NCBI GenBank assembly: GCA_024220505.1 | Contig: JAKZZE010000034.1 | Coordinates: 186,001 to 250,000 of the forward strand | Source of the DNA: Rhizopus arrhizus | Taxonomy: Eukaryota; Mucoromycota; Mucoromycetes; Mucorales; Rhizopodaceae | Length of the DNA stretch: 64,000 nt | Direction of reading: 5' to 3' | Shown: positions 1-64,000 of the stretch, one piece after another | Layout: each line of letters opens with the position of its first letter | Numbering within the stretch: the stretch's first letter is position 1 | Notes under the pieces: model-generated | What the model was told of the DNA's origin: nothing | The model's input: the letters and a program-made list of their open reading frames with translations, nothing else | The model's database searches: none | Position numbers and translations under genes: made by a program

Positions 1-398
1 ATAACTCGATATGAAAACAGTATTAATAAGCTACATGTAAAATATATCCAATAGATAGGCTACAGGTTAATTCGGATAATCTTCATTAAGGATAAGATGC
101 TGCGTAATTGCACGGTTAAATTATATTAAATCCAGGGACTAAATCACAGTCAATCGCAGTCAATCATATACGAGTATTCTATGGATAAATGCTTACGATG
201 ACAAAGATAACAATGGAGGAACACGTAACCATTATCTATTTGTCATCAGTTATATCATACTCATTAATTATTAATCCATGACATGAAATATTATCCGTGT
301 ATGAAAAGTATAAATAGAGTATCATTTTCTTATTAAATAAAGCAACCTCTTTATCGAGTCTCGTCCTCTCTTGTTCCTTTCTATTCTTGGATAAATCA
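1..398 (+). repeat. Gy2-family LTR, cut by the window edge
   Basis: This matches, in reverse orientation, the two 415-bp LTRs of Gy2 (17439-17853 and 22977-23391). About 17 bases of its start lie outside the window. It carries a TATA box (TATAAATAG, 309-317) and a polyadenylation signal (AATAAAG, 336-342), and ends in CA. It is followed by integrase sequence of another element, not by the Gy2 leader, so it is either a solo LTR or the 3' LTR of an element further left. Confidence 0.85.
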
Positions 399-1106
399 AT
401 TTTAAGACATGGTGTTCCGGAAATCTGCTTTCAAGATAATGCTGCCGCTTTTGCGAGTGAATTCAATAGGCAATTAGCCACTTTCGCCGGCATTGAATTA
501 CAATTCTCTCCTCCACATGTTGCTTCATCAAATGGTTTGGTAGAACGGTACATGAAGACTCTGCGTAATATGTTGTTAATATATTGCAATCAAGAAACGA
601 TCAAAACTACTTGGGACACGCAACTTCGATTACTGAGATTTGTGTATAACAACATGTACCATGCGCAAATTAAAACAAGTCCATTTGAACTAGTTCATGG
701 AAGAAAAGCTCGCACCCCGCTATACTTAACTGAAGAAGAACAAAGACTTACTTACCCAAGCGAATATCGTAATATGGATACACCGCAACTCTACTTCGCA
801 AAGGAACTTAGTAAACACCTGAAAACTACGTTTGATATTGTTTTTGAACAAATGAACCAATATGATGAAGCCCCAGAATCTTACGGTTACAAGAACAACG
901 AAAAAGTTTTGGTATTCAATATGCAATTATCAAGCTCAAGAAACCCAAGAAAATTGGCATATGACTGGCATGGACCTTTTGTAGTCGAAAACGTATTATC
1001 AAAAACGAGATATGATTTGAAACAATTATCGACTGGAAAGACTCTAAAAAACATGCATATTTCGTTAATGAAACCTTTCTATGAAATAAGCTTATACGTC
1101 GCTTAG
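399..1106 (+). pseudogene. Ty3/gypsy integrase C-terminal fragment
   Basis: This is the end of a gypsy polyprotein: the second half of the integrase core and its C-terminal domain. The second catalytic Asp is in QDNAAAF, where most gypsy elements have SDNG. The catalytic Glu is in SSNGLVERYMKTLRN. A GPF-type domain (WHGPFVVENV) ends at HISLMKPFYE, and there is no chromodomain. The sequence is closer to Gy4 of this window (QSNGLVERFMASLRN, SLVHGREAR) than to the chromoviruses. Its 5' side is cut off by the Gy2 LTR, so no start codon belongs to it; the apparent ATG at 387 lies in the LTR. The stop is at 1104-1106. It is a dead fragment. Confidence 0.85.
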
Positions 1107-1201
1107 TCAATGGGGGAATGTGCTACAAATCAATATCTGAATTTAAATAATTAAAAAATCATCTCTTATTCTACTATTCATAACTATTGGTCCCAATACC
1201 A
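1107..1201 (+). repeat. Polypurine tract and start of a 3' LTR
   Basis: Directly after the integrase stop comes a purine run (AATGGGGGAA, 1109-1118), then TGTGCTACA, which has the form of a polypurine tract followed by an LTR start. The LTR is cut after about 80 bases by the Gy1-type LTR. No second copy is present to confirm the family. Confidence 0.5.
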
Positions 1202-1783
1202 TAATACAGAACAGCGTCTGATCATAACGGACATTGAATAATCACAACTAAAAGAAGTATATTAAAATTGATAAAAGATAATAATTTAAACCTTTATTAA
1301 GTAAAATATATTCTTCTTCTTTTTATAAGTAAAGCTATCACTATTAGATTCATTCTATAAAGTAAACATGAACAATAAATAAGTCATGATCTTTACTATT
1401 CATCATTTCTGTAAATGGATAATAATGAATCAGGTACCTAGTTAACTTTGATCTGACTGGAGGCATTTCATATAAATATATCTTTCCTCTCAATGAAGAC
1501 GGGACATTTCTCCCAGATCAGTTAAAGAACAATAAGATCTATAAAAACAACGAATTAAAAATCTTCATAATCGATTCAGTGATCATTCTTCAATCAAACA
1601 TGTCAATTATTGGATCTACGCTCATAACTACTCATTTACCCGCCAACTGATAGAAGAATATAAATAGTAGACTTTGTAATGATTTCTTTTTAACAATTAA
1701 GATTGTCTTAAATAAAGTTCAGTCTCAAAAAGTATTCTTTTGGTTTTATTGTTATTCCTTAATTAATTTACCAGAACATAACA
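1202..1783 (+). repeat. Solo Gy1-family LTR, diverged
   Basis: This is colinear with the reverse complement of the Gy1 LTRs (3302-3879, 8718-9295) but carries many point differences and a decayed first few bases. TATAAATAG and TTAAATAAAG signals are kept. It ends CAGAACATAACA at 1783. The flanks show no matching 5-bp duplication, so it was rearranged after insertion. It is older than the other Gy1 LTRs here. Confidence 0.85.
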
Positions 1784-1800
1784 AACACGAAAGAAAGGCT

Positions 1801-1815
1801 GCCCGTTTAGCACAG
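1801..1815 (+). repeat. LINE target-site duplication, copy 1 of 5
   Basis: GCCCGTTTAGCACAG, identical to nucleotides 1-15 of the tRNA-Thr gene at 32809. On its left, 1784-1800 (AACACGAAAGAAAGGCT) matches the 5' tip of a LINE-T1 element, so one more LINE once lay to the left and was lost up to the solo LTR. Confidence 0.9.
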
Positions 1816-2017
1816 ATAAAAGATTTTTGTTTATTAAATGGCAAGGAGACGTTACAGTATGTGTCTCGCCATGAGGTGCAATAAATTTTAGAAAAGATAA
1901 AACAAGATAGGAGAGTAATAAGAGTTAAGAAATAAAAATAAAAATAAAAACTAGACATAGCTAGAAAAAAAAGAAAAGGCAAAGTAAATAAAGAGAAATA
2001 AAGGCAGCAATTAATTG

Positions 2018-3301
2018 TTAATCTTGTACTGATTCAAAGAACAAATAATCGACTGTACTTGACAGTGGCAGTGGGCGAATCTTGTCCAAGAAAAGAGAGC
2101 CAGATGTGTCGATAGACGATCCAACAAATGTGCCTTCGGGAAGGCAAATCTGTTCGATTTCAAGGAGGACTTGACAGACAACAGGCCACCAAAGGGACCA
2201 ACGAGAGAACAGTGCTTGAGATGGATATGCTGGAAGTTTCCTTGGCAACATATTCAGAACATGATCCAAAGGATTGGGTTTGATGTCAGCAGGCAAGTTC
2301 AATCTTTCAGCAACACGGAGACAGGACAAGAGGTGAGCACGAGAGGCATGGATGGGACCACAGCTACAGTCGATAGGACGAGCAGGGAGCCACCCCATAC
2401 GCCATCGAAGGATGCGACTACGGTCAGAGAGGAGCATTGGGATGAAGAACATCGCATCAATGCCAATACTTGGACGACAAGCAGAGAGGAGGACAGGTGG
2501 ATCAGGACGATTCAAGATTCGATGCAGAAGGTCATTGCGGTAAGCGAGCACACCCTGCTTGACATGGACATCGGTAGAAAGATGTGCAAGGCGATCATCA
2601 ACAGAAGTATACCCACCCGTATACTGAGGGTTCAACCATAGAGGGTTTTGCCTCAGCAATGCCGGCCATCGGAAACGGCTCTTGATCGGTGCAGCAGTAA
2701 TGAAGGGAACCAACTTGGCAAGCAGACAATCATCAGGAAGATGGTGGACACGGATAATCATCTTGAGTACCAAAGTATGGGCCCGTACATGCATTGATGG
2801 GGTGCTTGTCAAGTGCTTGAACACCGTGGTAGAGGCACGAGGATGACCACCGAATGCCAGACGAAGACACTGATCTTGAGCACGATCCAGTAGAGCCAGT
2901 TGCTTTTGCAAAAAGGTGCAGATGCACAAACCATACTCGAATCTAGGCCTAATAAAGATAGTGTAGAGACGAGTAGCAGTAAGGCGAGAGAAGCCAGGAG
3001 AGCGGATACCGACAGGCAAAAGGAAACGACGCATAGCAGAGACAGCAGAGGTAACATTCCGATGAATCAGCAGACCTGTAGCGATGGTGCCAGTATCATC
3101 AAATGGGATGCCAAGATAGTTGAAGGTCGACTGAATGGGAATGTCATCACCATACAACTTGAGTTGGGGACCACCAAGAGAGAAAGCAGAGTTGAGCACC
3201 ACACACTTGGCAGGATTCCATCGGCAACCCAAGGAGAAAGAATGTTCTTCAGCTGCCTTAAGAAGACGAGGCATGACTTCAGGTGCTCCTATAAGGACAA
3301 C
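2018..3301 (-). pseudogene. LINE-T1a ORF2, C-terminal part (RT end and zinc motif)
   Basis: This is the 3' part of an endonuclease/reverse transcriptase ORF cut by Gy1. It begins just after the catalytic YADD, continues through the last RT blocks (FNYLGIPFDD) and ends with a C-terminal region holding a Cys-Cys-His-Cys motif (DCSCGPIHASRAHLLSC), usual at the end of many LINE ORF2 proteins. The stop is at 2018-2020. It is about 95% identical by eye to the intact copy at 13422-16922. Removing Gy1 and one ACAAC puts the reading frame back in register with the part at 9296-11517, so the insertion is the only clear lesion. Confidence 0.92.
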
Positions 3302-3879
3302 TGTTATGTTCTGGTAAAGTAATTAAGGTAGCGATAAAAACCAAAGAATACTTTTTGAGACTGAACTTTATTTAAGACAATCTTAATTATTAAAAAGAAA
3401 TCATTACAAAGTCTACTATTTATATTCTTCTATCAGTTGGCGGGTAAATGAGTTGTTATGAGCGTAGATCCAATAATTGACATGTTTGATTGAAGAATGA
3501 TCACTGAATCGATTATGAAAATTTTTAATTCGTTGTTTTATAGATCTTATTGTTCTTTAACTGATCTGGGAGAATTGTCCCGTCTTCATTGAGAGGAAAG
3601 ATATATTTATATGAAATGCCTCCAGTCAGATCATAGTTGACTAGGTACCTGATCCATTATTATTCATTTACAGAAATGATGAATAATAAAGGTCATGACT
3701 TATTTATTGTTCATGTTTACTTTATAGGATGAATCTAGTAGTGATAGTTTTATATAAAAAAGAAGAAGAATATATTTTATTTGATAAAGATTTAAATTAT
3801 TATCTTCTATCAGTTTTAATATACTTCTTTTAGTTGTGATTATTCAATGTCCGTTATGATCAGACGCTGTTCTACAACA
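3302..3879 (-). repeat. Gy1 3' LTR
   Basis: 578 bp, matching 8718-9295 with no difference seen by eye. On the minus strand it contains TATAAATAGTAGAC and TTAAATAAAGTTC, likely promoter and polyadenylation signals. Confidence 0.93.
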
Positions 3880-3899
3880 TAATCCCCTCCCAGGTATAA

Positions 3900-6800
3900 C
3901 TAATACCGTCTAGATCTTTTAGAATTTATATTGCCATTTAATTTATTACTACTTGTTGTAGAAGAGTGGCTATTTTCATTAAGATCTGTTCTGGTCTTTC
4001 GTTTGCCTGTATGAGAAGTATTTATTAACTTCACATTGTTAGATCTTCCTTTATTATTTTGAAGGTCATATTTATATTTAATATCTTCAGGAACTATACC
4101 AACTCTTTGCCAATATTCTGTAATGAATTTAGGATCGGTAAAGTTAGAGGCAGGCTCCCAGGTATCATCGCTCTTATCATAGCCTTTCCATCTGCACTTA
4201 TAAAGATATTTCCCTTTAAGCTTTTTATGTGCTAAAATGGCTTCTACCTGATAGAATTTATTTGTTGATATAACTTCATCTTGTGAGATGAGTTTTAACG
4301 CAGAAGGTGGGTAGTTTTTAGATAACAATTCACCCATTTCATCTTCTAGTACATACGATCCTCCTTGAGTAATTCTTTTTACTTTATAAGGTCCTTCATA
4401 GTTAGGATCTAACTTGTTGGTTTTAATATTTACTTTTACCATTACATAGCTATTTTCAGGGATCGTAATTAGTTTATGTGACGCATCAAACTTTTCCTTC
4501 TGATTGTTTGTTATTATTTTTGTACGTTCATATATGGCAGGGAACACAATCTCCGTCATTCTTTTTATATTGAGAAGGAGTTGTTTATTTATTTCTTCTT
4601 TAGTTGCCTTATTTTTTTCTTTGCTAAAATCTTCAAAGTCATTCATGTTACGACCGTACATTAAAGTGAAGGGTGGCGTCTTAGTACGTTCATTGTGTTT
4701 ACCATTCAAGTAGAGTTGTGTAGAAGGAACATATAAATCCCAGTCTGCTTTAGCACCCTCGATTTGTTTCTTTATTGCATTTACAGCTGTTTGTACCCAA
4801 CGTTCACTTACTCCATTAGCTCTGGGATGATAACTAGATATGAGTCTATGGTCATAACCAGCATTTTCAGCAAGTAATTGCATAAGCTCATTTACAAATT
4901 CACCACCATTATCAGATTGGATTACACGTGGAAAACCATAATGCGAGAATACATCGATTAAAGCTTTTACAATCGTCATAGATTGCTTATCAGGCAAGGG
5001 TTTCAATACACAGTAACGTGTAGCAATGTCAACCATAATCAATAAGTAATTGTTGCCATTCAAGGAAGTTTTCATGGGACCAGCTAAGTCGATGCCCCAA
5101 CTATCTCCAGGTAATGTGGCTGTAATGGGTCTTAGAGGATTATAACCCTTTTTGATTATGTTAAATTGTTGACATGGAATACAACTCTTAACAAGTTCTA
5201 CGGCTTCATTTTTCAGATTGGACCAGTAGATACCTTTACGTTTTAAAGCATGGTAAATTGCATCAGAACCAAAATGTCCTTTAATGTGCTCACGTAGAAG
5301 AAGTAGTTTACGTTCTTCAGGATCCGGAGGTGTCATGTATTCACCTTTGTCTTCACTGGGTAGTTTTACTGCTGCTCTATTCAATAGATGAAGCTTATCC
5401 CCTCCCAGTTCATTGACAGGATCTTCAATTTCATATAGACGAGAAAGTGTGTCAGGGAGAATATTATCTACACCTGGTAAATGAACGACTTTAAAATCAT
5501 ATTGGAGCAGTGTATCGAACCAATTTATGAGCATAGCGTTAGCAATCTTTTGCGTGTGAAGATAAGTGAGTGCCTTATGATCTGTATACAGGGTAAATTT
5601 GTTTCCCCATAAATACTTATGGAACCTCTTCAGAGCATATACAACTGCTAATAATTCTCGCTTAGTAGCTGAATAGTTACGTTCACTTTTAGATAAAGTT
5701 TTAGCTATCATAGAAATGTAGTGTACTTTCCCATTTATCTTTTGATACAGAATTACACCTATACCAACGTTAGAGGCATCGGTAGCGACATAGAAAGTTT
5801 GATTCAAATCAGGGTATGAAAGAATTACATTTTCTAACAATACTTTCTTTAAGTTGTCAAAACATTGTTGGTGTTTATCATTCCATAATTTAATTAATGA
5901 TTTTTCGTTTCTTAAGGCATCCAGTGGAGCTAACAGTGTAGATGCTTTAGGAATATGAGGACGGAAATAATTTATGAGTCCACAGTATCTCATTATATCC
6001 TTTCCAGTCTTGGGGACAGGAAATTCTTGCACATTAGCAACTTTACGAAGGTCAAGAGAAACACCTTTAGGAGATATTCTGAAGCCAAGTAAATTAATTT
6101 TGCTTTGAAAAAATGTACATTTATCAGGATTTAACTTGAGATTTACTTTAGTAAGTTTATCAATTACTTGTTTTAAGTGTTGCTTATGCTCTTCAATGGA
6201 AGTAGATGCTACAACTATGTCATCAACAAAACATTTAGCAAAGGACATGTTTTCTAATGCGATGCTCATAGTTCTCTGCATTACACTGGATACATGCTTT
6301 AGACCAAAAGGAGTACCAACAGGTATATACTGTACAGAGTTCCAAGAGAAAGCTAGTTTATGTGCATGCTCTTCATTCATTTTTAAAGAGTTAAAAGCAG
6401 ATTTAAGATCCAAAGTGGAATATACAGTTGCTCCTTTCAATTCCTCAAATAGCTCAGAAATTTTAGGCAAGGGCATTCTGTCAATTGACTTTAGAAGAGC
6501 ATTAACATGTCTGGGATCATGGCACACACGGTAACCAGTTACTTCACCCTTAGCATTGGTCTTCTTTACTACAGTCAAAGCTGAGTTCCACTCGGTATTA
6601 GCAGGAGCTCTCTTGATTACACCATTCTCCAGCCATTCATCTATCTGATCTTGTACTATCTTATGGTATGCTAAAGGCACAGGATAGGGACGTCGATAAG
6701 ATGTGACACCTTCAGGAGTTTCAATCGAGACAACAGATTCCGGTATAGTACAAAAGGAACCTTTAGGTATTGCTTGATTTGATTGAATTAATGGTTTAAT

Positions 6801-8684
6801 ATAGTTTAATGCTTGTTGATATTCATTAGATGAACCAGCGGGGCAGTTCTCTAATTCAGTCATCTCATCATCAACTTTATTCAAGAGTTCACTAAAGTCA
6901 TTGAATTTATGTTCAGGTACTTTGGAATTGTCTAAAGATACTTTACTATCATCCCATTTGTAAGGAAGACCAGTAAGACCAATACCAAGTTTACTCATAA
7001 AATCAGTACCAATACTCATATCATGATCATTTGTTAAACTCATTACTTCAAAGGTATGATTAAAACTTTTTCCATTACACTTAATGTTTACTTCAGTTAA
7101 ACCAATTCTCTTAATAGTAGAGTTACAGTCAGCTAACTTTATGACATTATTATTTTTAGGAGGAATAATTAAAAAATTATTTTGGAAACAAAATTTTTTA
7201 TTTATAGAAGAAACATTTGCTCCAGTATCCAAGATCGTGATGGCTTTTCTATTGTTTGCAAGTATGGGAAAAGTTATAGAATTATTATTAGTACTTTTAA
7301 AGTCTCGAGTAACTATTAATTCTTTTTCTTTTTTAGACTTACAGTCAAGTGCCATACGGTTTAGAGGGCTGTTTATTTCACATTCATCCTCTTCATCGGA
7401 TACATTATTATTTGTAGTTCTTACGGCCATTCGGTTTATCTGTACATTATCCTTATTGTTACTATTACTATTTTTAGCAACTAGATACTCATTGCACTTA
7501 TGACCTTGGAACCATTCTTTGCGGCAGTAAGTACATGGCTTGGTTTTAGATTTTCCCTTATTTGCCATGGGTGTCTTATACTTGTTGGTCAATACTTTAC
7601 TAGTTCCAAAAGGAGCTTTACTAGTATTGCCAGCATGACGGGTAGTACGTTCATCTTCGTTCATAGGACGAGCACGTTTATGAGGGGTCTTGGCAGCAAA
7701 AGCAGAATCTTCACCAGAGGCAAGTACCAAGTCGATTATTTGAGTAATCGAACTAGGTAAACGAGAACCAAAGTGAGAGGATATCGCTAATTGCGCGACA
7801 GACTTGACAGATGCTTTTAAAGAAGCAAAGTAAGTGACAGCAAGAAGAGTGCTGTCTTCCATACCAGCTTCACGGCGCATCTTCTGGAAACGATTTGAGT
7901 ACTCCCGATTACTCTCGTAGGTGCCTTGACACATGGAACCGACTTCAACCATCAACAAGAACTTGCGGTACGGGGTATCGAAGTGATCCAAGATCATAGG
8001 GCGGACTTGCTTCCAAGAGAAACTTTTTTCTAGCAGCGCTTCCCTACACCAAGAGACTTGTTCGGGGTTCATACAAAGCGGCAGCAAACGTTCCCAATTG
8101 GAGTTCAAGGCTTGACCATGAGCACGTAAGACAGTTTTAAAAGTGTTACAAAAATCGTAAGCACTGTCGTAGCACTCAGCCTTTTTCCTCCAAATAGCAT
8201 CACCTTTTAACTGCAATGTAGGCAAATCATTTGGGACCACCAATCGAAGAGAATGATTACTTGGACCATCACTTGGGGTCTTCACTTCTTCGAACATAGC
8301 AGAAAAGGATTTAAGAGCTTCCTTTGCCCTGTTCACCTTTTGTTCACACTCCTTGAACTTTTCATGGGCAGTAAGAGCAGCAGCAGGATCAGAATCATCT
8401 TCATTAAGAACCATATACTCCATGAAGTGTATCTTGGCTTGGTTCTTCCAATTTTCAATGAGGCGAAGCTTGCGACTTACAATGTCAGCAGTGGATTCCA
8501 TTACTTTAGGAGTAGCAGTAGCAGTATCAGTGTCCATGGGGGTAGGTTCAGAAGCATACTTGCTAGCCATACTTCCTTGAGGTTCAGAAAGAGGAGAAGT
8601 GATGTTAAAGACCACAGAGGTTTGACTTTCTGGGGTGCTTGTTACAACAGGATCAATAATGGGAGTTTCTTGAGGAGTAGACAT
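3900..8684 (-). CDS. Gy1 Gag-Pol polyprotein with chromodomain
   Basis: A single ORF of about 1594 residues fuses Gag and Pol with no frameshift. The start is the ATG at 8682-8684; the frame stays open upstream only through a TTG. Counting from eight residues before that ATG, order and rough positions are: Gag to about 380; zinc knuckle CTYCRKEWFQGHKC (392-405); aspartic protease ILDTGANVSS (492-501); RT with catalytic CFVDD (826-830); RNase H with VATDAS (974); integrase HHCC (H1141-C1179), then D in GIDLAG (1207), D in QSDNGGEF (1266) and E in GVSERW (1302); GPY module YEGPYKVKR; chromodomain YKCRWKGYDKSDDTWEPAS near 1500; basic tail KRSRRY. The protein copies the element RNA and integrates the cDNA. 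The chromodomain is known in this clade to bias integration toward modified histones. Confidence 0.95.
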   Translation of the reverse strand: MSTPQETPIIDPVVTSTPESQTSVVFNITSPLSEPQGSMASKYASEPTPMDTDTATATPKVMESTADIVSRKLRLIENWKNQAKIHFMEYMVLNEDDSDPAAALTAHEKFKECEQKVNRAKEALKSFSAMFEEVKTPSDGPSNHSLRLVVPNDLPTLQLKGDAIWRKKAECYDSAYDFCNTFKTVLRAHGQALNSNWERLLPLCMNPEQVSWCREALLEKSFSWKQVRPMILDHFDTPYRKFLLMVEVGSMCQGTYESNREYSNRFQKMRREAGMEDSTLLAVTYFASLKASVKSVAQLAISSHFGSRLPSSITQIIDLVLASGEDSAFAAKTPHKRARPMNEDERTTRHAGNTSKAPFGTSKVLTNKYKTPMANKGKSKTKPCTYCRKEWFQGHKCNEYLVAKNSNSNNKDNVQINRMAVRTTNNNVSDEEDECEINSPLNRMALDCKSKKEKELIVTRDFKSTNNNSITFPILANNRKAITILDTGANVSSINKKFCFQNNFLIIPPKNNNVIKLADCNSTIKRIGLTEVNIKCNGKSFNHTFEVMSLTNDHDMSIGTDFMSKLGIGLTGLPYKWDDSKVSLDNSKVPEHKFNDFSELLNKVDDEMTELENCPAGSSNEYQQALNYIKPLIQSNQAIPKGSFCTIPESVVSIETPEGVTSYRRPYPVPLAYHKIVQDQIDEWLENGVIKRAPANTEWNSALTVVKKTNAKGEVTGYRVCHDPRHVNALLKSIDRMPLPKISELFEELKGATVYSTLDLKSAFNSLKMNEEHAHKLAFSWNSVQYIPVGTPFGLKHVSSVMQRTMSIALENMSFAKCFVDDIVVASTSIEEHKQHLKQVIDKLTKVNLKLNPDKCTFFQSKINLLGFRISPKGVSLDLRKVANVQEFPVPKTGKDIMRYCGLINYFRPHIPKASTLLAPLDALRNEKSLIKLWNDKHQQCFDNLKKVLLENVILSYPDLNQTFYVATDASNVGIGVILYQKINGKVHYISMIAKTLSKSERNYSATKRELLAVVYALKRFHKYLWGNKFTLYTDHKALTYLHTQKIANAMLINWFDTLLQYDFKVVHLPGVDNILPDTLSRLYEIEDPVNELGGDKLHLLNRAAVKLPSEDKGEYMTPPDPEERKLLLLREHIKGHFGSDAIYHALKRKGIYWSNLKNEAVELVKSCIPCQQFNIIKKGYNPLRPITATLPGDSWGIDLAGPMKTSLNGNNYLLIMVDIATRYCVLKPLPDKQSMTIVKALIDVFSHYGFPRVIQSDNGGEFVNELMQLLAENAGYDHRLISSYHPRANGVSERWVQTAVNAIKKQIEGAKADWDLYVPSTQLYLNGKHNERTKTPPFTLMYGRNMNDFEDFSKEKNKATKEEINKQLLLNIKRMTEIVFPAIYERTKIITNNQKEKFDASHKLITIPENSYVMVKVNIKTNKLDPNYEGPYKVKRITQGGSYVLEDEMGELLSKNYPPSALKLISQDEVISTNKFYQVEAILAHKKLKGKYLYKCRWKGYDKSDDTWEPASNFTDPKFITEYWQRVGIVPEDIKYKYDLQNNKGRSNNVKLINTSHTGKRKTRTDLNENSHSSTTSSNKLNGNINSKRSRRY

Positions 8685-8717
8685 ATTGCGATAAAGTTTT
8701 GAATTCAAAAAGTAAAA

Positions 8718-9295
8718 TGTTATGTTCTGGTAAAGTAATTAAGGTAGCGATAAAAACCAAAGAATACTTTTTGAGACTGAACTTTATTTAAGACAATCTT
8801 AATTATTAAAAAGAAATCATTACAAAGTCTACTATTTATATTCTTCTATCAGTTGGCGGGTAAATGAGTTGTTATGAGCGTAGATCCAATAATTGACATG
8901 TTTGATTGAAGAATGATCACTGAATCGATTATGAAAATTTTTAATTCGTTGTTTTATAGATCTTATTGTTCTTTAACTGATCTGGGAGAATTGTCCCGTC
9001 TTCATTGAGAGGAAAGATATATTTATATGAAATGCCTCCAGTCAGATCATAGTTGACTAGGTACCTGATCCATTATTATTCATTTACAGAAATGATGAAT
9101 AATAAAGGTCATGACTTATTTATTGTTCATGTTTACTTTATAGGATGAATCTAGTAGTGATAGTTTTATATAAAAAAGAAGAAGAATATATTTTATTTGA
9201 TAAAGATTTAAATTATTATCTTCTATCAGTTTTAATATACTTCTTTTAGTTGTGATTATTCAATGTCCGTTATGATCAGACGCTGTTCTACAACA
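8718..9295 (-). repeat. Gy1 5' LTR
   Basis: 578 bp, the upstream LTR for the minus-strand ORF. TSD ACAAC follows at 9296-9300. Confidence 0.93.
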
Positions 9296-11517
9296 ACAAC
9301 ATCGTCAGCATATAGTAGACAGTTCAACCAGAGGCCATCGAATTCACGTTGTGGGTTTGAGCTGTAATATCTTGCCGAGATTGGTAAGCGAACAGAACGA
9401 AGCAAAGCTGGGAGGCTGTTGATATAGATCGAATACAAGAACGGAGAAAGGATTGAACCTTGAAGCACACCAGTTCTTGGCCAGAAGGCAGGAGAGGTGA
9501 AACCAGAAACCAGGACTTCTATACTTACTTTGTCAAACAGACATTGGAGTAGTCCAAGTAGAGCAGGAGAGATGTAGGTCTCTAGAGCACGCCGTATGAT
9601 TGCTCGATCAACTGTGTCATAAGCAGACTTGATATCCAAGAAGGCCAAGATAGGAGGTTCACCATGATGATCGATAGCATGCTGTCGACAGAGCTCATTC
9701 AGACAGAGCGCTTGATCCAGAGCACTACGACTATGACGGAAGCCGCCTTGGACAGGGTCGAGTGGTGGAGCGGTGTCTTCAAGAGTTGTCTGTAAGCACA
9801 GTTCAAAGAGCTTTCGCAATACCGATGTCAGGCTGATTGGTCGGTAGTTTGCTGGTTGCAGTGGATCACCTTTCTTGTAGATCGGGACCACTTGAGCAGT
9901 GCACCATGCAGCAGGGACAGTAGACCATATCCAGCACAGACGAAAGAGCAAGGTCAGGACAGGGACCAGATCATCAGCAATTGGCAATAGCACCTCTGTT
10001 CGTAAGTGATCACAGCCTGGAGCTTTGCGACACGAGAGACGTTTAAGAAGCGCAGTGCGCACCGTTTCTGTATCTACTGGACACGGATCATCTTCCGGAC
10101 AATGAGGACCAGAGGGGATCGGTGGTGCATTGTACCTAGTCGATGGTAAGGACGAGCCAGAGAACACTTGCTTCAAGTGATTAGCCATGGTTATAGCCGC
10201 AACAGTAGGACCCTCCGGATGGGAATAAGAAGGAGCCAGTGTGCGGTTTCGTCTAATTCTCTTGATAGTAGCAGTAGTGTCAGACAGCGGACCAGAAGAC
10301 AGAGTTTCGCAAAATTGCTTCCAAGTAGTACGGCGACGACAGTACAAGGCACTTTTGAACCGCTGGGCAGCAACTTCATATTCTTGCCATCGAAGTACTT
10401 TGTTGATACCAACAGTCCTTTTCCACTTGCGACGGGCTTGTTCACGACGGTCAAACAGAGCTTGAAGATCATCAGTCCAGAACCAGGCATTGTCAGAACC
10501 ACGAGGCTTCTTTTGACCGACAGAGTCATCCAGACAAGAGTGAATGATGGAGGTCAACTCGTTGGCAAGGAGATCCATGTCGGGTGCTGTGCTATTGGTA
10601 GATGATGCATATGTTGTCAAGCATTCACGAAACGGTTGGATACGATCCCGGAAGAGGTCAACATAGAGGCAGTCAGGCTCGGTCAGTCTACTCAGATTCC
10701 ATAAACGACGAGGATGAGCAGGTGGAGGCGGTGGTGGAGGCAGGACACAGGACAACGACACAGGATGATGGTCTGAACCAAGAGAGAGGTCTTCATGTAC
10801 AAGCATCTTTGGATTCACCAGTTGTTGTGAACTGAGAAACAAGTCGATGACACTGTTGAAGTGTTCACCGGTGGTAGTATTGACACGGCCTTGAGCACAA
10901 TAGGTTGGGATACCATAGGCTAGTTGAGTATTCCAACATGTCATTCCATTCTCCAGGATCCAGCTGAACAACTTGATGCCACGAGTGGTAGTTCTTGAAT
11001 CACCAAGAAGGTGTTGGTGTCGAGCGTTAAAGTCACCGCACACAATCATGTTGGTCTGTGATGGATGTGTTTGGTGAGGAAGCCCATCGAGTATATCCAC
11101 TGCTTCGAGGTCAGAGAGCGATGGCGGCAGATAGACACAGTGAACAAGCAAGGTGGAGACTTGACAGCTGAGCACATAAGGATTGTCAGAGGGAAAGTGA
11201 GTGACAGGATAGGGACAATCAGGATTGACAAGCAGACTGATGCCCATCTGTCCTCGACTTTGACCCTCAAGCGGTACGCCATAGGTATGGTATTGTTGCC
11301 ATAAAGTCATAAGCCTGAGTGGAGACAATAACCAGGTTTCAGTAATAAAAATGAGTGACGATGTAAGGAGCGAATTGGTGGTTTGATCAACAGTGTAGCG
11401 ATTACAGCCATTGGCATTCCATAGGGTCATAGTAAGCATATTGTTGTTTGTACAAGTACGGGTATCTTGGTTGGGCATAGGCATATTTAAATCTTCAATG
11501 GGTGAGACACTCATCAT
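9296..11517 (-). pseudogene. LINE-T1a ORF2, N-terminal part (endonuclease and RT)
   Basis: This is the 5' part of ORF2, from ATG ATG at 11517 down to the Gy1 insertion. It holds an apurinic-like endonuclease: LWNANG, FITETWL (Glu), CGDFNARH (Asp/Asn) and LGSDHHPVSL. The reverse transcriptase follows (KAPGCDHLRTE, IYKKGDP, NYRPISLTS, FLDIKSAYDTVD, GVLQGSILSPFLY) up to LLYADDVV, where the break occurs. A proline run (PPPPPPP) separates the domains. ORF1 and ORF2 overlap as ATGA: the ORF1 stop TGA (11514-11516) lies within the ORF2 start, suggesting stop-restart translation. The encoded tail after YADDVV comes from the Gy1 LTR and is not LINE protein. Confidence 0.93.
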
Positions 11518-12971
11518 TGGGATGAGGTCGATTCACCGACATCGAGAGGATCAAGTTCTGTAGAGCTGAATGTGCTATGGATTTCTTCCATCGTGGCATC
11601 TGGGGTCGATCCAGTGGTTCTAGCAGCACGGGTAACAGTAGGTACAACTTCTTTGTACTGATCAAGGGTGATCCAATTCTTCACAAAGAAGGAACGAGCA
11701 ACAGCAGGGCGGACAGACTCACGGATGTGTTGTAAAGCACGGACAAGGCGAGCTTGATGTACTTCGGTACACTTGGCAGCACGATCAGATCCAGATAAGT
11801 CAGCATACTTGGGATCCCGCAAGAGATCAGGGTTCAAAGGGTTGAATCCTTGGATTGGTTCGACCTTGGCTTTGGCAAAGGCAGCGAGCAGATCAGCGGT
11901 GTATTCTGTGTGTACCAAAAGAGCAACCACTTGACGGTCTGGGTAATGTATATCCAGCACACGAGCGTTGTTGATCTTAAGCTTATGCAGCTTGCTACGA
12001 AGACTGGATATGGGTTCACGGTATCGACTTGGCAAGTACACATACTCATAGTCATGATGAGCAGCGACAGGGACAAAGCGGCGGTGTATGGCTTCCATTT
12101 GACGAGCAGTAGTCTTGCGACGGCGTGATGGTGCCTTGCTCTTTGGTGCAGGTGCATCCTTACCTTTTGTTGCCACAGCAGCGAAAGAAAGTGGTTCAGT
12201 GGATGAAGTCAACGAGGTACTTTGGATGGCGTACTTGGATGCTTCGGTACCTTGAGTAACTTTGGAATCCAGTACCAAAGTGGGAATAGCATCAGTAGAG
12301 ATTTGGGCTTCAAGTTCTGCTATACGCTGTTGAGCAAGGTCCAGGTCGGTGCGCAAACGCTTGTTTTCTGCCATGACTTCTTCAAGAGCATTCAAACGTT
12401 GGTTCAAGAAGCGGGTTTGATTTTGTTGCTGCTTTTGATATACTATAAACCAATCTGGAATACCAGATTGGGAGCTAAGATCAAGTATTTGAGTATCGCA
12501 TAGAGCTAAAGGGTTCACTTCCCTGGTAAATAAAGGTTTGAGTGCGGAGTCATTCTGACTAAATGAAAAGTCTACAGGCTTGTCTAGACTGAGCTTGAAA
12601 GAAGAGGTGCTAGGATTCAAATTTTTGTTCTTGGTCTTGAGGATCTGACTACGGGTAGTAGGCTTGCTAATGGTCTTTTTAACATTCGTAGGAACGTAAG
12701 GTGGAGTTCTGTCAGCAATTGTGCGCTTGCTGGGAATTTCAATGGGTGTGCCCATAGGGAGTGCGGACTGAACAGTTGGTGCGGGTTGAACAAGTGGTCC
12801 GGGTTGGACAACTGGTGTGCCCTTAGAGTGTGCGGACTGAACAATTGGTCCGGGTTGAACAACATGTCCGGGTTGAACAAGTGGTCCGGTCTGGACATGC
12901 GGTGCGGACTGGACAAGTGGTGTCGGCACGGACGTGCCATTGCCGCTCTGATCTTGAGAAGTTTTTTCCAT
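11514..12971 (-). CDS. LINE-T1a ORF1 protein (RNA-binding type)
   Basis: 485 residues starting with MEKTSQDQS. The N-terminal part is a run of short Pro/Val/Gln repeats (VQPGP, VQSAP). The middle has a coiled coil with Leu/Ile spacing (about residues 185-222: RFLNQRLNALEEVMAENKRL onward). A basic stretch (APSRRRKTTARQ) precedes a C-terminal domain, beginning at YEYVYLPSRYREP, that is conserved with LINE-T2 ORF1. No CCHC knuckle is visible. By position it should coat the LINE RNA, as ORF1 proteins do; that role is inferred. The reading frame is intact, while the downstream ORF2 is broken. Confidence 0.85.
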   Translation of the reverse strand: MEKTSQDQSGNGTSVPTPLVQSAPHVQTGPLVQPGHVVQPGPIVQSAHSKGTPVVQPGPLVQPAPTVQSALPMGTPIEIPSKRTIADRTPPYVPTNVKKTISKPTTRSQILKTKNKNLNPSTSSFKLSLDKPVDFSFSQNDSALKPLFTREVNPLALCDTQILDLSSQSGIPDWFIVYQKQQQNQTRFLNQRLNALEEVMAENKRLRTDLDLAQQRIAELEAQISTDAIPTLVLDSKVTQGTEASKYAIQSTSLTSSTEPLSFAAVATKGKDAPAPKSKAPSRRRKTTARQMEAIHRRFVPVAAHHDYEYVYLPSRYREPISSLRSKLHKLKINNARVLDIHYPDRQVVALLVHTEYTADLLAAFAKAKVEPIQGFNPLNPDLLRDPKYADLSGSDRAAKCTEVHQARLVRALQHIRESVRPAVARSFFVKNWITLDQYKEVVPTVTRAARTTGSTPDATMEEIHSTFSSTELDPLDVGESTSSQ

Positions 12972-13198
12972 GAGAGATCTTGAAATGTCAATATTTAAAC
13001 GATTCGTATTTTGGATATAGCTTGACGAATACGCTTCTATTTGGGTTGTAGTTTGTAATAAAGTTGTTTTGGATGTTGTATCTATCTTGCTAATGATGGA
13101 TGGATGCGATTTAACAGATGGATGTAAAAGTTATTTGTGCGGATAAACGTTTAACCAGGTGCAAATTGGTGTAACGGTTAAGAACACGAAAGAAAGGC

Positions 13199-13213
13199 GC
13201 CCGTTTAGCACAG
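13199..13213 (+). repeat. LINE target-site duplication, copy 2 of 5
   Basis: GCCCGTTTAGCACAG between the 5' end of LINE-T1a (left) and the 3' end of LINE-T1b (right). Identical to tRNA-Thr nucleotides 1-15. Confidence 0.93.
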
Positions 13214-13421
13214 ATAAAAGATTTTTGTTTATTGAATGGCAAGGAGACGTTACAGTATGTGTCTCGCCATGAGGTGCAATAAATTTTACAAAAAAAATAA
13301 AACAAGATAAAAGAGTAATAAGAGTTAAGAAATAAAAAATAAAAATAAAAACTAGACATAGCTAGAAAAAAAAGAAAAGGCAAAGTAAACAAAGAGAGAT
13401 GTTGACGGCAATTAACCATCG

Positions 13422-16400
13422 TTAATCTTGTACTGATTCAAAGAACAAATAATCGACTGTACTTGACAGTGGCAGTGGGCGAATCTTGTCCAAGAAAAGA
13501 GAGCCAGATGTGTCGATAGACGATCCAACAAATGTGCCTTCGGGAAGGCAAATCTGTTCGATTTCAAGGAGGACTTGACAGACAACAGGCCACCAAAGGG
13601 ACCAACGAGAGAACAGTGCTTGAGATGGATATGCTGGAAGTTTCCTTGGCAACATATTCAGAACATGATCCAAAGGATTGGGTTTGATGTCAGCAGGCAA
13701 GTTCAATCTTTCAGCAACACGGAGACAGGACAAGAGGTGAGCACGAGAGGCATGGATGGGACCACAGCTACAGTCGATAGGACGAGCAGGGAGCCACCCC
13801 ATACGCCATCGAAGGATGCGACTACGGTCAGAGAGGAGCATTGGGATGAAGAACATCGCATCAATGCCAATACTTGGACGACAAGCAGAGAGGAGGACAG
13901 GTGGATCAGGACGATTCAAGATTCGATGCAGAAGGTCATTGCGGTAAGCGAGCACACCCTGCTTGACATGGACATCGGTAGAAAGATGTGCAAGGCGATC
14001 ATCAACAGAAGTATACCCACCCGTATACTGAGGGTTCAACCATAGAGGGTTTTGCCTCAGCAATGCCGGCCATCGGAAACGGCTCTTGATCGGTGCAGCA
14101 GCGACAAAGGGAACCAACTTGGCAAGCAGACAATCATCAGGAAGGTGATGGACACGAACGATCATCTTGAGTACCAAAGTATGGGCCCGTACATGCATGG
14201 AAGGGGTGCTTGTCAAGTGCTTGAACACCGTGGTAGAGGCACGAGGATGACCACCGAATGCCAAACGAAGACACTGATCTTGGGCACGATCCAGTAGAGC
14301 CAGTTGCTTTTGTAGAAAGGTACAGATGCACAAACCATACTCGAATCTAGGTCTAATAAAGATAGTATAGAGACGAGTAGCAGTAAGGCGAGAGAAGCCA
14401 GGAGAGCGGATACCGACAGGTAAAAGGAAACGACGCATAGCAGAGACAGCAGAGGTAACATTCCGTTGGATCAGCAGACCAGTAGCGATGGTGCCAGTAT
14501 CATCAAATGGGATGCCAAGATAGTTGAAGGTAGATTGGATGGGAATGTCATCACCATACAACTTGAGTTGGGGACCACCAAGAGAGAAAGCAGAGTTGAG
14601 CACCACACACTTGGCTGGATTCCATCGGTAACCCAAGGAGAAAGAATGTTCTTCAGCTGCCTTGAGAAGACGAGGCATGACTTCTGGAGCACCTATAAGG
14701 ACAACGTCATCAGCATATAGTAGACAGTTCAACCAGAGGCCATCGAATTCACGTTGTGGATTTGAGCTGTAATATCTTGCCGAGATTGGTAATCGAATAG
14801 AACGAAGCAGAGCTGGGAGGCTGTTGATGTAGATGGAATACAAGAACGGTGACAGGATTGAACCTTGAAGCACACCAGTTCTTGGCCAGAAGGCAGGAGA
14901 GGTAAAACCAGAAACCAAGACTTCTATACTTACTTTGTCAAACAGACATTGGAGTAGTCCAAGTAGAGCAGGAGAGATGTAGGTCTCTAGAGCACGCCAT
15001 ATGATTGCTCGATCAACGGTATCATAAGCAGACTTGATATCCAAGAAGGCCAAGACAGGAGATTCACCGTGATGATCAATAGCATGCTGTCGACAGAGCT
15101 CATTCAGACAGAGCGCTTGATCCAGAGCGCTACGACTATGACGGAAGCCGCCTTGGACAGGGTCGAGTGATGGAGCGGTGTCTTCAAGAGTTGTCTGCAA
15201 GCACAGTTCAAAGAGCTTTCGCAATACCGATGTCAGGCTGATTGGTCGATAGTTTGCTGGTTGCAGTGGATCACCTTTCTTGTAGATGGGGACCACTTGA
15301 GCAGTGCACCATGCAGTAGGGACAGCAGACCATATCCAGCACAGACGAAAGAGCAAGGTCAGGACAGGGACCAGATCATCAGCAATTGGCAATAGCATTT
15401 CTGTTCGTAGGTGATCACAACCTGGAGCCTTGCGACGCGAGAGACGTTTGAGAAGCGCAGTGCGCACCGTTTCTATATCCACTGGACACGGATCATCTTC
15501 CGGACAATGAGGACCAGAGGGGATCGGTGGTGCATTGTACCTAGTCGATGGTAATGACGAGCCAGAGAATACTTGCTTCAAGTGATTAGCCATGGTTGTA
15601 GCCGCAACAGTGGGACCCTCCGGATGGGAATAAGAAGGAGCCAGTGTGCGGTTTCGTCTAATTCGCTTGATTGTAGCAGTGGTATCAGACAGCGGACCAG
15701 AAGACAGAGTTTCGCAGAATTGCTTCCAAGTAGCACGGCGACGACAGTACAGGGCACTTTTGAACCTATGGGCAGCAACTTCATATTCTTGCCATCGAAG
15801 TACTTTGTTGATACCAACGGTTCTTTTCCACTTGCGACGGGCTTGTTCACGACGGTCAAACAGAGTTTGGAGATCATCAGTCCAGAACCAGGCATTGCCA
15901 GAACCACGAGGCTTCTTTTGGCCGACAGAGTCATCCAGACAAGAGTGAATGATCGAAGTCAACTCGTTGGCAAGGAGATCCATATCGGGTGCTGTGCTGT
16001 TGGTAGATGATGCATATGTTGTCAAGCATTCACGAAACGGTTGGATACGGTCCCGGAAGAGGTCAACATAGAGGCAGTCAGGCTCGGTCAGTCTACTCAG
16101 ATTCCATAAACGACGAGGATGAGCAGGTGGAGGCGGTGGTGGAGGCAGGACACAGGACAACGACACAGGATGATGGTCTGAACCAAGAGAGAGGTCTTCA
16201 TGTACAAGCATCTTTGGATTCACCAGTTGTTGCGAACTGAGAAACAAGTCGATGACACTGTTGAAGTGTTCACCGGTGGTAGCATTGACACGGCCTTGAG
16301 CACAATAGGTTGGGATACCATAGGCCAGTTGAGTATTCCAACATGTCATTCCATTCTCCAAGATCCAGCTGAACAACTTGATGCCACGAGTGGTAGTTCT

Positions 16401-16922
16401 TGAATCACCAAGAAGGTGTTGGTGTCGAGCGTTAAAGTCACCGCACACAATCATGTTGGTCTGTGATGGATGTGTTTGGTGAGGAAGTCCATCGAGTATA
16501 TCCATTGCTTCGAGGTCAGAGAGCGATGGCGGCAGATAGACACAGTGAACAAGCAAGGTGGAGACTTGACAGCTGAGCACATAAGGATTGTCAGAGGGAA
16601 AGTGAGTAACTGGATAGGGACAATCAGGATTGACAAGTAGACTGATGCCCATCTGTCCTCGACTTTGACCCTCAAGCGGTACGCCATAGGTATGGTATTG
16701 TTGCCATGAAGTCATAAGCCTGAGTGGAGATAACAACCAGGTTTCAGTAATAAAAATGAGTGACGATGTAAGGAGCGAATTGGTGGTTTGATCAACAGTG
16801 TAGCGATTACAGCCATTGGCATTCCACAGGGCCATAGTAAGCATATTGTTCTTTGTACAAGTACGGGTATCTTGGTTGGGCATAGGCATATTTAAATCTT
16901 CAATAGGTGAGACACTCATCAT
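13422..16922 (-). CDS. LINE-T1b ORF2: endonuclease-reverse transcriptase, intact
   Basis: 1166 residues. Endonuclease at about 28-258: N in LWNANG (35), E in FITETW (60), GDFNARH (161-167), GSDHHPVSL (248-254). A proline run lies near 260-267. RT spans about 480-830: KAPGCDHLRTE (498), YKKGDP (547), NYRPISLTS (557), DIKSAYDTVD (628, first catalytic Asp), GVLQGSILSPFLY (683), YADD (736-739) and YLGIPFDD. The C-terminal zinc-type motif is DCSC...H...C (1051-1067). No RNase H domain is recognisable. In this class of element the protein nicks the target and primes reverse transcription at the nick. The start ATG overlaps the ORF1 stop as ATGA. It is the only undamaged family T1 ORF2 here, although its own ORF1 is broken. 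Confidence 0.95.
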   Translation of the reverse strand: MMSVSPIEDLNMPMPNQDTRTCTKNNMLTMALWNANGCNRYTVDQTTNSLLTSSLIFITETWLLSPLRLMTSWQQYHTYGVPLEGQSRGQMGISLLVNPDCPYPVTHFPSDNPYVLSCQVSTLLVHCVYLPPSLSDLEAMDILDGLPHQTHPSQTNMIVCGDFNARHQHLLGDSRTTTRGIKLFSWILENGMTCWNTQLAYGIPTYCAQGRVNATTGEHFNSVIDLFLSSQQLVNPKMLVHEDLSLGSDHHPVSLSCVLPPPPPPPAHPRRLWNLSRLTEPDCLYVDLFRDRIQPFRECLTTYASSTNSTAPDMDLLANELTSIIHSCLDDSVGQKKPRGSGNAWFWTDDLQTLFDRREQARRKWKRTVGINKVLRWQEYEVAAHRFKSALYCRRRATWKQFCETLSSGPLSDTTATIKRIRRNRTLAPSYSHPEGPTVAATTMANHLKQVFSGSSLPSTRYNAPPIPSGPHCPEDDPCPVDIETVRTALLKRLSRRKAPGCDHLRTEMLLPIADDLVPVLTLLFRLCWIWSAVPTAWCTAQVVPIYKKGDPLQPANYRPISLTSVLRKLFELCLQTTLEDTAPSLDPVQGGFRHSRSALDQALCLNELCRQHAIDHHGESPVLAFLDIKSAYDTVDRAIIWRALETYISPALLGLLQCLFDKVSIEVLVSGFTSPAFWPRTGVLQGSILSPFLYSIYINSLPALLRSIRLPISARYYSSNPQREFDGLWLNCLLYADDVVLIGAPEVMPRLLKAAEEHSFSLGYRWNPAKCVVLNSAFSLGGPQLKLYGDDIPIQSTFNYLGIPFDDTGTIATGLLIQRNVTSAVSAMRRFLLPVGIRSPGFSRLTATRLYTIFIRPRFEYGLCICTFLQKQLALLDRAQDQCLRLAFGGHPRASTTVFKHLTSTPSMHVRAHTLVLKMIVRVHHLPDDCLLAKLVPFVAAAPIKSRFRWPALLRQNPLWLNPQYTGGYTSVDDRLAHLSTDVHVKQGVLAYRNDLLHRILNRPDPPVLLSACRPSIGIDAMFFIPMLLSDRSRILRWRMGWLPARPIDCSCGPIHASRAHLLSCLRVAERLNLPADIKPNPLDHVLNMLPRKLPAYPSQALFSRWSLWWPVVCQVLLEIEQICLPEGTFVGSSIDTSGSLFLDKIRPLPLSSTVDYLFFESVQD

Positions 16923-17438
16923 TGGGATGAGGTCGATTCACCGACATCGAGAGGATCAAGTTCTGTAGTGCTGAATGTGCTATGGATTTCTTCCATCGTG
17001 GCATCTTGGGTCGATCCAGTGGTTCTAGCAGCACGGGTGACGGTAGGTACAACTTCTTTGTATTGATCAAGGGTGATCCAGTTCTTTACAAAGAAGGAAC
17101 GAGCAACAGCAGGGCGAACAGACTCACGGATGTGTTGTAAAGCACGGACAAGGCGAGCTTGATGTACTTCAGTACACTTGGTAGCACGATCAGATCCAGA
17201 TAAGTCAGCATACTTGGGATCACGCAAGAGATCAGGGTTCAAAGGATTGAATCCTTGGATTGGTTCGACCTTGGCTTTGGCAAAGGCAGCGAGCAGATCA
17301 GCGGTGTATTCTGTGTGCACCAAAAGAGCAACCACTTGACGGTCAGGGTAATGTACATCCAGCACACGAGCGTTGTTTATCTTAAGCTTATGTAGCTTGC
17401 TACGAAGACTGGATATGGGTTCACGGTATCGACTTGGC
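16919..17438 (-). pseudogene. LINE-T1b ORF1, C-terminal part
   Basis: This is the C-terminal domain of ORF1, cut by Gy2 between the codons of the YLPSRYRE motif. Removing Gy2 and one TTGGC rejoins the frame with the part at 23392-24334. Conserved pieces include DVHYPDRQVVALLVHTEY and QGFNPLNPDLLRDPKYADL. It ends at the TGA shared with the ORF2 start. An internal GTG at 17365 is not a real start. Confidence 0.9.
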
Positions 17439-17853
17439 TGATTTATCCAAGAATAGAAAGGAACAAGAGAGGACGAGACTCGATAAAGAGATTGTTTTAT
17501 TTAATAAGAAAATGATACTCTATTTATACTTTTCATACACGGATAATATTTCATGTCATGGATTAATAATTAATGAGTATGATATAACTGATGACAAATA
17601 GATAATGGTTATGTGTTCTTCCATTGTTATCTTTGTCACCATAAGCATTTATCCATAGAATACTCGTATATGATTGACTGCGATTGACTGTGATTTAGTT
17701 CCTGGATTTAATATAATTTAACCGTGCAATTACGCAGCATCTTATCCTTAATGAAGATTATCCGAATTAACCTGTAGCCTATCTATTGGATATATTTTAC
17801 ATGTAGCTTATTAATACTGTTTTCATATCGAGTTATGAATGATGGATACATCA
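17439..17853 (-). repeat. Gy2 3' LTR
   Basis: 415 bp, ends CA before the polypurine tract (TTGCCCCCTTCC in plus reading). Contains TATAAATAGAG and AATAAAAC on the minus strand. Confidence 0.93.
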
Positions 17854-18059
17854 TTGCCCCCTTCCAGGTTGGAACAACCGATGAGCATCATGAATAACGA
17901 AGAGTACAGAGATCATATCCAATATGATTGCGTAGGCTGTTTATATTAAAGACGTAAGTGTAGAGGAAAGAGAGAGTATGCTCTTCTGGTATATAATCGA
18001 TAAAAACCCAAAAAACCTGTTGAGGAAAAAAGTAATGGGAAAAGATCATATTCAGTTCG

Positions 18060-21000
18060 TTACTTTGTCTTGTTTCGTTTGTTAAAATTATTAGTCTTGG
18101 TTGGAACATTGGTATGAGATGAGCGTTTACGTTTGCCAATGTTATTATTGACGTTACGTCTTGCCCAGTACTGTTCTATCATACTCATGTCATCAAAACT
18201 TGAGGCAGGTTCCCAGGTATCATATTCTGGAGGATAACCTTTCCATCTTACTAGGTATTTATAATTACTAGTGTTATTTCCTTTATGTTGGATAATTGCC
18301 TGCACATCGTACTGTTGTTGGTCAGCGCGATTATTAACAACGTTGTCTGTAGAGATGAGTTTGATGTGCGAGGTAGGTACGTCGCGCGATAATAATGTAC
18401 CTGTTTTATCCGTCAAAATGTAGCTACCATTTTTTGTGACTCCATGTACGACAAAGGGGCCCTCGTACCTTGGGTCAGTTTTACTATTTCTATTCACATT
18501 TTTTATCATAACTTCGCTATTAGTAGGAAATTGTTGATTTACAATGCGGTGCTTCTTTGTAAAATACTCGTTGTCAGTTCTTTGAGTAGTCATAATACGG
18601 TTACGTATAGCAGGGATTACTATGTTGTTCATATTGTCTAATTTATTTTCTAGTGCTTTAGCATACTGCTGACTAGAGTTAGGTATTGAGGATTGTGCAT
18701 TGGAATAATCCTGAAATTCATTTGGTTGTCTATTATACATAAGCACAAATGGTCTGGAATGATGTAATCTAGAATATTTGCAATTCATAGCATATTGAAT
18801 ACTAGGAAGGAAAAGATTCCACTCGTCTTTCTTGCCTTGTAATCTTTTAACAAGAGCTCGTTTGGCTATTCCAACAAACGATTCGTTAGTCGAATTACCC
18901 AATGGGTTATAAGGCAGTGAAAGTCTATGGTCAATACCACAGGTTTCCATTAATGAATTAAATATTTCATTAGTGAATTCTGTACCGTTATCTGAACTAA
19001 GCTTTTTGGGCCAACCAAAAGTGCAAAAGATATCTCTAAGTTCATTAGCTATGGATACTGCAGTTTTATCCATTAATGGTCTTAGAATTGTAAATCTTGT
19101 GAAGAGATCAACTAGGACTAAAATGAAATTATGTCCTTCTGTTGATGTAATGTTCAGGGTACCGAGGTCAATACAGACGTGATCAAAAGGACCATCTGGT
19201 AGAATACTACGGGGAGGGTGATACCCGTGTTTGCCAATATTAAATTGTTGACATTCAGGACAATTGGATACTAGCTGCAATGCATCTTTTTTAATATTAA
19301 TCCAGTGCAAATTATCATTGTGGATTGTCTTTACAATAGCATCAGCCCCAAAGTGTCCAAGTAGATGTGCCTTTAATAATAGGTTATGACGTTCCTCTTC
19401 TGGTGGTGTCATGTAGTCTACTAGTTGTACAGCTCTTTGTTTTATGTTTGTACTGTTGTCTGTAGTACGTTTGCTCTGTGACTTTGTATTTTTATTTTTT
19501 ATGGAAAGTTGCTGAGGATTATTATCTCCCCCCAGTCTTTTTTCCGTATCGTCTGAAAAAAGACGAGAAAGTGAATCCGGCAACACATTTTCAATTCCTG
19601 GACGATGGATTACTTTGAATGTATAGTTGAAAATAGTTTCGAACCAATTCAGCATCATGGGATTAGGAATGTTTTGTGTGCCAAGATAGACCAAACTTTT
19701 ATGATCAGTATACAGCGTGAATTGAGATCCATACAACCACTTGTGAAATCTTTCAAAAAGATAACAGATGGCTAACAGCTCTCGTTTAGTTGTCGAGTAG
19801 TTCATTTCTGACTTCGACAGTGCTCTTGCTGCGAATCCAATATAGCGAGTTTTATCGTCAATAATTTGATAAAGTACACCGCCAATTCCTGTGTTGCTAG
19901 CATCTGTAGCTAGCTGTAATTCATGACGCATGTCAGGTATAGACAGAACAGGAGCATTAGATAAGGCTGTCTGTATATTTCGAAAAGCCTGTAGATATTT
20001 GTCAGTCCAAATGTGTTCCAATGAACCTTCGTTACGTAGTTTATCTAACGGTGCGGTCATGGTAGAGAAATTTGGGAGATGACTTCGAAAATAATTAGCG
20101 AGGCCTAGAAAGCGTTGTATATCTTTTCCAGTTTTTGGTATTGGCCATGCTAAAGCATTTGCAACCTTTCTGCTATCCAATGAGAGACTATTGTGACTAA
20201 TAGTGAAGCCTAGGATGTTTACCGAAGTTTGCATAAAGTGACATTTATCAACGTTAAGAATAAATTTAGCTGATGTAAGTCGTTCGATGACAGTAGTTAC
20301 GCATTTGATATGTTCCTCAATATCGGGTCCAGTACCGATAGTTAAATCATCAATGAAACATGTAACGTATGGCAAGTCATGTAAGAGGGTAGTTAGCACA
20401 CGTTGAAAGTGATTTGGTATAGGGGTCAAACCGAATGGTGCTCTACAAAATTGATATTGTTGACCGTTAAATGTAAAAGCTGTAAGGGCTCTATGCTCAT
20501 CAGCTAGAGGTAACCGATGAAAAGCTTGTTTGAGGTCAAGTACTGTAAATAGTGTCGCAGCACTCATTTTTTGATGCAACTCAGCTATCAATGGTAATTG
20601 AAAGCGGTCGGTACGATCTTTAATGAGTATTGCATTGATATGTCTGGGGTCTATACACACCCGTACATCGTCACTATAATTACCATTAGCATCCTTCTTA
20701 CGTACAGTCAACAAAGGAGAGTTAAATGCAGTATTAGGAGGGGCTATTTCAATTACACCATCTGCTAACCATTTGTCAACCTGTTCTTGTACTTTAGGCT
20801 GGATTGACAGTGCAATAGGATACTGCCGTCTATAAGTGGTTTTACCTGGTTCAGTTTCCAAGCGAACTATCGCTTCAGGTAGAGGACATGCAGACGTGCT
20901 AGGGATCTTAGCATTGGCGCTCAAATATGGCTGTAATGCGTCCATAAGTTGTTCACGCTGTTGGTGAGTACCAGCGGGTGACTTATTAGGTTTGATAGGT

Positions 21001-22925
21001 GAAGGGTCTATTGGATCAGGTATTGTAGAGATATTAGGACTATCCCACGTAACAGCTAAACCTGTCAAGTTAATGTTTAACTTAGGCATAAGATCTGTAC
21101 CAATACAAATAGGTATATCCTTATCAAACTTAAAAATTTCAAATTCATGTAAGACATTGATTCCGTTATAAAATACTTTTATTTGATCTGTAATAGCAGT
21201 TCTAGGTACCAAGGTATTCAAACTAGCTAATTGTAATTTTCCTGAAACAGGAAAAGTTCTAACGTTTATAATTTTTGCTAGGTCAGGAGAGATCGTAGAA
21301 GTATTACACCCAGTATCAACCAAAGCCCAAGTACGGACATTTTCTATAGTGATGGGTACAAAAAAGGAATCAGTACGTTTGTTATTAAAACTGTGAAGTT
21401 TTGTATTAAACGGTTGCAACTTACATAATGATGAGTAGTAGTGGATGTCCTTGACGGCTTCATCGTCAAGATCCTGTTCTTCATCGTGGCTTTGTTGGTT
21501 GGCAGGGTTATATTTAGAAGCCTTTGTACCCATTGGTTTATCTTCACTGCCAGTCAACTGAAGTGAGCGGAATGCCCTGGTTATGGTAGGTGCAGTAGAG
21601 GAGGAGGAAGAGGCAGAACCAGCAGAAAGAGGTTGATTCCTTTTAGGGCAAACATTTAAATGCTCCCTAGTAAAAGGAGCGTTGCATTTAAAGCAACGCT
21701 TGCTAGATGTCTCTTTGTTCATATTGCCAGCAATTCCGAGTTCCTGAGCCTTTTTACAACGATCTGTTGTGTGGTTGCACTTTCCATGGATGATACAAGT
21801 CCTTCCATCCGTACGGTGGTTTCTTTTATGAATACCACTGGGAGGGTTCAACCCGTTGACTTGAGAGGGTTGGTTATTGAATTTTTTAGTTGACATATGG
21901 GGCAAGGTCTGTTGTTTCGTATGAAACTTTCTTGCGATACTAGAAAGGAGGTTTATGTCATTCCTTGCCTCCTGATCAAGACTGACGATGGCCATGTTGA
22001 CATGATTTTGGAGGCTACTAGTGAGGGAGTTCACAAACAAAATAGCCAAAAAATCATCAGCTACGGGAGTGGCTTCACGCTTGAGTTTCAAAAAGCGGTC
22101 AGTGTATTTTTCCACAGACTCATCAGGCTGCATACTGATGGTTAACAGCTCTCTTGAGGCGTGGGCTTGGGCCTCAGTGGATTCGATGCCATATTTCAAG
22201 GTTAATTGTTCCTTGAATATGGTCCAAGATAAATTCTTCTTTACCCGTAATTCATCATACCAAGAACGTTGAGTATGGGTAAGTGAGAAAGGGATGAGGC
22301 GCTGCCAATGCACCTGTACATCCAAGCGGTACGCAAAGAGGATATCCTCAAAACGTCGGATACAGTCAGCAATGTCTTTAAAGACGGGCAATGCTGAGTT
22401 CTCTACATTACCAGTGTACTGAAACAAAGGTAAGTTTTGAGGAACCACTGTAGGTTGACTGTTAGAACCGTTAATGGCAGAGCCATTGGTTTGTATAGTC
22501 AAGTTATTAGCCATTTTTGCTTGCAAGTCCAACAAGGAGGCCAAGATGGTAGACTTGGTCGTATATTCGCGGGAAAGGTTAGCAAGTTGCTTTCCTGTAA
22601 GCTCTTGACCCGTGATAGCCGCAGCAATTTGTTCTACCTGTTTCGTCAAAGTCTGGACGGTAGCCGTCAAATTACGACTACCCGAGACCTGAGAAGGTGG
22701 TGCTGCGCCACTGCCCTTGACACCAGCGAGTGGAGAGGCCATAGCCCTGGGTTCAACTTCTTCCATCTCTATATCTTCTGTAATAGAGTTTGGAGATCCA
22801 GTAAGAGGAAGTTCGATCCCATTAACCATGGAGGGCTTTTCAAGTCTAGGACCAATGAAAGCAGGGTCACTTTCAGAAAGAAGGGTTTCTTCGTTGTAAG
22901 CCAAAAGATTAGAGTTGATAGACAT
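18060..22925 (-). CDS. Gy2 Gag-Pol polyprotein with chromodomain
   Basis: About 1621 residues from the ATG at 22923-22925; the frame is open further up only through a TTG inside the LTR. Gag ends in two zinc-type motifs, CIIHGKCNHTTDRC and CFKCNAPFTREHLNVC. Then protease ALVDTGCNTS (about 535), RT with CFIDD (about 856), RNase H with ATDASN (about 1006), integrase HHCC (about 1190-1223), CIDLGT (about 1252), SSDNGTEF (about 1311) and the catalytic Glu in STNESFVG (about 1348), GPF module YEGPFVVHG, and chromodomain YLVRWKGYPPEYDTWEPAS (about 1550). The tail is rich in Lys, Arg and Asn. Gag and Pol share one frame. The architecture and double zinc motif match Gy3, so the two are sister families. 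Confidence 0.95.
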   Translation of the reverse strand: MSINSNLLAYNEETLLSESDPAFIGPRLEKPSMVNGIELPLTGSPNSITEDIEMEEVEPRAMASPLAGVKGSGAAPPSQVSGSRNLTATVQTLTKQVEQIAAAITGQELTGKQLANLSREYTTKSTILASLLDLQAKMANNLTIQTNGSAINGSNSQPTVVPQNLPLFQYTGNVENSALPVFKDIADCIRRFEDILFAYRLDVQVHWQRLIPFSLTHTQRSWYDELRVKKNLSWTIFKEQLTLKYGIESTEAQAHASRELLTISMQPDESVEKYTDRFLKLKREATPVADDFLAILFVNSLTSSLQNHVNMAIVSLDQEARNDINLLSSIARKFHTKQQTLPHMSTKKFNNQPSQVNGLNPPSGIHKRNHRTDGRTCIIHGKCNHTTDRCKKAQELGIAGNMNKETSSKRCFKCNAPFTREHLNVCPKRNQPLSAGSASSSSSTAPTITRAFRSLQLTGSEDKPMGTKASKYNPANQQSHDEEQDLDDEAVKDIHYYSSLCKLQPFNTKLHSFNNKRTDSFFVPITIENVRTWALVDTGCNTSTISPDLAKIINVRTFPVSGKLQLASLNTLVPRTAITDQIKVFYNGINVLHEFEIFKFDKDIPICIGTDLMPKLNINLTGLAVTWDSPNISTIPDPIDPSPIKPNKSPAGTHQQREQLMDALQPYLSANAKIPSTSACPLPEAIVRLETEPGKTTYRRQYPIALSIQPKVQEQVDKWLADGVIEIAPPNTAFNSPLLTVRKKDANGNYSDDVRVCIDPRHINAILIKDRTDRFQLPLIAELHQKMSAATLFTVLDLKQAFHRLPLADEHRALTAFTFNGQQYQFCRAPFGLTPIPNHFQRVLTTLLHDLPYVTCFIDDLTIGTGPDIEEHIKCVTTVIERLTSAKFILNVDKCHFMQTSVNILGFTISHNSLSLDSRKVANALAWPIPKTGKDIQRFLGLANYFRSHLPNFSTMTAPLDKLRNEGSLEHIWTDKYLQAFRNIQTALSNAPVLSIPDMRHELQLATDASNTGIGGVLYQIIDDKTRYIGFAARALSKSEMNYSTTKRELLAICYLFERFHKWLYGSQFTLYTDHKSLVYLGTQNIPNPMMLNWFETIFNYTFKVIHRPGIENVLPDSLSRLFSDDTEKRLGGDNNPQQLSIKNKNTKSQSKRTTDNSTNIKQRAVQLVDYMTPPEEERHNLLLKAHLLGHFGADAIVKTIHNDNLHWINIKKDALQLVSNCPECQQFNIGKHGYHPPRSILPDGPFDHVCIDLGTLNITSTEGHNFILVLVDLFTRFTILRPLMDKTAVSIANELRDIFCTFGWPKKLSSDNGTEFTNEIFNSLMETCGIDHRLSLPYNPLGNSTNESFVGIAKRALVKRLQGKKDEWNLFLPSIQYAMNCKYSRLHHSRPFVLMYNRQPNEFQDYSNAQSSIPNSSQQYAKALENKLDNMNNIVIPAIRNRIMTTQRTDNEYFTKKHRIVNQQFPTNSEVMIKNVNRNSKTDPRYEGPFVVHGVTKNGSYILTDKTGTLLSRDVPTSHIKLISTDNVVNNRADQQQYDVQAIIQHKGNNTSNYKYLVRWKGYPPEYDTWEPASSFDDMSMIEQYWARRNVNNNIGKRKRSSHTNVPTKTNNFNKRNKTK

Positions 22926-22976
22926 GTTTGAGAATAGCGTAGTAATAATAGAGTAAAGAGAATTCGTCAAAAAAAA

Positions 22977-23391
22977 TGATTTATCCAAGAATAGAAAGGA
23001 ACAAGAGAGGACGAGACTCGATAAAGAGATTGTTTTATTTAATAAGAAAATGATACTCTATTTATACTTTTCATACACGGATAATATTTCATGTCATGGA
23101 TTAATAATTAATGAGTATGATATAACTGATGACAAATAGATAATGGTTACGTGTTCTTCCATTGTTATCTTTGTCACCATAAGCATTTATCCATAGAATA
23201 CTCGTATATGATTGACTGCGATTGACTGTGATTTAGTTCCTGGATTTAATATAATTTAACCGTGCAATTACGCAGCATCTTATCCTTAATGAAGATTATC
23301 CGAATTAACCTGTAGCCTATCTATTGGATATATTTTACATGTAGCTTATTAATACTGTTTTCATATCGAGTTATGAATGATGGATACATCA
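22977..23391 (-). repeat. Gy2 5' LTR
   Basis: 415 bp; TSD TTGGC follows at 23392-23396. The oligo-T leader of the minus-strand RNA begins immediately at 22976. Confidence 0.93.
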
Positions 23392-24334
23392 TTGGCAAGT
23401 ACACATACTCATAGTCATGATGAGCAGCGACAGGGACGAAGCGGCGGTGGATGGCTTCCATTTGACGAGCAGTTGTCTTGCGACGGCGTGTAGGTGCTTT
23501 GCTCTTTGGTGCGGGTACATCCTTACCTTTTGTTGCCACAGCAGCGAAAGAAAGTGGTTCGGTTGATGAAGTCAGCGAGGTACTGGGACATGCGTACTTG
23601 GATGCTTCGGTACCTTGGGGCTCCTTTGTATCAAGAGTAAATGCTGGGATAGCATCAGTACAGATTTGGGCTTCAAGTTCTGCTATACGTTGCTGAGCAA
23701 TGTCCAAGTCGGTGCGCAAACGTTTGTTTTCTGCCATGACTTCTTCAAGAGCATTCAAACGTTTGTTTAAAAAGCGTGTTTGATCTTGTTGTTGCTTTTG
23801 ATATACTATAAACCAATCTGGAATACCAGATTGGGAGCTAAGATCAAGTATTTGAGTATCGCATAGAGCTAAAGGGTTCACTTCCCTGGTAAATAAAGGT
23901 TTGAGTGCGGAGTCATTCTGACTAAATGAAAAGTCTACAGGCTTGTCTAGACTAAGCTTGAAAGAAGAGGTGCTGGAATTCAAGTTCTTGTTCTTGTTCT
24001 TCAGGATCTGACTACGGGTAGTAGGCTTGGTAATGCTCTTTTTAACATTCGTAGGAACGTAAGGTGGAGTTCTGTCAGCAATTGTGCGCTTGCTGGGAAT
24101 TTCAATGGGTGTGCCCATAGGGGGTGCGGACTGAACAGTTGGTGCGGGTTGAACAAGTGGTCCGGGTTGGACAACTGGTGTGTCCTTAGGGGGTGCGGAC
24201 TGAACAGTTGGTCCGTGTTGAACAGGTGGTCCGGACTGGACATGTGGTGCGGACTGGACATGTGGTGCGGACTGGACATGTGGTGCCGGCACGGACGTGC
24301 CATTGCCGCTCTGATCTTGAGAATTTTTTTCCAT
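23392..24334 (-). pseudogene. LINE-T1b ORF1, N-terminal part
   Basis: Starts at the ATG 24332-24334 (MEKNSQDQS) and runs to the Gy2 insertion after YEYVYLP. It has the Pro/Val/Gln repeats, here with three tandem HVQSxP units that copy a lacks, and the coiled coil RFLNKRLNALEEVMAENKRL. The apparent continuation below 23392 is Gy2 LTR sequence. Confidence 0.9.
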
Positions 24335-24561
24335 GAGAGATCTCGAAATGTCAATATTCAAACGATTCGTTTTTTGGATATAGCTTGACGAATACGCTTC
24401 TATTTGGGTTGTAGTTTGTAATAAAGTTGTTTTGGATGTTGTATCTATCTTGCTAATGATGGATGGATGCGATTTAACAGACGGATGTAAAAGTTATTTG
24501 TGCGGATAAACGTTTAACCAGGTGCAAATTGGTGTAACGGTTAAAAACACGAAAGAAAGGC

Positions 24562-24576
24562 GCCCGTTTAGCACAG
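24562..24576 (+). repeat. LINE target-site duplication, copy 3 of 5
   Basis: GCCCGTTTAGCACAG between the 5' end of LINE-T1b and the 3' end of LINE-T2, a different family. Confidence 0.93.
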
Positions 24577-24846
24577 TCGAAAATTTATGTTTTTATTTAA
24601 AGATTAATGCAATCGACCTTTAGGCCATTATTTGCTAATCAAAGTACAAAAAAGAGAATATACATGATACGAAAAAAAGTCCTAGCGACCATTTGATGGA
24701 CCAAAAAAGAGGAGAGAGAAGAGAAGCCAAAAGAGAAATCAAAAGAGCTAATTTGTAGGATATCATGTTCGTGGTCTCCTCCGCATCGTGCACTAAGTGG
24801 TTGTGGCAGTGGGAGGTAGAAGCCAGAGGAACAATCAAAACACATT

Positions 24847-27800
24847 TCACCGAGAACGAGAAGTCGACCTTTCATACCAGAGTAATCCAGGTGAAGGATC
24901 ATTGGTGTAATCACCATCAGGGTTGCAAAGCTGGTCAAAGTGCCAAAGGATGGTACAAAGGCTGACCCAGAACGGAGGACAACGAGCAGAAGGAGAAACA
25001 GGCAACAAAGACAAGCAATAGTCAATGTGCAGCTCGGTAGAACCAGCAGGAGGAAAAGGAAGACAACACCAAAGAGCCGATGGAACCTGAGGACAGACCA
25101 TGAGATGGGCACGAGTGGTATGACCAAACAGACAAGCACAAGGACGAGGATCACCAGGCAGCCAACCCATACGCCAACGTATAAGCCGACTACGATCAGC
25201 GCGAGAAGCAGGAACATAGAGGATTGGATCCACTCGCAGTACAGGACGACATGCCTTGATCAAGACTTGAGAAGTCGAAGCCAGAAACTGGTCAAACCCT
25301 TGCTGACGATACGCATGTAACCAGGTTTTAAGCCGAGAAGGAGCTGTAACTTCTGGTGGATGATCGAGCACAATGCGTCGAGAGCGAAGAGTTGATAGTA
25401 GTGACGATGGCAGCGAAGAAGAAAGCAGCGACAGGAGGCAGTCATCAGGTAAAGTCTGGACACGGAGACAAAACTTCAATACCAAGGTATCAGCACGGAA
25501 ACGCATCGACGGTAGGTTACAGATGTGCCGAAGCACAACCGTCGACGAGGTCTTGTGGCCACCAACGATCAGACGCAGACACCGACTTTGAGCGCGCTCT
25601 AGCTCGTCATAGTCCTTTTTGAGCAGCTTCGAGATGGCTAGGCCATACTCTAACTTGGGACGTACAAACATAGCATAGAGACGAGAAGAGAACAGCAGCG
25701 AGAAACCAGATCGATTGGCACCAATAGCAGACAGTTGAGCCATCTTGAGCTGAGCACCAGGCTTGCGATGAGCGACCAGACGAGACGGAGAGATACCATT
25801 ACGGGTGAATGGCACGCCAAGATAAACGAACTCGTCGACAGACGGTATGTCTTCATCATAGAGTGTGAGACGGACGTATCTTGACGACGTCGGATCTGGA
25901 GCATTAAGGATGGCACATTTGGTAGGACTCCATCTGTAGCCGAGCACTTGTGAATGGATTTGGGCCAGGTCAAGCATCTGTTTGACTTCGCTTGCAGAAC
26001 CGAGAATAGCCACATCATCAGCATAAAGGAGAGAATTGATGGCTGTGGGTGACAAAGACAGAGAGGAGACATCCAAAGTCGGACCAAAAGGAAGACCAGG
26101 AGAGAGACCAAGACCAGCACCAGGAGGACCAGAAGGAGACAAGGACGAGACCATTGCTGTGGTACGCGTGGCAGCAGAACGAAGAAGAGCAGGTAGCGTA
26201 TTGATGTAAATCGAGTACAGGTGCGGACTCAAGACAGAGCCTTGAAGTACACCTGTACTCGGAGTGAATGGTATCGAGACTTGATTAGACATCAGGACCG
26301 AAATCGAAACATCATCAAAGAGATGAGCCAAGACAGAGACCAAAGCAAAAGGAGCGGAGACAGCCAAGAGTGATTGCCATATGACACGTCTGTCGACGGT
26401 ATCATAGGCAGCCTTGATATCAAGAAAAGCCACGACAGGGAAATGACACTTTCGACGATAGTACTCCTGTATCAAGTCATGCAAGCAGAGGGCTTGGTCA
26501 AGAGCACTTCGCTGTGGACGGAAACCACCTTGAGCAATGTCCAGTGGAGGCGAGACATCTTCTAAATGTGGAAAGAGACACATCTCAAACAGCTTTCGGA
26601 TGATGGACGTCAAGGAGATCGGCCTGAAGTTTGACGGTTGATGAGGATCGCCCTTCTTGTAGATAGGCACGACCTGCGCATGACGCCAAAGAGAAGGAGT
26701 GTAAGACCATTGGCAGCAGATATCAAAGAGACGAGCCAAGATAGCAGCTACTTGTTTGCGTATGGGAATAAGCATCTCTGTACGAAGATGATCAGAGCCA
26801 GGAGCTTTGCGCAGAGGAAGTCGACGCATTGTGTCAGCAACAGTGTCAGCCGAAAAAGAAGAAAGACCAGAACCAGAACCAAGACCAGCACCAAGACCAA
26901 GACCAAGACCAGAACCAGATGGGTCATCCTCAGAAAAGGATCCAAGATCAAAAGGGACATGATCATCAGACGATGGAAGAGGAGGAGGACGGGTGGACGG
27001 CAGACCAGAGCCAGAGTAGACAGATGCAAGATGATCCCGCATAGCATTGGCACCAGCGACAGGGCCATCAGGATGAGCATATGAGACTTGAGGACGACGA
27101 CGGTTATGGACTTGCTTGACCCTACGCACCGCAGAAGAAAAGTCGCCACGAGCGAGGGAGTCACAAAAGGCACGCCAAGATTCTCGTTTAGCTCGCTTGA
27201 CAGCCGTGCGGAAACGGACATGAGCTTCTTGATGGAGACCCCACCAGTAAGCTTTGTCAATCCCAAGAGACCAACGCCACTTACGGTAGAGCCAGTCGCG
27301 ACGATCAGCCAATGCCTGTAGTTGTGAGGTCCAAAACTTCTTCCATTGCTTGGGTCGAGAAACACGAGATCCAACAGACTTGTCCAGAGCAGAGTAGATG
27401 GCCGCATTGAGTTCATCGTTGAGATGGTCAATGGGTGGACGCGTTGGCGGTGGACTTGAGCACAGCTGTTGAAGCTGGTCAAGCAAAGCAGCAGACAAGG
27501 AACCAAAGGTAGACACATACAGCTTCTGGACTTCTGGTTCTTTCAACCGAGATAAATTCCAAAGACGACGAACTTGACCAGACGGAGGAGAAGAAGACTG
27601 TGTGGAATGGACCACAGGGACCGAGTACTCAAAAGAGAGCGACATCAGTTTGTGATCTGACCCCAAAGAAAGATCCAAGGCAACCGAGATACTTGCTGAA
27701 CGAACCAGTGGCATGTTGGTGATGTAGTAGTCTACAATGCTGCTTACCTCAGCATGACCACGGCAAGTCAGGTATGTTGGAATACCATAGGCAAGTGTCT

Positions 27801-28455
27801 TGTTCAGGATGTTAAGACCATGGTCGTCGCACCAACGACGAAGGACAGAGCTACGCATGTTAGTACGAGAGTCACCGACGAGACGACCAAGACGAACATT
27901 CAGATCACCGCAGATGATCGTATCGTCAGTGAGTGGCAGAGAATCCAGAACAGACTGTACCTCAGCAGTGGACAAAGAAGGAGGCAAGTAGAGACAGATG
28001 AGCCGTAGAGAACGACCCAACTGCAGACCAAGAGCATACTTACAGTTCACAGGGAACTCAACCACAGGAAGTGGACACCGAGGAGAGACCAAGGCAGAGA
28101 CACCCATAGAACCACGATACTGACCTGCAACTGGAGAGCCATAGAGATGGAACTGCTGCCATGAGGTCGGAAGGCGAGCAGGAGGAAGCAACCAGGTTTC
28201 GGTAATAAAGACCAACGAGAACGACTGGCAGTGACGGAGGAGGTCATCGACTGTGGAAGCCTGGAGACCGTTGGCATTCCACAAGCCGATGGTGAGCGGA
28301 ATAGATGAAGTTGATGATGTAGAACGAGAGGATGAACCATGGAAGCCATGAGAACCAAGAGAAACCAAAGGAGAGGAAGGAGTTGACGAATCTGGGACCA
28401 TACCAGATGTAGAGGCCGAGGATACATTATAATGACAAGTATTACTACTCATCAT
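24847..28455 (-). CDS. LINE-T2 ORF2: endonuclease-reverse transcriptase, intact
   Basis: 1202 residues. The start ATGATG at 28455 shares one base with the ORF1 stop (TAATG), so translation is probably coupled. Endonuclease: LWNANGLQ, FITETWLLPP, CGDLNVRLGR, LGSDHKLMSL. RT: KAPGSDHLRTEML, YKKGDPHQPSNFRPISLTS, FLDIKAAYDTVDRR, GVLQGSVLSPHLYS, LLYADDVAIL, YLGVPFTRNG. The C-terminal zinc-type motif is CACLFGHTTRAHLMVC. A Gly/Leu/Ser-rich stretch (about 26870-26925, GLGLGLGAGLGSGSG) lies just before the RT, and a second low-complexity insert lies before YADD. It is clearly related to T1 ORF2 along its length but well diverged. Confidence 0.95.
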   Translation of the reverse strand: MMSSNTCHYNVSSASTSGMVPDSSTPSSPLVSLGSHGFHGSSSRSTSSTSSIPLTIGLWNANGLQASTVDDLLRHCQSFSLVFITETWLLPPARLPTSWQQFHLYGSPVAGQYRGSMGVSALVSPRCPLPVVEFPVNCKYALGLQLGRSLRLICLYLPPSLSTAEVQSVLDSLPLTDDTIICGDLNVRLGRLVGDSRTNMRSSVLRRWCDDHGLNILNKTLAYGIPTYLTCRGHAEVSSIVDYYITNMPLVRSASISVALDLSLGSDHKLMSLSFEYSVPVVHSTQSSSPPSGQVRRLWNLSRLKEPEVQKLYVSTFGSLSAALLDQLQQLCSSPPPTRPPIDHLNDELNAAIYSALDKSVGSRVSRPKQWKKFWTSQLQALADRRDWLYRKWRWSLGIDKAYWWGLHQEAHVRFRTAVKRAKRESWRAFCDSLARGDFSSAVRRVKQVHNRRRPQVSYAHPDGPVAGANAMRDHLASVYSGSGLPSTRPPPLPSSDDHVPFDLGSFSEDDPSGSGLGLGLGAGLGSGSGLSSFSADTVADTMRRLPLRKAPGSDHLRTEMLIPIRKQVAAILARLFDICCQWSYTPSLWRHAQVVPIYKKGDPHQPSNFRPISLTSIIRKLFEMCLFPHLEDVSPPLDIAQGGFRPQRSALDQALCLHDLIQEYYRRKCHFPVVAFLDIKAAYDTVDRRVIWQSLLAVSAPFALVSVLAHLFDDVSISVLMSNQVSIPFTPSTGVLQGSVLSPHLYSIYINTLPALLRSAATRTTAMVSSLSPSGPPGAGLGLSPGLPFGPTLDVSSLSLSPTAINSLLYADDVAILGSASEVKQMLDLAQIHSQVLGYRWSPTKCAILNAPDPTSSRYVRLTLYDEDIPSVDEFVYLGVPFTRNGISPSRLVAHRKPGAQLKMAQLSAIGANRSGFSLLFSSRLYAMFVRPKLEYGLAISKLLKKDYDELERAQSRCLRLIVGGHKTSSTVVLRHICNLPSMRFRADTLVLKFCLRVQTLPDDCLLSLLSSSLPSSLLSTLRSRRIVLDHPPEVTAPSRLKTWLHAYRQQGFDQFLASTSQVLIKACRPVLRVDPILYVPASRADRSRLIRWRMGWLPGDPRPCACLFGHTTRAHLMVCPQVPSALWCCLPFPPAGSTELHIDYCLSLLPVSPSARCPPFWVSLCTILWHFDQLCNPDGDYTNDPSPGLLWYERSTSRSR

Positions 28456-29426
28456 TATAATGATCCAAAGCTGGAGCGAGAGGCAGGACGGTCTTGATCA
28501 TACTGATCCAGAAGCATTTCATCGTCAGGTTGGTCACGATGGCGCGGGAAGGCAGGACGGTCTTGCTTGGCAGCCAAGACTTCAGAGACAGCCTCATCAG
28601 ACACCATGGCATTGGCCAAAAAGAAACGAGAGACAGCAACAGCAACAGGATAGCGCAAGCGCTCAAGGGTACGAAGACAACGCTCGTTGGAAATATGCGA
28701 CATCTTTTCTTGACGTACCTCAAGAGACGCAGAAGAGAAAGCAGGGTCAGCAACGTTGTCCGGATCTAAGGGATCGAACTGATCAAGGACCTTGATCTTT
28801 GCTTTCTCCAGCAAAGAGACGAGAGCAGGCTTGTACTGGAGATGGACAAGCAGACCAACAACGGAGTGAGCTGGGAATGAAACATCTAACACCCGCCAGG
28901 TGTCAGCACCCAAGCGACCAAGACGACGACGAGCTTCAGTGTATGACATTTTGCGAGATCTAGGTATATACACGTATTCGAATCCTTGTTCACCTGTAAC
29001 AGGCTGGAAGCCTCTTGCAGCAGCGGCACGACGACGGAGTTTGTTCTTGGAACCACGTGAAGCCACAGTAGCCCAAGATGAAGCAGCAGTACCCAAAGAG
29101 GGCGAAGAAACGGTCTCTTTAGCACCATTTTGAGGAGCAGGAGAAGAAGCAGCGGCAGTTGAACTTGGGGTGTCCCTAGGAGTTCCGGCAGATTGTGCGG
29201 CAAGCTGTGCACGTAAAGAATTGATCTCATTGGCCTGACTGTTGGTCAGTTCCAAAAGGCGAGCGTTTTCGAGCTGGAGCTGCTCTAAGGCACTCAAGCG
29301 GGCAGTAAGGTCTTCGTAGGCTGCAGCCAAAGACTGAAGAGTGACGTCAGCATTTGAATTTGCTGAGTTTACTGAGGCAGCGGCGTTGGGGATCCTTGAA
29401 CCCAAGTTTTTTCTTAAGGGTCCCAT
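28455..29426 (-). CDS. LINE-T2 ORF1 protein (RNA-binding type)
   Basis: About 323 residues from the ATG at 29424-29426 (MGPLRKNLGS); the frame is open six codons further up only through a TTG. It contains a coiled coil (RLSALEQLQLENARLLELTN), a Ser/Ala-rich linker, a basic patch (SRGSKNKLRRRAAAARG) and a C-terminal domain parallel to T1 ORF1: FEYVYIPRSRKMSY, RVLDVSFPAHSVVGLLVH, DQFDPLDPDNVADPAF. It lacks the Val-Gln-Pro repeats of T1. The stop TAA overlaps the ORF2 start. Confidence 0.85.
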   Translation of the reverse strand: MGPLRKNLGSRIPNAAASVNSANSNADVTLQSLAAAYEDLTARLSALEQLQLENARLLELTNSQANEINSLRAQLAAQSAGTPRDTPSSTAAASSPAPQNGAKETVSSPSLGTAASSWATVASRGSKNKLRRRAAAARGFQPVTGEQGFEYVYIPRSRKMSYTEARRRLGRLGADTWRVLDVSFPAHSVVGLLVHLQYKPALVSLLEKAKIKVLDQFDPLDPDNVADPAFSSASLEVRQEKMSHISNERCLRTLERLRYPVAVAVSRFFLANAMVSDEAVSEVLAAKQDRPAFPRHRDQPDDEMLLDQYDQDRPASRSSFGSL

Positions 29427-29627
29427 CTTTTTGACAAACTTCAAACTGATAAAAAGCGATGTAAAGTTGACGTATTCAAAAAATTAAAGGTACCAAAAGG
29501 TGTATTTTTGAAAGATGAATCGAATGGTGTAAAAATTGGAGACGGATGGCTTGATTTGGCGGAGTTATCGGCTTTTTTAAAAAATAAACAAGTTTACCTT
29601 TTTAACCAAAAGCGAAAGAAAAAAAAA

Positions 29628-29642
29628 GCCCGTTTAGCACAG
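29628..29642 (+). repeat. LINE target-site duplication, copy 4 of 5
   Basis: GCCCGTTTAGCACAG between the 5' end of LINE-T2 and the 3' end of LINE-T1c. Confidence 0.93.
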
Positions 29643-32600
29643 ATAAAAGATTTTTGTTTATTGAATGGCAAGGAGACGTTACAGTATGTGTCTCGCCATG
29701 AGGTGCAATAAATTTTAGAAAAGATAAAACAAGATAAAAGAGTAATAAGAGTTAAGAAATAAAAAATAAAAATAAAAACTAGACATAGCTAGAAAAAAAA
29801 GAAAAGGCAAAGTAAACAAAGAGAGATGTTGACGGCAATTAACAATCGTTAATCTTGTACTGATTCAAAGAACAAATAATCGACTGTACTTGACAGTGGC
29901 AGTGGGCGAATCTTGTCCAAGAAAAGAGAGCCAGATGTGTCGATAGACGATCCAACAAATGTGCCTTCGGGAAGGCAAATCTGTTCGATTTCAAGGAGGA
30001 CTTGACAGACAACAGGCCACCAAAGGGACCAACGAGAGAACAGTGCTTGAGATGGATATGCTGGAAGTTTCCTTGGCAACATATTCAGAACATAATCCAA
30101 AGGATTGGGCTTGATGTCAACAGGTAGATTCAATCTTTCAGCAACACGGAGACAGGACAAGAGATGAGTACGAGAGGCATGGATGGGACCACAGCTACAG
30201 TCGATAGGACGAGCAGGAAGCCACCCCATACGCCATCGAAGGATGCGACTACGGTCAGAGAGGAGCATTGAGATGAAGAACATCGCATCAATGCCGATAC
30301 TTGGACGACAAGCAGAGAGGAGGACAGGTGGATCAGGACGATTCAAGATTCGATGCAGAAGGTCATTGCGGTAAGCGAGCACACCCTGCTTGACATGGAC
30401 ATCAGTAGAAAGATGTGCAAGGCGATCATCAACAGAAGTATACCCACCTGTATACTGAGGGTTCAACCATAGAGGGTTTTGCCTCAGCAATGCCGGCCAT
30501 CGGAAACGGCTCTTGATCGGTGCAGCAGCGACAAAGGGAACCAACTTGGCAAGCAGACAATCATCAGGAAGATGGTGGACACGGACAATCATCTTGAGTA
30601 CCAAAGTATGGGCCCGCACATGCATCGATGGAGTACTTGTCAAGTGCTTGAACACCGTGGTAGAGGCACGAGGATGACCACCGAATGCCAAACGAAGACA
30701 CTGATTTTGGGCGCGATCCAGTAGAGCCAGTTGCTTTTGCAAAAAGGTGCAGATGCACAAACCATACTCGAATCTAGGTCTAATGAAGATAGTGTAGAGA
30801 CGAGTAGCAGTAAGGCGAGAGAAGCCAGGAGAGCGGATACCGACAGGCAAAAGGAAGCGACGCATAGCAGAGACAGCAGAGGTAACATTCCGTTGGATCA
30901 GCAGACCAGTAGCGATGGTGCCAGTATCATCAAATGGGACGCCGAGATAGTTGAAGGTAGATTGAATGGGAATGTCATCACCATACAACTTTAGCTGGGG
31001 ACCACCAAGAGAGAAAGCAGAGTTGACCACCACACACTTGGCAGGATTCCATCGGTAACCCAAGGAGAAGGAGTGTTCTTCAGCTGCCTTGAGAAGACGA
31101 GGCATGACTTCTGGAGCACCTATAAGGACAACGTCATCAGCATATAGTAGACAGTTCAACCAGAGGCCATCGAATTCACGTTGTGGATTTGAGCTGTAAT
31201 ATCTTGCCGAGATTGGTAATCGAATAGAACGAAGCAGAGCTGGGAGGCTGTTGATGTAGATGGAATACAAGAACGGTGACAGGATTGAACCTTGAAGCAC
31301 ACCAGTTCTTGGCCAGAAGGCAGGAGAGGTAAAACCAGAAACCAAGACTTCTATACTTACTTTGTCAAACAGACATTGGAGTAGTCCAAGTAGAGCAGGA
31401 GAGATGTAGGTCTCTAGAGCACGCCATATGATTGCTCGATCAACGGTATCATAAGCAGACTTGATATCCAAGAAGGCCAAGACAGGAGATTCACCGTGAT
31501 GATCAATAGCATGCTGTCGACAGAGCTCATTCAGACAGAGCGCTTGATCCAGAGCACTACGACTATGACGGAAGCCGCCTTGGACAGGGTCGAGTGGTGG
31601 AGCGGTGTCTTCAAGAGTTGTCTGCAAGCACAGTTCAAAGAGCTTTCGCAATACCGATGTCAGGCTGATCGGTCGATAGTTTGCTGGTTGCAGTGGATCA
31701 CCCTTCTTGTAGATTGGGACCACTTGAGCAGTGCACCATGCAGCAGGGACAGCAGACCATATCCAGCACAGACGAAAGAGCAAGGTCAGGACAGGAACCA
31801 GATCATCAGCAATTGGCAATAGCATCTCTGTTCGTAAGTGATCACAGCCTGGAGCCTTGCGACGTGAGAGACGTTTGAGAAGTGCAGTGCGCACCGTTTC
31901 TATATCCACTGGACACGGATCATCTTCAAGACAATGAGGACCAGAGGGGATCGGTGGTGCATTGTACCTAGTCGATGGTAATGACGAGCCAGAGAATACT
32001 TGCTTCAAGTGATTAGCCATGGTTGTAGCCGCAACAGTGGGACCTTCCGGATGGGAATAAGAAGGAGCCAGTGTGCGATTGCGTCTAATTCTCTTGATAG
32101 TAGCAGTGGTGTCAGACAGCGGACCAGAAGACAAAGTTTCGCAGAATTGCTTCCAAGTAGCACGACGACGACAGTACAGGGCACTTTTGAACCGCTGGGC
32201 AGCAACTTCATATTCTTGCCATCGAAGTACTTTGTTGATACCAACAGTTCTTTTCCACTTGCGACGGGCTTGTTCACGACGGTCAAACAGAGCTTGAAGA
32301 TCATCAGTCCAGAACCAGGCATTGCCAGAACCACGAGGCTTCTTTTGACCGACAGAGTCATCCAGACAAGAATGAATGATGGAGGTCAACTCGTTGGCAA
32401 GGAGATCCATATCGGGTGCTGTGTTATTGGTAGATGATGCATATGTTGTCAAGCATTCACGAAACGGTTGGATACGGTCCCGGAAGAGGTCAACATAGAG
32501 GCAGTCAGGCTCGGTCAGTCTACTCAGATTCCACAAACGACGAGGATGAGCAGGTGGTGGCGGTGGTGGAGGCAGGACACAGGACAATGATACAGGATGA

Positions 32601-32808
32601 TGGTCTGAACCAAGAGAGAGGTCTTCATGTACAAGCATCTTTGGATTCACCAGTTGTTGTGAACTGAGAAACAAGTCGATGACACTGTTGAAGTGTTCAC
32701 CGGTGGTAGCATTGACACGGCCTTGAGCACAATAGGTTGGGATACCATAGGCTAGTTGAGTATTCCAACATGTCATTCCATTCTCCAGGATCCAGCTGAA
32801 CAACTTGA
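29643..32808 (-). mobile_element. LINE-T1 copy c, 5'-truncated, joined to the tRNA gene
   Basis: Contains the 3' UTR (29643-29848) and most of ORF2. The 5' truncation falls inside the endonuclease and abuts tRNA nucleotide 1 without extra bases. ORF1 and the 5' UTR are missing, as expected for incomplete reverse transcription. Flanks are the 15-base tRNA duplication. Confidence 0.93.
29849..32808 (-). pseudogene. LINE-T1c ORF2, N-terminally truncated
   Basis: Open from 32808 to the stop at 29849, but without a start or the first half of the endonuclease. It starts at the equivalent of residue 181 (KLFSWILENGMTCWN). The frame stays open into the tRNA only through a GTG, which is chance. RT motifs are intact (FLDIKSAYDTVD, GVLQGSILSPFLY, LLYADDVVLIG), as is the C-terminal zinc-type motif (DCSCGPIHASRTHLLSC). 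It is nearly identical to copy b. Dead on arrival rather than decayed. Confidence 0.93.
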
Positions 32809-32880
32809 GCCCGTTTAGCACAGTGGTAGTGCGTCAGTCTTGTAAACTGAAGGTCGGTTGTTCAATCCAGCCAACGGGCA
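32809..32880 (+). tRNA. tRNA-Thr, anticodon UGU
   Basis: 72 bases that fold perfectly by hand. The acceptor stem is GCCCGTT/AACGGGC with discriminator A, the D stem GCAC/GTGC, the anticodon stem TCAGT/ACTGA around loop CTTGTAA (anticodon TGT), and the T stem GGTTG/CAGCC around TTCAATC. No intron; CCA is not encoded. The A box (TAGCACAGTGG) and B box (GGTTGTTCAATCC) are present, and a T-run terminator follows. It decodes ACA. Its first 15 bases are the target duplicated at every LINE junction to the left, so its natural 5' flank is now LINE sequence. Confidence 0.95.
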
Positions 32881-32892
32881 TCTGTAATATCC

Positions 32893-32900
32893 TTTTTTTT
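32893..32900 (+). terminator. RNA polymerase III terminator of the tRNA
   Basis: A run of eight T 13 bases after the tRNA end, with further T runs to 32920. Confidence 0.8.
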
Positions 32901-33264
32901 CTTCTTTTTTTTGTTTTTGGTGTAACTTTTGCGGAAGAAGGGACTCAGTCCTAGAGTTCTTTTATATTTTTATATATACTTAACTCAATAAAGCAGGCTA
33001 ACTTACTCATAAAAGTTCCTGATCTCTTATTTTACTTTACTTTTTATATTATTTTATCAAGAAACATCGTATTGATCTTACATATAAGATCTGGTGGTCA
33101 CTACTTAACAAGCATCCGCTTAAATTCTATATAAAACAACAACTTACAAGGCAATCTTAACCTTACAATCAAGCTTTACAAGCAAACTTTACTCTATTAT
33201 AACACAAACCTACAAGCCAACCATATAAAATAACACTAGGAGAGACATCATCCCTGAAGATAAA

Positions 33265-33301
<37 letters not shown>

Positions 33302-33590
33302 CAACCCTATTGTAACAAAGAAGCTAAAAAATGAAAAAAGTCAAAAAAAAAAAATGAGAAAGGTCAAACAAATGAAAAAAGTCAAAAAAACGAAAAAAAA
33401 GTCAAAAAAATGAAAAAAGTCAAGAAAATGAAAAAAGTCAAAAAAAAAAAAAAAAAAAAAAAAAAATTACAGCATATAAATATCCCAACCATTTAGTCAA
33501 AGAAAAAGGACAGTACAGTTCTACTCATATATTTTATTATATATTTTATTCAATAAACAGGCAACCTTCTCATAAAAAGTTCCTGATCCC
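32901..33590. repeat. A-rich spacer with simple repeats, no gene seen
   Basis: Holds an A33 run (33266-33298) and an irregular tandem repeat of about 17 bases (unit like ATGAAAAAAGTCAAAAA, 33326-33466). Two related stretches (about 32975-33025 and 33535-33590) share CAATAAA-CAGGC-CTCATAAAAGTTCCTGATC, the second preceded by CATATAAATATCCC. The TATA and AATAAA spacing resembles the LTRs nearby, so these may be decayed LTR pieces. No ORF of note. Confidence 0.5.
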
Positions 33591-33931
33591 TGTCATGTTT
33601 TGACATGTCAATAAGATACAGTCTTATCATTCTGGACTAAATCTTTACAAATGAGTTTGAATAAGAATAGAACCTGATAATTATCACTGCCCTAAACAGC
33701 CAAGTTTCACTTTCATCTCAACAGTTGATTATTAACATCAGTCTATAAAATTTTTCTTATACATGTCAAATCATATCGGTCGTAACTATTTTTGTCATCT
33801 AATCTCAGGTCTTGCTCAACTAATATAAATAGCCTTGAAATCTTTCTTTAATAAAAGTATTCGACTTTAGAACTATTGTTCGGTCTCGTTAATTCTTCTT
33901 TATCTTATTTTTGAATACTTAAAACACTTCA
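33591..33931 (+). repeat. Gy3 5' LTR
   Basis: 341 bp, with TATAAATAGCC and TTTAATAAAAG signals, ending CA before an oligo-T leader. Confidence 0.93.
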
Positions 33932-33974
33932 TTTTTTTTAACGAATTCTGAACCTCTAATAACAAAAAGCAAAT

Positions 33975-36900
33975 ATGGCTAACGAAGATCAATCTCCTAA
34001 CACCTTTACTCATGGTGAAACTGATGTGTTTAGAACAAACATAGAGGAGGCATCAAAAGCTATCGAAGATACTGAAATGGCCAATGCAGAAGAAACACCA
34101 TCTCTTATGGCAACAAGCTTGGTATCAAATGATGATAAACCCGTTGATGCTGTTATGGGTTTGAGGGTTACTTTAGAAGACCTTAGGCAGCAAATTGCTC
34201 GGGCTGTGGTATCTGGTGCCTCACAAGAACAGCTCTCAAAGTTACAAGAACAAGCAGTCAGTATAAAAAACTGTATCATGTTCTTGGACGAAGCACAGGC
34301 TTTTTGCATCACACCTCCCATGCCTACAGGTGGTATAATTCTTGGTTCTGGTCACGCTACGAATGCTTCTCATCCTCGCTCTGCTCATGTCATCCCACCT
34401 GACCTTCCAATCTGGCAGTGGCAGGGTAATATTTGGAGGAAAGAAGCGGAAGCACACGATTCTGTAGAAGATCTACTCGACACCTTTGCTCTGATCGTTG
34501 AATCAAATGGTCTATCCATAGATTCTAGCTGGTCTCGTCTGGTTCCTATCAAAATGAACAGAGATCAGCGATCTTGGTTCAATGAAGTGCTCAAAGGTCG
34601 CAACTTGGTTTGGTCTGAAGTCAGAAAGATCATAGTCAAGACATACGCTACACAGGACGTAGCTCAAGAGTTAGAGTATATGGATCAGCTGTTATCTCTT
34701 AAAATGGCCGCAGCAGAATCCATAGAAGCCTTCACTGATCGATTCCAAAGGATCCGCAGAGCAGCCAAATGGGACGATAACATCAAGACTGCCACCATAT
34801 ACAAGCGAGCTTTACCAGCATTTTTGCGTCAAGAGGTCTCTCGCTCCTTGTTGAACCTAGGAAGAGATCAGCAAGACTCTGTCGCAAAAGTCGCTGCCAA
34901 AGCCAGGATGGTATTGTCATCCAACTTGTGTTCCGAGGTTAACCCACCGCCTCGACAAGCCTCCGTCCCCGTCAAGTCTTCATCTTTGTCTCTCTCATCA
35001 AATGGAACAGAGGCATCTAAGTACAACCCTAGGAACTCACATTTGTTGAGCAACTTACAGGGTATAACTAAGAAGTCCTCTTCTCCTGGCAACATCAAAA
35101 ACAAATTCCATTGTGTTATCCATGGCCCGGCCAATCACCCTACAGACAAGTGCAACAAGTACAAGGATTTGTTGAACAGAAGCCCTCCGTTGGTGAACCC
35201 TTCCTCCACTACAAATAATTCATCAATGTCTTTTGTATCTGTTGCTAAAAGGTGTTATCGTTGTTCTGGTAATGTTCCATGGTCCAGGGAACATGCGGCT
35301 AACTGTCCACGAGACAAGCCCTATCACGGCCCAACTAAGGCCATCCGTTCTGTTCGCTTGGATACCTCAAGATCCAATGGTAACAAGCCCAGCCTCACCA
35401 TCACTCCTCAAGCTAGACCACAACAGGCATCTTCTAAGGTGTCTAGTGGTGATAGCAACTTGATGGACGTAGATGACGAGGGCTATCCAGTGAACTATGA
35501 TTGTAAGAAATTAACAAAACAGAATGAAGTATTTAAAAGTACTAACCATTCTTTAATTGTACCTATCACTATAGAAAATGTGAACACTATGGCCCTAGTT
35601 GATAGTGGTTCCTCTTTTAGCTCGATAGACACAAATTTTGTTAATAAATACAATATTGCAGTTGATAGAAATGTATCTGGTTCCGTTATTCTTGCTACAA
35701 GTGATAATGTTAGTAAACGTTTCGGTACAACCAAATTTCCATTAAGTGTTATTTACGGTGATAATGATAAAAATCTTATTCATACATCCCATTCTTTTGA
35801 AGTCCTTCCTCTTTCCTTGGATACTGAAGTTGTAATAGGATTAGATCTAATGCACAAGTTGAACATTCTTGTTACCAACTTAGCTATCAGACATCCTAAC
35901 CTTGCACCAGTTATTGACAAAGAGATTACGGATGATACACCTGAACCTAACAAAGCTCCTTTCGGTACACCTGAGCAACAAGCTCATTTCCATAATGCTG
36001 TTAAACCATTTGTTGATCAAAATGCCTTAATACCTAAGAATTCATTCTGTACTGTACCAGAGTCAGTTATACGTTTAGATACTGTTAAAGGAAAAACTGC
36101 TTACCGTGCACCATATCGTACTCCTTTTAAATTACTACCAATCATGCGTGAATGTATTGACACTTGGTTAAAGGATGAAGTTATTGAACGTGCATCACCT
36201 AATTCAGATTGGAATTCTCCTTTAACATTGGCACCTAAGAAAGACTTGCTTGGTAATCTCACAGGACATCGACCCTGTCTCGATCCTCGCTTGTTAAATT
36301 CTATTCTTGTGTCAAATGATAGACATCCTATTCCAAAGATTGAAGAGATTTTCGATCGATTACAAGGATCAACTATTTTTACCACTCTTGATCTTCGACA
36401 AGCATTTCATCGATTCCAAATCTATGAGCCTGATCGTATTAAGACCACATTCGCTTTTGAAGGTCAACAATACCAATTTAGAGGTTGTCCATTTGGATTG
36501 AAACATATTGCTTCCCGTTATCAACGAGTGATTAATATAGTGTTACGTGATTTACCTTATGCACAGGCTTTTGTTGATGATATCATCATATTTTCCAAGT
36601 CTTATGAGGAACACATCACACATGTGCAAAACATAATTCAGAGATTAACTAAAGTGAATTTGATCCTTAACCCAGACAAGTGTCATTTTGCGCAGTCTAC
36701 TGTTTACTTGCTTGGTTTCTGTGTTGATGCCAAAGGGTCTCGACTCGATCCTCGTAAAGTTACAAACGCTTTGACTTGGCCTAGACCTTCATCTGGAAAA
36801 GAGATTCAACGCTTTTTAGGACTGGTAAATTATTTTAGAAAATACTTGCCAAATATTTCTGAAGTCACTGCACCTTTGGACAAATTACGTTTCGAAGGTA

Positions 36901-38388
36901 AACTTGATAAACTTTGGACATCTGAACAAGAAAGAGCTTTTGAAAAGATCAAGGCATTATTGTCTTCTGCGCCACTTCTTCATCATCCAGATCTAGAACA
37001 ACCTTTTTATGTTGCTACTGATGCTAGTAACTATTCAATTGGTGCTGTTCTTTACCAAGTTATCAAAAATGAGACTCGATATATCGGTTTCATGGCACGC
37101 TCACTTTCTACATCTGAAAAGAATTATTCTACTACTAAACGTGAGCTATTAGCAGTGATATTTGCACTAAAGAAGTTTCATCCATTTTTGTGGGGTAATC
37201 CATTCACCTTATACACTGATCACAAGGCCTTGACTTATCTCCACACCCAGCCTGTAGCTAACGCTATGATGATCAATTGGCTGGACACTATACTGGATTA
37301 TAACTTCAAAATCATCCATCGACCTGGTATTCAAAATATTCTACCAGATGCTTTGTCGCGTCTTTTCGAACCTGAAAAAACGCTGGAGGGGGATAATAAA
37401 ACCATCAAAACAATCGTCACTTCCCAAATTATCAATTCTAACGGATCAATTCTTACATCCAGAATGATGATGCCTGCTGACTTGATGACCCCAGCACCAG
37501 AAGACAGACAAAAGCTACTCATGGATACACATTTAGAAGGACACTGTGGAGCTCAAGCAATCGTAACAGCTTTACATAGTGATGGTATTCACTGGACAAA
37601 GCTCAAGGAAGATGCACTTGAAATAATACGTAGTTGTCCTGATTGCCAAAAATTCAATATCGCAAAGCACGGATACAATCCCTTGACCTCAATCTATGCT
37701 GATGCACCTTGGGATCACATCTGTATCGACACAGCCGGACCTTTCCCTACTTCAGTACAAGGTAATCAATACATCCTTCTGGTAGTAGACGTCTTTACAC
37801 GATATTGTGTACTCAAAGCCTTGCCCGATAAATCTTCTCTCACTATTGCACTTGCATTAAGAAGTATCTTATCGCTCTTTGGTCGACCAAAAATTATCCA
37901 AAGTGATAATGGTACTGAGTATGTCAATGAACTCGTCAGACTGTATGTTGAATCATCCGGTATTGATCATCGTCTCATATCAGCTTATCATCCCCGAGCT
38001 AACGGTATAGTTGAACGATGGGTTGGCAAAGCAAAAAATATTTTGCACAAAAGATTACAAGGCAGAACTGAGGATTGGGACTTGTATGTTGACAGTACCC
38101 AAGAAGCCCTCAACAATACGCATACAGCTTTACACGGCACTAGACCTTTCTCATTGATGTTTGCAAGACGTCTCAATGAAAACAAGGATTATAATAACGT
38201 GCTGGACAAAACTAAATCGCCTGAAACGATGAAACAGTTAGAAACTAGAATTAACGAGTTTAATGACACTGTCTTACCTGCTATTCGTGAAAAAATAAAA
38301 ACTTCACAAGCTGCTTCTCGAGACAAGTTCAACCAAACTCACAGAATTCTATCCGATATCCCCACTGGTAGTCAAGTCACGCTCAAGA
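33975..38388 (+). pseudogene. Gy3 Gag-Pol, main part, interrupted by Gy4
   Basis: Starts at ATG 33975 and is open for about 1471 codons. Gag carries two zinc-type motifs (CVIHGPANHPTDKC, CYRCSGNVPWSREHAANC). The protease has ALVDSGSSFS (DSG rather than DTG, about 541), RT AFVDDI (about 866), RNase H VATDAS (about 1014), integrase HHCC then CIDTAG (about 1250), QSDNGTEY (about 1309) and GIVERW (about 1344). Gy4 is inserted after SQVTLK. Joining 38388 to 43391 keeps the frame (4866 bases, 1621 residues plus stop), so Gy4 is the only visible defect. DSG is an accepted variant of the aspartic protease motif. Confidence 0.93.
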
Positions 38389-38615
38389 TGAAATGAGCGG
38401 GGTAATTCAGAATTAACAGTCGCCTTATTTGAGGCTGGAAGAAAATATTAATCAAGAAGTTTGGGAAAACTAAAGTTAAAGTCCTTTATTTAATAAAGAT
38501 GCGTTGAGTATTTATATCTTTTTGTTAAACTAATTATCCTTCTAGAATTATCTTTGCAAACGAGATATACCAATTATATTGAAGTATTTTCAATGGCAGA
38601 CTCAGTCTCGCGACA
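38389..38615 (-). repeat. Gy4 3' LTR
   Basis: 227 bp. Minus strand contains ATATAAATACTC and TTAAATAAAGG. The last 13 codons and stop of the Gy4 ORF lie inside it (to 38574). Confidence 0.92.
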
Positions 38616-41600
38616 TCCGGGGGGCTCGTTTGGGGAAATGTCCTCATTTCTACTTTCATACTTTTTCATCCTTGAGGCATGTATATTTTTCCAGACTTTG
38701 GTAGTTGCAATTTCGACAACATCGAAGCGATCGGGGGAGAGTATCGTAGTAACTTGAAATGGACCACGCCAAGCACGAACCAGTTTACCAGCACGACCAG
38801 AAGACGCTTTTGAATGAACGGGAAAGTCGACTAAAACCTTATCTCCCACACATATATCGGGCTGTTTCCGCTTTCCGTTGAGTGTAAGAGCGTTTTTGGC
38901 CTGTGTGTGTATGTTTTCTAAGTTGATTAAGGCATAGGCTCGAGCAAGAAAATCCTTCACCTGATGTTGATATTCAATATGGGGAACAGTCTTGACGGAA
39001 CCAAAATCGGTGGATAATAGAGAACGTGCTTCACGACCATGTACTAGACTGAATGGAGTAAACTTGGTGGATTCATGCACACTTGAGTTGTATGCGAGCT
39101 GAAACTCGTTAAGATGTTCGTCCCACACTGTTTGATGATGATCAAGATCCATAAAAGAGACAATAAAGTTACGCAACGAGGCCATAAAACGTTCGACTAA
39201 ACCATTAGATTGAGGGTGGTAGGCAGGAGCGAACTTTTGCTTGATATCCAGATGTTCGGAGAGGGTTTTTATAAGGAGGCCGGAATAGGGTTTACCGTTA
39301 TCACTAAGGATGCAGCGGACAAGACCATGTTCAGCGAAGACCTTGAGGAGACATTTTGTTACCCAGAAGTCATTGTTTTCAGGCACCGGAGCTATAACCA
39401 CATAGCGAGAGAAGAGACATTGCACCACGACCACATGCTTGTTACCAGAACGAGAGAGGGGTAAAGGGCCAAAGGTATCGACAGCGATTGTGTCGAAAGG
39501 CTGTACCGGAGTATCGGAATGAGTTAGATTGGTATGGCCGAGTGTCGCGTTTGGACTTTTGACTCGTTGGCAGACTTCACATATATTAACCTGTTTCTTT
39601 ACCCAAGCGTGTAAGTTTGGAAAATAGAACAATCGAGCGAAACGTTGGACCGTTCGTGACACACCAAGATGACCCGTTGTTGGATGAGCATGTAGTAATG
39701 TAAAAGCTTCATCACGTAGAGAGACAGGTAGTACGGGTCGGGACCCAAAGAAGAGGACACCGGACTCGTCAGAAAACCCAGGAGGCAAAGAACCAGAAGA
39801 ACCGCGAATGTCCTGGCAGTAAGCGTCCGAGGATTGAGCAAGAGCTAGATCAGAGACCGTCAGCGAACAGACCATAGAAGAGCCAGGAACAGAGACAGGA
39901 TGACGACTGAGAGCGTCCGGACCCGTGTTTTGTGAGCCAGGGCGATACACAATGGTAAAATCATGTTGTTGGAGACTGAGGGCCCAGCGAGCCAGACGGC
40001 CCCGAAGATCGGACGAGCGGGTACTCTGAAGAAACTGGAGGGCATGATGATCTGTCACGACAGTGAATTTTGTACCGGTCAGATAATGTGCAAACTTTCG
40101 AATACCCCAGACGATGGCGAGGGCCTCGACCTCAGATACACCGTAGTTGCGTTCAGCCGGAGACAGAGAACGAGAAGCATAGGCAATCGCGTAAGCGCGA
40201 CGGTTTCGAGGATCACGTTGACAGAGTATGACACCGATACCTGAAGAGCAGGCGCCATCCGTGTGAAGTTCAAAAGGACGAGAAAAGTCAGGGAACCGGA
40301 GGACAGGAGCAGTTAGTAAGGCATTCTTGAGTGTATTGTAAGCAGCTTGTTGTTCATGGGACCAGACCCAAGGGGCCTCTTTCTGGAGTAATGCATGTAG
40401 GGGAGCCGCCAGTACCGAAAACTTACTTATGAAACTGCGATAGTAACCTGCTAAACCAAGGAAAGACCGGAGAGTTTCAGCTGAGGTAGGAGTAGGAAAG
40501 GAGGCAACTGCACGAACCTTTTCAGGATCGGTATGTAAACCATCGGGAGAGAGAATATAACCAAGAAAGGAAATCTTATTACTAGCAAAACAGCATTTAG
40601 AGAGTTTAATCTTGAGAGAGGCCTCACGCAGACGAGAGAGGATTTCGCGGAGATCCTGAAGATGCTGTTCGAACGTTGCGCTAAAACAAATGATATCGTC
40701 CAGATAGACCAAACAAGTTTGCCATTTAAGACCACCGAGAACCGAATCCATAAGACGTTGCATCGTTGCCGGAGCGGAACAGAGACCAAAGGGCATGCGA
40801 ACAAACTCGTAGAGACCACGACGACAGACAAAAGCAGACTTGGGTTTACTCTCCTCATCGAGTTCAATTTGCCAATAAGACGAAGTGAGATCCATAGTAG
40901 AAAAATATTTGGCATTACCAAGGCTGTGTAATGCATCATCAATGCGAGTCAAAGGATATACATCCTTTGTAGTCCGGGCGTTCAGACGGCGATAGTCAAC
41001 ACAGAAGCGAAAAGTACCGTCAGGTTTAGGGACCAAGACTACAGGTGAAGACCAAGGAGACCTACTAGGACGTATAATACCTTGCTGAAGCATTTCATCT
41101 ATAAGTTGGTTGATAGTGGCATTTTCAGCGGAAGATGCACGATGTGGAGGAGAAGAAATAGGTTTCTCGTTGCCAGTATCGATATGGTGCTTTACCAACG
41201 GAGTAGTAGATGAGGGGAGACTGACGAAACAGTCCGAATATTCTGCAAGAAGACGTACCATACGGGTAGATTCAGAGACAGAAAGTGAATCACCTAAAGC
41301 AGCAGAAAAATCAAGAGACGTATTGGTGGCCTTCGTGCCATTAGAGACTGTACACAAAGAAGCAGCGTATGGAATAATTTGAGAAGACGAGGGTAAATAC
41401 GCGGCAGAAGCAACGATTTGATTTTTATTAAGAATACAATCTTTGATATTTAAATTGGCAACTTTAATAGTGGCAAGACCCTCTTGATCAAATTGGACGA
41501 CGCCAGCGGCAACGGCAACCAATTTTTCAGCAGCCAGAGAAGAAGGAGTAGAAACCATTGTGAGAGCGTTACGTGGACCACGGATCTGCACATATGCATG

Positions 41601-43112
41601 GTGATGTCCAGGAAGCTTCAATGATTCCACGAGCCTGCAAGGAGTCGGTTTATCTACAAGTTTGTACGCAGCCGAAACAGAGACACCCATAGAGCCAGTA
41701 GAGCCAGAACCAGTAGAGCCAGAACCAGTAGAGCCAGACACACCAGAGAAATGAATTTGACCAGTAAATGTATCAATGATCGCTTTATTTGTACGAAGAT
41801 CATTGTACCCAATAATCAGTGGATGGGCCAGGTTGTGGACGACATGACACCGAAGACGTAGAGGCACCTCCCCTAATAGAACGACGAGGTTTGTGGTACC
41901 AAGGGAAGTGGCATCCACACCCGTAGCGGTAGTGAATGCTAACTTCTTAGATGAGTCAACCACGAGATTCAATTGAGAAGCGATATCAGCTCGGATCGCC
42001 GATATGGTAGCGCCAGTATCAATTAGACAACGAGAAGAAACACCGTTGAGAGTACAGCTCAAGAGAGGACCTTGGCGTTGAGATGGTTGAGAGAGGTAGG
42101 TAAGGCTATGTATAGCATCAGCAACAGAACTAGAAGAGTCTGCCCAAGGGTCTTGATCCGTAGGAAGAACGGCATAATTGACACCAGAGGTATCTGATAC
42201 GTGGGTGGATTCCTGGAGAGCGTTGATGCGGTTGTTACTATTTTCGGCGTAACGACAACGCTTCGACAAATGCCCTTCGCGATTACAATGTCCACACAGA
42301 GGAACACCAGGACGAACCCATTGGTTGAACTTATTTTTAGGCCTTTGTTGTTGGTCTCGGGAACGACGCTGTTGGCTGTATCTAGGTCTGTGTTGGAAAA
42401 CATCGATTTCCATTGGAGTGACATCAGTGTCAACAGGAACTGGAGCAGATTGTACCCTAGGAGGTGTCTGTATGACGGCAGGAGTGATATGGGCAACAGG
42501 TTGTTGTACAGACAGAAGGGATTCGTCCATACATAGTGCTTCCTCACGATCAATTGCAAGTTCAGACACGCTTTTCCAGGAGTCAGTTACAGGGACGTTA
42601 GGTACGACCAGAGCTTTGAGTGCCGGAGACATGTTTTGTAAATAGATCAGGCGCAACTCGTCAGCAGGAGGAGTGTGATCAGCGGGAAACTCGAGAACAA
42701 TAGCTTCGAACTGGTTGCGAAAACGACGAGTTGGAAGTTTGTCTTGTTTTAAGGCTTTCAAGCGATTGAGGATCAACCTCTTTTCTTTTGATGGAGGAAT
42801 ACCATAATTTTCTATAAGTGCTCCTTGAAGTTCGGCCCAAGTGGGGTAGCGTGCACGAGTGAGAGAGACCCAGGAACGAATGTCAGGAGGCAGATATTTG
42901 GTGATTTGACGACGTTTGGTAGCGTCGCTGATATCAAGATCGCTTGCGTTGAGGTTGTATAAACGGAGCCATTGATTGATGTTACCCTTCCCATCGTAAG
43001 GATCGATGATAGGGGCTTCGTGCAATCGGTTAAGTTGGAGTAGGTCATCTAGAACAGTAGCAACAGAGTCAGAGGGGTTGGTTTTAGGAGCGTATTTCGA
43101 TTGAGAGGACAT
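38574..43112 (-). CDS. Gy4 Gag-Pol polyprotein, non-chromodomain gypsy
   Basis: 1512 residues from ATG 43112, one frame. Gag resembles the retrotransposon gag fold (WAELQGALIENYG, RFRNQFEAIVLEFP) and ends in a CCHC knuckle CGHCNREGHLSKRC. The protease is CLIDTGATISA (about 362). The RT has DLTSSYWQIELDEESKPKSA and YLDDI (about 803), and RNase H has HTDGACSSGIG (about 950). The integrase has HPTTGHLGVSRT...CEVC, AVDTFG (about 1211), LSDNGKPY (about 1271) and GLVERF (about 1306). It ends with a GPF module (WRGPFQVTTI, IHASRMKKYE) and no chromodomain. A short Ser-Gly-Thr repeat (STGSG units, about 41690-41745) lies after the protease. Confidence 0.95.
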   Translation of the reverse strand: MSSQSKYAPKTNPSDSVATVLDDLLQLNRLHEAPIIDPYDGKGNINQWLRLYNLNASDLDISDATKRRQITKYLPPDIRSWVSLTRARYPTWAELQGALIENYGIPPSKEKRLILNRLKALKQDKLPTRRFRNQFEAIVLEFPADHTPPADELRLIYLQNMSPALKALVVPNVPVTDSWKSVSELAIDREEALCMDESLLSVQQPVAHITPAVIQTPPRVQSAPVPVDTDVTPMEIDVFQHRPRYSQQRRSRDQQQRPKNKFNQWVRPGVPLCGHCNREGHLSKRCRYAENSNNRINALQESTHVSDTSGVNYAVLPTDQDPWADSSSSVADAIHSLTYLSQPSQRQGPLLSCTLNGVSSRCLIDTGATISAIRADIASQLNLVVDSSKKLAFTTATGVDATSLGTTNLVVLLGEVPLRLRCHVVHNLAHPLIIGYNDLRTNKAIIDTFTGQIHFSGVSGSTGSGSTGSGSTGSMGVSVSAAYKLVDKPTPCRLVESLKLPGHHHAYVQIRGPRNALTMVSTPSSLAAEKLVAVAAGVVQFDQEGLATIKVANLNIKDCILNKNQIVASAAYLPSSSQIIPYAASLCTVSNGTKATNTSLDFSAALGDSLSVSESTRMVRLLAEYSDCFVSLPSSTTPLVKHHIDTGNEKPISSPPHRASSAENATINQLIDEMLQQGIIRPSRSPWSSPVVLVPKPDGTFRFCVDYRRLNARTTKDVYPLTRIDDALHSLGNAKYFSTMDLTSSYWQIELDEESKPKSAFVCRRGLYEFVRMPFGLCSAPATMQRLMDSVLGGLKWQTCLVYLDDIICFSATFEQHLQDLREILSRLREASLKIKLSKCCFASNKISFLGYILSPDGLHTDPEKVRAVASFPTPTSAETLRSFLGLAGYYRSFISKFSVLAAPLHALLQKEAPWVWSHEQQAAYNTLKNALLTAPVLRFPDFSRPFELHTDGACSSGIGVILCQRDPRNRRAYAIAYASRSLSPAERNYGVSEVEALAIVWGIRKFAHYLTGTKFTVVTDHHALQFLQSTRSSDLRGRLARWALSLQQHDFTIVYRPGSQNTGPDALSRHPVSVPGSSMVCSLTVSDLALAQSSDAYCQDIRGSSGSLPPGFSDESGVLFFGSRPVLPVSLRDEAFTLLHAHPTTGHLGVSRTVQRFARLFYFPNLHAWVKKQVNICEVCQRVKSPNATLGHTNLTHSDTPVQPFDTIAVDTFGPLPLSRSGNKHVVVVQCLFSRYVVIAPVPENNDFWVTKCLLKVFAEHGLVRCILSDNGKPYSGLLIKTLSEHLDIKQKFAPAYHPQSNGLVERFMASLRNFIVSFMDLDHHQTVWDEHLNEFQLAYNSSVHESTKFTPFSLVHGREARSLLSTDFGSVKTVPHIEYQHQVKDFLARAYALINLENIHTQAKNALTLNGKRKQPDICVGDKVLVDFPVHSKASSGRAGKLVRAWRGPFQVTTILSPDRFDVVEIATTKVWKNIHASRMKKYESRNEDISPNEPPGCRETESAIENTSI

Positions 43113-43144
43113 TTAGCACAAGAGATCTTCCGGGGGGATACAAA

Positions 43145-43159
43145 GCAGCTTCTCCACCA
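43145..43159 (-). promoter_or_regulatory. Gy4 tRNA primer binding site
   Basis: TGGTGGAGAAGCTGC on the minus strand, starting at the base after the LTR end. It is complementary to a tRNA 3' end with CCA, discriminator A and acceptor strand CTTCTCC. The donor tRNA is not identified. Confidence 0.7.
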
Positions 43160-43386
43160 TGAAATGAGCGGGGTAATTCAGAATTAACAGTCGCCTTATT
43201 TGAGGCTGGAAGAAAATATTAATCAAGAAGTTTGGGAAAACTAAAGTTAAAGTCCTTTATTTAATAAAGATGCGTTGAGTATTTATATCTTTTTGTTAAA
43301 CTAATTATCCTTCTAGAATTATCTTTGCAAACGAGATATACCAATTATATTGAAGTATTTTCAATGGCAGACTCAGTCTCGCGACA
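43160..43386 (-). repeat. Gy4 5' LTR
   Basis: 227 bp, identical by eye to 38389-38615. Confidence 0.92.
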
Positions 43387-43390
43387 AAGA

Positions 43391-43842
43391 ATGTAAACCG
43401 TGTTGCAAAAAGTGATCCCCTCTACGTTGGTAATTACACTGTCAAAAGAAAAACTCAAGGTGGTTCATATGTGTTGGTTGATGCAACTGGAGCACTCTTA
43501 CCAAGAGATGTACCTCCATCGCAAATAAAGGTTATTTCCCAGGAAGTATCCTTATCCAATACTGATCAATCTGAATCATACGATGTTGAGGCAGTTCTAC
43601 ACCATAAGGGATCACCGGGTAATTACTTATATAAAGTTCGATGGAAAGGTTATGGAGAAGAAGATGACACTTGGGAACCGGCTAGTCATTTCCATGATTA
43701 CAGACCGATCCAAAAATATTGGTCACGTCTAAGTGAACAAGAACCAGCGCGCGAGGTTCAACTTGTTCCTAAAAAAGATACGACCAAGAAAAGAAAAAAC
43801 GTGCATCGCAGTGTAACTAACTCTAAAAGAAACAGACGTTAA
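43391..43842 (+). pseudogene. Gy3 Gag-Pol, C-terminal part with chromodomain
   Basis: Continues Gy3 after Gy4: NVNRVAKSDPLYVGNYTVKR (GPY-like module with the Pro replaced), then chromodomain YLYKVRWKGYGEEDDTWEPA (about 43625-43690) and a Lys/Arg-rich tail ending at the stop 43840-43842. The apparent start at 43471 is an internal GTG. Confidence 0.92.
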
Positions 43843-44140
43843 TACATTGACCTTCTTCCACCAACTTTCATTAACTATACATATACGTTACCAGCAAATT
43901 ACGCAATTATAAAATATTTACAAGGATAGTAAAAAATGTAATTTTTTCTCATGCCTTAATATTTTTCAATATGCACATTTGTACGCAGTCACATTTACAG
44001 ACAAACATCACTTTAGCAATAAATTCCTGTTCAGGGTTTATTATCGCCTAAATGCTTTGTTCCATTCTTGAACACTATACTTTATATGTTTATATAAAGA
44101 GCCACTATACGTTATATGACTTAACCCTACCAAGCACCTA

Positions 44141-45771
44141 CAGTAGCGGACAAAACTGGTGCACAAAAATTAAAATCAACATTGTATCTCCGCCATATGT
44201 CTGCGACTTTTGTGGTATATACCATCTGAAAGACAGTCTAAAATATACATTACGTTATGTAAACCGGAACTGTGCCGGACATCCCTCAGGCATAAGGTCA
44301 TTTTTAGTGATTTTTTGCATATTTCAATTTTCGCCAAAAATGTGGTGCTTGTCTAGCCTTCTTTCAATTTTCCCCAAATCTCTCCCGTTTGCTTTCAGAT
44401 TTCACAGCAGATTAGTAAATTCTAGTAGCTCATAAAAAATATATAAAACAGTACTCATTTTGCATTTCCCATTGAATCCCCCCTTTTGTTTTTACCCTAT
44501 TCACTATAACAAAGTACTAGCCTTATATGTTTAAGAAAATAAGCAACTGTAAAAACGAAACTCTGAGATCTCGAACACGCCTAGTTCGTACGACAGCAGA
44601 TATTTCTAGAGTAACAAGGATCTCTAAATGGACAATCAACAGGAGAAAGAGGGAAGAAAGAAACTTAATGTCTTGTGATCATGAAGGTATTCCGCTATTA
44701 GCCTGAAAAGTTATTAGTTCAGTCATCAACCTAGAGCTTGGACAAGGTCCGCTACACACAGTTCCTGATGCTCAGCACATTTTGAGGACCTTAAGATACA
44801 GTGTTAGCAGACTGTCAGTCTAAAGGCACAGTAGGAAGCTAGATTTTGAGTCTGGAAGTAAGGAATCGAAGAATTTCATCAGCTGTATAAGTCGGAAAAA
44901 GCGATGAATGTGGTATCACGACAAGCCATTGTATACTATAGAGGGCTGGAAGTCTGCTATCTTTAGCAATGAAACAAATATGAACATTATGGATGCAGAC
45001 AGTATACACTAATATTGAAAGCAAGTCGAGCAACCTTAGCGATTTTTTCACGGTGATCAAACAATGAAGCATGCTGGCTGCTCTGTTATGTTTTAAGGCT
45101 GTATTAGATATTGAGGACCAGAATATGTGTGTCAGGTATACGATGGTATAATGAACTCATAAATATACACATATATTTCGCTTACTTCATACCACAAAAG
45201 CCTAGCGTATAGTAGTCTAAAACGTCGTAATCTCTCGTTTCAGTATGACAATGACACAAGGCACAAGTCGACGCATGTCACAAACTCAATATTTGATAAC
45301 AGCGCTTCTGTGCTACAAGTTTAGCCGCCACTAATCCCAGCCTAAGTCCGCTTAAGCATGCCAGGTGACAATTGATGGCAAAGGTATGATGATACAACAC
45401 TAGATCAAAAAGGGTCGATGATCTTTGGAAAAGAGTAGTTAAAGAGCCGGGTTCTTTTATTGAAAATGATATACACGCATATTATTAGCATATGCAAAGA
45501 AGAACATCCGATGATATCAAGAGATGAGATGATTATATAAAGTCTAAGGTCTTAGCCACTTTTGCGGTTTTTTCGAAAATATAAAATTTTATAAATTTAA
45601 AGCACGCTTATCGCTCAGTTTTAACAATGTCATGCTTAGAACATACATAAATTACAATGACTAGTATATCCTCCTTCTAGTACAGTTTCATGACTATTGC
45701 AATTACCATGAGCAGGTAATGGTAGTTAAAAGCTGAAAAAAAGTTTTGTGCACCAGTTTTGTCCGCTACTG
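44141..45771 (+). mobile_element. Tc-A copy 1, Tc1-like DNA transposon, degenerate
   Basis: 1631 bp with terminal inverted repeats of at least 28 bases (CAGTAGCGGACAAAACTGG at the left, its complement at the right) and TA on both sides. The plus strand holds a broken Tc1 transposase: a helix-turn-helix stretch (ISRVTRISKWTINRRKRE, near 44595-44655), then YTIEGWKSAIFSNET and HAGCSVMF*GCI near 44930-45100, interrupted by many stops. It cannot make its own transposase. It lies in the Gy3 3' UTR. Confidence 0.9.
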
Positions 45772-45898
45772 TATTTCTTACAACAAATAGAGCTCATCTT
45801 GACATCTCAAACCTCATTTTCGACATTCACTTAAACAAACATATTTTTACTTGCCACATTAATTCCAGAAAAGATAGTTACAACCTGGAAGGGGGCAA

Positions 45899-46239
45899 TG
45901 TCATGTTTTGACATGTCAATAAGATACAGTCTTATCATTCTGGACTAAATCTTTACAAATGAGTTTGAATAAGAATAGAACCTGATAATTATCACTGCCC
46001 TAAACAGCCAAGTTTCACTTTCATCTCAACAGTTGATTATTAACATCAGTCTATAAAATTTTTCTTATACATGTCAAATCATATCGGTCGTAACTATTTT
46101 TGTCATCTAATCTCAGGTCTTGCTCAACTAATATAAATAGCCTTGAAATCTTTCTTTAATAAAAGTATTCGACTTTAGAACTATTGTTCGGTCTCGTTAA
46201 TTCTTCTTTATCTTATTTTTGAATACTTAAAACACTTCA
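45899..46239 (+). repeat. Gy3 3' LTR
   Basis: 341 bp, identical by eye to the 5' LTR. Preceded by CCTGGAAGGGGGCAA. Confidence 0.93.
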
Positions 46240-46955
46240 ACCTGATGTCTTTCTAGCCCTAGCTTATTAGCTCCATGCTCAGTTGTAAGCTCTACTTCAT
46301 CCTCCAAAATCTCTTTGTACAGTGTTTTATCCATATTACCATTGATTTTGCACATCTAACCAACCCCAGCATAGGTAATGGCACTCCACAGCATGATATC
46401 GCCTCTACCGTATTTAACGGTCATCTTGACGTGATGGGATTTCAGGCTTTCTCCGGATCGAATCCAAGTCCAGGTGCGTCCATCAGAGCTAAATCTATTG
46501 ATTTTTGTCTCGTCCGACCAAACAACGAGTTTCCAGTCATCTACTGTCCAGTCCTTGTGAGCCATACACCAAGAAAGCCTCTTGCGAATGTTTTTCGCAC
46601 TAAGCAAAGGCTTCTTCGGCTTCTCAATCGCACCAAGACCGGCATTACGAAGGGCTCTGCACACGTTATCGACACTTACTTTTCTTCCAGTGTCTTTTTC
46701 TAGCTCCTTAGCCACCTTTGTTGCACTGGATATGCGGTTTTTGGTCACTTGGCGCACACAATAGCGTTCATCAGCTGCAGACAGTAACTTGGGTCGGCCG
46801 CCTTTTGGCTGCCCAAGTCCAAAGCAATGGGATTTTTGGAGTCTCCCAGCAGCACTCTTACTCAAGCCAGTAATCCATTCCACTTCCCGAACCGACTTAC
46901 CTTGTTGAAGTAAAGAAATTGCTTGAACAACTGTATCTTGAGAGACTTGTTTCAT
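46240..46955 (-). pseudogene. Tc1/mariner transposase, N-terminal part (Tc-B)
   Basis: ATG at 46953-46955. Two helix-turn-helix regions are visible (SLLQQGKSVREVEWITGLSK and RISSATKVAKELEKDTGRKV) with GRPKLLS between them. The DDE core begins with VVWSDETKINRFSSDGRTW (first catalytic Asp) and continues IMLWSAITYAGVG. There a TAG replaces the expected Trp codon, and the frame goes on (MCKINGNMDKTLYKEIL) to the Gy3 LTR just before the second catalytic Asp. Broken by a stop and by truncation. Confidence 0.88.
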
Positions 46956-47323
46956 GTTGAGATATAATGAGCGAGTAATAAATCAGTAGGAGCTTAAAAC
47001 TTCAGCAGTGAGTAAAGTTCGACTTAGAGACGTACAATGCACATTTGTAAGCAGTTTGGTACATCTATACAACTTGTGGGTCGCTATTTCATCGTTTTTT
47101 GTTTTTTTTCAAAATTGCCGCAAAACTGTCCCAATGCACCGCTTGTTTTCTATCCCCTCTATCTCCGCCCGCGCTGCTTTAATTTGCTTTTGCTTTACAT
47201 TTTTTGGTACTACAAGATTTTGGCTATCGAATGATATACAATAAGGTGTACATTAGCTTAACAACTATGGAGCCACAAGCCCTAGAAGAGAAAATTACGA
47301 AACATTGGGACAGTTTTGCGGGT

Positions 47324-47902
47324 TGTTATGTTCTGGTAAAGTAATTAAGGTAGCGATAAAAACCAAAGAATACTTTTTGAGACTGAACTTTATTTAAGAC
47401 AATCTTAATTGTTAAAAAGAAATTATTACAAAGTCTACTATTTATATTCTTCTATCAGTCGGCGGGTAAATGAGTAGTCATGAGCGTAGATCCAATAAAT
47501 GACATGTTTGATTGAAGAATGATCACTGAATCGATTATGAAAATTTTTAATTCGTTGTTTTTATAGATCTTATTGTTCTTTAACTGATCTGGGATAATTG
47601 TCCCGTCTTCATTGAGAGGAAAGATATATTTATATGAAATGCCTCCAGTCAGATCAAAGTTGACTAGGTACCTGATCCATTATTATTCATTTACAGAAAT
47701 GATGAATAGTAAAGGTCATGACTTATTTATTGTTCATGTTTACTTTATAGAATAAATCTAATTGTGATAGTTTTATATAAAAAAGAAGAAGAATATATTT
47801 TATTTGATAAAGATTTAAATTATTATCTTTTATCAATTTTAATATACTTCTTTTAGTTGTGATTATTCAATGTCCGTTATGATCAGACGCTGTTCTACAA
47901 CA
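47324..47902 (-). repeat. Solo Gy1 LTR with target duplication
   Basis: 579 bp, starts TGTTATG and ends TACAACA. It is flanked by CGGGT on both sides (47319-47323, 47903-47907), inside the terminal repeat of Tc-B. It differs from the Gy1 LTRs at several bases, so it is older. Confidence 0.93.
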
Positions 47903-47912
47903 CGGGTCACTG

Positions 47913-48450
47913 TATCCTGTTTGAAAACAATCTTCTAAGGTACCTAGTAACAGTTGATTTATGTACTCCAGTCTCCTTAGCAATATCGTACGCTGATGTG
48001 GGCTCAGTTAGTGCTTGTTTGAGATTGTTTACTTTTTCATTTGATAGTCATATAGGCATGTGGTTTATGGTAGGGTAAAAAAGAGAAATAGCGCAAACAA
48101 GAGAGCAGAAAACTTAAAGTAAAGAAATTGTAAGGGCTATTATATACTGCTAACATTCTTACCATGTCAAGGATGTGAAATTATACGATAACAATCGGCT
48201 GGGTCGTATTAAAATTCGTTATTCCAAACATATGTAAAAAAGTAAAAAATGCCGGATGTTTATAATATTCCCTTCAACAACATCAAATTCCACCAATAAC
48301 CATTGCCCATATCAGATAATCGACGAATAAATGCCCTTTCTAGTGAGGTACAAACAATAAAAGTTTGAGATAGTTTCGCGCAGTATCCATAGACAACCAT
48401 CTGTAAAACCGGTATTTTGCAATTCCTTGCAGCAGTTTTTTGACCTACTG
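47913..48450 (-). pseudogene. Tc-C mariner, 5' half with transposase helix-turn-helix
   Basis: The minus-strand 5' terminal repeat is CAGTAGGTCAAAAAACTGCT (ends at 48450, TA at 48451-48452). Further in, a helix-turn-helix piece reads NLKQALTEPTSAYDIAKETG and HKSTVTRYLRRLFSNR (about 47915-48036), where Tc-B is inserted at a TA. The rest of the element is missing on this side; the matching 3' half is at 49488-50104 in the opposite orientation. Confidence 0.75.
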
Positions 48451-48533
48451 TAAGTATGGATGAGAAATTGTATATTTCTAAAAGCTTAATTTTTGAAAAA
48501 AAGGATTCATCTCAAAAAAACATTATATTTTAA
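48451..48533 (+). pseudogene. Displaced C-terminus of the gene fragment at 50105-50590
   Basis: Reading on from the TA at the Tc-C edge, this gives 26 open codons (SMDEKLYISKSLIFEKKDSS and on) to a TAA at 48531-48533. It is in frame with the minus-strand gene fragment ending at the other Tc-C edge (ELTSSYPPI). It only makes sense as the end of that gene if the segment between the Gy3 LTRs has been inverted. Inference. Confidence 0.5.
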
Positions 48534-48568
48534 AAATAAGATTTAACTTTAAAAAGAAAGTAATAGTC

Positions 48569-49087
48569 ATGAACATCAAATCGTTTTTCTCAGTTCTTGC
48601 TCTCTGGTGTCTTCCGCCCTTGGATGTCATGGGCAATGAGACGTTGCAGTCTACCAATGCACCCTCGGAGGCACTCGAACGCCACCTTGGCATACTCAAC
48701 CACGCTCGGACGTTGCTCATCAACGCTTGTGCAACTATTACGTATAATAGAAATAAAATCGCTATGCGCACAGCAAATCCTCGTTTTACTGCCCCTGCCC
48801 CTGATGCTGTGAAGAAATACACTATGGCTAGTGAAGATTTCCATCAGGCAATCACACAATAGACCTCCGCAGCCAAGGCACTGCGTTAAGCTCGTATTGG
48901 TCCTCGCTATTCTAATCGATCTTCCAATGAGAAATTTTCTCGACCTATCCAATTTGGGAATATCACGCTCAGCACCAGCTACAGTTCCTCTACTGCCGAT
49001 ACGCAGCAGTTTTTTCGGTCAGATCCGTCGTCCCAGCACGGCGGTTACACGCAACAATACTCTACCGCTGTCAACAGGGATGTTTTA
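48569..49087 (+). pseudogene. DIRS-like element ORF1 (Gag-like) remnant
   Basis: An open stretch of 97 codons (to 48862), then two stops in the same frame (QAITQ*TSAAKALR*ARIG) and a further open part (RYSNRSSNEKFSRPIQFGN). The pattern INACATITYNRNKIAMRTAN, then a Ser/Arg/Asn-rich end, recalls ORF1 of fungal DIRS retrotransposons; this is recognition from memory and not firm. The 60 bases after it (AATAGCAGCAATATAAAATT, about 49120-49140) recur at about 57800-57825 next to the tyrosine recombinase remnant, which supports the link. Confidence 0.42.
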
Positions 49088-49149
49088 ATTGCAAGATTAA
49101 TTAAAAAATTAAACAAAAAACAATAGCAGCAATATAAAATTAAAATCCT

Positions 49150-49487
49150 TGAAGTGTTTTAAGTATTAAAAATAGGATAAAGAAGAATTAACGAGACCGA
49201 ACAATAGTTCTAAAGTCGAATACTTTTATTAAAGAAAGATTTCAAGGCTATTTATATTAGTTGAGCAAGACCTGAGATTAGATGAGAAGAAATAGCTACG
49301 ACCGATATGATTTGGCATAAGAAAAATTTTATAAACTGACGTTAATAATCAACTGTCTAGATATTAACTGAAACATATTATTCAGGGCAGTTACTAATTA
49401 TCAGGATCTATTCTTATTCAAACTCATTTGTAAAGATTTAGTCCAGAATGATAAGACTGTATCTTATTGACATGTCAAAACATGACA
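49150..49487 (-). repeat. Solo Gy3 LTR, inverted
   Basis: 338 bp, minus orientation, with several differences from the Gy3 LTRs including changes near 49280-49390. The flanks (ATCCT left, CGGAT right) do not match, so it is a rearranged junction. It separates the DIRS-like remnant from the Tc-C 3' half. Confidence 0.9.
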
Positions 49488-50104
49488 CGGATGTTTACCA
49501 GCATATATTGGACACCACGCTTCGTGATACTATGGAGTACTACAATTTCAACTGGTCCAACATTTACTTTTAGCATGATAATGATCCAAAGCACAAGGCA
49601 AAATCTACAATAGCTTGGTTAGATAATCATCCAGTGCGCTATATTAGCGATTGGCCAGCTCAGAGTCAGGACTTAAATCCAATAGAACATGTATGGCATC
49701 AACGGAAGTTAAAGCTCAGCTGTTATGAACGTAGAGCAAAGAATACGGATGAGCTTTGGGAACGAGTAGAAAAAGCATGGAATGGATTTGATAAAGGACT
49801 TTGCCAAAGGTATATCGATAGTATGCCAGCAAGAATTCAAAAGGTTATTAATAAAAAAGGAGGATCAACTAAATATTAATAAATAAATTCATTCCGTTCA
49901 AATTTTCGTTTTTTCAAATTTTCAAATTGCGCGTCTCATACTCCCTTCAATACTTATCCAATAGGGCTTAAACTCTTTCGGATTTTTCAAGACATGTAGG
50001 AAATCTACTATGTAGGAACAGAAGCTGTTTGTACCATTGTGACAGGATGTACGCTACAAAAACTGAGAAAAATGGATTCCTTGCAGCAGTTTTTTGACCT
50101 ACTG
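49488..50104 (+). pseudogene. Tc-C mariner, 3' half with transposase C-terminus
   Basis: Transposase C-terminal sequence (49490-49879): DVYQHILDTTLRDTMEYYNF, then F*HDNDPKHKAKST, where a TAG replaces the Gln before the second catalytic Asp. Then WPAQSQDLNPIEHVWHQRK, with the third acidic residue in NPIEHVW, and the end at 49877-49879. The 3' terminal repeat (GCAGCAGTTTTTTGACCTACTG) ends at 50104 with TA at 50105-50106. The repeat matches the one at 48425-48450. Confidence 0.88.
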
Positions 50105-50590
50105 TATCGGGGGATAGGATGAAGTTAGTTCATTGGCATTTTCTACTAATTCATGAAGACACACTAATGAGAGCATGTCATCCAGGTGGGTAATAATTGA
50201 TACAATATCTCTTTTCACCAATGGTATCTTCATCGACGTAACTTCCAGGAATATAAAAAAATCAGCACGGGGAAGCATGTAATAAAATGTAAGGAGTGAT
50301 CCTAAATAGCAAGAACATAAAGTTAGCGTGAATAAGCTCATTTCCAATACAGTAGGTCCATTATCAATCGTTTGGAAGCAAATAATTCCATTCAGATTAT
50401 GACTTTCAATTGCATTTCTTCCAAATATTGCTAAGCGATAAAAATCCAAGACCTTCAATGTGTCATTTGCTTTTTCAATCTTGATTTCTCCAAAACAACT
50501 TGAATATGCATATTAATATCGTTCATAAACATCGACGATGTAGTCAGGTATTTTGCTAGTGGTATTATCAACTTCAGGAAGAGCGTTTGA
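50105..50590 (-). pseudogene. Degraded gene fragment, Mucorales-type hypothetical protein
   Basis: Minus-strand reading frame with one internal stop (VDVYERY*YAYSSCFGEIKIE), open afterwards: ANDTLKVLDFYRLAIFGRNA, NGIICFQTIDNGPTVLEMSL, ADFFIFLEVTSMKIPLVKRD, then ELTSSYPP at the Tc-C insertion. The pattern GE(I/V)K, then a 'D..RLA.FG+.AI' stretch, then a hydrophobic region recalls a large family of uncharacterised proteins in Mucorales genomes. Function unknown. No start is identified; the upstream part ends at the solo LTR near 50660. Confidence 0.5.
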
Positions 50591-50661
50591 GCTTAAAAAT
50601 CAGATCAAAAAATGTTAAGAAAAAAATTGGTCATAATTTTTGACTTTTACCAGTGAGACAC

Positions 50662-50851
50662 TGAGATATTTGGTACTTATAATATAAAAACAGTAACAAG
50701 TCAATAGCTAACAACTACTATTTATTAAGTAAGAAAAAGGAGAGGAACTAATAATTTAGAATGAACCCTGGATTATATTGTCTGACGTAGGCTGGACTGA
50801 GATCAATCATAAAATAATAAATAAAGACATCATTAATGACCAAACACGACA
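50662..50851 (-). repeat. Solo Gy6 LTR with target duplication
   Basis: 190 bp, TGAGATATTTGG...ACACGACA in plus reading, the reverse of the Gy6 5' LTR (59367-59576) without a 20-base internal duplication. TSD GACAC (50657-50661, 50852-50856). Confidence 0.9.
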
Positions 50852-51282
50852 GACACCTTATTGTTGCAAGCAATGGAGAACAAACTTTGCATGACAGGAT
50901 GGACATATGACGCCGCTAAATGGCTTTCAGAAATTGTACGAAGATCAACATCTGTCATTGCCGGGATCCTAAGGACAAACAGGCAGATATGCTAGCAAAA
51001 AAGTTCATACAGCTGGCATGGAATATTCACAAAGATTCCACGGCAAGAACAACGTTTCTTTCCGGATCAGTTGACTTTTCTGCAAGTGAAATCAGATCAT
51101 GTCGAGTCTTCAGGCCGTCAATTTCGTCACTGCGGTATGCCTATGAAGATAAAGATAAAATAAATGGATTATCAAGATATATCAATTATGAAAAAATAAA
51201 ACGATTACCAAGAGCGTGTCCTTAATTCGTGTTGACGTTTCTGCATTCATTACTTTCCTAGCATTCAATTCTCGTAATAGTT
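50852..51282 (+). other. Unassigned stretch with a weak ORF
   Basis: An ORF of about 101 codons (50920-51225) includes ICHCRDPKDKQADMLAKKFI, faintly like the end of an RNase H domain. A neighbouring frame gives KLCMTGWTYDAAKWLSEIVR just before it, so it may be a frameshifted relic. I cannot assign a family. Confidence 0.25.
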
Positions 51283-51616
51283 TGTCGTATTTACCTCATT
51301 AAATACTATTATTCGTATGAGATTACTCAGATCTTATATAAGAAATAACAAGTACTGAATACATAATATTACTTATTACATATTCCTTAAAAGCTCGTAT
51401 ACAATGTTTATATTGTTCAAGCTCAATACTAAAATTGACCTTGAACTCACTTCGGTCCCTGAATAATTTCATTTCCTATATAAAGGCGTAGTTTGATTAA
51501 ATGGGTTCTCTCTCTCGTCTTGAAATCTAATAAAGAGGTTACATAGAGACTCATTCACTAGTTTTCAAGTACTATCTCCTTTCTTTTTTCTCACTTAATT
51601 ATCTGCAAATATCTCA
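51283..51616 (+). repeat. Gy5 5' LTR
   Basis: 334 bp with TATATAAAGGCG and CTAATAAAGAGG signals. Confidence 0.92.
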
Positions 51617-51625
51617 TTTTTTTGA

Positions 51626-54600
51626 ATGAATTCTTCTATTAATCAATCCCCTGCCAAAAACGTTGAAAAGGATTCAGCTGATGAAGTAGCTAAGTCCTTG
51701 GATAGAATGGATCTTGAAACTCTCGAAAGTAGAGCGTCAAACTCATCCATCCATCCTCGTGATGATGCATCCATTGAAACTGATGTTGAGATGGATGAAC
51801 TTACTGATTCTTCTCCTGCTGTTCCTTCTTCGGACCCTTCCAAGTATATGGAGAGGTTAATGGCTCAAAAATTCTTGTTCTTTGATTTAATTGAAAAATT
51901 AAATAATAATAAAGCGAGTTTTATTTTAGAAAATAAGCTAACTTTACTTGAAGAAAATGAAAAGCAATTGAGCTATGCTGTATCAGCCTTAAATGATGTT
52001 GACGCTCTTATTGCTTCCCAGTTAGAACTGCGTAATCATGAGTTGAAGGGCAATGGATCTAGAAATTCATCACCCAAGGATAGACTTATCCCAAGCCGTG
52101 AAATCCCAAAATTCAACGTCAACCCTACCGCTAGTGCTCTGTATCAGCTCACTCTTCGCGAAGGTGATAAAAACGTCAATCCAAGTAATGAACCATCTTT
52201 GGATATGTTCATTAGAGATTTCCAAAGAAAATTCTTGGATTATGATGTATCTGTAGAGGATCATTGGTTGCACTACCTGGAAGTTTCTTTTGAAAAGTCT
52301 GACAGTGATACCGACCATGACTGGTTCGAAAGATTCATCAAAAGACGTTGTATGGATAAGAAAACCGCTTTGAATTGGGATCAGGCAAAAGAAGTCTTGA
52401 AACAACGCTTCGATCTTGCTTCACAAACTACACCAGAGATGTGGTTTAAAAATCTTATCAATTTCAAGCAAGAACGTTGTGAAACTTTGACCCAAGCAAT
52501 GGATCGATATCGTCTTTTCTCTCTTGGTGCAAAGGTTAACATGCATGATAACACTTTCTTGATTGGACATTTCATTTCGAGGCTTTACACTGTCAAGTTT
52601 CAGGAAATTGTCCAAGATACTGTCAAAAAAAATCTTCCCTCGCTTGTCTCTACTAGCTCCAATATCACTGGAGAAAGTATTTATTCAACACGCAACTTAC
52701 CTATTCCTCTGCCTAAGGAATGGAATGTCCTTGAGTCAATTCTCATTAAAGAAATGGCCAACTTGGAATCTGCTTTGTTGAACATCCTTAAGGATAAGAA
52801 AAAGGAAGATAATACCAAAAAACTCGTTGAACAGGACGATAACGCCAATACTAAAAAAAGAAAAATGGTACATCAAAGTGAACATAAGAACCAAAAAGTT
52901 TCCAAAACATTTGTTGAATTTCAGCAAGAAATTGCGGATTTAAAGAAACAAGGTATATGCACATTTTGCAAAACTGCCAAGTACTCTCCTGGTCATTATT
53001 CATCTTGTTCTGTAAGACTTGAACATATCAAAAGAAAATATGGCAAACAAATTGTAAGTAATTCTTCTAAAGGAAATGACAAAACTGTTAGCAATTTAGA
53101 GTTGTCCAACTCGATCACTAGCATTAGTCAGATAAATAAATCTCCTAAAAACAGAGTTACTGATTTATCTTTATCTTCTAGTAAAAATGAATCTACCTCG
53201 CAATCGTATGAACAATGTGAATCATCTGATGACGAATTTGAATTTCTTTATAAGCATTATGACAGAAACATAATCTGTTCAAATAAAAATATAAATACTA
53301 GTTTTGATGAAGAGTATAACAAAAATGTCTTTGCCATTCGTAATAATAAAGTTGGAGAAGATGATAGTCTATTCGAATCGGATAATGTGGCTTATTCCCC
53401 CATTACTCCAATAACGCTTAATAATGTGAACACTTATGGTATCATAGATACTGGTGCACGTGTCTCTGTCATAAATAAAAAATTTGCAATAGACAATAAT
53501 ATTAAATTTCATTCAGTTCCTGGTAACCTAGTTTTAGCAAATGGCGACTAAATTCCCAGAATGAGATCTATTGACTATGTGAATGTCGAATACGACAACA
53601 TTGACCACATTATTAAACATAAGTTTGATATTATTGACGATCATGCTTCCTCTCACAACTGTAAAATTCTTATTGGAACAGATTTGCTTCCTAAACTTTC
53701 CATTCATTTAATGAATGTAGCAGTTAAACATAAGAGTACTGAAAAAGAATTAGACGACTCTATTCTAGATAAAGCTTATGAACCAAATATTTCACGAGCC
53801 GGTACAGAAAAAGAACAAAAAGTTTTTGATATGGCTATTAAACCATACATCGAAGCAAATAAAAACTTAAATAAGAATTCTTTATGTAATATTAAAGAGG
53901 CTGTTTTACATCTTCCAACACCAAAAGATTATGTTGCCAATATAAAACAATATCCAATAGCATATACCTTACAGCCTAAAGTAATGGATATAATAAATAG
54001 TTGGTTAGATGAAGGTATTATCATTCCAGCAACTCCATCTGAATGGAATCTGCCTATGACAGTAACTCATAAAAAAAATTTGGACGGCACTAAGACAGAT
54101 AAAATTCGATTAGTGTTGGATCCTAGAATGTTAAATAAGGTCTTACCAGTTGATAATCATCAACTTCCATTAATTAACGACATATTCAATTCTATGTCTG
54201 GTGCAGTCATTTTTAGCACGTTAGATCTAAAATCTGCATTTAATCAGTTTCCTGTAAATAAGGATGATCAAATTAAAACTACTTTTACTGCACCCAATAA
54301 TTTACAATATATGTATAGAGGTGCTCCTTTTGGAATATCTACAATAAGTCAGTTATTCTCTCGTATAATGTTAACATTATTTAAAGATCTTCCTTATGTA
54401 AAATGTTTTGTTGATGATATCTGTATATTCAGTTCATCTATACATGCACATTTTCTTCATGTTAAAAAAGTGCTACAAATATTAACTGATGCTAATTTAA
54501 AAATCAATTTTGAAAAGACCTATTTGGCAAAATCTGCCGTTTACTTATTAGGATATTCTATTTCTGCCTCAGGAAAGCAGATAGATGCCCGAAAATTAAC

Positions 54601-57103
54601 AAATATATACGATTGGCCTCGTCCTACTACTCAAAAGCAAGTGCAAAGTTTTCTTGGGTTTGTCAACTATTTTAGACAACATACTCCCAATGCTGCACTT
54701 CTCATGGCTCCCTTAGATGCTTTGCGTTGCCATGATGAAAGAGTTAAAGGTCCTTTCGAATGGACAAAAGAGCATCAAATGCACTTTGATAGTATCAAGC
54801 ACATTTTGTCTTCAGAATTGATGTTATCCCATCCTGATCTGTCAAAACCATTTTGTATCGCTACTGATTCATCAGATTACAGTACTGGTTGTTGCTTATA
54901 TCAAGAGTTCGAAGTGACTAAACCCAATGGCGAAATATCTAAAATCAAAAGATACATTGGTTTCATGTCCCGTTCCCTGTCAAGAAGCGAAAAACGCTAC
55001 AGTGTTACAATGCGTGAATTGCTTGGTGTAGTTTATGCCTTAACCCAATTTCATAAATTTATATGGGGCACACGATTTACTTTATACACTGACCATAAAG
55101 CTTTATGCTATATTCATTCCCAAAAGAATGCAAATAGTATGCTTATTAAATGGCTTGACGTCATCCTTGATTATAACTTTAGTGTCATTCATGTTCCCGG
55201 TTTGGAAAATGTCTTACCTGACAAACTATCCAAATTATATCCGCCAAAGGATACGGTCGAGCATGAAAGCGATATCAAAAAAGGCAAAAGATTATCCTCG
55301 TATAGACAGAATCATGCTATTTCTGAGACAATCAATACAAAGAAAAGACATCGAGCTTATTCTAAATACAATGCTGCTATTAACATTATTTCAGTAATTC
55401 AAGAAACTACAACTTCTGATGCACAAAAGGACATCAATCAAGTTAAAGAAAATACTGATCTAAGAAATATTGATGATAACATCAATGATCAATACCTATT
55501 TTATGTACAATCTGCACAGCCATTATATTCGGATTATCTTACACCGCCTTTGGCTGAACACCAACAGTTACTTATAGATGCCCATAATAAAATTGGTCAC
55601 TATGGTGCTGAACAAATGGTCAAACGTTTCCATAATGACGGTATTCATTGGCCTAACCTGATAGGTGATTGCATTAAATTCATTAAGCAATGCAAAGATT
55701 GTATGAAACATAATATAGAAAAAAGAGGCTTCCATCCTCTACGCAGCATTTATAGCTACTACCCTGGTGATCATTATGCTATTGATCTTGGTGGTCCTAT
55801 GCATACTACTTCCGTTTACAATAATAATTATTTTATGGTTATCATCGATGTTTGTACACGTTTTTGTATACTTCGTGCTCTACCTGATAAAAGATCAGAT
55901 ACAATTTTACGCTCTCTTATTGACGTATTCTCAACTATGGGTTTTCCTACAAAACTTCAAAGTGATAATGGAACAGAGTTTAAAAACTCGCTCTCAAAAG
56001 ATTTAGCTGATGCTATGGGCTATGATCATCGATTCATCACCTCTCTACACCCATCTGCTAATGGAATCAGTGAACGTACTGTACAATCAGTCAAAAAATT
56101 ACTGGCTAAAGCCACTCATGGTGTTGGCAATGATTGGGATTTATATCTTCCATCTATTCAACTTGCTATGAATAATCGTATATCCAAACGGTTAAATTCC
56201 ACACCTTTCTCTCTCATGTTCGCACGTAAAATGAACGAACCTTATGGTTTTCGATCTGACAAAGATAAGCTCAAAGAAGTTAGAGATAAACCACCAATGT
56301 CTCATGAAGAACTCATGAAACGCATTGACTATATGACTGATATTGTATTCCCAGCTATTGTAAATAAAACCAAAGCACAAATAGAACTTGAACAAGCAAA
56401 GTTCAATGATTCTCATAGACTTGTTGATTACACACCTGGCTCTCATGTCATGGTTCGTATTCCAAATAAATCTGGTCAACTTGCTCCTGCTTATGAAGGA
56501 CCATATACAGTCGTACGTAAAAATAAAGGAAATGCCTATATCTTACGTGACGAAACTGGTGTTCTTATGCCTCGTGCCTACACTTCTGTTGAGCTGAAAT
56601 TAATCTCTAATGAAGAAGTGATCGAACTGGATGATGAAGGTAATGAAATCATAAATTTCGAAATCGAGGCAGTTATAAACCATCGTGGCCCTCCAAAAGA
56701 CCGTGAGTACCTTGTACGTTGGAAAAACTATAGCAGTGAGTGGGATGAATGGCTATCTGCAGATAAGTTTAATGACCCTAACACACTACGCAACTATTGG
56801 AAAAATCTTGGTAAAAAGTATATTCCTCCAAAAAATGCTTCAATTACCAATTCTCCATCTTCATCTGAAGTATTAAAATCTACACCATCTGGTACTATAA
56901 GTGCTGCGATGAAACATTTCTCTTCTGAAGATGAAACCAATTCTAATTTGGTTGATAAAAAATCCACAATTAAATCTAATGTTGGCTCTTCAACACGATC
57001 TGTTAAAAGAACTCGTCGTAATAAGCCTCCAACTAAAAACGTTTGTAATACTTCATCCACAGTTACTCGATCCAGTAAACGACTTAAATCTCTTCATAAG
57101 TAA
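51626..57103 (+). pseudogene. Gy5 Gag-Pol with one in-frame stop in the protease
   Basis: ATG at 51626. The first 641 codons give Gag with a zinc-type motif (CTFCKTAKYSPGHYSSC) and the protease active site GIIDTGARVSV (about 607). A TAA at 53549-53551 follows VLANGD. The same frame then continues to 57103: protease end ILIGTDLLPKLSIH, RT CFVDDICIF (about 54410), RNase H IATDSSDYSTG, integrase HHCC, AIDLGG, QSDNGTEF and GISERT, GPY module YEGPYTVVRK, chromodomain YLVRWKNYSSEWDEWLSADK (about 56710-56770) and a basic tail. Everything but that stop is intact. The stop cuts a folded domain, so simple mutation is more likely than programmed readthrough. Confidence 0.92.
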
Positions 57104-57112
57104 ATTACTTTT

Positions 57113-57148
<36 letters not shown>

Positions 57149-57209
57149 ATATATATTAAAAATAGTCACAAGATTTTCTTCAAAGTAATCTCATACTGGT
57201 CGGGGGCTA

Positions 57210-57543
57210 TGTCGTATTTACCTCATTAAATACTATTATTCGTATGAGATTACTCAGATCTTATATAAGAAATAACAAGTACTGAATACATAATATTACT
57301 TATTACATATTCCTTAAAAGCTCGTATACAATGTTTATATTGTTCAAGCTCAATACTAAAATTGACCTTGAACTCACTTCGGTCCCTGAATAATTTCATT
57401 TCCTATATAAAGGCGTAGTTTGATTAAATGGGTTCTCTCTCTCGTCTTGAAATCTAATAAAGAGGTTACATAGAGACTCATTCACTAGTTTTCAAGTACT
57501 ATTTCCTTTCTTTTTTCTCACTTTATTATCTGCAAATATCTCA
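57210..57543 (+). repeat. Gy5 3' LTR
   Basis: 334 bp, two differences from the 5' LTR by eye (ACTATTTCC for ACTATCTCC; CTTTATT for CTTAATT). Confidence 0.92.
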
Positions 57544-57661
57544 GCACATGACCCCAAAGATATATCATGTGAGTCCCAAGCCGGTAGTTGGCATGTACCT
57601 TTTGATATAGCAAAAAAAAATCGATTTTGCCAAAAGGTTGCCCATATTTTTTCACCTACTG
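57544..57661 (+). repeat. Right end of a mariner-like element
   Basis: The last 118 bases before a TA (57662-57663) end TTTTTTCACCTACTG, similar to but distinct from the Tc-C terminal repeat (TTTTTTGACCTACTG). No coding part remains; the Gy5 LTR cuts it on the left. Confidence 0.6.
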
Positions 57662-57663
57662 TA

Positions 57664-58207
57664 AACGTGGTCAAACCCTTTTCATCGAGTGGGCTCTCGC
57701 TCAAGACATTTCGCTCACGTCCTTCACCTATATTCATCTCACCAATTTCCTTTCGGAATGTTTTAATCGTAAGATTAAATAAAAAATTAAACAAAAAAAA
57801 CAATAGCAGCAATATAAAATTAAAATCCTTCTTTATTGCAGATTTTTTTATATTGCCAAAGGGCCTCGCTTTATGGATAAAAAGTTGGCATCTATTTATA
57901 TTCTTTGTGAGCGTAGATATAAAAGATATAGACTCGGTCACGATGTCGTGCTGAAGAACCAATGATTAAGCTAAAGCTTGTCGATGTTCTAATATATGCA
58001 TCTGAAATTGAACAATAGAAATAATAACCAGTCAATTAACTTTGATCTAATTACTTTTGGGGTTGACAATCGATTAGACTCTCTAGGATGACAGATATTG
58101 ATCTTATTGTTCTAAATTTGAAAAGGTGTGGAATTGTTCAATCATAGTTTAATCTTTTGTGTATCGTTATTTATTTTAATACAACTGATATCATATAGAA
58201 AATAACT
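57664..58207 (+). other. DIRS-related non-coding remnant
   Basis: About 57770-57830 matches 49083-49149 after the DIRS ORF1-like remnant (shared AACAATAGCAGCAATATAAA). A Ser/Arg-rich open stretch just before it (KPFSSSGLSLKTFRSRPSPI) could be the ORF1 end. From 57850 to 58207 I see no gene. Confidence 0.4.
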
Positions 58208-58900
58208 ATGTTTACAACACGGAAAATTTTCAAGTCCGTGGCTACAATCACTCAATCATTTGCCTATTCCGATCGGCAGTCACTCACTTACATGAACATC
58301 CCTCCTCTTTACGTTCAAGCGCCATAGTTGATTCGCTCATAGCTTCTCTTAAGTTCAGGACTCCTCCTCAGCCAATTCATCGCCCCACTGTTGACATGAG
58401 CCCTTCACTTAAAGCAGTGCGCCTAATTGATATCAACGACCTGTCTACTCCGCTGCCTCATCTACAGCAAAAATTGACTTTTCTCTTAGGTATGGCTGCC
58501 TTCGGACCTTCACAGAATTGATTTTGCAGCGGCAAATATAGAAATTGAACGCAATCGCCAGTGCCTTTCCTTTCAAGTTGTGGCACCTAAGGAATGACGT
58601 GCTGGCCGTCGTATCATCAAACCTTTCCGCATCTACAGCCACCAAGATCCCTCATTGTGTCCTGTTGCTGCTTTTCAAGCCATCAGAGATCGTCTTGCTC
58701 GTCTGATTCCCCAACCAACAGTTACTTCCTTCTTTGTCAATACCAATATGATCACGCAAATTGTCAAGGTTACTACTATCAGTTCTTGGATATGCCGATT
58801 GATTCAGCTTTCCCACTAACGATCCATGTGTCAACCTTCGCTCCTTGGCGTCGTCTGCTCTCTCCGTGCTGGCATCGACCTTGATTATATTATTACTCTT
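58208..58900 (+). pseudogene. DIRS-like tyrosine recombinase, main part
   Basis: Reading across frameshifts: MNIPPLYVQAP, then PPQPIHRPTVDMSPSLKAVR, then KLTFLLGMAAF shifting to PSDLHRIDFAAANIEIERNR (catalytic Arg region), SFQVVAPKE*RAGRRIIKPF, SLCPVAAFQAIRDRLARLIP, VNLRSLASSALS (second Arg region) and AGIDLDYIITL. At least two frameshifts and several stops. The order and motifs are those of the recombinase of DIRS-type retrotransposons, which integrates circular cDNA. The catalytic Tyr lies beyond the solo LTR, at 59297-59366. Confidence 0.78.
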
Positions 58901-59296
58901 TGTGATATTTAGGGTTTATAATATAAAAAAGTACTAAGTCAATCAACAAATATAAAAATAAGTGAGACTCAAAGTAGATTGTCCTTTATTCAAGTTAAAA
59001 ATATGAGGGTATTTATACTTTTCTATCCACGGCTAAATAATAGTATTCACAGTATATGATTATTGATTATTAATCGATATTAGACGATGCGTTAATTATA
59101 TGATTGGTATTGTTTAACATCTTTTATCAAGAAGTAATTATTAATCCTGATCCAGGAACTTGTTAGAATATTCTGGAGTGGATCGGGATATAATTTTATT
59201 TGACGTGGCATAATACAATGTCCGATATTCCTAATTTGGATGATCATTGTTCGTAGTAATTTACAGTATTACTTTATTATATGTGTAAATACCACA
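58901..59296 (-). repeat. Solo Gy7 LTR with target duplication
   Basis: 396 bp, TGTGATAT...TACCACA, flanked by CTCTT (58896-58900, 59297-59301). On the minus strand it holds AGTATAAATACCC and TTGAATAAAGG, spaced as in the other LTRs. Its 3' portion resembles the Gy6 LTR (TTTATAATATAAAAA, AAGTCAAT). No internal element of this family is in the window. Confidence 0.88.
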
Positions 59297-59366
59297 CTCT
59301 TGGAAACTGGTCGTCCTCCACTGTGTTCGAACATTATCGACGAGAACATCTGACTAATGTCGACTT
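59297..59366 (+). pseudogene. DIRS-like tyrosine recombinase, C-terminal part with Tyr
   Basis: Continues exactly after the solo LTR: ITL joins GNWSSSTVFEHYRREHLTNV, with the catalytic Tyr in HYRREH. Cut at 59367 by the Gy6 LTR. Confidence 0.78.
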
Positions 59367-59576
59367 TGTCGTGTTTGGTCATTAATAATGTCTTTATTTA
59401 TTATTTTATGATTGATCTCAGTCAAGCCTACGTCAGACTATATAATTAATAGTCAGACAATATAATCCAGGGTTCATTCTAAATTATTAGTTCCTCTCCT
59501 TTTTCTTACTCAATAAATAGTAGTTGTTAGCTATTGACTTCTTACTGTTTTCATATTATAAGTACCAAATATCTCA
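59367..59576 (+). repeat. Gy6 5' LTR
   Basis: 210 bp, defined by the solo copy at 50662-50851. Contains a 20-base tandem duplication around CAGAC-TATATAAT that the solo copy lacks. Confidence 0.88.
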
Positions 59577-59619
59577 TTTTTTTCAATAAGCCACTCCAAC
59601 TATTACCACCACTACAAAC

Positions 59620-62172
59620 ATGGCCGTCATCACCCGCAACAACCGCCCCACTCGCACATCTCGTGCTTCCATCTCTTCTGTCTCTTCTTTGTCCTCTGTT
59701 GTTTCTGAGGTTACTTCTTCTCGTCCTGTTTCTCCTGTGGCTCCTGGCCTGGACAACTTTTCTGACCGTCCTGGGTCACCTTCCTACGTGGAAATGGTCA
59801 CTGGTTCCCGTTCTCGTTCGCCTTCTCCTGCTGACTCAGTCAGTGGTGCTATAGGGGAGAGACTTAACTCTCTTTCTATAAAGAAGGACGAATCGTCTTT
59901 GGTACGTGGTGACGCCATTAGTATGTCCACTGCTGAAGATGACGTTGTGATGGAGGATGCACCTCTGAACAACGCTCGCCGCGCCATTAGTGGTGAGAAA
60001 AAGAACGCCTTGCGTTATTCTAAGTCTGTCTCGAACAATAAGAGCAGATCTTATGAGAAATTAAATCACTTTCATCGTAAGTATGATGAGACAACTGGCT
60101 TGCTCGACAAGTTAGTTGCGAAACGTGATTTGGAAGAAGATGAGTCTAAAAGAAAGGCTCTTAAGATTCAAATACGCGAGTACAGGGAAGATTTGGAATA
60201 CTATGAGGAGCGTATTACCAAGCTGGATGAGATCATCGCTAATGAAATTAGCCGAAAGATGAATGAGGTTGGGAGCAATACCAACAATACTCGTGAATCT
60301 GAGCCTACCATCCCCATCAAGGTCATTCCTCCCTTTCGCCTGTTGGTCAGCGCTGCTTACAGTCTTAAGCATTACAATGCTAGCAAGATCAGCCCTGATG
60401 ATGTGAAGAATGATAATGCCTTTAAAACGGTAAAGGATTTCATCAGGAAGTTTGAGACAGTCCTGAAGCACTACAATGTCAACATTGACAAGAACGGGCT
60501 GAGATATCTCCAGGTATCCATTGAAAATGGCCAGGATGATAGGAGCATCAATTGGCTCCAACATAAGCTGACTGTAGCTGATTTCAAGAACAGTAATTGG
60601 GAAGGAATCAAGGCCGCTCTCATAGGCAAGTTTGGTGAGTCCTTCACCTACTTGCAGTATCGTCAAAAGCTGATGAGAATAAGACAGCTCAATGGCGAAT
60701 ACTTGAACACGTACGTTGACAGGTATATAGATCTCATGACCAAAGCCAAGTTTGCAGACAGTTCTCTGGCAGTAATGCATTTCTTGGGCACGTTGATTGC
60801 ACCTGTCAAGGATTGTTTGGAAAGAAAACTGGCTGAAATACGCGCGAAGAAGAATGCTGAGTTCATCTTGGAAGATGACTCGTTGTCGAACATTCAGACA
60901 ATCATAGAAAACAACAAGATGTATTTTATAGAAGAATGCAAGAAGAGCTTCCCTGATTTGAAAAATCAGGAAAGACCCCAACTCAAGTCTGCCAACAATA
61001 AGGCACCAAGACTTACGGAAACGAAAAGAAAGTTTCATGGCGACGAGCAGAGATACTTTCCTGAAAACAAGAATAGGGAAAGAAATTTTCACAAAAGGCC
61101 CGCACACAGCATGCCTAAATGTCGCTATTGTGGGGACAAATATACCCCTGGTCACCTTGACAAATGTCGAGAAATGGAAAAACGTCGTGACCATTATATA
61201 AATAAAGATACGGGTTTTAGAGCACACAAAGATGCACCCAAAAACTATACTGGTAATTTTTCCCAAAGGCGTAGATCATTTGAAGAGAAAGTTCATAACA
61301 GAAATGATTCACGCATAGCGGTTCATAATGTTGAGAAGGTCGAGAAACAGACCATTACTGAATCAGAGATCATGCAAACACATCCTGCGGATGAGGTTAT
61401 GAATGACCTTTTAAATGATGATGAAGTCATCAGTCCGTTTCAGAAAGCGTTGAAACAAGTTCAGGAGAAAAAGAAGCATAAGCAAGGTAATGTTCGTTGC
61501 TACAGTTTAAAAACAAAAGAGGAGACACATCCCACTATGCTTCAAAGCCCTTACTCATTACACACTCCTTTTTTATTGAACGATCATAGATTAATAGCTC
61601 TCGTCGACACAGGCGCAGATATTTCTTTCATAAGTAAAAATGCTGTTAATAAATTGAAACTGAGTGTTATTCCAGTTCATGGTTCATTACTGTTAGCAGA
61701 TAAAGAAAAAACTGTTAAACGAGTGGGAGTGACCGATAAGTTAAATGTCGGGTACAAAGGACAAATTATAGCTCATGAATTTGAGGTTTTGAACATGCAT
61801 GATAAGATAGACGCTATTTTCGGAAGGGATATATTACCAATCTTAGGAATCCACCTTACTGGTGTTGCTACTAATTTGGATGACAACAAAGTCAAATTTG
61901 ATGACTCTATTGAAGACTCAGAATACATTCCAAATGTTTCCAATGCTGGCACACCAGATGAACATGAAGCTTTATTACTGACGCTGCAATCTCACATTGA
62001 TAAAAATCAACAGATTGATGTTCATTCCTTATGTAATCTACCAGAAGCCGTAGTAAAGTTAGATACTCCTCATGGAAAACATGCACACGTCCGGCAGTAT
62101 CCTATTGCAAATAAGATGATGCCAATTTTTGATGAGGCTGTAAAAACATGGCTCGAGAACGGTGTCATTATA
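59620..62172 (+). pseudogene. Gy6 Gag-Pol, N-terminal part to the start of RT
   Basis: ATG at 59620; 851 codons. A Ser-rich N-terminus is followed by a long charged helical region (about residues 145-210: KRDLEEDESKRKALKIQIRE), the Gag core (VKDFIRKFETVLKHYNVNID, YRQKLMRIRQLNGEY), zinc-type motif CRYCGDKYTPGHLDKC near nt 61120-61170, protease ALVDTGADISFI (about nt 61600) and GRDILPILGIHLTG. It ends at TWLENGVII where Tc-A is inserted. The long antisense ORF over this region is a shadow. Confidence 0.9.
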
Positions 62173-63803
62173 CAGTAGCGGACAAAACTGGTGCACAAAA
62201 CTTTTTTTTAGCTTTTAACTACCATTACCTGCTCATGGTAATTGCAATAGTCATGAAACTGTACTAGAAGGAGGATATACTAGTCATTGTAATCTATGTA
62301 TGTTCTAAGCATGACATTGTTAAAACTGAGCGATAAGCGTGCTTTGAATTTATAAAATCTTATATTTTCTAGAAACCGCAAAAGTGGCTAAAATCTTAGA
62401 CTTTATATAATCATCTCATCTCTTGATATTATCGGATATTCTTCTTTGCATATGCTAATAATATGCGTGTATATCATTTTCAGTAAAAGAACCCGGCTCT
62501 TTAACTATTCTTTTCCAAAGATCATCGACCCTTTTTGATCTAGTGTCGTATCATCATACCTTTGCCATAAATTGCCACCTGGCATGCTTAAGCGGACTTA
62601 GGCCGGGATTAGTGGCGGCTAAACTTGTAGCACAGAAGCGCTGTTATCAAATATTGAGTTTGTGACATGCGTTGACTTGTGCCTTGTGTCATTGTCATAC
62701 TGAAACGAGAGATTACGACGTTTTAGACTGCTATACGCTAGGCTTTTGTGGTATGAAGTAAGCGAAATATATGTGTATATTTATGAGTTCATTATACCAT
62801 CGTATACCTGACACACATATTCTGGTCCTCAATATCTAATACAGCCTTAAAACATAACAGAGCAGCCAGCATGCTTCATTGTTTGATCACCGTGAAAAAA
62901 TCGCTCAGGTTGCTCGACTTGCTTTCAATATTAGTGTATACTATCTGCATCCATAATGTTCATATTTGTTTCATTGCTAAAGATAGCAGACTTTCAGCCC
63001 TCTATAGTATACAATGGCTTGTTGTGATACCACATTCATCGCTTTTTCCGACTTATACAGCTGATGAAATTCTTCGATTCCTTACTTCCGGACTCAAAAT
63101 CTAGCTTCCTACTGTGCCTTTAGACTGACAGTCTGCTAACACTGTATCTTAAGGTCCTCAAAATGTGCTGAGCATCAGGAACTGTGTGTAGCGGACCTTG
63201 TCCAAGCTCTAGGTTGATGACTGAACTAATAACTTTTCAGGCTAATAGCGGAATACCTTCATGATCACAAGACATTAAGTTTCTTTCTTCCCTCTTTCTC
63301 CTGTTGATTGTCCATTTAGAGATCCTTGTTACTCTAGAAATATCTGCTGTCGTACGAACTAGGCGTGTTCGAGATCTCAGAGTTTCGTTTTTACAGTTGC
63401 TTATTTTCTTAAACATATAAGGCTAGTACTTTGTTATAGTGAATAGGGTAAAAACAAAAGGGGGGACTCAATGGGAAATACAAAATAAGTACAGTTTTAT
63501 ATATTTTTTAAGAGCTACTAAAATTTACTAATATGCTGTGAAATCTGAAAGCAAACGGGAGAGATATGGGGAAAATTGAAAGAAGGCTAGACAAGCACTA
63601 CATTTTTGGCGAAAATTGAAATATGCAAAAAAATCACTAAAAATGACCTTATGCCTGGGGGATGTCCGGCACAGTTCCGGTTTACATATCATAATGTATA
63701 TTTTGGACTGTCTTTCAGATGGTATATGCCACAAAAGTCGCAGACATATGGCGGAGATACAATGTTGATTTTAATTTTTGTGCACCAGTTTTGTCCGCTA
63801 CTG
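62173..63803 (-). mobile_element. Tc-A copy 2, Tc1-like DNA transposon, degenerate
   Basis: 1631 bp, the same length as copy 1 and nearly identical, but inverted. Terminal repeats CAGTAGCGGACAAAACTGG and complement; TA on both sides (62171-62172, 63804-63805). The transposase relic is on the minus strand with the same stops, so both copies were already dead when they moved and must have been mobilised in trans. Confidence 0.92.
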
Positions 63804-63805
63804 TA

Positions 63806-64000
63806 CGTGCGCCACCCTCACCATGGAATAGTCCTATCACATTTGCTCCAAAAAAGGATGCAAATGGTAATCCCACTGATTACAGACCGTGTATTGATCC
63901 TCGTAAAATCAATGCTCTACTGGAGTCCGATAACTATCCATTACCATTGATTGATGATATTTTCCATGACCTTGCTGGTTCTACCATTTTTACTTCACTT
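63806..64000 (+). pseudogene. Gy6 Gag-Pol, start of reverse transcriptase
   Basis: In frame with 62172 once Tc-A and one TA are removed (GVII then RAPPSPWNSPITFAPKKDA). Continues DYRPCIDPRKINALLESDNY and PLPLIDDIFHDLAGSTIFTS to the window edge: the first RT blocks. The rest of Pol lies outside. Confidence 0.9.

Follow-up and report, generated by a model that had tools for sequence, protein, structure and literature searches.

The genome of Rhizopus arrhizus very probably harbors sequence-specific, AP-endonuclease-type non-LTR retrotransposons (LINEs) that land in the 5' part of tRNA genes by nicking and priming steps inferred from their junctions, and that insert serially at the same gene. 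The LINE 3' end joins a copy of tRNA nucleotides 1 to 13–15, and the LINE 5' end lies at tRNA nucleotide 1 or within a few bases of it. Several families within this one genome use different tRNAs, and the tRNA remains whole.

In the window (i.e., the whole stretch of 64,000 nucleotides analyzed), the 15-mer GCCCGTTTAGCACAG has five exact copies, starting at 1801, 13199, 24562, 29628, and 32809, compared with a shuffle expectation of 0.07 copies at up to two mismatches. Four of these copies are LINE 3' boundaries and the fifth is nucleotides 1–15 of an intact tRNA-Thr(UGU) gene, called by ARAGORN as tRNA-Thr(TGT) at 32809–32880 on the plus strand. The stack of LINEs reported in the preliminary description, with the 15-mer at each boundary and at the tRNA start, is thereby confirmed. 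All four LINEs are on the minus strand, in the order T1, T1, T2, and T1 from left to right. The distal end of the array is the first target-site duplication (1801–1815, plus strand), a copy of tRNA-Thr nucleotides 1–15. To its left, 17 nt (1784–1800) remain of a T1 5' end, preceded by an LTR terminus in the TG... orientation extending up to 1783. T1 copy A (1816–13198, minus strand) contains ORF1 at 11514–12971 and two ORF2 pieces (2018–3274 and 9256–11517), and is split by a Ty3/gypsy chromodomain retrotransposon (3302–9295, minus strand; LTRs at about 3302–3879 and 8718–9295). Beyond the second duplication (13199–13213, plus strand), T1 copy B (13214–24561, minus strand) has a 1166-aa ORF2 (13422–16922) with an AP-type endonuclease and a reverse transcriptase (RT), and its 5' part (about 23395–24561) is separated by another Ty3/gypsy chromodomain element (17439–23394, minus strand; LTRs at about 17439–17856 and 22977–23394). 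The third duplication (24562–24576, plus strand) is followed by the unsplit T2 (24577–29627, minus strand), with a 1202-aa ORF2 at 24847–28455 and ORF1 at 28455–29444. The fourth duplication (29628–29642, plus strand) precedes T1 copy C (29643–32808, minus strand), which is 5'-truncated and adjoins the tRNA. Nucleotides 1–15 of this tRNA are both the target and the last duplication copy. The gene is undisrupted and complete, and 71 nt are identical to the three other genomic tRNA-Thr(UGU) genes with GCCCGTTTAGCACAG. For the Ty3 element to the right of the tRNA, an LTR pair was not found at the settings used.

ORF2 of the window LINEs encodes an Exo_endo_phos/Exo_endo_phos_2 endonuclease together with RVT_1 (Pfam), such that a LINE-type RT and an AP-type endonuclease are combined in one ORF, and the motif residues of both are conserved. 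The AF2 model (pLDDT 90) has the fold of L1 ORF2p with an endonuclease of the TRAS1/L1/R1 type, and the endonuclease folds of TRAS1 and R1Bm match as well as that of L1. Both TRAS and R1 are members of the R1 clade. The LINE RTs among the PDB search matches are those of L1 and R2, and a search of PDB sequences with the endonuclease piece alone returned nothing of note. Pfam found no match for ORF1 and no RNase H in the ORFs of the window LINEs. The ORF2 products of T1 and T2 are 42% identical. Protein relatives are distributed across Mucorales, with the best named matches in Rhizopus, Mucor, and Phycomyces; none was confirmed in viral contigs.

Genome-wide, GCCCGTTTAGCACAG has 29 copies that are confined to four arrays and fully accounted for by four tRNAs, 18 T1 3' ends, and seven T2 3' ends. 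Its reversed control has no genomic copy. The preliminary description had expected the bases adjacent to the LINE 3' ends to be tRNA-Thr(UGU) nucleotides 1–15, and for T1 this holds for all of the 18 3' ends found. Its reading of the repeat as a target-site duplication is also supported. For T2 the expectation was too narrow. Among 27 junctions read, seven are at tRNA-Thr(UGU), 17 at tRNA-Cys(GCA), and three elsewhere (best 40 of 88 candidates scored; 28 of 41 matches reach the 3' end, C26:509427 was left out, and 13 were unused). Copies are therefore concentrated at few sequences (T1, 18/18; T2, 24/27 at two tRNAs). The tRNA-Cys 5' half has five genomic matches, all at the tRNA end of T2 copies, and one is a confirmed tRNA-Cys(GCA). 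The same LINE layout is found at five tRNA-Cys loci and, besides the window, at three loci of tRNA-Thr(UGU). All genes found here with the tRNA-Thr(UGU) word (4/4) or the tRNA-Cys(GCA) word (5/5) lie behind such a LINE. The bases immediately 5' of tRNA-Thr are a LINE 5' end in three of the four genes and a truncated LINE in the window. The copy numbers and tRNA numbers are lower bounds, as the best 40 of 1279 candidates were scored in the LINE copy search and the best 63 of 2878 in the tRNA search.

Related families, with ORF2 62–66% identical, sit likewise at Lys, Phe, Met, Thr(CGU), Gln, and Ser tRNAs. tRNA or tRNA-like 5' sequence is present at 14 of 16 junctions in the Lys/Phe/Met/Thr(CGU) family (16 of 22 matches reach the end at an identity of at least 86% and all 16 were read; six weak ones were unused), 5/5 in the Gln family (five of six matches used), and 10/10 in the Ser family (10 of 23 matches, at an identity of at least 90%, counted; the remainder taken as other families). 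The bases shared at the cut are mostly ..CCGAG in the Ser family, ..GTGTA in the Gln family, and ..GCTCA in the Lys/Phe/Met family. Off-target junctions in the five strict families number five of 76 (L104–L106, L108, and L116). Two other groups are looser. The Asn-like family has recognizable tRNA 5' sequence at four of the 10 junctions read (from 11 of 24 matches at an identity of at least 91%), with the cut near nucleotides 7–8. A further type (C35:208895, C4:684265, and C3:1278836), read outside the 76, is tRNA-like in one of three cases (L059, but not L053 or L129). On the LINE 5' side, ARAGORN called a tRNA in 6/6 stretches picked from the tRNA list and in 5/13 picked by ORF2 distance alone. 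Among the eight distance-picked stretches without a tRNA, the LINE 5' motif is also missing from seven (either interrupted or not reached), whereas L079 (C35) has the motif without a tRNA call. The Ser(AGA) and Met target words occur as pairs of target-site duplication and tRNA, and also as single words without such a LINE.

In T1-like families, a 3' hairpin can form at eight LINE 3' ends, where nine or all 10 of its 10 pairs are possible and four positions show compensatory changes; the pairs were chosen as the best fit. Two MAFFT alignments misplaced this hairpin, its weak Gln form is matched by 121 of 1000 shuffles, and no counterpart was seen in T2. With best-fit pairs, a weak Gln form, and none in T2, a conserved 3' hairpin was not retained as a general feature and is a side observation only.

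The junctions suggest how insertion may proceed. The first cut by the endonuclease would fall in the tRNA-sense strand after nucleotides 13–15, where the A box ends on its 3' side. Because bases could be common to the LINE end and the target, the exact position has an uncertainty of up to 3 nt. The 3'-OH at this nick would then prime reverse transcription of a tail-less RNA, and a second nick in the other strand would fall near nucleotide 1. With the second nick at this position, the 13–15-bp duplication would make the tRNA complete again, internal promoter included. The target-site duplications, combined with 5' truncation and variable 5' junctions, are of the kind that target-primed reverse transcription leaves. 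The restored tRNA gene would be a target again, so copies would pile up between the tRNA and the flank that originally lay upstream of it, with the youngest beside the tRNA.

How the site is found is a separate question. The Pol III machinery (TFIIIB/TFIIIC) may guide these LINEs as in TRE5-A or Ty3, with the endonuclease adding little specificity. Such guidance would be compatible with insertion as described above. In its favor, the strict targets are nearly all Pol III genes, and the A box is where the cut lies. In addition, TG termini recur about 10–17 bp in front of these same tRNAs, as Ty3-like guidance of LTR elements predicts; at least in the window, the terminus is an LTR end, with 62 of 64 flanks handled (L089 and L091 missed) and LTR words chosen after the flanks had been seen. 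Moreover, CTG lies beside the T2 3' end at 27/27 junctions, even at those off target; it may thus be the LINE's own, and target reading is unproven by it. However, the tRNAs used by any one family are a limited set with common bases at the cut, and T1 is found at Thr(UGU) only (18/18). General factors alone would not sort tRNAs by family, which counts against pure Pol III guidance and makes it a possible but rather doubtful explanation. Direct target reading could also be combined with Pol III guidance.

The arrays contain up to 12 units on one tRNA gene, and their origin may be examined through the order and age of these units. The 3' ends are constant and without poly(A). The 5' junctions take six forms among 16 T1 units and four among six T2 units, and T1 and T2 are interspersed. 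Interrupted units are distal (p 0.006; the test was devised after the arrays were seen, and the status of the C40 units is from spacing rather than from reading the sequence). A young T1 group (99.2–100% identical) occupies ranks 1–2 of three arrays and comprises four of the 11 T1 copies compared, with C40 and interrupted copies left out. A plain age gradient by private substitutions was not supported, as the values are not monotone and C4 rank 3 has the most; only the young group on the tRNA side is clear. Head-to-tail units with an identical 15-bp spacer could also arise if one LINE-plus-target unit had been multiplied by tandem duplication or unequal crossing-over. This origin is highly improbable and was rejected, because T1 and T2, despite their divergence, alternate, truncation points and 5' junction bases vary between units, and the T1 copies at C4 rank 1 and C39 rank 2 are identical over 3.7 kb on separate contigs, whereas identity between the neighbors at C4 ranks 2 and 3 is only 95.8%. 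Taken together, 3' ends that are constant and lack a tail, 5' junctions that vary, the mixing of T1 with T2 along the arrays, and the young T1 copies close to the tRNA indicate, at the level of sequence, that the arrays probably grew by serial insertion, in agreement with the preliminary description. An assembly artefact from collapsed or misjoined repeats around tRNA genes is scarcely credible: although the region is rich in repeats and the array is known from the assembly alone, the same architecture recurs at four tRNA-Thr loci (three besides that in the window), five tRNA-Cys loci, and other tRNA loci inside contigs of 0.5–2.4 Mb, with locus-specific unit order and junctions.

A passage of Kojima and Jurka (2015, PMC4640811) lists tRNA genes among LINE targets in general, without a named clade, and tRNA-gene-specific LINEs are in print, namely NeSL-1_TV at tRNA-Pro, LIN15_SM at tRNA-Arg, and LIN25_SM at tRNA-Glu (PMC4640811). 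The novelty suggested in the preliminary description was thus partly overstated, and what stands is that no fungal case was found: no report of LINEs in fungal tRNA genes was recognized among the best matches in the open-licence PMC literature (subscription papers, preprints, and Repbase being outside it). The NeSL-related elements share a fixed site within a tRNA gene, but NeSL is listed among the restriction-like endonuclease clades (PMC4640811), whereas the elements here have an N-terminal AP-type endonuclease and a fungal host. Sequence-specific LINEs of the Tx1 and R1 clades likewise combine an AP endonuclease with a fixed site (PMC4640811), a comparison by features rather than by clade. 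In dictyostelids, the TRE5/TRE3 and NLTR-A/NLTR-B elements are tied to many tRNA genes, as here (PMC5006619, PMC5911963). The accounts consulted describe them by their distance from the tRNA rather than by duplicated tRNA bases: TRE5 about 50 bp upstream, TRE3 downstream, and Dp_NLTR-A, which comes closest among the cases found, 2–6 bp upstream of the mature tRNA. In contrast, the LINE 5' end here is at or a few nucleotides from tRNA nucleotide 1, 13–15 nt of the tRNA (nucleotides 1–15 in the window) are duplicated, and families keep to given tRNAs. NLTR-A and NLTR-B also carry RNase H (PMC5006619, PMC5911963), for which Pfam gave no match here. Dewa targets a tRNA locus but in the tRNA-Leu spacer, and Dada families differ in the tRNA gene targeted, as here, but Dada is a DDE DNA transposon (PMC3706591); the window ORFs encode RT/endonuclease and an ORF1 without a Pfam match. 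In the same host group, Ty3/gypsy elements of Rhizopus oryzae lie near tRNA genes but are LTR elements, and LINEs make up 3.78% of that assembly, with no target named in the text on them (Ma et al., 2009, PMC2699053). Elsewhere, LINEs situated within or close to tRNA genes are already known, and the fungal AP-type case with a tRNA-restoring duplication is a variant of that kind.

The LINE 5' terminus (sense CTTTCTTTCG-like) is kept between families with ORF2 42–66% identical. One tentative and on balance unlikely scenario is that an old radiation of Mucorales LINEs lands at tRNA A boxes, with families tuned to different tRNAs and harm avoided by the nucleotide-1 duplication, and that the LINE 5' terminus may act as a tRNA promoter or leader, resulting in host dependence. 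Against a promoter role, the window tRNA has a truncated LINE upstream, without the CTTTCTTTCG-like motif.

With these elements, the targets of AP-endonuclease LINEs now include fungal tRNA genes, and related families with different tRNAs offer a natural series for studying LINE site choice. From the arrays, one can read how LINE and LTR insertions alternated at a single tRNA. Because the landing site survives insertion, such elements could serve gene delivery. For the fungus itself, a LINE multiplies without breaking an essential tRNA gene, and as each insertion would restore both its own target and that gene, a 90 kb array may be tolerable.

The first 15 bases of tRNA-Thr(UGU), GCCCGTTTAGCACAG, occur exactly at positions 1801, 13199, 24562, 29628, and 32809 of the window, for which shuffled sequences give an expectation of 0.07 matches with up to two mismatches allowed. 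The last copy begins the tRNA gene itself (32809–32880), and the copies delimit four minus-strand LINE units whose proteins have the domains of an AP-type endonuclease and a reverse transcriptase. The preliminary description of four stacked antisense LINEs, with a repeat at each boundary that also forms nucleotides 1–15 of the tRNA, is borne out in all of these respects. By BLAST against the window's own units, the array reads T1, T1, T2, T1 when followed from the left, where T1 and T2 denote two LINE families. Units 1 and 2 are each broken by a Ty3/gypsy chromodomain element, and the fourth, tRNA-proximal unit is 5'-truncated. The other side of the tRNA (33975–62178) is also full of Ty3/gypsy elements, in both orientations.

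In the genome as a whole (50.26 Mb, 41 contigs), this 15-mer is found 29 times, in four clusters only: 13 copies on contig C4, five on C28 (the contig of the window, which spans C28:186001–250000), four on C39, and seven on C40. The reversed 15-mer, used as a control, has no occurrence in the whole genome, and allowing up to three substitutions in the C4, C28, and C39 clusters adds one match (three substitutions, opposite strand, C28). When all 29 sites were read, four continued into TGGTAGTGCG, the remainder of the tRNA, 18 were followed by a T1 3' end, and seven by a T2 3' end. ARAGORN places one tRNA-Thr(UGU) gene at the end of each of the four clusters, and these genes are identical over 71 nt. 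The T1 3' UTR has 18 genomic matches, every one of which stops exactly at a 15-mer.

The expectation that nearly all 3' ends of both families abut tRNA-Thr(UGU) nucleotides 1–15 thus holds for T1 throughout (18/18) and for T2 in part (7/27). Of 88 candidate matches to the T2 3' UTR, 40 were scored, and at least 28 extend to the 3' end; 27 junctions were read, seven in the tRNA-Thr arrays and 20 elsewhere. Among the latter, 17 adjoin GAGGGATTAGCTCAG, the 5' sequence of tRNA-Cys (the Cys word), and three adjoin unrelated sequences in which CAG at the junction is the sole shared part. CTG is found directly after the T2 end in each of the 27 junctions and may therefore belong to the LINE itself. 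The Cys word combined with a D-arm pattern marks five sites (C13, C19, C22, C23, and C26), and every one of these flanks T2 copies on their tRNA side; the C13 site, the one fetched and identified, is tRNA-Cys(GCA). On C13, C22, C23, and C26, the first T2 3' end is reached about 5.05 kb from the tRNA, a distance equal to the full T2 length. The contig ends 2.7 kb from a sixth Cys word, at C4:1789219, so that the tRNA of this site, if any, would be beyond the contig. Array-like series at C1:2437110–2452612, C4:182802–194534, and on C8 belong to a further family, which has 58 bp in common with the T2 3' UTR. In the C1 series (stretch L132), a T2-like LINE 5' end lies beside a sequence that by eye resembles tRNA-Gly, for which ARAGORN made no call on this short stretch.

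Relatives of T1 elsewhere in the genome (62–66% ORF2 identity) have the same layout as in the window. In six stretches selected from the genome's tRNA list, LINE 5' ends adjoin tRNA-Lys(UUU) (twice), Phe(GAA), Met(CAU), Asn(GUU), and Gln(UUG). Another 13 stretches were selected by distance from ORF2. In five of these, the LINE 5' end is next to a tRNA (Ser(CGA), Ser(AGA) twice, Gln(UUG), and Thr(CGU)); seven lack the LINE 5' motif; and the last, L079 on C35, has the motif and no tRNA. Two more small stretches, too short for ARAGORN, have a LINE 5' end before Phe and Met tRNA sequence. For three families, every 3' junction was read that extends to the end with at least 86% identity: 14 of 16 are on target in the Lys/Phe/Met/Thr(CGU) family (12 verified tRNAs and two tRNA-like GCCTTCTTGGCTCA), 5/5 in the Gln family (three Gln and two Pro-like GGTTTCTTGGTGTA), and 10/10 in the Ser family (eight verified Ser and two tRNA-like). 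Together with T1 and T2, these amount to 76 junctions, of which 65 show the 5' sequence of a verified tRNA, six a tRNA-like sequence, and five neither. An Asn-like family is looser, with four recognizable targets (Asn, Met, and two Pro-like) in 10 junctions read of 11 rows and a cut near nt 7–8; an additional looser type (C35, C4, and C3) has a tRNA-like word at one of three junctions. At C4:683700–684887 (L059 and L115), two distinct LINE families are stacked on one tRNA-like target, GCCTTCTTGGCTCA.

The target words also differ in occupancy. All four Thr(UGU)-word genes and all five Cys(GCA)-word genes are occupied. Of 11 occurrences of the Ser(AGA) word, four are at LINE 3' ends, four are same-strand partners at distances of 5.6 to 22 kb (two verified by ARAGORN) that are likely the tRNA-side ends of LINE insertions, and three are alone. 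The Met word occurs 13 times, with five at LINE 3' ends, four partners, and four alone, three of which appear in the genome's tRNA list. On the assumption that lone words represent tRNA genes, only part of the Ser(AGA) (4/7) and Met (4/8) genes are occupied.

Target-primed reverse transcription is established for other LINEs. Here, the LINE is antiparallel to the tRNA, with its 5' end at tRNA nucleotide 1 and its 3' end past the distal copy of nucleotides 1–15. As read from the junctions, the first nick would fall on the tRNA-sense strand after nt 13–15, at the A box's 3' edge; the second would lie opposite nucleotide 1, and duplication of the tRNA 5' bases would then rebuild the whole tRNA. 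The 3' ends are constant and lack poly(A) in T1 (18/18) and in T2 at Thr (7/7); the 20 T2 copies elsewhere have the same end, also without poly(A), with point differences a few bases inside. The 5' junctions vary (six forms among 16 T1 and four among six T2; seven of the 29 15-mer sites have no such LINE 5' end). Constant 3' ends with variable 5' junctions are the mark of separate insertion events. A hairpin with compensatory changes, about 19–28 nt from the LINE 3' end in the T1, Lys, Gln, Ser, and Asn families, may serve as a signal to the reverse transcriptase; no counterpart was seen in T2 3' ends. LINE 5' ends (L001–L029, L068–L073, L080–L086, and L130–L133) show a CTTTCTTTCG-like pyrimidine-rich motif on the sense strand near the tRNA start. 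This motif is common to T1, T2, and related families despite ORF2 identities of just 42–66%, and could represent a LINE start site or an upstream element of the tRNA.

Ranks, counted from the tRNA, were assigned by hand. Interrupted units (10 of 26) lie toward the end far from the tRNA, at a mean relative rank of 0.69 (p = 0.006 by permutation within arrays), in a test devised post hoc with the arrays already seen and with C40 interruptions judged from spacing. Among 11 T1 copies compared, a young group with 99.2–100% identity comprises C4 ranks 1 and 2, C28 rank 1, and C39 rank 2; within it, the copies at C4 rank 1 and C39 rank 2 are identical along their entire 3.7 kb. The remaining seven are 96.4–99.1% identical among themselves and 95.6–97.3% to the young group. 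Private substitutions show no steady rise with rank and peak at C4 rank 3; the arrays are therefore not simple clocks.

Of the 25 internal Thr junctions, five have a LINE 5' end that is cut after 10–17 nt by a sequence starting with TG; at least the one in the window, at 1783, is an LTR terminus (cf. the LTR at 3302). A further 62 flanks, from T2 and the other families, were scored with LTR words picked after the flanks were seen; 24 of them contain recurring TG termini, which mostly stand about 10 bp from where the tRNA formerly began. These termini belong to a few recurring families (window 1783, L012, L013, L025, L028, and flanks L047–L127). LTR-like termini thus lie about 10–17 bp upstream of tRNA starts or their duplicated copies, a position similar to that of Ty3 and common to the LINEs here. 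The simplest reading of the TG-cut junctions is that LTR elements would have inserted just upstream of the tRNA while a given LINE was its neighbor, and that the next LINE would then have landed between the LTR element and the tRNA.

Among known systems, LINEs specific for tRNA-Pro, tRNA-Arg, and tRNA-Glu are described in the NeSL-related group, and Tx1 and R1 as AP-endonuclease groups with fixed targets, by Kojima and Jurka (PMC4640811). The dictyostelid TRE and NLTR elements reside near tRNA genes, and NLTR-A of D. purpureum, 2–6 bp upstream of the tRNA, has the position closest to that of the present LINEs among the cases found (PMC5006619 and PMC5911963). A 2018 review considers the target specificity of fungal retrotransposons, including LINEs, not fully elucidated and prominent Pol III targeting likely, so the present LINEs match an expectation in print. 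For Rhizopus oryzae, the text of Ma et al. (PMC2699053) reports LTR elements near tRNA genes and lists LINEs without a target, and the open-licence literature searched yielded no description of LINEs within the tRNA genes of a fungus. Sequence-specific AP-endonuclease LINEs are already known as a kind; what appears to be new here is that AP-endonuclease LINEs target tRNA 5' ends, that their insertion is self-restoring, and that their families divide the tRNAs of one genome.
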